Origin: a virus | DNA length: 24,652 bases | Direction: 5' to 3' (one strand) | Virus record (IMG/VR): IMGVR_UViG_3300045922_000208 | Coordinates: 1-24,652 of that record | In this document: piece after piece, positions 1-24,652 of the stretch | Layout: every line of letters starts with the position of its first letter | Numbering within the stretch: position 1 is the first letter of the stretch | Position numbers and translations under genes: made by a program | The notes under the pieces: model-generated | Database searches by the model: none | The model's input: only the letters and a program-made list of their open reading frames with translations | Told to the model about the DNA's origin: nothing

Positions 1-339
1 TGTTAGATATGTATCAATAAGACCCTGTGCCCATACAACATCCGGTACAAACTCAACAACAGCACCCACCTCGTGTACCTGATCAGTTGTTCCTGCAAGC
101 CCTCGAGTTAGTCCGGTAACTGTTGATCCAGATGTGCCAGTATATGCTATCACCTCACGCTTTGTAGGAGGTAAGATAACGTTTCCGTTGCTGTCTATGC
201 GGTCAATAATAAACACTCCCGGTTTGTTTTGTATGCCAATTACATTATTGAATGCCGCAGAGGTTGTAATGCCAGCTCCTAGCTGGGCGCTTAAGCTTTT
301 TTGTAGAAAATCTTGAGTTGGTACATGATAAAGTGTCAT
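1..339 (-). CDS. Virion structural or tail appendage protein, N-terminal part
   Basis: An open frame begins with ATG at 339 and runs off the left edge after 113 codons, so the C-terminus is missing. The product starts MTLYHVPTQDFLQ. Around residues 70-113 it has a Gly/Thr-rich stretch (REVIAYTGTSGS, TRGLAGTTDQVHEVGAVVEF) of a kind I associate with phage tail or baseplate proteins. The last residues (VVWAQGLIDTYL) resemble a linker before a fibre or coiled region. The start is supported by a late-type promoter (TTGCAA-N18-TAAACT-N6-ATG), which predicts a leaderless mRNA. It is the last visible gene after the hub-like protein, where short-tailed phages often carry fibre or spike genes. The role is inferred from position and composition; no enzymatic motif is visible. 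Confidence 0.7.
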   Translation of the reverse strand, partial: MTLYHVPTQDFLQKSLSAQLGAGITTSAAFNNVIGIQNKPGVFIIDRIDSNGNVILPPTKREVIAYTGTSGSTVTGLTRGLAGTTDQVHEVGAVVEFVPDVVWAQGLIDTYLT

Positions 340-345
340 ACTTTG

Positions 346-375
346 AGTTTATGAGGAATATAAATAACTTTGCAA
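346..375 (-). promoter_or_regulatory. Late-type promoter for the gene starting at 339
   Basis: The -35 box TTGCAA is at 375-370, extended to TTGCAAAGTT. The -10 box TAAACT is at 351-346 with an 18-bp spacer, and the ATG follows after 6 nt. A 20-bp segment here (358-377) is identical to 18169-18188 at another promoter. Confidence 0.65.
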
Positions 376-377
376 TA

Positions 378-2309
378 TCATACTTGTTGGGATGATATAA
401 TAGACCCTTTTCCTTGTATCTTGCCATAAGTCAGAATGCCAAGTAGTTCAAAATTAGCTCCAACTGTCGATGTTTTTACTTCATACTGAATTGATTGACA
501 CTCTTTGAATAAATGTCCCCACCTGTAAATCTCATCTCCCCCTGGAGTGTAGGTACCTGATGTATCTCCCCATTTTTGAGTTCCCCATAAATCATATCCC
601 CATCCAGAGTTTCCTGCAAGTTGCGTACCCTCAATTGTAAATGTTTTTGCGTTCACGGTTCTTCCTTCTCTGTCTTCCAACAAAATATTTATTGTTGTTG
701 ACTCTTTCATGTTTCTTAATATCATGTGAAACATGCCTGCTATCTTTAGAGCATCAAATGATCCAAAAACCTCTTTATTTGTTCTGAAGTTTTTAATCAT
801 AACTTTTCCATCATCACTATTTTTTGATGGCTCAAAAACATACACTTGATTGTTTTCTGACGAGCCTAATATCCATCTTTCCGTTCCTGATGAGTCAACG
901 TGTTTTTTCATTTTACTGATACCAAACGGAAGCTTCCAGATACCAGCAAAGCATCCCCTTTCACGGTCGTAAACTAAAATCTCACGCCTTCCGGGAAAAG
1001 ATAAAAGATACTTATTGTTTACATACATAGCACACGCAGATTTATAATCATCATCAGAAAACTGTGCCAAATACGGACGCACTCGTGCAGATATTTCATT
1101 GGTTCTGATGACAGATAGAAAGTTTGGCTCATAGCCTGTCACGTATATCCCTTTTCTTCCGAAGTAGAATACATCGTTTTCAACTACTTGAATGGTATCT
1201 CCACTGGAGCAACCTATATCTGTGGAGATAGGTTGATAAACGGGGTCAAGTAGTAAATAAGGACCAAACATCGTTGTTGATAGTGTGACCTCATAATGAG
1301 AGTTTTCTTTATAAACAAGGATTTTATTTGATCCTGGCTGAATTTCAGCACCGACAATATCCTCTCCTGAGTCTGGATCTACATATAAATAACCACCTCC
1401 ATCCACCCATGAGAAGCTGTAATGCTTTGGATATCGTGCAGATATCAACAACTTTGTTCTGTCATTGGCATCTACTGCAATTAGCCTGTCATTTATTTTT
1501 TTAATAAATGGACTTTTTATGCCACCTGTAGAGTTGGTGAGAGGAGGTAACTGAGTTAATGATGCTGGATCTCCCATATCAAAGTATTGAGTGGTAGAAG
1601 GGCCAACAGCAGCTAAAAATGTCTCATCTCCCGGACGTCCTCGGTATATCTGATAGCCAGTAAACGTAGCAGCTGATATTCCTGTCCAGCTTAATCTGAT
1701 CGTTGTTTTCGATAGGTCTTGAGGAAGGTTGTTTAGCTGAACACGAACAGATGGCTGCGTTTCTCCACCGGTTACACTTGTTGCAGTTACGGTCCAAGAG
1801 TAAACATTAGTTCCAGATACTCCAGAAATGTTTGTAGCTTGTAATGCTGTTGGTGCAGAAAGAGTGGCAAATACCTGAATACTTGTTCCGTTATAAACAA
1901 CCATAGGCACATTTTCAGATACGATATATGTCTTTCCCCCTAGTTGCTCTGCATCTATTTGTGATCCGGAAGGGTAAGAAACGCCTGTAATCACACTATA
2001 TGAAAGACCTGATTTTTTTGCTAAGTATCCAGCATCAGATAGAGCGATTATCTCATTAGTTGCGTTTTTGACGTATGTTGCAAAGCCACGGATAGTCCCA
2101 TGTGAATTTGCTGTAAAATACTTTTCAGTTCCCCATCTACCGGTGGGGACTCCAGAGCCTATTAGCATAATGTTATCGCCTTGTACATACTCATCATTGT
2201 TTATTTCAGTAGGACGCAATAAAAGATTAAGACCTTTTCTAAACGTGTTCCATTCTGCCTTTACATTTCTACCTCCCTTGAAATTGGTGATTCTTCCTAT
2301 ATTGACCAT
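378..2309 (-). CDS. Tail hub/nozzle-like virion protein with a fibronectin-like insert
   Basis: This 643-residue protein has no signal peptide and no catalytic motif. The N-terminus (KAEWNTFRKGLNLLLRP, then EYVQGDNIM) and the middle (STDIGCSSGDTIQVVENDVF, then FGRKGIYV) match the style of podoviral hub, nozzle or DNA-stabilisation proteins. These are beta-propeller-like rings that extend the portal and adaptor. Residues of roughly 150-245 look like a fibronectin type III or related Ig-like domain (SAPTALQATNIS, IRLSWTG, YQIYRGRPG). The C-terminal part is again beta-rich. The gene begins one base after the adaptor stop (TGATATG), so it is probably translationally coupled to it. A virion structural role is likely. 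The assignment to hub or nozzle rests on local motifs and gene order and needs structure prediction. Confidence 0.7.
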   Translation of the reverse strand: MVNIGRITNFKGGRNVKAEWNTFRKGLNLLLRPTEINNDEYVQGDNIMLIGSGVPTGRWGTEKYFTANSHGTIRGFATYVKNATNEIIALSDAGYLAKKSGLSYSVITGVSYPSGSQIDAEQLGGKTYIVSENVPMVVYNGTSIQVFATLSAPTALQATNISGVSGTNVYSWTVTATSVTGGETQPSVRVQLNNLPQDLSKTTIRLSWTGISAATFTGYQIYRGRPGDETFLAAVGPSTTQYFDMGDPASLTQLPPLTNSTGGIKSPFIKKINDRLIAVDANDRTKLLISARYPKHYSFSWVDGGGYLYVDPDSGEDIVGAEIQPGSNKILVYKENSHYEVTLSTTMFGPYLLLDPVYQPISTDIGCSSGDTIQVVENDVFYFGRKGIYVTGYEPNFLSVIRTNEISARVRPYLAQFSDDDYKSACAMYVNNKYLLSFPGRREILVYDRERGCFAGIWKLPFGISKMKKHVDSSGTERWILGSSENNQVYVFEPSKNSDDGKVMIKNFRTNKEVFGSFDALKIAGMFHMILRNMKESTTINILLEDREGRTVNAKTFTIEGTQLAGNSGWGYDLWGTQKWGDTSGTYTPGGDEIYRWGHLFKECQSIQYEVKTSTVGANFELLGILTYGKIQGKGSIISSQQV

Positions 2310-2310
2310 A

Positions 2311-2952
2311 TCATTCTATAATGTAATTTGCAGCGCCTAACCTTTTAGCTCTTCCGGCTCCACCTGAAGGAGACTTCATTTGTTTTCCAATCATGTTTGA
2401 TAGAGCTTCTTTAGCTTCAGCTTGATACACGTTATAGCGCTCATCATTAAATGACAAAAGCATGTCTGCATTTAATTGGGCTACTACATATGTTGGATCC
2501 GATAACTCACAAATATCTGTTAGTGTCAATAGCCCTGTTGGGTAGCGCTGATAATCAAAAGATAGTGTAGCATTAGCAATTAAGTTGTTAAAAACTGCTG
2601 TGTATCCAGATGCTGGATTGCCAAGAATATAACAATACTTATCTGAAGCTGATTTTTTGTATCTCTCTAGTGGTCTTATAACCTCATATTCTTCCCATTC
2701 ACCGTTTGAACGTAAAACCATTGGAGATGCCATCAGTTCACGAAAGTTACTTGGAAGTGGAAAAGATGCGAAAGTGGAAGTTGACACCACATACACTTCG
2801 TGAAGCTCTGGAAATTGTGCAAGTGCTGATGCTCTCCAAACTGCTTGATTTGCAAATGATGAGCGTATTTCTAATGTGTTTCCTGTTGGGATATCAGTAA
2901 CCTTTTCTAGAAAAGCATTTGATGCTGATAGTATTTGCGAAAGTGTTTTCAT
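2311..2952 (-). CDS. Head-tail adaptor-like protein
   Basis: The product is 213 residues with the start at MKTLSQILSASNAF. An upstream in-frame ATG at 2979 exists, but a late-type promoter (TTGATA-N18-TATCCT) ends 7 nt before 2952 and overlaps the longer start, so I prefer 2952. The middle (PLPSNFRELMASPMVL, then NGEWEEYEVI) resembles the pattern of phage adaptor or connector proteins that bind under the portal (P22 gp4 and related families). The C-terminus is basic and glycine-rich (KSPSGGAGRAKRLG). The neighbours agree: it lies upstream of and coupled to the hub-like gene. Confidence is moderate because the family match is by eye. Confidence 0.6.
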   Translation of the reverse strand: MKTLSQILSASNAFLEKVTDIPTGNTLEIRSSFANQAVWRASALAQFPELHEVYVVSTSTFASFPLPSNFRELMASPMVLRSNGEWEEYEVIRPLERYKKSASDKYCYILGNPASGYTAVFNNLIANATLSFDYQRYPTGLLTLTDICELSDPTYVVAQLNADMLLSFNDERYNVYQAEAKEALSNMIGKQMKSPSGGAGRAKRLGAANYIIE

Positions 2953-2959
2953 ATCTTCT

Positions 2960-2989
2960 AGGATATGAAAGAAAGACATGACTTATCAA
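2960..2989 (-). promoter_or_regulatory. Late-type promoter for the adaptor operon
   Basis: TTGATA is at 2989-2984, continuing as TTGATAAGTC. TATCCT is at 2965-2960 with an 18-bp spacer. The ATG at 2952 follows after 7 nt. It restarts late transcription downstream of the glycosyltransferase cassette and decides the start of the adaptor gene. Confidence 0.6.
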
Positions 2990-3016
2990 GTTGTTTAAGA
3001 ATGGTGCTTATATATG

Positions 3017-3118
3017 TTATTTTTTTACGACATCTCCAACATCTTCAACATTGTCTGTAAGCAACTTATCAAGAGCTATTTGTGAGCGTGGAGAGTTATT
3101 GATGATTCGTTCAAAACC
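3017..3118 (-). other. Short open frame without a start codon, possible gene remnant
   Basis: In a frame different from the methyltransferase, and partly overlapping its 3' end, 33 codons are open from a TGA (3119-3121) to a TAA at 3017-3019. The translation looks protein-like and hydrophilic, ending LDKLLTDNVEDVGDVVKK. There is no ATG, GTG or upstream promoter. It may be the surviving 3' end of a gene displaced when the cassette was inserted, or chance. Confidence 0.2.
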
Positions 3119-3579
3119 TCATCTACATTAAATCCTGCTGCTACAACTTTATCATACAGAGTGTTTGCAGTAAAACCTGTTTTATGAATATCCCACTGAT
3201 CTTGTTGTCCGCCAAATATATAGCGGATAGCATCCTCATGATACCCTTCTATAATAAGACCCGCATGCCATTCTAGATTCGGAACGATTATCTCAACTTT
3301 ACCTTTCGGTTCAAGTAAGCTATGAATAATATCTAAAACTTCTTTTACCTGTTTATTTGTGAAATGTTCAAGAACATGAGATGCTCTAATAACAGAACAT
3401 TGTTCTTTATTTACATATAGTGGTAAATCAAGTATGTTACATACTAAATCTATGCCATCATAAGCTTCTATGTCATTTAAGACAAATCCCTTAGCCTGCA
3501 CTTCGTGACCTGTTGCAGGGTCTCCAGCCCCTATATCAAGCTTCATACCTTTTACATTCTTTTCAGGATTAACCCACAT
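3076..3579 (-). CDS. SAM-dependent methyltransferase (class I, small)
   Basis: This 167-residue product shows a class I Rossmann methyltransferase pattern. Motif I is KLDIGAGD (residues 13-20). An acidic strand region follows (DIEAYDGIDLVCNILDLP), then SHVLEHF at 67-73, and the hydrophobic strand EPKGKVEIIVPNLEW at about 90-104. This layout is typical of small predicted methyltransferases found beside glycosyltransferases in surface-glycan loci (COG4627-like or methyltransferase-11-like). It overlaps the preceding glycosyltransferase by 11 nt, so the two are co-translated. An internal start at MKLDIG (3546) is possible. The substrate is unknown; methylating a sugar made by the neighbouring enzymes is a reasonable inference. 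Confidence 0.75.
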   Translation of the reverse strand: MWVNPEKNVKGMKLDIGAGDPATGHEVQAKGFVLNDIEAYDGIDLVCNILDLPLYVNKEQCSVIRASHVLEHFTNKQVKEVLDIIHSLLEPKGKVEIIVPNLEWHAGLIIEGYHEDAIRYIFGGQQDQWDIHKTGFTANTLYDKVVAAGFNVDEVLNESSITLHAHK

Positions 3580-4975
3580 GAGATAAATCTAAACTTGCAT
3601 CAATATTTTCATCTCTTACAAGAGGTAGCTCCCCCTTTTCAGTTAAAGTGAAAAGTTTTTCATATCTGCTTTCATTATAAGCTTTAGCTTCCGGTAAGAA
3701 TGGCTCTTTATCTTTTAGCAAGCTTTGGTGATGTAAACATTCAGCAACATTTGTAATATCAAGTTGAATGACTGATCCAAGTTTAATTGCTCGCATTGCA
3801 ATATCTGTGTTATCAAAGCCCAGCCCATCATCTAATGCTTCCCACCAGCCATTTAATTCACGGACAAGAGATACAGGAATAGCGCCATAATTTTGTTCAA
3901 AATCAAAAGGGTTGACTGAATTATTAACCCTAGCTTTCATTCTGATATTACGATAGACAATCTCCCCTTTAATATCTGTTGATCCGCTAAACCAGTCTTC
4001 TTTTGTAAAGTCTGGTGCTTGTGTTGGCATAAAAGCAATATCTACCGGTGCAATTAAATCGTTGGGATGTCTTAGATAAATGTTGACAATTTTCTCCAGC
4101 CCATCAATAGGTGGAATAACAAAGTCTTGCAAAAATACTAATAATTCGCCGTTTGCCTCACGCATAGCTATATTATTGGCACGGACAAGTGAGTATTTTC
4201 TGCTATGTTTTTCGCCTCTAATATACCGTATATTAAGCTTGTATTTATTTGAATACTTATCTGCAAGATGTTTCCTATCTTCTGGAAAATCGTCAACTAT
4301 AATCCACTCAAAGTTTTTGTATGTTTGCTTAGATAATGCATGGGCCATTAAGTTCCACCAGCCACTTCTGATTGTTGGAGTGTACACAGTAAGTAGTGGT
4401 CTATCTTTTTCTGCTGTAAATGCTTTCGTCCATTGTTCAGATATTTTATCTATGGTATATTTTTCTGCATGTTTTTTTGCTTTCTTTCTTTCTTTTCTGA
4501 CTCGTTCAGGGTTATCCATTAAAGAAAAGAGTTCGATAAGATACGTTTGCATGCCTTCAGGTTTGCTTATATCAGCTGTTACCTTTACACCACTTTGAAC
4601 TGTTTCATCTAGTGCTGCAAGTGGTACAGTTACCGGAATAAGACCATCACGTTGAGCTTCTAGAGCAGATATACAATTTATCTCAGAAAATGTTGCAGGG
4701 TAGACCCAGAAAGTACATTCTTTTCTTAGTTTTTGTAAATCATCTTTACCTAGCCTTCCATGCTCTGTAATTCCCGGTTGTTTCATTAGTTCTATCATGT
4801 CTTGTTTCCATTTCATTCGCTCTGGATTATTAGAGTAAGCAATATCAAACAAATCCCACCCATAGCAAATATGAAGCTCTGCGTCTGGATAGTTATCTTT
4901 TATCATTTGCCAGTTGACGAGAAGATTAACTAAACCTCTGTCATAGCTTGATGTATAAATGAGTTTATGGTTCAT
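3569..4975 (-). CDS. Glycosyltransferase: C-terminal half of a GT-B enzyme fused to a GT-A domain
   Basis: Residues of about 1-187 match only the C-terminal, nucleotide-sugar-binding Rossmann domain of a GT4-type (GT-B) enzyme: KLIYTSSYDRGL at 4-15, DAELHICYGW, and the E-x7-E signature at E98/E106 (FSEINCISALEAQ). The N-terminal acceptor domain is absent. Residues of about 192-420 are a second, GT2-like GT-A domain: LTVYTPTIRSG, the acidic pair in WIIVDDF (D228/D229), ELLVFLQD (D284) and GFDNTDIAMRA. The missing acceptor half is at the end of the upstream gene, whose TGA overlaps this ATG (ATGA). The ORF is long and intact with good codon continuity. It probably modifies a glycan or virion protein; donor and acceptor are unknown. 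Confidence 0.8.
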   Translation of the reverse strand: MNHKLIYTSSYDRGLVNLLVNWQMIKDNYPDAELHICYGWDLFDIAYSNNPERMKWKQDMIELMKQPGITEHGRLGKDDLQKLRKECTFWVYPATFSEINCISALEAQRDGLIPVTVPLAALDETVQSGVKVTADISKPEGMQTYLIELFSLMDNPERVRKERKKAKKHAEKYTIDKISEQWTKAFTAEKDRPLLTVYTPTIRSGWWNLMAHALSKQTYKNFEWIIVDDFPEDRKHLADKYSNKYKLNIRYIRGEKHSRKYSLVRANNIAMREANGELLVFLQDFVIPPIDGLEKIVNIYLRHPNDLIAPVDIAFMPTQAPDFTKEDWFSGSTDIKGEIVYRNIRMKARVNNSVNPFDFEQNYGAIPVSLVRELNGWWEALDDGLGFDNTDIAMRAIKLGSVIQLDITNVAECLHHQSLLKDKEPFLPEAKAYNESRYEKLFTLTEKGELPLVRDENIDASLDLSHVG

Positions 4976-6723
4976 AAGATGCCATTTGAGATAATCATAA
5001 ACTTAGAATCTGATATGTATTTGGCAAGGTTTCTATGGTATTTTGACTTAACCATAAAAGCGTCAATTGCCTGTATATGAGACTTTTTTATATCAATAGG
5101 GTGATAGATATCATGTAGATCAACAAATATTTTCTTTGCTTTTATCTTATCTGTAAGATTCCAATTTCTCCATTGAATAAAGATGTTGAAATAATCAAAC
5201 GGATTAAAGTAAAAATACGGTAAATACCAAACTCCGTTCACCTCAATAGGCTTTTCCGGATCGCAATATACTGTTACCTTATACCCCTTTTTTACCCACT
5301 CTTCAGATAATTGAATAACAGCTGTCTCACTTCCTCCTATCCCCTTTTTCAATGATCTTCCATCCCACTTTTCAAAATGATGTCCACCCAAACTGGCATA
5401 ATAACAAATCTCATTATCTTTCCAAGTACGGGGATGTGTATACTTTTGACGCAGTTTGACACCAAATGGTTGCCCTGCTATTGCCATTGGAAGTGCATTT
5501 ATGATATCTGGAATATGTTCATCATCTCCAATATCATCCATATAGCGCACAAGTGTATCAACACTTCTGCATGCTTCATCTGCTCTGACAACACTTGTAA
5601 GAACATCTATTAATGCTTGATTTTCTTCTGTTGGTTTTTCTTTGAATAACATCTTAGCAGCCTCTAATGCTTTACTAGGATTTTTTTCTACATTGTAGAA
5701 ATACCGGTACATGATCTCAGCAAACATTATTTTTAGTCCTTCGTAATTATTTATTTTAGCTCCATTATTATCAAGATCCATCTGTGATGCGATATCAATC
5801 CAGTGTTTACACTTTTTATATTCTTTTAAGTTGTAGTACGCTGCAGCAAGACGGACATATAAAATTGGCTGGTGTGGCCATTCAGCAATTGCTTTGTGTA
5901 AAAGTGATACCGCTTCAGCAAACTCTCCGGCATGCCCCATACACTGTGCCATCAGCTCATATGCTTCTGCTCTTTCTTCGTTCCAGCCTGATTTTTTTAA
6001 GTAATCAAATCCCATTTTGATACACTCTTTCCATTGCTCTTTATCGTCCTGTTCTGCATAAATCTTCATAAGATACAACATCGTTCTTGGATCTGGATTA
6101 TCTCCCTCATCTTTAAGTTGCATCTTAAGTAGTCGCTTGTTTCGTTCCATCTTCTCAATAGCATTATCAGCGCTTGCTGTGTGAATAATGGCTATTGGTT
6201 GATCTTTGTTATAGGGAACAATTGTATATTTCATCTTAGCGCCAGCTACAGGGACAGGAGTTTCATGTAGTCTTCCTTTCCAAACATTTGTGCCAGGCCT
6301 GATTAACCGCTCTCTGTTGTGCTGAATATCTACTTTCACTAAACTATCTTCAGAAGGTTCTCCTTTGAATGTACATCCATACCAGTATTCAAAGAAGATA
6401 ACATCATAGTTTTGATTTTTAGCTTTTTCTGCAATTTTCAAAAGATACTCGCCCCCTACTAATAAGTCATCTGCATCCATCCAGAAAATATAGTCATACC
6501 CTTCAGGGACTTGTGAAAAGTTGAAGTTTCTAGCATCAGCAAATGAATCATTCCATTTGAAAGATGAGTGTTTTACTCCTTCTATTGTTTTTATCTTATC
6601 TACTGGAGTACTGGTAGATGTAATAAAAATGTCTTTTATGTAGGGCTTAATAGAGTTTATAGCTTTTACAAGGCTATTATATTCTGAATCATCTTTAACA
6701 ATTAGACAGGCAGCTACATTCAT
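4972..6723 (-). CDS. Glycosyltransferase: GT-A domain, TPR region, N-terminal half of a GT-B enzyme
   Basis: This 583-residue protein has three parts. Residues 1-200 are a GT2-like GT-A domain (AACLIVKDD, DSFADARNF, and a DxD in FWMDADD at D83/D85). Residues of about 205-400 are helical TPR-like repeats (AYELMAQCMGHAGEFAEAVS, YVRLAAAYYNLKEYKKC). Residues of about 436-583 are the N-terminal Rossmann half of a GT4-type enzyme (GIGGSETAVIQLSEEWVKKG, AFMVKSKYH, FMIISNGI). The protein stops three residues after ISNG, exactly where the hinge to the second Rossmann domain normally begins. That second domain starts the next cistron at once. The start overlaps the previous stop by 4 nt. The cassette seems dedicated to glycan synthesis or glycosylation. 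Confidence 0.8.
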   Translation of the reverse strand: MNVAACLIVKDDSEYNSLVKAINSIKPYIKDIFITSTSTPVDKIKTIEGVKHSSFKWNDSFADARNFNFSQVPEGYDYIFWMDADDLLVGGEYLLKIAEKAKNQNYDVIFFEYWYGCTFKGEPSEDSLVKVDIQHNRERLIRPGTNVWKGRLHETPVPVAGAKMKYTIVPYNKDQPIAIIHTASADNAIEKMERNKRLLKMQLKDEGDNPDPRTMLYLMKIYAEQDDKEQWKECIKMGFDYLKKSGWNEERAEAYELMAQCMGHAGEFAEAVSLLHKAIAEWPHQPILYVRLAAAYYNLKEYKKCKHWIDIASQMDLDNNGAKINNYEGLKIMFAEIMYRYFYNVEKNPSKALEAAKMLFKEKPTEENQALIDVLTSVVRADEACRSVDTLVRYMDDIGDDEHIPDIINALPMAIAGQPFGVKLRQKYTHPRTWKDNEICYYASLGGHHFEKWDGRSLKKGIGGSETAVIQLSEEWVKKGYKVTVYCDPEKPIEVNGVWYLPYFYFNPFDYFNIFIQWRNWNLTDKIKAKKIFVDLHDIYHPIDIKKSHIQAIDAFMVKSKYHRNLAKYISDSKFMIISNGIL

Positions 6724-7094
6724 ATTTTATAGTTAGTGCTTTTGAATAATGCTTGTCTTTTGACAAGTTTTGAATAAAAATTTCGATCACTGAGCGACAT
6801 ATATGGAAAAAATATTTTAAGAAGTTTGAAAAGTCTGGTAGGGTATGTAACAGGATTGTACAGATGAACATGTTTATCTCTTTCATTTTCCAGATCTATT
6901 TTTCTATCATGTCTCCAATCATTTACTTCTTGCGGGTAGTTAGCTTCCCAGAATAAAACAATTGCATCAATCAGTTTCCATCCGGCTTCTGTTGAGCAAT
7001 CTTGAGGATTGCCTAACTTATCAGCATATGCGTCTAAAGCCATTATCGATTCATATTGTGACTTAGGAATAAAAACTGTTTCGTATTCATCCAT
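6720..7094 (-). CDS. Unknown protein, first gene of the glycosyltransferase cassette
   Basis: I do not recognise this 124-residue protein. The N-terminal part is acidic and helical (MDEYETVFIPKSQYESIMAL). A tryptophan-rich middle (AGWKLIDAIVLFWEANY) leads to a basic, aromatic C-terminus (TRLFKLLKIFFPYMS) that might contact a membrane or a partner. No catalytic motif stands out. The ATG follows an extended -10 promoter (TGTTATAAT) after 5 nt, and the stop overlaps the start of the first glycosyltransferase gene. It is therefore probably part of the same function. Confidence 0.7.
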   Translation of the reverse strand: MDEYETVFIPKSQYESIMALDAYADKLGNPQDCSTEAGWKLIDAIVLFWEANYPQEVNDWRHDRKIDLENERDKHVHLYNPVTYPTRLFKLLKIFFPYMSLSDRNFYSKLVKRQALFKSTNYKI

Positions 7095-7099
7095 ACCAC

Positions 7100-7108
7100 A
7101 TTATAACA
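7100..7108 (-). promoter_or_regulatory. Extended -10 promoter of the glycosyltransferase cassette
   Basis: The minus strand reads TGTTATAAT, a match to the extended -10 form TGnTATAAT, ending 5 nt before the ATG at 7094. No TTGNWAAGTY -35 box is present, unlike the structural-gene promoters. It lies just downstream of the capsid terminator. Confidence 0.55.
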
Positions 7109-7111
7109 AAT

Positions 7112-7152
7112 AAAAAAAGCCCTCCCATTTTTTTTTGAGAGGGCTTTCTTTT
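7112..7152 (-). terminator. Rho-independent terminator after the capsid gene
   Basis: A perfect 9-bp stem is formed by AAAGCCCTC (7116-7124) and GAGGGCTTT (7139-7147). On the minus strand the stem runs directly into a T-rich tract. It sits about 10 nt beyond the capsid stop and isolates the next cassette. The plus-strand side is also T-rich, so it may act both ways. Confidence 0.85.
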
Positions 7153-7161
7153 TAACCTGCG

Positions 7162-8076
7162 TTAGAGGGTAGTTGCGTATCCAGTAGCTTTAACAGAAGC
7201 TCGCTGTGCGTAGCTTACTGTCGTAAACTCTGTTGAATACATACCATTTCGGCGCAAACCATCTTTGGCAAGTTCTTCATACTCTGGTTCATAGAGGAAT
7301 GAATGTGCAAACAATTCCTCTCTGATCAAGTAGACCGTCAAACTGCCAGCGACTTTACGGACATCCTTATGTGGAATAACCATAATAGTCTGACCAACAT
7401 CAGTATCATATACACGAATTTCATTAGTCAGTCTCTTTGCAGAGGCATCAATGTTTCGTGTCTGATTTGCTGTGAAGGTTGCAATTCGACGTTTTATAAC
7501 AATTGGGCAAAGCAAGACATCAGCAACATAGCTTGATCCTACCTGATCCCATGACAGCTGCTCAAGATTATTAAGCTCTGTTTCTGTAAACGATGTTCCA
7601 GAAGCACGGGCTGTAACATTGGTAGAGATTAACCCATCAATACCAGCCATTCCACGAGCAACGCCTGAGTTACCAGATGCAAAAACTCCGTTTACGGTAA
7701 GAAACTCCATCTTTGCTTTAAGACGCTTAAGAGCTTCAATTTTCTGAAACTCATAAGAATCTTTGCCATTGATGGTGTCAATCTTTTCCTGAGTCTTTGA
7801 CACACGGATAGCTTCATCAACGATCACTGTAGCATTACTCGATCGTTCTGGAGCAGAAAGATCGCTGTATGATGCAGCTGCTCCTTCAACAGACGGTGTT
7901 ACACTTGTTGGTCGCTCTGTGTGGTAGATAGGCCAAGAGTGCAACGTATTGGTTGCTGCTGGTGCTTTTTTAAGATTAGTGGTTAAATAGTTATCTGTAT
8001 TAGGAGAGACATCACGTAAGATATCTAAAAGACTCTCACGTCTATCTGTCCCATACGTTTGGGCTCCAAATGGCAT
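7162..8076 (-). CDS. Major capsid protein, SU10-like (DUF5309-type)
   Basis: The product is 304 residues from the ATG at 8076 (MPFGAQTYGTDRRESLLDIL). A longer frame needs a TTG at 8088. The sequence matches the SU10-type capsid family: SLLDILRDVSPNTDNYLTT at the N-terminus, then WPIYHTERPT, a central helix-rich segment (EALKRLKAKMEFLTVNG), GMAGIDGLIS, and a C-terminal HK97-like axial segment (YLIREELFAHSF, ELAKDGLRRNGMYSTEFT). These proteins self-assemble into the icosahedral shell. The gene follows the scaffold gene with an 18-nt gap and no promoter of its own, so it shares the scaffold transcript, and it is followed by a terminator. Confidence 0.88.
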   Translation of the reverse strand: MPFGAQTYGTDRRESLLDILRDVSPNTDNYLTTNLKKAPAATNTLHSWPIYHTERPTSVTPSVEGAAASYSDLSAPERSSNATVIVDEAIRVSKTQEKIDTINGKDSYEFQKIEALKRLKAKMEFLTVNGVFASGNSGVARGMAGIDGLISTNVTARASGTSFTETELNNLEQLSWDQVGSSYVADVLLCPIVIKRRIATFTANQTRNIDASAKRLTNEIRVYDTDVGQTIMVIPHKDVRKVAGSLTVYLIREELFAHSFLYEPEYEELAKDGLRRNGMYSTEFTTVSYAQRASVKATGYATTL

Positions 8077-8094
8077 ATTAATATACAAATCTTA

Positions 8095-8853
8095 TTAATA
8101 TCCTGAAAGCTTGAGTCGTTCTTCTATAGTAAGAGGTCTATTCTGAAAAGAATTTTGTTTATTATGTGAATAGCTTCTTACTGTTTGATCTAGGACTCTC
8201 TTTTCAGGTTTTGGTGCAGCCTTATTTTGAGAATAAACTTGCGAAAAGAATTGCTCTGCTTTTTTTGCAGCTGCCATTACGTCTTTTGTTCCTTTTGCCA
8301 TTTGACCTAAAAGATCATTCCGTACAAAGTCATAGAAATTAGGATCAAATTCTGGTGAGTACGGATCAAGTTGAGGATATTTAGCATGCACTTTATCCAT
8401 CACTGACTGCTGTTCAAAAGTTGCAATTTTAGCTTCTGCTTTTTTGGCACGCTCTAAAGCTTCTTGCACTTTTCGATTGTTTTCCTCAAGTATTTGCTGC
8501 AACCTTATTTCGTCTAGATATCCATCCTGATCAATTAAGGCTTGCGCTGTTGCCTGTACTTGATCGTTTGATAGATTACTAAACTGAGGTGCATACGTCT
8601 CAACTGCATCCTCTAAGACTGAAGAATGAACAGGCTTTTCTTTGCTTTCAGTTTTTTCTTTAAGCTGTTGAGCTAGAATCCTGTTTCTTTCTTTGAGCTT
8701 TTCAAATTGCTGTCTGGTTCTTTCCGATACCCCGTCGGGTAAGGTTAGTTCCTCTTCAGCAACTTGTTCTTCAGTGGTTTGGTCTGATGTGAGCATTGCA
8801 TCTACCTGTTTCTCCTCAGGTATAGTGTTTTCTTGCTCGTTCTGTTTATCCAT
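8095..8853 (-). CDS. Capsid scaffolding protein
   Basis: This 252-residue protein is strongly acidic at the N-terminus (EEQVAEEELTLPDG). It has a long charged coiled coil in the middle (residues of about 45-155, including RQQFEKLKERNRILAQQLKE and EALERAKKAEAKIATFEQQ) and a basic, polar C-terminus (RPLTIEERLKLSGY). That composition, with its position immediately before the capsid gene and after the portal, is the usual signature of a scaffold that guides procapsid assembly and leaves before packaging. No protease motif is visible. The mRNA seems to have an unusually long structured leader (8854-8927). Confidence 0.8.
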   Translation of the reverse strand: MDKQNEQENTIPEEKQVDAMLTSDQTTEEQVAEEELTLPDGVSERTRQQFEKLKERNRILAQQLKEKTESKEKPVHSSVLEDAVETYAPQFSNLSNDQVQATAQALIDQDGYLDEIRLQQILEENNRKVQEALERAKKAEAKIATFEQQSVMDKVHAKYPQLDPYSPEFDPNFYDFVRNDLLGQMAKGTKDVMAAAKKAEQFFSQVYSQNKAAPKPEKRVLDQTVRSYSHNKQNSFQNRPLTIEERLKLSGY

Positions 8854-8927
8854 AATGTAAAGTTCGTAGTGTGATTAAATAATTGCTCTTTATTTTTATA
8901 CTCCTGAGCATAGGGAGTTACACTACA
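8854..8927 (-). promoter_or_regulatory. Structured 5' leader of the scaffold-capsid transcript
   Basis: The predicted start of transcription is near 8927. The RNA can form an outer 7-bp stem, GTAGTGT (8926-8920) with ACACTAC (8872-8866), and an inner 5-bp stem, ACTCC (8918-8914) with GGAGT (8904-8900). The outer stem begins within two bases of the predicted 5' end. A tiny ATG-TAG frame lies at the start of the leader. Most other transcripts here appear to lack a leader. Confidence 0.4.
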
Positions 8928-8933
8928 TTAAGT

Positions 8934-8963
8934 AGCATATATACAATCGTAATAACTTTTCAA
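8934..8963 (-). promoter_or_regulatory. Late-type promoter for scaffold and capsid
   Basis: TTGAAA (8963-8958, extended TTGAAAAGTT) and TATGCT (8939-8934) are separated by 18 bp. Unlike the related promoters, the start codon is about 75 nt downstream instead of 6. Confidence 0.5.
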
Positions 8964-9172
8964 GAGGTATTTTTTTTTGTTAAGTATTCATAAAGTAAAT
9001 GGAGATTTGGACCAGTCCATGCAGCTCCACTTGGAGAACGAAGCTCTCCATTATGAAAGTAAACTCCAGAATGATCATTCTTTTTATTAGGATCAAGTGT
9101 AACTGAGTACATTTCTCCGTCGAATGCATCATTACTTAATGGAGGTAGCTTTTTCGATTGTTTGGAGGGCAT
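8960..9172 (-). CDS. Small unknown phage protein
   Basis: This 70-residue protein begins MPSKQSKKLPPLSNDAFDGE. It is polar, with two aromatic-rich beta-like segments (HSGVYFHNGELRSPSG, AWTGPNLHLLYEYL). I do not recognise it. It overlaps the end of the preceding gene by 41 nt in another frame, and its own 3' end overlaps the -35 box of the scaffold promoter. A small head-decoration or completion role is possible from position only. Both the overlap and the size leave some doubt that it is expressed. Confidence 0.5.
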   Translation of the reverse strand: MPSKQSKKLPPLSNDAFDGEMYSVTLDPNKKNDHSGVYFHNGELRSPSGAAWTGPNLHLLYEYLTKKNTS

Positions 9173-9476
9173 CGCCTATAGAGAAATTTTTAACTGGTTC
9201 TTTCAAGATTTGATGTAACTTTTTTATGTAATCTTCTTGTCCTTTCATAAACTTCAAAAAGTCATCATATACTTGTGCTTTGATATTTGCTACTTCTATT
9301 TTGTGCAAATATTCATCTCTCGTCGCACAGCTATCTGGTCTTATCTTTTCAGGATACGATAACAGTTCTAGATACGGCAATAAATATTTTTGAAAGTGGT
9401 CAGACTTATATATTTCAAATAGAGCAGTTGCTTTTTCTAAATTTTCTTTTGCTAACTCTTTTGGTGTTTTTGCCAT
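9132..9476 (-). CDS. Unknown helical protein between portal and scaffold
   Basis: This is a 114-residue, lysine-rich, almost entirely helical protein (ELAKENLEKATALFEIYKSD, KFMKGQEDYIKKLHQILKE). It lies 6 nt after the portal stop, so it is probably read on the portal transcript. I see no recognisable motif. Small helical proteins in this slot in other phages are often assembly factors, but nothing in the sequence proves that. Confidence 0.65.
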   Translation of the reverse strand: MAKTPKELAKENLEKATALFEIYKSDHFQKYLLPYLELLSYPEKIRPDSCATRDEYLHKIEVANIKAQVYDDFLKFMKGQEDYIKKLHQILKEPVKNFSIGDALQTIEKATSIK

Positions 9477-9482
9477 ATGTTT

Positions 9483-11501
9483 TTATATAATTTGAGCTTG
9501 TGGCATCTGTTGATCCATTCCAATTTCTTTACCTATCATCTCTTCATTTCCCATCATTTGATCTTCTGATGAAATTTGAGCCTGCAGCTCTGCTGGTAGT
9601 TGTAGTGGTTGAGTTTGTTCATGATTTTGATTTAATGGCTTGGCATCAGTAAAAAATCTTTCTGCATCTTTTAATCCGATATCTTCGAATATTGCAGACA
9701 GCAATGTATAGATATCTGTCTGCTTACCTGATTGCATAAGCATGTTCTGAACCTGAGGCATCATTATCATCTCAAATGCTTTCATCCGTGCGTTGGCAAG
9801 CTCTTCTTCAGCCCCACTTTGCATAGATCTAATTGACGGAACGTAATCATACAGACCATCAAGATCCTCAGGAACTATAATAATTTCGGCAGCATCTCCC
9901 ATTTCATTTAATCTCATTTTTGGCTTCCATGATAGTTTTTCAGGATTTCTTTCGTCTGGATTGTCAAATACTGGATATTTTGGAATTGATCCTGCCTCTA
10001 TCATCATTTCAATATCTTCATCTTTTACGTTTCCACCCTGCATATTGATAATATCTGATATCACTTCTGCAGATTGATCAGGAAGTTCCATTTCATGTAG
10101 GCCTGCTTTTTTGAAATATTCAAAGTTTTCTTTACCGATAATACGGAGTAGGTACTCGTGCTGTTTTTCATCTCTAAATAAAAACTGCTTATTGTTTGAA
10201 ACCCACATCATCATCATATCAGTTATACAATCAGAAAGTGCTTGTTGATTTTTTTGATCTCTCATATTTTGTTGATAGGCTGTTCTTTTTATTTCTGTTG
10301 CTGTTTTTTTAGAACTCGTAGGATCAATTGAACTTACCCCCTGAGAGATGTCTCCCATTGCAACATTGAATGCAGAGACAAGTGCTGCATAGGTTGCTTG
10401 AAAGTTTCTGACCGCTTCGCCATTTGATTGATGCTCTGTTACTGCGTCAACTCTGTCTACTAGCCACTGAGCCTCTGGAGCAAAGACAATTGTTTCTATG
10501 CGGGCTGCTCCGTCAAGAATCTTAAGAGGCGGACGCATATGAATATTGATATTGTCTATGAATCCACATACAACAAACTGAATGGCTCTCCATAATGGAA
10601 GCACAGGCTCTACCTCTGATTCTCCCAGCGGATCACCCTGCAGAGAGTAATATTTGAGTTGAACAACTGGTATTTTTTTATGAATATAGGGATTGGGAAT
10701 ATCACGGATACATACCCCAAACTTTGGTGCAAATGTAATCCATCTATCAACCCTATACTCTGTAACAATCTCAATTACCGGAAAAGAATCATCTTCACCA
10801 ACACGATCAGGCAAACCTTTCAGTGTAAGCAATCGATTAGTATATGCACTATCTCTCCTGTTTTGAGATTGTTTCATTTTTTCTTTTAAGATATCTAAAT
10901 TCTTGTACTTAGCTAGACCAACATAAGCATCATTAGTTTTTTCTAAATCCTCATATTTTACCCATGAGCGATGTTGAAACCATTTAGCATTTTTAATATT
11001 ATCTGCTGTTGGATCTATCCCACAGTCTCTAATATCAAGAGGTTGAAACTCATTACCATTAAATAAGACATTCCCCTCATCATCTTCTTCATAGCGCCAC
11101 TTAACTAGTGCGAACTTTGAGCCATACAGTCTAGTGTCCTGATCCATTGTTGAATACTTTTCCAACATAGAACCACCATCTTGAGCAGCGTCCCATTGAT
11201 AGTCTAAAAGAGCATTGTTAATACGAGCTTTAATAACGTCTGTTCCCTCACGTGGTACAAGCCTACCCCTTAGCTTTGAGTTTAATAAACGTGAAGTTTT
11301 TTCTATAATTGATGTTCTAATACGAGGATCGACAACACGAGCAAGGTATGGCCAATCATCCGGAAGTTTACCCCAATAGGCATCAGTAATATCATTCCAT
11401 CCGTTTTTTCTTGTTAAGCGGTGTTCCATATCTTGAGTCCAAGTTTTGTAGTGTTTTTGGACTTCTGTAAATATATTTGAACTATAATCATTTTTTGCCA
11501 T
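9483..11501 (-). CDS. Portal protein
   Basis: This 672-residue protein has the length and layout of podovirus/SU10-type portals. The N-terminal wing includes WNDITDAYWGKLPDDWPY, then DPRIRTSIIEKTSRLLNSKL. The central stem/clip region contains VPVVQLKYYSLQGDPLGESE, followed by PLWRAIQFVVCGFIDNINI. The segment VSSIDPTSSKKTATEIKRTA precedes a long C-terminal helix and a Gln/Met-rich tail. Portals form the dodecameric ring through which terminase pumps DNA and to which the adaptor binds. It has its own late-type promoter (TTGCAA-N18-TAAGCT-N6-ATG) and is followed by assembly genes and scaffold, the usual order. No truncation is seen. Confidence 0.85.
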   Translation of the reverse strand: MAKNDYSSNIFTEVQKHYKTWTQDMEHRLTRKNGWNDITDAYWGKLPDDWPYLARVVDPRIRTSIIEKTSRLLNSKLRGRLVPREGTDVIKARINNALLDYQWDAAQDGGSMLEKYSTMDQDTRLYGSKFALVKWRYEEDDEGNVLFNGNEFQPLDIRDCGIDPTADNIKNAKWFQHRSWVKYEDLEKTNDAYVGLAKYKNLDILKEKMKQSQNRRDSAYTNRLLTLKGLPDRVGEDDSFPVIEIVTEYRVDRWITFAPKFGVCIRDIPNPYIHKKIPVVQLKYYSLQGDPLGESEVEPVLPLWRAIQFVVCGFIDNINIHMRPPLKILDGAARIETIVFAPEAQWLVDRVDAVTEHQSNGEAVRNFQATYAALVSAFNVAMGDISQGVSSIDPTSSKKTATEIKRTAYQQNMRDQKNQQALSDCITDMMMMWVSNNKQFLFRDEKQHEYLLRIIGKENFEYFKKAGLHEMELPDQSAEVISDIINMQGGNVKDEDIEMMIEAGSIPKYPVFDNPDERNPEKLSWKPKMRLNEMGDAAEIIIVPEDLDGLYDYVPSIRSMQSGAEEELANARMKAFEMIMMPQVQNMLMQSGKQTDIYTLLSAIFEDIGLKDAERFFTDAKPLNQNHEQTQPLQLPAELQAQISSEDQMMGNEEMIGKEIGMDQQMPQAQII

Positions 11502-11507
11502 GATTCT

Positions 11508-11537
11508 AGCTTATGTAAAAGGTAATCAACTTTGCAA
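11508..11537 (-). promoter_or_regulatory. Late-type promoter for the portal gene
   Basis: TTGCAA (11537-11532, extended TTGCAAAGTT) and TAAGCT (11513-11508) are spaced by 18 bp. The portal ATG at 11501 follows after 6 nt, which predicts a leaderless mRNA. Confidence 0.65.
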
Positions 11538-11538
11538 G

Positions 11539-11820
11539 CTATAGCTTAATGTCAAATATATTAAGTCTACAAATGCGAATTAAACGCGCTAAGCTTTTAA
11601 TGTTGTGATCTAAAACTTTTTTTTGGCAGATATGACATATGCGAATATACTCATTTTCACCTATCTGAAATAAATAGGGATCTATCTCATATGGTATTTC
11701 ACTAGCACATGCCTGACAAGTCCAAGGCTTATTATATAATCTTTTTTCTGTACCAGTTACAGTTCGCCCCCACTTCGTGAAAGTGTGCTTAATGGTGCAA
11801 ATAGTAGTGTGCTTGCTCAC
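11539..11820 (-). CDS. Small zinc-ribbon-like protein
   Basis: This 93-residue protein is read from GTG at 11820. Two cysteine pairs, CQAC (C35/C38) and CHIC (C62/C65), are 23 residues apart and would suit a single four-cysteine zinc site. The N-terminus is basic (KHTFTKWGRTVTGTEKR) and the C-terminus is basic and hydrophobic (LARLIRICRLNIF). This could bind nucleic acid or another virion protein; HNH-type catalytic residues are not evident. A promoter-like TTGACG-N18-TATACT lies 8 nt before the start. It is a single gene between the large internal protein and the portal, and its function is unknown. Confidence 0.6.
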   Translation of the reverse strand: MSKHTTICTIKHTFTKWGRTVTGTEKRLYNKPWTCQACASEIPYEIDPYLFQIGENEYIRICHICQKKVLDHNIKSLARLIRICRLNIFDIKL

Positions 11821-11828
11821 TATCTATA

Positions 11829-11858
11829 AGTATATAACTAGCTGTCAAAATACGTCAA
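11829..11858 (-). promoter_or_regulatory. Promoter for the zinc-ribbon-like gene
   Basis: TTGACG (11858-11853) and TATACT (11834-11829) are spaced by 18 bp. The GTG start follows after 8 nt. The -35 box overlaps the stop codon of the preceding gene, and the AGTY extension of the other promoters is absent. Confidence 0.4.
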
Positions 11859-14800
11859 GCAAACGATGGCCTTCTAATTCTTAATCTTTTTACTTTTATC
11901 CGCTTAGAAGTAAAACGTCTTTTTGATCTGAGTCTTTTTGATCTGACCTTCCTTAATCTAATTCTTCTCGATTTTCTGAAAAATGATTCTGGAATGCTAC
12001 CACCTAGTTTATTCTTCAATTCTTGTTGTTGAGCCTGCAGGATTTCGATCTGCTTTAATCCTTCCTCTTGTGGTATTTCTTTTCGTTTTATTCCGCCTTT
12101 GATATCGTTGATATCAAACTCTATTGCCTTGATTCTTTTTGCGATTGCTAATTCTTGCTCTTCTTTTGTTTTTCTTTCTCCTCCTAAGAATCTTCTTAAA
12201 ACAGGTATTTGATTTATTGTTGCTCCTTGTTCATTTTGTGGTGTTTTATATTTATCTGGAATGAAAGGCCGTGTCATTCTTTCACCTATATTTGCCAATC
12301 CCGTTCCGTATCCATGAACTAACGCCTCAATTTTTGCAGGCGATGCGTTTATTTTATCGCCTATCATTCTATATAATGGTCGAGTGTATGCGGTATCTTG
12401 ATATTTTGCAGGATATGCTTTTTTGTATTCGGGGACTATCTCTTTATCAAAGAAAAAGTTTTTGTTTACTGCTACCTCTATTATTGGACGAAGAGCAGTT
12501 GGGAATATATCACCTACATTACTAACTGGTGAAAATGCTTTTAAGACATCTACTAACGCATTCTTTACATCTCCTCCTTTATTATCCGCCATCCTTAAAA
12601 ACTCTTCAGTAGGATTTGCCAATTGACCAATGTCGCCTTTTGGTATTGCTATATACTGCGCTCCACCCAACTGCGGTATTGGAGTATCAGATAGCATAAA
12701 TATAAATTTCCTTTTTTTGTCTGTCTCTGATACCACTCGTTCATCATTGTATGATTCAAACTGTCTATTCCAGGCATACAACACTAATGCCGGGACTTGT
12801 GAAATCAATCCAACTCTAAACCCTACACCCACAGGATCGTTTTTGAAACTTCGCAATAAGCGATCAACACCCTGCAATCTTGCGTTAAGGAACGCATAAA
12901 GAGCATTTATCGCTTGTGTTTTTGAACCATGTCTAGAAAAGTTTGTAGTTGCTTCTTGCGCCCAGTAAGCAGCCTCTTTAAGTGCTTCCTCACGTGATAA
13001 TCCTTTTTTAAGACCTTCGTTAAGTATCTCTTCAAAAACAGCTATTCTTGTAGGTGTGTCAGAATACTCTGAAATTGTTTGTAACACCTTCAAAAGACCG
13101 CTCGGTTTTAATACCTCAATTGCCTTTGATTTTGTATCTCCAGCTATCTCTGCCACAGTTTTCTGCAGCATTGGTCTATCTATTGCAACTCTTGTAGTAC
13201 TTTTCGCTCCTTGTTTCAGAAACTCTTGATATATCTCATCTTTTTTCATCATATGAGCAAGTCCTTTAACCCACTTAAGAGGATTAAGACCAACATTGAC
13301 AAAAGCCGATTGGAGATCTATCAATACATTAGGAACAAAAAAATCTGGGTTTGATCCTGTTGCAGAGGCTCTAAACACTGCTGTTGGATATTGGAGTATT
13401 TTAAATATTGTAGCTAATGCTTCTTTATTTAACCCTTTTGCAGCCTCTGCCACCTCAATAGGGACTTGATAATGTTTTACTTTGCCATTGACAAAAAGTG
13501 AGATATTTGGCGTGTTTCCAACTTTACCTTTTATTTCTTTTATCATTCCCTCCGGTAGATCATCTTTAAGAGATACAATAGTTTGTGCTACCTCTTGTCT
13601 TTTAGCCAATGCAACCATTTTGTATGTTGCTTCTAAAATTGATTCGATAGGATCAACTATTTCTTTATCACTTCCTTTTATGCTATAGATAACATCCTGA
13701 CTACTAACTGATCCTGCTCCTTTGCTTGGTGGAACAAAGCCTAAAAACTCATCCACCCGATCCATTACCCGCTTGAAAGGAATATAAAAATTATTATTTT
13801 TTCGCATGTTTTTGTATCCTATTTGACTCATTATTCCGGTATCAACAAGATACGTTTTGACCATTCTGTCTTGGTATTCGTATAGTTTTTTAAGAGTTTC
13901 ACCTATTGATTTCATCTTTTCCTCACCCAATCTTTCTTTTATTGCCTTTAACTTTTCTAATGCTTGTTTTTGCTTAGGTGATCCTTTTATGCCACGACTA
14001 GCTAACTCAATGTCTCTCATTGCAATGGCCGCCTCTCTTAAATCATTTAGATTTTGTTCTTTAAGAATTTGAGTCAACTCAAAATCAACATGGTATTGTG
14101 CGGTTGAACCTGCCCCATAATAACCTGCTAATGCATGTCTCATCTCCTTTGCCTTGCCAGCCATTTTAGCTACATAATTAAGTGGATGAAATTCATTTAC
14201 AGTTTCTGTATAGAGCTTATTGAATTTTGCTTTTAATTTTGAGATAAAGCCATCTACTGATGAATCACCTTCTTGTGCTGGAGGCTTTGTTGGTGGAGAT
14301 CCTTCCCCTATTTTTTTTGGTGGCTTTTGTGGTGGCACACCCTCTCCTGATCCTTTTGGTGGTTTTTGTAGTTGTATTCCTTCTGGCTCTGTCGGTTTCT
14401 GTTGAGATAAGTCGATAGATTTCTGATCTGAAAAGGTTGTTGGTGGCTGTGATGGTACTATTGGCTGCTTTTTGATAATTGGATACTTAGAAAACTTGAT
14501 ATTTTGATCTCCCTGCATAGCACTTCTTATTCCAGTTTTACCAACAGCAGCTCCAAGTGTAAAATCAATTAACGCATCCTGGACAGTATACTTTGCATCA
14601 GGTATCACTGCCTTTTGCATTACTACTCCTTCTGGAATATTTAATGTGCCGACAGCTGCTCTTTCTGCTAAGAAGTTAATGAAATCCCGTTTTTTCCCTG
14701 CTGGTACTTTGCTTAACGCATTCAGCACTGTCTTGCTCTTCATTAATTTTTCGCTAATCTTATCTATCATTGGATTAGTTAGCATTCCTATTGCCTTGTA

Positions 14801-15385
14801 CGCACCTGCAGAGGAAATACCCTCACCTACACCTTTAGCAAATCTATATGGATCATTTTTATCTCCGAAAACTTGATTTATTCCACCACTTAAACCACCT
14901 AGAGCTAATGTTTGCAAAGGGTTTGCAACTGCTAGCGGAGAGGCTGCCAGCTTCCCACCAGAAAAGAGCATTCTTTTATACGGATCAACAAAGTTTTTTT
15001 TAGGGTCAACTGTGCTTTGAAGTGTTTCTGCAGTTGCTGATGTAAAATCTTTTGCAGTATTGAGAAATGGTTTTGTAATAGAACCTAGTATATTGCTTTT
15101 TGGTATTTGTTGTACTATTGGATCTATCGTTTTTCTTGCCTGATTAGCCACTTGCTGGTATGCATTTGACGTGTCTTTCCATGCCTGAGATGCGGCTTTT
15201 TGCACAACGGGGACAATGGGCTTTAAGCTTTCTGCTGTTTGTCCGGTAAACCCTACATACCCTCCAGGACGAATATCAGCAACAAAATCATTTTTAGCTT
15301 GAATTATAGGCTTAATGAATGTCTTGTACCCTTTATCAAATGTTTCACGGGCTTTATTTATGGTGTCTTGGAAAAAATTTGCCAT
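11855..15385 (-). CDS. Very large internal virion protein candidate with LPD38-like region and basic tail
   Basis: This 1176-residue protein starts MANFFQDTINKARETFDKGY. Residues 1-310 are Ala/Gly-rich with amphipathic helices (PLQTLALGGLSGGINQVFGD). A low-complexity Pro/Lys linker follows at about 315-375, with three variants of QKPPKGSGEG. Residues of about 380-1000 are mainly helical and resemble the large polyvalent protein-associated regions (LPD38-like) of injected phage proteins: NPDFFVPNVLIDLQSAFVNV, then EEALKEAAYWAQEATTNFSR, then LYAFLNARLQGVDRLLRSF. The last 40 residues are about half Arg/Lys (RKVRSKRLRSKRR). The position among internal-protein genes and a late promoter fit a protein packaged with and perhaps ejected with the DNA. 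The LPD38 assignment is by eye. Confidence 0.65.
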   Translation of the reverse strand: MANFFQDTINKARETFDKGYKTFIKPIIQAKNDFVADIRPGGYVGFTGQTAESLKPIVPVVQKAASQAWKDTSNAYQQVANQARKTIDPIVQQIPKSNILGSITKPFLNTAKDFTSATAETLQSTVDPKKNFVDPYKRMLFSGGKLAASPLAVANPLQTLALGGLSGGINQVFGDKNDPYRFAKGVGEGISSAGAYKAIGMLTNPMIDKISEKLMKSKTVLNALSKVPAGKKRDFINFLAERAAVGTLNIPEGVVMQKAVIPDAKYTVQDALIDFTLGAAVGKTGIRSAMQGDQNIKFSKYPIIKKQPIVPSQPPTTFSDQKSIDLSQQKPTEPEGIQLQKPPKGSGEGVPPQKPPKKIGEGSPPTKPPAQEGDSSVDGFISKLKAKFNKLYTETVNEFHPLNYVAKMAGKAKEMRHALAGYYGAGSTAQYHVDFELTQILKEQNLNDLREAAIAMRDIELASRGIKGSPKQKQALEKLKAIKERLGEEKMKSIGETLKKLYEYQDRMVKTYLVDTGIMSQIGYKNMRKNNNFYIPFKRVMDRVDEFLGFVPPSKGAGSVSSQDVIYSIKGSDKEIVDPIESILEATYKMVALAKRQEVAQTIVSLKDDLPEGMIKEIKGKVGNTPNISLFVNGKVKHYQVPIEVAEAAKGLNKEALATIFKILQYPTAVFRASATGSNPDFFVPNVLIDLQSAFVNVGLNPLKWVKGLAHMMKKDEIYQEFLKQGAKSTTRVAIDRPMLQKTVAEIAGDTKSKAIEVLKPSGLLKVLQTISEYSDTPTRIAVFEEILNEGLKKGLSREEALKEAAYWAQEATTNFSRHGSKTQAINALYAFLNARLQGVDRLLRSFKNDPVGVGFRVGLISQVPALVLYAWNRQFESYNDERVVSETDKKRKFIFMLSDTPIPQLGGAQYIAIPKGDIGQLANPTEEFLRMADNKGGDVKNALVDVLKAFSPVSNVGDIFPTALRPIIEVAVNKNFFFDKEIVPEYKKAYPAKYQDTAYTRPLYRMIGDKINASPAKIEALVHGYGTGLANIGERMTRPFIPDKYKTPQNEQGATINQIPVLRRFLGGERKTKEEQELAIAKRIKAIEFDINDIKGGIKRKEIPQEEGLKQIEILQAQQQELKNKLGGSIPESFFRKSRRIRLRKVRSKRLRSKRRFTSKRIKVKRLRIRRPSFA

Positions 15386-15391
15386 AAGCCA

Positions 15392-15421
15392 ATAGTAAAA
15401 AGACTTTCTTCAACTTATCAA
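15392..15421 (-). promoter_or_regulatory. Late-type promoter for the 1176-residue protein gene
   Basis: TTGATA (15421-15416, extended TTGATAAGTT) and TACTAT (15397-15392) are spaced by 18 bp, with the ATG 6 nt later. Confidence 0.6.
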
Positions 15422-16788
15422 CGCTTAAACAGACCACCAAAGAAATTGCTTACTTTATTTTTGAAGGTATCAACACTGTTTTGTACCTTGTTGTACACTG
15501 GTTGAACCTGATTTTGCACCTGTTGCACTGTTTTTTGCGCTTGTTGAATCTTTGGCGCAACATAGCTTACTGCTTTTTGCACTTGTTGTTGCACTTGTTG
15601 CTGTACCTGTTGCTGTACAGGACGTGATATGTTGGCAAACGTCTCTTTTACTTTACTAGCAAATTGTGTAGAGTTTATTGGCTTGTAGCTAAAATTACTA
15701 ACTTGTTGTTTTATGCCTCCTCCACCGCCTATACCACCTGATCCGGTTTGTTTAGAAAGATAATTAACTTGAGGGTACGCCTGTGAAAATGCCTGTTTAG
15801 CTTCATAATTCATAAAATCACCACGACCTGCCTCTATATCAAGATGTGGGCCTGTAGAGTTACCAGTTGAGCCAAACCTTAATCCTGCAGATCCGGTAGC
15901 TACATATTGACCGGGTGATACATCTGGAAGTGACTGGAGATGAGATAATCGAACATAATCTTCATTACCTCCACGAAAATTAAATCTGTCTTTGTCTGAA
16001 AGCTGATTAAACTCTTTTGGATTGTAGCCACGAACTACAACGGAGTTCCCATACGCTGGATCATACCCTGCATAAATCACCTGACCACCAATCGGAAACC
16101 TTCCCTCCTCTCCCATACGTGTAGCATAATCTTCTCCCTTATGCAGGTTTTTATAATATCCCATACCAGGATTGTAGTTGTTGAATGGCTGTGTAAGTTG
16201 CACGTTCTTACGATAAAACGGGCTTACCACATCTGCTTGATTTGTACTTTGGGTAAGTGGGACGCTTTTTTGTATCTGTACCGGTTTTTGATATGGTGCT
16301 TGCTGTTGATATGGTGCTTGCTGATATGGTACTGGCTGTTGATATGGTGGTGGATTATATACTTGCTGTGTCTGATTAATTTGCTGAAACTGAGGCTGAG
16401 GTTGTACAGGTGTGGGAATTGGAACTCTGACTACTTTTTGTTGTACACCTTGCTGTACAGGATATGAAGTAGCCGGCTGTGATTGCACAACTGGCTTTGA
16501 CTGCATCTGTTTTTTAAGCTCCCGTATCTCAACAATCTGCTGATATGGCGTTTGTATTTGAGATAGCTGTTCTACAGACGGAGTTATCCCTTGTGATGCC
16601 ATTGCTTGCGCAACATCTGTATCTAGTTGAAGTTTTACCACTGCATCATCTAAGTTTCCCCCTACTGCCTGTAAAATAGAAAGAAGATATGATTGTACTT
16701 GTGGATCTGATACGTTAATCACAGAGGCAAATGCTCTGCCTTCTGGAGTGTCTAGAAGTTGTCTGAGTAATTGTTGTTGCTGGTCCAC
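15418..16788 (-). CDS. Virion-associated M23-type peptidase with Gln/Pro-rich arms
   Basis: The product is 456 residues from GTG at 16788, 3 nt after the upstream stop. Residues 1-95 are helical. Residues 100-180 are Gln/Pro-rich with PYQQ repeats. Residues of about 190-335 are a lysostaphin-like M23 domain with HKGED (H216, D220), H283 in RLSHLQ, and GPHLDIE (H315, D317). The C-terminal 85 residues carry QQQVQQQVQ repeats and a basic end. M23 enzymes cleave peptidoglycan cross-bridges, so this is a plausible virion lysin acting at DNA entry. The usual HxH is HxD here: the third zinc ligand position is Asp instead of His. Activity is therefore likely but not certain. Confidence 0.8.
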   Translation of the reverse strand: MDQQQQLLRQLLDTPEGRAFASVINVSDPQVQSYLLSILQAVGGNLDDAVVKLQLDTDVAQAMASQGITPSVEQLSQIQTPYQQIVEIRELKKQMQSKPVVQSQPATSYPVQQGVQQKVVRVPIPTPVQPQPQFQQINQTQQVYNPPPYQQPVPYQQAPYQQQAPYQKPVQIQKSVPLTQSTNQADVVSPFYRKNVQLTQPFNNYNPGMGYYKNLHKGEDYATRMGEEGRFPIGGQVIYAGYDPAYGNSVVVRGYNPKEFNQLSDKDRFNFRGGNEDYVRLSHLQSLPDVSPGQYVATGSAGLRFGSTGNSTGPHLDIEAGRGDFMNYEAKQAFSQAYPQVNYLSKQTGSGGIGGGGGIKQQVSNFSYKPINSTQFASKVKETFANISRPVQQQVQQQVQQQVQKAVSYVAPKIQQAQKTVQQVQNQVQPVYNKVQNSVDTFKNKVSNFFGGLFKR

Positions 16789-16791
16789 ACG

Positions 16792-18150
16792 TTAAAATAG
16801 TCCGAATAACTTAGAATCTTTTTTAGGAGCCGGTTTCTCTTTATACTCGTTCCCGAATGAGTCATATTGTGTATAGCCAGCTGTTCCATCATCATAGACT
16901 GTACGACCCAGCTCATCTTTACCAACTACGTACTTGCCTATCTTGCCAATGTAAACTGGTTCTTGTGCTGTGAATGTTGTATTACCAATCTTATACTGCT
17001 GTCCAGGCTCATATGTGTCATAGAAAGAGTTACTCATGTCTCTGGCTTTTTTCTCATACCCAAGCTGAATCTCTAACTTCTTAGCATACATATCAAGCTC
17101 AGTTGCAGCATCATTACGTTGTTTTTCCAGCATGCGCAAGAAATTTGTGTTTTCTTGGTCAATTTGAAATATTTTATTGCGTAGGTCCATCAATGCTTGC
17201 AATCTCTGTTGTGCTTTATTTGCCCCTACCTCTGACTTCATTCTGGTAATCTCAAGAAGTTTATTCTGAAACTCACGATTTGCTTCATTGATGGCGGTTG
17301 CCCGTCTTGCATCTAACATTTCAAGTGCTGCTGCATAGTCTTGTTCAATTTGCCTTTTAGATCGCTCAATCTCTTGCATGTAGTTATTATATGTCTGCTG
17401 AACAGCTCCAAGATCCTGCGCCTGACTACGGGCAAGAAGCTCACTTGCCGCTTGACCTGCTGAACTTCCCATGCCAAAGCGCTGAAACGCTGCACGATTC
17501 TGCTCATCATATGCCTGACGATTCTTCATCTCTGCATCTGCTCGACGCTGCTCTGCTGTTGCTATATTGCCAGTAAGCTCACTTTCTGCACGTTTTTTGT
17601 TTGAATCAATGGTGCCACGTTGAGCCCTAAATTGTGCCTCTACATCTGCAAGAACGTTCGGGTAATCTCGACGCAAATTTTTTTCTGCCTCATTAAGATA
17701 GCTAAGCTGTTCATTGGCAGATCTGTCAATCTGTTCATAGATATCATCATTCCCCCGCGAACGCACATAGTTGATGTAGTCGTCATAGTTTGTAAATTGG
17801 TTGCCATCAGACACCCATACCCCTTGATTTCCCCCACTTTGTGGCGGTGGTGTTGGTGTTGGATTGCTTGTCGGGGGTGGCTTTGGATTTGTTTCCCTTG
17901 ATGCAGGCCCTGTATTTGTCCCCAAAACATTATTTTTGATGGGATACTGAACAGAGGATAATGGATAGGTTACCCCGTTGCTGAATGTGACAGTCTTGTT
18001 TGCATTTGTTTGAATTGGCTTTGCGGTTGAAGATAATACTGGTCCTGTTGTGCCAGGTTTAAGGTATGGATTTCCCCCTTTGGATGGTGGCTGATACGGA
18101 GTTGGCACCGGTATTGGAGATTGTGGTTTTTTGTCGTTTTGTGTAGCCAT
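16792..18150 (-). CDS. Coiled-coil internal virion protein candidate
   Basis: This 452-residue protein has three zones. A Pro/Gly/Thr-rich, disordered N-terminus spans about 1-110 (PIPVPTPYQPPSKGGNPYLK). A long coiled coil spans about 125-375 and is rich in Ala, Gln, Arg and Glu (EQLSYLNEAEKNLRRDYPNV, then EANREFQNKLLEITRMKSEV). A short beta-rich C-terminal domain follows (IGNTTFTAQEPVYIGKIGKY, then DELGRTVYDDGTAGYTQYDS). There is no membrane segment or enzyme motif. It lies between the large terminase and the M23 peptidase and is probably co-transcribed with the latter. With its neighbours it suggests a set of internal or ejected proteins, similar in position but not visibly in sequence to podoviral core proteins. 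Confidence 0.65.
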   Translation of the reverse strand: MATQNDKKPQSPIPVPTPYQPPSKGGNPYLKPGTTGPVLSSTAKPIQTNANKTVTFSNGVTYPLSSVQYPIKNNVLGTNTGPASRETNPKPPPTSNPTPTPPPQSGGNQGVWVSDGNQFTNYDDYINYVRSRGNDDIYEQIDRSANEQLSYLNEAEKNLRRDYPNVLADVEAQFRAQRGTIDSNKKRAESELTGNIATAEQRRADAEMKNRQAYDEQNRAAFQRFGMGSSAGQAASELLARSQAQDLGAVQQTYNNYMQEIERSKRQIEQDYAAALEMLDARRATAINEANREFQNKLLEITRMKSEVGANKAQQRLQALMDLRNKIFQIDQENTNFLRMLEKQRNDAATELDMYAKKLEIQLGYEKKARDMSNSFYDTYEPGQQYKIGNTTFTAQEPVYIGKIGKYVVGKDELGRTVYDDGTAGYTQYDSFGNEYKEKPAPKKDSKLFGLF

Positions 18151-18156
18151 ATTTGA

Positions 18157-18186
18157 ATGTTAGATAAGATATAAATAACTTTGCAA
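18157..18186 (-). promoter_or_regulatory. Late-type promoter for the coiled-coil and peptidase genes
   Basis: TTGCAA (18186-18181, extended TTGCAAAGTT) and TAACAT (18162-18157) are spaced by 18 bp, with the ATG at 18150 after 6 nt. The segment 18169-18188 is identical to 358-377. Confidence 0.65.
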
Positions 18187-18196
18187 TAGTTTTTTT

Positions 18197-19636
18197 TTAT
18201 GCTCCGCCAACATTCCACTTGTTGCGAACATTCATATTGTGTTTTTTGTTTTTGTCATTATCGCGTGGCTTGTTGAACTCAGTAAGGAAGTATGATAAGA
18301 CGTTAACCCCTTCCCAGTGGTGACCAAATCGCCTATGATCGTCCCATGTAGGTCTTATTTCCTGCCCTTCTTTGCGTTTTACCTCCAACCATTTGAGGTT
18401 TTCTATTTCCTGCACCAACCAGTCTAGATCCTTGTTGATGTATAAGCGTGGTAAGCCTGTGCCCTTTTGTATTGTTCCATAATGCGCCATGCGCTCTGCT
18501 CGTGCTTCATCCCATGATGCTGACTCATTTGCCTTTTTTTCAACGGGTTGAAGATTCATGCCACCCTTGCGAAGTTCTTCTATAAGTCGTGGATTGTCGT
18601 TATCTGATACACCGGAACGTACAACTATGCCCATTGTCCTCTTGTTGCGTCGCTCTATAATTTCATTTGTCATTAGTTCTTTTTCTCGGAATCCGTCTAC
18701 AACGTGAACATCTCCTAACGGATCAACACCGAATAATAGCCACCCCAGAGGATCAGACCAGCCTCCGTCCACTCCCTCATAGTATGCCCAGTCTCGTGGA
18801 AACTCTGTATACTCTCTCAAGTGTTTTTCCCTTCTAAACCACCCACAAACTAGACCTACACGACTTATAAATCGCCCTTCTTTGCGAACTGCTAGCGCCT
18901 CTTCCGTCTTGATACCTCTTGCCATGATTGCTTTTTGATCTTCTGACAGGTAGGGATTGTCATCCCAGCTTGCCTCAGATATAAAAATGTCCTTGTTGCT
19001 TGTGTTAAGGTATATAGTGTCATAGACCCATGTCATGCCGTTGACCGGTGTCATGGTCAAGATAATGTCAAGTTTTTGACCTGCTTCTTGTCGTACATAG
19101 CACTCCTCCCATATGTCGCTTGGAGGCTCCTCGTCAAACCAGATAAGGCGCTTACCGGCACCCTGGAACTTCTCTCTACCTTGCTCGTAAGACTTAAACG
19201 TGACTCTGTTTCCGTTTTTTAACACGATATTTCTCAATATATTGCCCCGTATCTTGTCTGCTGATGCTATCTGATCCTCTGGGATGTATCTTAGCAGCTT
19301 TTTTTGCGTCGTCTCCTCTTGTAACTCAAAAGACGGACAAGCACACCATACCTCTATATTATGCTCTATCTGCCTATATGGGTGTTTGCAAAGTAGGTAG
19401 TAGGCTGTCTCCATTGCTCCCCACTCAGATTTACCCACTCGATTACCCCAGAATAGCGCCCTGATAGGCTTCATGCTCTCGTGTGCCTCTATTTGCTTTT
19501 CGTGGCGCTTAGGTTTGTACGGATTATTGTACTTGAGGGGATCCTGAGCCATACGCCTTTGCTTCTCGATAAGAAGAGCAAGTAGCTCCTCTTTCTCTTC
19601 ACGTAGTCTTTTTTGTCCTGTAGTTTGATTTTGCAT
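18197..19636 (-). CDS. terL: Terminase large subunit
   Basis: This 479-residue protein has both motor and nuclease parts. The Walker A variant is GNRVGKS (64-70), Walker B with the catalytic glutamate is LIWFDEE (164-170), and a coupling motif is ILTMTP (192-197). In the C-terminal RNase H-like nuclease, candidate metal ligands are D290 (GVDGGWSDP), D345/D347 (SDNDNP) and D432/D433 (WDDHRRFGHH). It drives DNA packaging at the portal and cuts the concatemer. The ATG is preceded by TAGGCT at exactly 6 nt, and a 28-bp palindrome lies where the -35 box should be. It follows the small subunit gene, as is usual. Confidence 0.93.
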   Translation of the reverse strand: MQNQTTGQKRLREEKEELLALLIEKQRRMAQDPLKYNNPYKPKRHEKQIEAHESMKPIRALFWGNRVGKSEWGAMETAYYLLCKHPYRQIEHNIEVWCACPSFELQEETTQKKLLRYIPEDQIASADKIRGNILRNIVLKNGNRVTFKSYEQGREKFQGAGKRLIWFDEEPPSDIWEECYVRQEAGQKLDIILTMTPVNGMTWVYDTIYLNTSNKDIFISEASWDDNPYLSEDQKAIMARGIKTEEALAVRKEGRFISRVGLVCGWFRREKHLREYTEFPRDWAYYEGVDGGWSDPLGWLLFGVDPLGDVHVVDGFREKELMTNEIIERRNKRTMGIVVRSGVSDNDNPRLIEELRKGGMNLQPVEKKANESASWDEARAERMAHYGTIQKGTGLPRLYINKDLDWLVQEIENLKWLEVKRKEGQEIRPTWDDHRRFGHHWEGVNVLSYFLTEFNKPRDNDKNKKHNMNVRNKWNVGGA

Positions 19637-19642
19637 ACATTT

Positions 19643-19648
19643 AGCCTA
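19643..19648 (-). promoter_or_regulatory. -10 box of a leaderless terL promoter
   Basis: TAGGCT (a TANNNT box) ends 6 nt before the terL ATG, the same geometry as the late promoters. No TTG-type -35 box is present at 18 bp; that position is inside the palindrome at 19655-19682. Confidence 0.4.
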
Positions 19649-19654
19649 GCAAAC

Positions 19655-19682
19655 ACGTCGTAAATTACGTGATTTACGACGT
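19655..19682. repeat. 28-bp palindrome between terS and terL
   Basis: Perfect 11-bp arms ACGTCGTAAAT (19655-19665) and ATTTACGACGT (19672-19682) surround TACGTG. Only one base pair in the whole palindrome is mismatched. It covers the terS stop codon and the -35 zone of terL. No T-run follows, so it is not a normal terminator. It could be an operator or a packaging (pac/cos) recognition site. Confidence 0.75.
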
Positions 19683-20108
19683 ATTAGCCTCATCTTCTAT
19701 AATTTCAGCTTCCTGTGGCTCTTTGTCTTCTTCTGTGTTTTGATACAATACTATTTCATTCTTTTTTTGTGCGATTAGGGCGTCTAGTTGCTCATCTGTG
19801 TATTCTGCAATCTTTTGCATTACGCCATTGTATATATCTCCAGTAGAGGAGTTGCGAGCTTGAGCTTCTACGTGTATGTGCTTCCACACCATCTCCATTG
19901 CCCATTTGTCTTTTTTTTTAGCCATGTCAATAACATTTTGGACGATTATGGCAACGTTTTGCCGTCTGGTATCAGGATCTAGCGCAGTTAGCGCCATTCT
20001 GATATGTTCAACAAGAGTAGGCTTCGGAGGTCTCCCCATCGGGTTGCCACTTTGCCCCTTCTTCCATGTTCCTTTGTTGTATTTGCGTCTATCTTCGAAT
20101 TTGTCCAC
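19674..20108 (-). CDS. terS: Terminase small subunit-like protein (DUF5681-type)
   Basis: The product is 144 residues from GTG at 20108. The N-terminal KGQSGNPMGRPP (residues 17-28) is the hallmark of DUF5681-type proteins, which usually sit directly before the large terminase and are taken as small subunits. A helical core follows (EHIRMALTALDP, then QNVIDMAKKKDKWAMEMVWK) and an acidic C-terminus ends the protein. Small subunits recognise phage DNA and regulate the large subunit. The start is supported by a -10-like TACAAT placed 6 nt before the GTG; an ATG two bases upstream is out of frame. It is the first gene of the leftward module. Confidence 0.8.
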   Translation of the reverse strand: MDKFEDRRKYNKGTWKKGQSGNPMGRPPKPTLVEHIRMALTALDPDTRRQNVAIIVQNVIDMAKKKDKWAMEMVWKHIHVEAQARNSSTGDIYNGVMQKIAEYTDEQLDALIAQKKNEIVLYQNTEEDKEPQEAEIIEDEANTS

Positions 20109-20114
20109 ATATTT

Positions 20115-20120
20115 ATTGTA
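20115..20120 (-). promoter_or_regulatory. -10 box upstream of the small terminase gene
   Basis: TACAAT ends 6 nt before the GTG at 20108, predicting a leaderless transcript. The -35 region is T-rich with no clear TTG box, so an activator may be needed. It lies in the 179-bp divergent gap (20109-20287) between leftward and rightward genes. Confidence 0.4.
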
Positions 20121-20230
20121 CCAAAAAAAAGAAAATCTGAATTATTGTGATTTTTTATTTTTATATATATATTACATATCATATACTAAAAATATACACA
20201 CACCATACACACATAACTACAAAATACCCC

Positions 20231-20259
20231 TTGACATCTAGCGACGCATGATATATAAT
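20231..20259 (+). promoter_or_regulatory. Consensus sigma70-type promoter of the rightward genes
   Basis: Perfect TTGACA (20231-20236) and TATAAT (20254-20259) are separated by 17 bp. A second TATAAT overlaps downstream at 20263-20268. The start codon at 20288 has no Shine-Dalgarno sequence and only a roughly 13-22-nt leader. Confidence 0.85.
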
Positions 20260-20287
20260 GATTATAATTACAAATTAACAACCTATT

Positions 20288-21175
20288 ATGAACACACAAA
20301 CACACACACCAACAGCAAAGGACATCTACGTCCTAAGCAAGGCAGCCAAGCTGGCACATGTGCTGGCAGAGGGAGCTAAGCAGGACTACTACGATAGTAC
20401 AGAGATTAAGAGCGACAATCGTAATGAGTTCGATACTGACCTAGTTGAGCGTGTCATGGACATGTATCCTGGCGAGCATGCGGAGATAGTATGTCGCTTA
20501 ATATCTGATGTGGCAGAGGAGTATCTGGAGAGTGGTATGACGTTCGACTTATCGGATGCATCAGATGAAGCTATCGCATGGATGGAGGAGCAGGGGATAG
20601 ATCAGTATGATGCCTCGTATCAAGAGATAGAAGATAACGAGGAGTTGCGCGAGCTTATCACACAGAAGGCAGAGGAGTATGCAGAGCTAGACGAGGCGCA
20701 TGACTATGATGGTGAGGCGGCAGAAGATCTACATGAGCGACTACTCAAGTCTATAGAGGAAGTACAGACAGCACTGGAAGAAGCACGAGACGAATGGTAC
20801 GCCAAGAAGGACAGCTACCTGCGACAATTCACGCCGGTAGCGTATCACAAGATAAGTGGTAAGGTACATCCATACTATGAGGTGGATGGGTATGGGTTCC
20901 ATGGACAAGCTCTAGATGATACTCCGGAGGGGGTGGATATAGTGGAGCTATCAGACTTCCGCACACTAAACTACCCAGAGACTGGAGAGGTGGCAGACAT
21001 TATCCGCAAGATGGTGGATGATGTCATATCATCTACTACATACGACAAGGATCGTGAGTATCTGATAGAGAAGGCAAACTTCCGGGCAGAGTACTTTTTT
21101 GAGCGAAGACTAGCTGCCATGGAGCGGGCAAAGGATCGATACCATGTAAGCATATACGGTTACGATGCAGAATAA
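20288..21175 (+). CDS. Acidic unknown protein, first rightward gene
   Basis: I do not recognise this 295-residue protein. It is very acidic, with long Glu/Asp-rich helices in the first two thirds (EEYLESGMTFDLSDASDEAI, then EELRELITQKAEEYAELDEA, then IEEVQTALEEARDEW). The last third is more mixed, with aromatic beta-like segments (KVHPYYEVDGYGFHG) and a helix near the end (RAEYFFERRLAAMERAKDRY). There is no catalytic or membrane motif. Strong acidity could fit a DNA-mimic or host-takeover protein, but this is speculation. It is driven by a consensus promoter pointing away from the structural genes, so early expression is likely. Its DNA is visibly richer in G and C than the surrounding AT-rich region. 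Confidence 0.75.
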   Translation: MNTQTHTPTAKDIYVLSKAAKLAHVLAEGAKQDYYDSTEIKSDNRNEFDTDLVERVMDMYPGEHAEIVCRLISDVAEEYLESGMTFDLSDASDEAIAWMEEQGIDQYDASYQEIEDNEELRELITQKAEEYAELDEAHDYDGEAAEDLHERLLKSIEEVQTALEEARDEWYAKKDSYLRQFTPVAYHKISGKVHPYYEVDGYGFHGQALDDTPEGVDIVELSDFRTLNYPETGEVADIIRKMVDDVISSTTYDKDREYLIEKANFRAEYFFERRLAAMERAKDRYHVSIYGYDAE

Positions 21176-21202
21176 TTATCAATTTCTATATATATAAAAA
21201 CC

Positions 21203-21529
21203 ATGAACACCAACAACTACACAATAACCGGAGATGACTGGGGCGCACCTATTAAGGAGTTTCGGGGGAGTCGCAACGAGGCGATCAAGTACCTGCTTGA
21301 TCTGGAGGAGGTAAGTCCAGGAGCGGTTGTTACTGTCTCGTATAAGACTGTATCGGTTACGCTTGACCTTGCACAGTCTCCCGACATAGTCACAGAGGTC
21401 ATGAGACTGCAACCAAGATATGCTGCTATCGAGCAAGCTCTGAAGATGACACCGGCACAAAGATCGGCACGGGCTAAAATGGCTGTAGAAGCAAGGGAAA
21501 ATAAAAAAAGGATGATGGGATCTGCTTAG
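21203..21529 (+). CDS. Unknown small protein, second rightward gene
   Basis: This 108-residue protein lies 27 nt after the previous stop. The N-terminal half looks like a compact alpha/beta fold (YTITGDDWGAPIKEFRGSRN, then AIKYLLDLEEVSPGAVVTVS). The C-terminal 30 residues are basic and helical (TPAQRSARAKMAVEARENKK), which suggests contact with nucleic acid or an acidic partner such as the protein encoded upstream. No known motif is seen. TATATA lies 6 nt before the ATG, so an own leaderless start is possible, but no -35 is evident and read-through from the upstream promoter is simpler. A terminator follows at 21605. Confidence 0.65.
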   Translation: MNTNNYTITGDDWGAPIKEFRGSRNEAIKYLLDLEEVSPGAVVTVSYKTVSVTLDLAQSPDIVTEVMRLQPRYAAIEQALKMTPAQRSARAKMAVEARENKKRMMGSA

Positions 21530-21604
21530 ATGTGTGAAGTGGCTTAAATCGCCAATTAAACGTCAATTAAATAAGGTCTGGCAATGTTTGCCAACAAAAA
21601 AAAG

Positions 21605-21640
21605 AAGCCCGCAAAAAAAACGCGGGCTTTTTTTATTTTT
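21605..21640 (+). terminator. Rho-independent terminator after the rightward genes
   Basis: An 8-bp GC-rich stem is formed by AAGCCCGC (21605-21612) and GCGGGCTT (21622-21629) around an A-rich loop, followed directly by a long T tract. It lies 75 nt after the stop of the 108-residue gene. Confidence 0.9.
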
Positions 21641-22112
21641 TTTGTTTTGCCGGATTCTCCGGATTCCCAACAAAAAAAAGTTTTCAAAAAATTGCAATAA
21701 ATTTGCGGGAAATGAAAAAATAAAAAAACAGTTAACCAAACAAAAGGATAAAAACCAATTTCCGCACCCTCTTAGAAATAAGAAATTGGCATTGCAACGC
21801 TCCAAAGTATTAAAATCTGCAAAATACCGGTGGAAATTGGAAATTGTTGCTGTAAGGCTCTAAAACCACCATTTTTTTGACCAATTTCTTAATTTCGCAA
21901 AATTTTCCTAAATATATATATATATTTTACAAAAAAAGGATAAAAAGAAAAAAGTATATATAAATAAAATAAGAAATAATAAGAAATAAGAAATTGATAT
22001 ATAAATATATTGTTACAAAGCTCTATTTCAATTTCTAATTGCCCTGGAAATTGAGCGAAATTGCGGAAATTGGTGTCAATAGGCTCTAAAGTATTACTTA
22101 TTTTAGCACTTT

Positions 22113-22128
22113 TGTGATAAATATCACA
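22113..22128. promoter_or_regulatory. CRP/FNR-like operator palindrome
   Basis: TGTGATAAATATCACA is a perfect inverted repeat with 7-bp arms and matches TGTGA-N6-TCACA, the classical binding site of the CRP/FNR regulator superfamily. No clear promoter can be tied to it, though AT-rich -10-like TATAGT occurs about 45 bp to the right. Confidence 0.4.
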
Positions 22129-22224
22129 GCAAAAATAGCCATTTTCTCCCTATCGGGTATCTTATAGTATTATTACAAAGTACCTCCACCTTAGCAGACA
22201 ATTCTCCTATCTGCTAATTTTTTT

Positions 22225-22271
22225 TGCGGTAAATATGCGGTAATTATTGTAAATATGCGGTAAATATGCGG
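22225..22271. repeat. Iteron-like direct repeats
   Basis: TAAATATGCGG occurs exactly three times (22230-22240, 22250-22260, 22261-22271), preceded by a partial copy TGCGG at 22225. A related TAAATTTGCGGG lies at 21698. The adjacent flank is AT-rich. Iterons for a replication initiator or multiple operators are possible. Confidence 0.5.
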
Positions 22272-22336
22272 GAAAAAATATATAAAAGTTATAAAGATAA
22301 TAGCCACATCATTACCACATGATACGTTATGCTGTA

Positions 22337-22480
22337 TCTGACATACTCCCACGACTAAAGCCAGTGGGGTTCTAAGGTCGCACAGCTTCTTTGCGTTGCC
22401 TTTTGGGGCGTGTCAGACTGCCCTTGCAAACCTCTCTTCTCGGCTTGCAATTGATAGATGCCTTGAGATGTTTCTGCTAT
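22337..22480 (-). ncRNA. Probable omega RNA (TnpB guide RNA) at the tnpB 3' end
   Basis: In this family the right-end transcript overlapping the tnpB 3' end forms the omega RNA, with the guide taken from DNA just outside the element. Here the tnpB stop codon is inside the end hairpin (22348-22368), as expected. If the end is at GTATGTCA (near 22339), the guide would be about 22323-22338 read on the minus strand. The upstream limit is a guess. Confidence 0.45.
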
Positions 22481-23383
22481 GTTGAAAGCTGCATTAACAT
22501 CGGCATTATCTACGTGTCCACAAGAACACTTAAAACTTTTGTCGTTTCGTACACCTAGTTGACCGCACCTCGAACAACACTTACTGGTATAGGCTGGCTC
22601 AACATAGCTGACTGGTACTCCCGCTAAAAGAGCTTTGTATTCTATGAACTTCGCTAGTTGATAGAAGCTCCAAGAGTTGAGGGCGTACTTGAAACTTTTT
22701 CTTGATTTTGTTTGTCGTATGCCTTGCAAATCTTCTAACCTTATATCTCCTTTCTGTTGACTTGCAATGTCTACTATTTTTCGTGATATTTTATGATTTA
22801 AGTCTTTTACTATTCTCTGCTCCCTATTTTTGATTTTCTTAACCACCTTGAACAATCCTTTTTTCTGCAAATTCTTTCTTATGTTTTTGTATTTTTTATG
22901 AATATGCTCCGCCTTTTTTCCAAGTTTATAGATTTTTCCCGTTTTCTTAACAGCAACTACAGCACAGTGTCCTGTAGCGTTTAGGTCAACTCCCACTGAT
23001 GTTTCAGGGATATATTGAGGCTGTTCTTTGACTGTTATTGATACATAAGCATATTCATTACCAATCTCAACTTGATTTATTTTTTCAAATGTTTTTGTGA
23101 ATGGAAATTCCAATTTTAAGCAGGGTATGATTATCGTTCCGTTTTGGAATTTTACGCCCTGACTGGGAATAGTGAGCTTGACAGATTTGATTACTTTTGC
23201 CTTCCAATTTCTTCCGTATTTTCTAAGAATTTGATTACTGATAATAGATTTTAGACCGTAGTGGGAAACGTACTTTGTAGACAATTTGTCTCTGTTTACT
23301 AAAGCAAACTCGGCTACCTTTTTAGCAAGATTAAGTTCGTGGGCAAAGTCTTTTTGGTGCTTAACATTGTACGTGAGTATCAT
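22355..23383 (-). CDS. tnpB: TnpB RNA-guided nuclease (IS605 orfB)
   Basis: The product is 342 residues from ATG at 23383 (MILTYNVKHQKDFAHEL). A frame 12 codons longer (23419) is less likely because a perfect TTGACA-N18-TATAAT promoter ends 6 nt before 23383. The RuvC residues are intact: D133 in GVDLNATGH, E217 in IRLEDLQGI, D295 in DNADVNAAFN. The zinc finger is C270/C273 (CSRC) and C286/C288 (CSC). TnpB cuts DNA next to a short target motif using an omega RNA and favours retention of the element. The C-terminus (LEPHWL) is encoded inside the end hairpin, typical of the family. Confidence 0.9.
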   Translation of the reverse strand: MILTYNVKHQKDFAHELNLAKKVAEFALVNRDKLSTKYVSHYGLKSIISNQILRKYGRNWKAKVIKSVKLTIPSQGVKFQNGTIIIPCLKLEFPFTKTFEKINQVEIGNEYAYVSITVKEQPQYIPETSVGVDLNATGHCAVVAVKKTGKIYKLGKKAEHIHKKYKNIRKNLQKKGLFKVVKKIKNREQRIVKDLNHKISRKIVDIASQQKGDIRLEDLQGIRQTKSRKSFKYALNSWSFYQLAKFIEYKALLAGVPVSYVEPAYTSKCCSRCGQLGVRNDKSFKCSCGHVDNADVNAAFNIAETSQGIYQLQAEKRGLQGQSDTPQKATQRSCATLEPHWL

Positions 23384-23385
23384 AC

Positions 23386-23419
23386 TTGAATTATACAATA
23401 TCCAATGATATAATGTCAA
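23386..23419. promoter_or_regulatory. Interlocked divergent promoters of tnpA and tnpB
   Basis: For tnpB (minus): TTGACA 23419-23414, TATAAT 23395-23390, 18-bp spacer, ATG after 6 nt. For tnpA (plus): TTGAAT 23386-23391, TATAAT 23409-23414, 17-bp spacer, ATG after 6 nt. The boxes of one lie inside the other, so both cannot be bound by polymerase at once. Both mRNAs should be leaderless. Confidence 0.75.
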
Positions 23420-23420
23420 T

Positions 23421-23813
23421 ATGAGATGGAAAACTTCTGTTACAGCTGTCTACAATCTAAGTTATCACCTTATTTGGTGTCCGAAATATCGTAGACCTGT
23501 TCTAACTGGTGAAATTCAAAAAAGATTGTTGGAATTGCTAAAAGAGAAAGCCAATAAGATTGAGGTAGAAATTGTGGAGGCTAATGTTATGCCAGACCAT
23601 GTTCATCTGTTTGTGAGAACTAAACCAATACATCAACCACAATTTGTTGTTGGGAATTTGAAGGGATACACAAGCAAAATACTAAGACAAGAATTTCCCA
23701 AATTAAAATCAAGACTTCCAACACTTTGGACACGAAGTTATTACGTTGATAGTGTTGGGAAGTTGAATGAATATACAGTCAGAAAATATATTGAAGAGCA
23801 AAAAGGAAAATGA
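23421..23813 (+). CDS. tnpA: TnpA single-strand transposase (Y1, IS200/IS605 family)
   Basis: This 130-residue protein has full family length. The start MRWKTSVTAVYNLSYHLIWC, then PKYRRPVL, is characteristic. The HUH metal-binding motif is H60-V-H62 in MPDHVHLFV, and the catalytic tyrosine is Y123 in RKYIEEQ. The dimeric enzyme cuts and joins single-stranded ends at the subterminal hairpins, without target duplication. It is divergent from tnpB with starts 38 bp apart and its mRNA is predicted to be leaderless. No frameshift or missing residue is seen, so the element could be autonomous. Confidence 0.93.
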   Translation: MRWKTSVTAVYNLSYHLIWCPKYRRPVLTGEIQKRLLELLKEKANKIEVEIVEANVMPDHVHLFVRTKPIHQPQFVVGNLKGYTSKILRQEFPKLKSRLPTLWTRSYYVDSVGKLNEYTVRKYIEEQKGK

Positions 23814-23822
23814 CGCTTTCAT

Positions 23823-23858
23823 CCCACCCCTAAAGGGTGTGGGCTTTCTCGCTTTTTT
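23823..23858 (+). terminator. End hairpin of the IS, possibly also a terminator for tnpA
   Basis: The stem CCCAC-CCC / GGG-T-GTGGG (23823-23843) with a TAAA loop begins 9 nt after the tnpA stop and is followed by CTTTCTCGCTTTTTT. The main role is probably recognition by TnpA; the T-run suggests termination too. Confidence 0.5.
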
Positions 23859-23915
23859 GTCGTAACAAATACACACATAAAATGAAAATGACACATTATG
23901 ATATAGTTTGACTTA

Positions 23916-23943
23916 TTGCATTTTCAAAAAAAAAGACTATCAT
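23916..23943 (+). promoter_or_regulatory. Promoter of the glucosaminidase-like gene
   Basis: TATCAT (23938-23943) ends exactly 6 nt before the ATG. A weak TTGCAT (23916-23921) lies 16 bp upstream. A better TTGACT at 23908 is too far (24 bp). Confidence 0.35.
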
Positions 23944-23949
23944 AAAATT

Positions 23950-24652
23950 ATGAAAATTAATACTCAGCCCCGTAAATGGAACGGGCTGTTCGCAAAAAAG
24001 ATTGGACTGACATATGGGGAGATGAGAGCGCTTGCTGGGCGACCTCTTGAAGTTCAAAAAAAGCCAGTGCGAAGAGTTGCAAGACCGGTAAAAGATAAGA
24101 ATAGTACTGTCTTACAGGAGGTTATATTATTTGCGCTACTTGCTTTGTACTTGTTTGGATACTTGTATCCGCAAATAACAGAAGCGCAGTATCTTACACC
24201 GCTACCCTCATCGTATGAGGTACCGGTATCCCATCAGGAGAATGTATATCCGACTATTACACCTACTTTGGCAGTAGAAGTGGTGGAAGAGGTGAAAGAA
24301 GAAAAGCAACATATACTAGATAAGATTTTACCTCTAACACGTAAATGCGGGTTACCTGATAAGCTGGTAGCTAGTCAATGGGCGGTAGAGTCGGGAAGAA
24401 AGCAAATAAGTAATATCAATAACTACTTTGGACTGGGACCGCACTTGGTATATCCGTCGCTTGAGGCAAACGTACGTGATTATTGCCTGACGGTCAAAAA
24501 TATCGCACGCAAGAATGGACTTGAGATAACGGACAATACTACAGCTATTGAGATACTGGAAGCGTTGCAATCGGGGAATATTCGATATGAGGCGCACAAC
24601 GCTGATCCGTATGCGTATGTTCGGACGGTGAGCAACACGCCAGAATGGAGGG
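23950..24652 (+). CDS. Membrane-anchored glucosaminidase-like lytic enzyme, partial
   Basis: An ATG at 23950 opens a frame that runs off the right edge after 234 codons. Residues 1-50 are basic and cytoplasmic-like. Residues of about 57-73 (EVILFALLALYLFGYLY) form one membrane segment or an uncleaved signal anchor, and a Pro/Glu-rich linker follows to about 120. Residues of about 121-234 resemble the glucosaminidase/lysozyme-like fold: LPDKLVASQWAVESG with candidate catalytic E147, then INNYFGLG (156-163) and YPSLEANVRDYCL (168-180). Such enzymes cut glycan strands of peptidoglycan, so this may be the phage endolysin (signal-arrest type) or a host wall enzyme. The 3' end is missing. Confidence 0.7.
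   Translation, partial: MKINTQPRKWNGLFAKKIGLTYGEMRALAGRPLEVQKKPVRRVARPVKDKNSTVLQEVILFALLALYLFGYLYPQITEAQYLTPLPSSYEVPVSHQENVYPTITPTLAVEVVEEVKEEKQHILDKILPLTRKCGLPDKLVASQWAVESGRKQISNINNYFGLGPHLVYPSLEANVRDYCLTVKNIARKNGLEITDNTTAIEILEALQSGNIRYEAHNADPYAYVRTVSNTPEWR

Follow-up and report, generated by a model that had tools for sequence, protein, structure and literature searches.

How the specificity of a phage transcription factor can change in step with that of the many promoters it targets is a general question, and it is raised here by a 24,652-nt uncultured viral contig (IMG/VR IMGVR_UViG_3300045922_000208; the whole stretch is hereafter called the window), in which six promoter-like sites carry the same extended -35 element. 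The window encodes a SU10 major capsid protein (PF17236, E 1.4e-48, over the Pfam cut-off), together with a large terminase, a 1176-aa LPD38-domain protein and an M23 peptidase. Like SU10-type short-tailed phages, it combines this above-cut-off capsid protein with weaker SU10 adaptor and SU10 portal matches; unlike them, it has no nucleotide match among 50,697 phage records, and no cultured relative was found for its portal. Single-protein searches of viral contigs with the terminase (TerL), the 1176-aa protein and the major capsid protein returned no relatives, and relatives were recovered by alignment-based searches only. Complete spring-water phages with capsid proteins about 30% identical were considered and set aside, as they are without the motif. 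The TnpB of the insertion sequence (IS) was likewise tried as a host marker, and its matches, 58% at best, were scattered over MAGs of archaea and bacteria and did not identify the host.

Six sites in the window, no more and no fewer, match TTGNWAAGTY-N14-TANNNT; all of them lie on the minus strand, and their -35 boxes stand at 375, 2989, 8963, 11537, 15421 and 18186, precisely where the first-pass annotation had placed them. A count against shuffled sequence had been proposed there as a check; run on the window, it gave a mean of 0.06 matches in dinucleotide shuffles, and never six. Because the pattern had been read off the six sites themselves, we also ran a blind statistic, namely the maximum number of sites sharing a common 3-mer after TTGNNN, with any spacer of 16-19 bp and on either strand. 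The window scored 6, and 300 shuffles scored at most 5, a value reached only twice; in a blind scan of all fetched loci the top ranks were taken by the window, L031 and L120, all at 18 bp. The six sites, with their orthologues in the close relative G001 (the contig of locus L031), and a promoter of contrasting type are as follows.

346..375, minus strand: predicted late promoter TTGCAAAGTT-N14-TAAACT; ATG at 339, 6 nt past the -10; orthologue at G001:26678.
2960..2989, minus strand: predicted late promoter TTGATAAGTC-N14-TATCCT; ATG at 2952, 7 nt past the -10, of a SU10-adaptor-like gene; orthologue at G001:24063.
8934..8963, minus strand: predicted late promoter TTGAAAAGTT-N14-TATGCT; the sole leadered copy, serving scaffold (ATG 8853) and major capsid genes; orthologue at G001:15126.
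11508..11537, minus strand: predicted late promoter TTGCAAAGTT-N14-TAAGCT; ATG at 11501, 6 nt past the -10, of the portal gene.
15392..15421, minus strand: predicted late promoter TTGATAAGTT-N14-TACTAT; ATG at 15385 (6 nt), of the gene for the 1176-aa LPD38 protein; orthologue at G001:7988.
18157..18186, minus strand: predicted late promoter TTGCAAAGTT-N14-TAACAT; ATG at 18150 (6 nt), of the gene for a 452-aa protein; orthologue at G001:5316.
20231..20259, plus strand: contrasting early-type promoter TTGACA-17-TATAAT (TTGACA 20231-20236, TATAAT 20254-20259), with a 28-nt A-rich leader and no extension.

The portal promoter box was found in all 12 phages compared, and the 452-aa protein has relatives in 10 of these 12. 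The AGTY extension had been described as missing from the IS region and from the rightward TTGACA promoter; both were examined and this is true. G001 has a similar TTGACA-TATAAT promoter before the gene at 606-938, again with an A-rich leader and no extension. Promoters of the Bacteroidetes type read TTTG / TAnnTTTG, and they were ruled out here, as the -10 found reads TANNNT and lacks TTTG.

At five of the six window sites an ATG follows 6-7 nt after the end of the -10. A start of sigma70 type would fall at this ATG, and the mRNAs of these five sites should therefore be leaderless. The position of site 2989 relative to the ATG places the start of the adaptor gene at 2952, as opposed to the nominal ATG at 2979, which falls inside the motif; more generally, gene starts in such phages can be corrected by promoter positions. 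The exception is site 8963, where a nearby ATG has a stop directly after it and the true gene start, that of the scaffold gene followed by the capsid gene, lies at 8853, about 80 nt off. Across the family, about 38 of 52 sites have their ATG 5-8 nt past the -10, 27 of them at exactly 6 nt, or, counted from the first T of TANNNT, 11-14 bp and exactly 12 bp, respectively.

With a box-to-ATG distance of about 36 bp that is fixed at most sites, the element might be read as a signal for translation, recombination or packaging and not as a promoter. The leadered sites of the capsid operon, however, have their ATG about 90-170 nt away and still keep the 18/19-bp spacing between box and TANNNT, which links the box with the -10 rather than with the start codon or translation; nor is the spacer conserved. 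We regard a non-promoter signal as highly improbable, and treat the sites as promoters in what follows.

The alignment-based search that recovered G001 (capsid protein 81% identical to that of the window) opened this locus to comparison. This 30.5-kb contig holds seven sites, all on the late strand, six of which are orthologous to the six of the window, the seventh preceding a gene block that is missing from the window. Identity at the orthologous sites is 95% for the 10-bp element and 81% for the -10, against 44% for the spacer and 36% for the 30 bp upstream. Apart from single chance sites, further scans for the AGTY dialect yielded G001 and a near-identical contig, L409. The terminase was useless for searching the family, because those of the window and of G001 are not orthologous (24%).

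A portal-based search gave 59 loci. Most of those whose portal is about 49% identical or more have the layout: their ATG stands 35-38 bp past the start of the box, and the extension is ACCT, ACCC, ACCA, AGTT or AGGT. About 25 other uncultured relatives share the architecture under the spelling TTGNWAACCY (also ACCA and AGGY). L120/G002, for instance (capsid 52%), has no AGTY site and six TTGNWAACCT-N14-TANNNT sites. The dialect is near-uniform in each genome, with TTGATAACCTC nine times in G008, TTGCAAACCCC eight times in G019 and TTGNWAACCT seven times in G003, while G009 mixes ACCC and AGGC. The spacing is 19 bp at all listed sites of G004, G005 and G008, and one clade has this spacing at nearly every site.

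Pooling 60 family sequences (0.87 Mb) gave, at 18 and 19 bp spacing respectively, 25 and 11 AACCY sites and 16 and 0 AAGTY sites on the late strand, against 2 and 0 and 2 and 1 on the other strand; single-strand shuffles gave 2.45. The box-spacing peak at 18 and 19 bp is confined to the late strand, and the long contigs G004, G005 and G008 have no site in their non-structural part. A motif-first scan of viral contigs returned mostly chance hits, several multi-site contigs being family members; searches of seven motif-retrieved contigs, most of them short fragments, with the zinc-protein profile (see below) and the portal profile gave no match, two of the seven, L386 and L398, belonging to the family by their 643-aa protein.

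The first-pass annotation had proposed a coordinated regulon of structural genes with a dedicated extended -35. This is strongly supported by the six orthologous sites kept in G001 between diverged spacers, by the equal layout of some 25 further relatives, and by the restriction to the late strand and the structural half. Late timing of these genes is itself a prediction. New relative to that annotation are the predicted leaderless design, the capsid operon with its structured leader, and the place of AGTY as one dialect of a wider family.

The late promoters are probably used by a host polymerase of sigma70 type together with a phage factor that reads the 10-bp upstream box, spelled TTGNWAAGTY here and TTGNWAACCY in relatives. 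With so weak a -10 (TANNNT) and a long spacer, the polymerase alone should use these sites poorly until the factor is made. The factor would bind over the extended -35, at a position like that of MotA in T4 middle promoters, and transcription would start at the ATG or within about 1 base of it, yielding portal, adaptor, internal and tail mRNAs that are leaderless. The scaffold/capsid operon would be read from a like promoter, starting about 80 nt upstream of its gene and so producing a pseudoknotted leader. A factor acting on all sites at once would make the box drift in concert within a lineage, and a single trans-acting reader fits the data, as many sites drift together and the spacing has changed clade-wide.

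Such a reader could also be a phage sigma factor, with an altered region 4 on the box and a sigma70-like region 2 on the -10. The box beginning exactly at the -35 and the fixed spacing are in its favour, as are weak region-4-like helix-turn-helix matches in some contigs, such as a 79-aa early protein of G008. None of these weak candidates is common to the family, however, and PF04545 and PF08281 gave no match over the cut-off in motif-bearing records, although, in contigs that are not complete, a divergent sigma may have escaped; the sole above-cut-off region-4 match is in G021, which lacks the motif. We consider a phage sigma unlikely, and favour a phage factor acting with the host polymerase.

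The leading candidate for this factor, by association, is encoded just before the portal gene.

11539..11820, minus strand: gene for a 93-aa Cys4 zinc-finger protein, candidate reader of the extended -35; its HMM is present in motif-bearing contigs and not in others.

This gene is present in all 12 phages compared in detail. In most relatives it stands directly behind the terminase gene, between that and the portal gene, and has no box; in the window and in G001 a sigma70-like -10 of its own lies near a GTG start. The 25 contigs with the zinc protein hold 34 late-strand sites (1.06 per 10 kb) and the 32 contigs without it hold 3 (0.06 per 10 kb). These three are a single site in L202-204, whose portals are identical; there, another ORF occupies the place of the zinc gene and no further site remains. 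L232 is sister to a non-motif clade on the portal tree, yet has both the zinc protein and the motif.

The same distribution bears on a reader supplied by the host, either an alternative sigma or a regulator, the dialects then mirroring the hosts. Dialects do track lineages that may differ in host. The sites nevertheless follow a phage gene and are lost where the zinc gene is replaced, and early promoters of the same lineage are plain TTGACA-TATAAT, so that a host reader appears very unlikely.

The core of the zinc protein (residues 30-80) was modelled by AlphaFold2 at a pLDDT of about 90 or more and is treble-clef-like. Structure searches with the zinc protein gave no significant match, and only weak resemblance to the eL24, GATA and HNH zinc folds. 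Invariant or almost invariant columns in 25 sequences are limited to W, C, Q, K, G and R, and of the families listed by a Pfam scan of these 25 members none was Ogr/Delta. HNH-like proteins are often found beside terminase genes. Given this habit and the HNH-type treble-clef likeness, the zinc protein may instead be a packaging protein: the late promoters would still depend on a factor, but one encoded by another gene, and the zinc protein would serve in packaging or assembly as an inactive HNH-like protein. The position of its gene between terminase and portal is in favour of this. The co-occurrence with the sites may moreover reflect shared descent and linkage, as the gene adjoins the portal promoter, and another reader could lie elsewhere in the genome, for all the long records are unfinished contigs; all motif-bearing records are metagenomic. 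Against this, the 25 sequences have no conserved catalytic histidine of the HNH beta-beta-alpha metal site, and presence of the protein tracks the promoter sites. To the packaging role we give a chance approaching even, and that the 93-aa protein is itself the factor reading the box we hold to be a real possibility, somewhat short of even.

The one leadered transcript carries a further predicted element.

8884..8918, minus strand: predicted pseudoknot in the scaffold/capsid mRNA leader; stem ACTCC/GGAGT, with the loop TGCTC pairing with GAGCA.

The element is a short hairpin whose loop can form an H-type pseudoknot with the downstream GAGCA. About 20 lineages have it in the leader of their scaffold or capsid mRNA, some of them distant and without the promoter box, and it often adjoins a Shine-Dalgarno sequence. 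In G002 the loop reads TGCCC and stands opposite GGGCA. Pairing was counted by script because MAFFT slid the stem arms; a full 4-bp stem is present in 21 of 25 leaders although the stem sequences vary, whereas re-dealt 3' flanks gave a mean of 9.7 and a maximum of 17. Rfam has no match for this leader. The pseudoknot may act in capsid translation or in mRNA stability. The structural-gene programme of this virus would be mainly leaderless, a structured leader being kept for scaffold and capsid.

Taken as a whole, and tentatively, a small, previously undescribed phage zinc protein would redirect the host polymerase to an extended -35, box and spacing co-evolving with it, to make leaderless structural mRNAs, and a new conserved pseudoknot would control capsid synthesis. 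If box and spacing do co-evolve with the zinc protein across the family, many natural promoter-factor pairs are available. As one family offers AGTY, ACCT, ACCC, ACCA and AGGY, spacings of 18 or 19 bp and a named candidate factor, parts could be swapped in vitro.

Several known systems bear comparison. Ogr of P2 and Delta of P4 are zinc-finger activators of late genes, and Ogr sites lie near -55. The protein described here resembles them as a small Cys4 zinc protein that is a candidate late-gene activator; it differs in its cysteine spacing (CX2C-X23-CX2C) and in a box placed directly after the -35 and not near -55. Leaderless genes led by a TA motif are described with TANNNT about 12 bp before the start (first T to start) and no Shine-Dalgarno sequence (PMC3160421, PMC12340547). 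The sites reported here share this 12-bp distance with the leaderless TANNNT genes of Actinobacteria and Deinococcus-Thermus, and are set apart by serving a phage structural-gene set and by their lineage-specific upstream box. In T4, 12 +/- 1 bp separate the MotA box, whose centre is at -30, from the -10 downstream of it (PMC2988021). Pfam scans of the genes of the window and of G001 named neither MotA nor AsiA, most records being fragments. The architecture is close to that of T4 middle promoters, where MotA and AsiA appropriate sigma, in that a phage box of about 10 bp overlaps the -35 and is followed by a sigma70-type -10. The MotA box (WWWTGCTTtA) differs in sequence, however, and the box found here always begins with TTG and lies 14-15 bp from a weak -10, in front of structural genes whose mRNAs would be leaderless.

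The leader of the scaffold/capsid mRNA contains a covarying H-type pseudoknot, in which the hairpin loop TGCTC pairs with GAGCA. This structure is present in about 20 lineages and has no match in Rfam; it is possibly a new regulatory RNA of the capsid operon. In the leaders before scaffold of the contigs G004 and G008 the pseudoknot is absent, and another covarying hairpin is found in its place.

Leader structures of the scaffold/capsid mRNA
Window 8884-8918, minus strand: pseudoknot, loop TGCTC pairing with GAGCA
L031:9157, L120:7096, L121:6732, L227:19488, and others: further copies of the pseudoknot
G004, leader 11587-11754: alternative hairpin GAGTC ATTGCA GACTC
G008, leader 11940-12102: alternative hairpin GAGGC GTTGTA GCCTC

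Upstream, the scaffold/capsid region is adjoined by a gene (8960-9172, minus strand) for a 70-aa protein, kept in 11 of the 12 relatives compared in detail and in many cases bearing Cys pairs. Between the capsid and adaptor genes lie two large glycosyltransferase genes (3569-6723, minus strand), and their conservation in all 12 relatives, often with a methyltransferase alongside, suggests that the virions are glycosylated.

An IS200/IS605-type element with divergent TnpA and TnpB occupies 22355-23813. Its TnpB best matches, at 58%, a protein from a Methanohalobium MAG, a match that identifies no host and was rejected as a host marker.

In the close relative G001, several early genes (1002-2949, minus strand) have nearly identical A-rich leaders (cacatttattaaaacatttaaaaacatATGAACA), which follow a repeated terminator-like sequence. 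The large terminase of G008 (1291-3687) carries an intein-like insert within the Walker A motif (GNRVGK-C...N-T). The terminase gene of the window (18197-19636, minus strand) is preceded by a palindrome (cgtcgtaaat-cacgta-atttacgacg, 19656-19681, minus strand), immediately upstream of a leaderless-type -10, that looks like an operator. This terminase and that of G001 (4110-5297) are not orthologous, whereas the remaining structural proteins are about 50-81% identical, so the terminase module has been swapped.

Follow-up and report, generated by a model that had tools for sequence, protein, structure and literature searches.

ALG13/ALG14 and the bacterial and archaeal EpsE/EpsF are split GT-B enzymes, in which one active site is formed by two polypeptides as the outcome of an ancient gene split (PMC8993221). 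The same division of labor has been engineered, as the acceptor and donor halves of a GT-B enzyme that are made separately self-assemble and are active (PMC10937113). Phages provide a second type of precedent. The split nrdA of phage Aeh1, which is found with mobE, is fully functional, and other phage genes, namely, T4 gene 60 (with mobA) and gene 43 of phage 25, have likewise come to be in pieces by homing endonuclease insertion (PMC2988022). Furthermore, homing genes have been documented at the borders of exchange between phages (PMC10448857). Beyond these cases, a literature search covering few subscription journals found no split GT4 enzyme and no split or heterodimeric glycosyltransferase, and none of the matches listed linked phage glycosyltransferase fission to homing endonucleases. 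Here, we describe a phage locus in which a GT4-like GT-B enzyme is encoded in two pieces and compare it with its split and fused relatives.

RESULTS

Two overlapping cistrons encode the halves of a GT-B domain

The window, i.e., the whole 24,652-base virus record that was analyzed, carries tailed-phage genes for a terminase, a portal, and a major head protein. The major head protein gene (7162..8088, minus strand) lies directly upstream of a gene run on the same strand that comprises a 124 aa ORF (6720..7094), two glycosyltransferase cistrons (4972..6723 and 3569..4975), and a methyltransferase-like ORF (3076..3579) overlapping the end of the downstream cistron. The 124 aa ORF shares a stop/start overlap with the upstream cistron and has a homologue in 35 split loci, and in 45 split relatives and 29 fused ones, a major head protein is encoded at most 1.5 kb upstream of the glycosyltransferase gene. 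Elsewhere in the window, an IS200/IS605-type element is present within the phage contig (22355-23813), with a Y1 transposase TnpA (23421-23813, plus strand) and a divergent TnpB (22355-23419, minus strand) that has a Cas12f1-like TNB domain. A 1176 aa protein (11855-15385) with an LPD38 domain and a highly basic C-terminal tail is perhaps a virion or injected polyvalent protein.

The upstream cistron encodes a 583 aa protein ending in FMIISNGIL. It combines a GT2-like GT-A domain with its DxD motif as MDADD (about 6184-6723, minus strand), a TPR region (about 5434-6171, minus strand), and the acceptor half of a GT-B domain (4975-5427, minus strand), which carries GGSE and HD motifs and ends in NGIL. 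The downstream cistron encodes a 468 aa protein with the N-terminus MNHKLIYTSSYDRGL. This chain opens with the donor-half strand LIYTSSYDRGL and joins a GT-B donor half with SSYDRGL and E-x7-E motifs (about 4415-4975, minus strand) to a second GT2-like GT-A domain (about 3572-4408, minus strand). Stop and start codons of the two cistrons overlap as ATGA at the GT-B hinge (4972..4975, minus strand), with no linker after NGI(L), just as the initial annotation had described. Its assignment of the acceptor half to the end of one chain and of the donor half to the start of the next agrees with the Pfam domain content: the upstream chain matched GT2, TPR, and Glyco_transf_4 (E 1.6e-5, slightly below the gathering score), and the downstream chain matched Glycos_transf_1 (E 8.9e-6, slightly below the gathering score) and GT2. 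The presence of GT2 in both chains also bears out the claim that each half is fused to its own GT-A domain, and the E-x7-E motif is indeed intact, with both glutamates in place (E98 and E106 of the downstream chain P0001).

The break is shared by 51 loci and was inherited

IMG/VR, GTDB contigs, and INPHARED were scanned for relatives, and domain HMMs were then run on all fetched loci. Both halves were found in 95 distinct loci, of which 51 are split at the hinge and 44 are fused, the latter being the single-chain homologues that had been sought. The shared break extends to relatives at about 30-40% identity, and its occurrence at the same place in 51 of 95 distinct relatives is far beyond chance. 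Fusion to GT-A and TPR is family-wide for the acceptor half, but this does not hold for the GT-A of the donor half, which among the splits occurs only in the window's subclade; outside this subclade, the donor half stands alone with about 190 aa. A donor half lies downstream of every split acceptor half that has enough flanking DNA, and lone acceptor or donor halves were seen at contig ends only.

A tree was built from both halves, with the linker excluded, for 90 sequences, 48 of them split. A single clade (SH-aLRT 100) holds 45 of these 48, with no re-fusion seen within it, and the remaining three (L021, L046, and L052) lie among fused relatives and represent separate splits. Four state changes were counted in total, at least three of which are forced by well-supported branches. 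L062, which has a short acceptor half and was left off the tree, may be an additional independent split. Since one split clade and three separate splits are found among fused relatives, the fused state, in the order GT-A, TPR, and GT-B, was likely that of the ancestor. The split is thus a genuine, inherited, and long-lived gene fission, although the original cause of fission in the large old clade is not recoverable.

Both halves are conserved and are predicted to form one GT-B fold

Residues of both halves are conserved in split and fused forms alike. GGSE, an arginine, and HD in the acceptor half, as well as an arginine and the first glutamate of E-x7-E in the donor half, are invariant or nearly so; this first glutamate is found in all 91 aligned family sequences, and the second position is E, D, K, or N in the splits. 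dN/dS values ranged from 0.07 to 0.29 across both halves (close pairs with unsaturated dS), and both halves are under purifying selection.

Docking of the halves was addressed with a surrogate, L079, a relative whose halves are separated by a single in-frame TAA and a spacer of 51 residues; it was folded as one chain with the TAA read as Gly. The AF2 input alignment consisted of split relatives only; 4 of 73 further rows span the junction with meaningless in-frame spacer sequence, and the acceptor rows stray by at most 2 residues. The resulting model had a pLDDT of 91.2 and a pTM of 0.86, with the spacer alone poorly modeled. By Foldseek and VIA-align, it matched MshA (Z 30.4; 313 residues at an rmsd of 2.7 Å) and PimA (Z 30.2; about 310 residues), matches to full-length GT4 enzymes spanned both halves, and the top structural matches listed were GT4-type and other retaining GT-B enzymes. 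As a model, the L079 surrogate is a confident, complete GT4-type GT-B fold and, to the extent that a split relative read as one chain can speak for two chains, sustains the earlier proposal that the halves dock as GT-B. The docking in this model partly reflects AF2's prior, since AF2 knows GT-B folds well. For the GT-A and TPR regions of the upstream chain, the best fold match was to the SunS/ThuS S-glycosyltransferases (PDB 7msn and 7msk, E 5e-18).

These data also bear on whether the halves could work apart, the acceptor half as a relic or scaffold and the donor half in the service of another partner. Such a separation would suit L021, in which the halves are 2 kb apart and the donor half has just 196 aa, and would suit the merely moderate correlation between the identities of the two halves (r = 0.69). 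However, the halves co-occur in order, their cleft residues are invariant, both evolve under purifying selection, and the surrogate predicts a confident joint fold, so that we consider separate functions unlikely. Most likely, as in ALG13/ALG14, the two chains would assemble into one GT-B.

Arrangement of the hinge varies among split relatives

In fused forms, the linker between NG(I) and the donor half is 13-18 residues long, in keeping with the initial remark that the expected linker is nearly absent from the window. A stop codon follows 0-4 codons past NGI in nearly all split forms, and up to 14 codons past it in a few. The stops after the acceptor half are TGA in 29, TAA in 18, and TAG in 4 of the 51 splits, all three frame relations between the halves are represented, and the stop-to-start gap ranges from -20 to +2070 nt. 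Two arrangements are common. In one (the window, L002, and L010, among others), the cistrons overlap as ATGA; in the other (L003, L004, L005, L091, and L099, among others), the ATG of the donor half lies within the AAT-GGN codons for N-G. L038 and L009 show local frame breaks resembling indels, and neither was relied on.

Programmed ribosomal frameshifting or readthrough could in principle yield a fused protein beside a truncated one; a -1 shift would suffice in the window, and the fused form would restore a single chain. The shifts needed in relatives vary, however (0, 1, or 2), many relatives have 100-2070 nt with other genes between the halves, and donor halves begin with start codons of their own, preceded in some cases by an SD-like GGAGG. 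We thus find recoding very improbable, and a slippery site is unnecessary because the halves of relatives occur in all three frame relations and up to 2 kb apart.

Several hinges contain other genes. In L021 (MW202497.1), a phage-encoded GroEL (Cpn60) gene (5640-7208) and two small genes lie between the glycosyltransferase halves. Small membrane-protein-like ORFs (47-50 aa) that start in or near the end of the acceptor half are found between the halves in L006 (5862-6005), L034 (5288-5440), and L035 (5846-5998). L039, which shares about 90% identity with L030, has an additional hinge ORF, and both flanks of this ORF match a stretch of about 20 nt in L030 (about 5991-6010), like a short duplication.

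HNH endonuclease genes occur at some hinges

Eight relatives carry HNH genes at the hinge, which were detected with Pfam in six (L034, L035, L042, L046, L093, and L153; in L035, NUMOD3 scored above the cut-off and HNH below it) and with PHROGs in two (L087 and L086, the latter reaching the contig end before any donor half). PHROGs matches also make nuclease remnants likely at the hinges of L027 and L041. Most split hinges have no HNH gene, and none is present at the window's own hinge, where the halves overlap as ATGA. With 32 over-cut-off HNH matches in 45 split records (1.21 Mb), about 0.8 would be expected at the 45 hinges under an assumed gene density, compared with 5 observed (P about 0.001).

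L034 and L035 share 99.6% identity in the 5.0 kb preceding the hinge and the 7.4 kb following it. The hinge segment itself differs (5078-6027 in L034 versus 4976-6027 in L035): the final portion of the acceptor half has been replaced, and different HNH genes are differently placed. Judged from these sequences, the pattern is the one expected from homing with co-conversion, and we read it as a recent exchange, associated with an endonuclease, at a hinge that had been split before. Homing endonucleases thus probably act on the GT-B junction, since two loci so nearly identical elsewhere differ just there. They may also have made at least one split. An HNH gene accompanies the independent split of L046, where the HNH ORF ends in an apparent copy of an acceptor-half tail, LPEEKVFITSNGL; this locus is compatible with HNH insertion as the cause of the split. 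In the main clade, HNH genes may have arrived later than the split, because most hinges are without them and HNH genes also enter ordinary junctions.

HNH genes are often carried by group I introns, and L034 and L042 both have a donor-half 5′ stub (MKHHKLFWGSSYDR and MKNLKLFYGSSYDR, respectively) ahead of the HNH gene, as if the halves were exons of one message spliced by a self-splicing intron. However, past the HNH gene, where the complete donor-half start is found, the entire stub sequence occurs again, an arrangement that an intron would not produce. Moreover, most splits have no such insert, the stops right after NGI are conserved, and no Rfam intron match was obtained at gathering thresholds, making splicing a highly improbable account. 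Least credible of all is a base missed at 4970-4976 by sequencing or assembly, a concern raised initially. Such an error would suit a metagenomic contig whose halves lie in different frames with a 4 nt overlap, but it is refuted because 51 distinct phage loci share the break, among which three stop codons and three frames are used, gaps reach 2 kb, and intergenic contents differ (whole genes in some), the linker being absent rather than frameshifted.

DISCUSSION

We propose that an ancestral single-chain phage protein of the order GT-A(SunS-like)-TPR-GT-B underwent fission at the GT-B interdomain linker. In the window lineage, the acceptor half, with its GT-A and TPR, and the donor half, with a further GT-A, would then have become two overlapping cistrons that are probably translationally coupled. 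Their two polypeptides would associate in the infected cell and rebuild one donor/acceptor cleft, resulting in an enzyme of two chains and three sites, the most likely role of which would be to assemble a glycan on a virion protein. This last role is proposed because the gene adjoins that of the major head protein and the GT-A/TPR regions resemble SunS/ThuS; by analogy, the two-chain GT-B is perhaps part of a SunS-like virion glycosylation complex. In some lineages, HNH homing endonucleases would cause or maintain the break, as we infer from their presence at eight hinges, including the independent split of L046, and from the difference between L034 and L035. Taken together, we regard this explanation, from genuine fission at the linker and reassociation of the chains to a virion glycan and an HNH role in some lineages, as highly probable. 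A bolder extension is doubtful, though conceivable: HNH genes would repeatedly attack the hinge and leave two separately inherited half-enzymes, and the broken hinge would then be a recombination joint at which phages exchange half-modules of a virion-glycosylating complex and, perhaps with them, specificity for donor or acceptor.

If correct, this would be a natural and widespread two-chain GT4-like GT-B in phages, and would add a glycosyltransferase to the few phage enzymes known to be encoded in pieces with a homing endonuclease at the breakpoint. The family offers a large comparative series, with one old fission, at least three independent ones, and varied hinge inserts, and its single-chain homologues allow direct comparison of how GT-B halves meet and whether splitting alters specificity. 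Annotation pipelines would label such halves as fragments.

Like ALG13/ALG14 and EpsE/EpsF, the acceptor and donor halves are encoded by separate genes that are found together (51 loci). Those enzymes, however, belong to a MurG/GT28-related lineage acting on lipid-linked acceptors, whereas the phage halves resemble GT4 enzymes (PimA and MshA). Also unlike ALG13/ALG14, they are encoded by phages and carry fused GT-A and TPR domains, with HNH genes at the junction in some relatives. The two-chain GT-B of PMC10937113 is artificial, while the phage split is natural. The likeness to SunS/ThuS is limited to the GT-A and TPR regions and excludes the GT-B half, and peptide glycosylation is putative here. 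The resemblance to Aeh1 nrdA/mobE, T4 gene 60/mobA, and phage 25 gene 43 lies in a phage enzyme gene in two pieces with an endonuclease gene at the break (eight relatives), and, by analogy with the Aeh1 nrdA type, the separate chains would be expected to reassemble. Insertion as the first cause is a feature of the Aeh1, T4, and phage 25 cases and is only conjectural for the main glycosyltransferase clade. Moreover, those cases concern enzymes of DNA metabolism, whereas here a glycosyltransferase is cut at its domain hinge, and, in contrast to them, the split is fixed in a 45-member clade and has been repeated independently.
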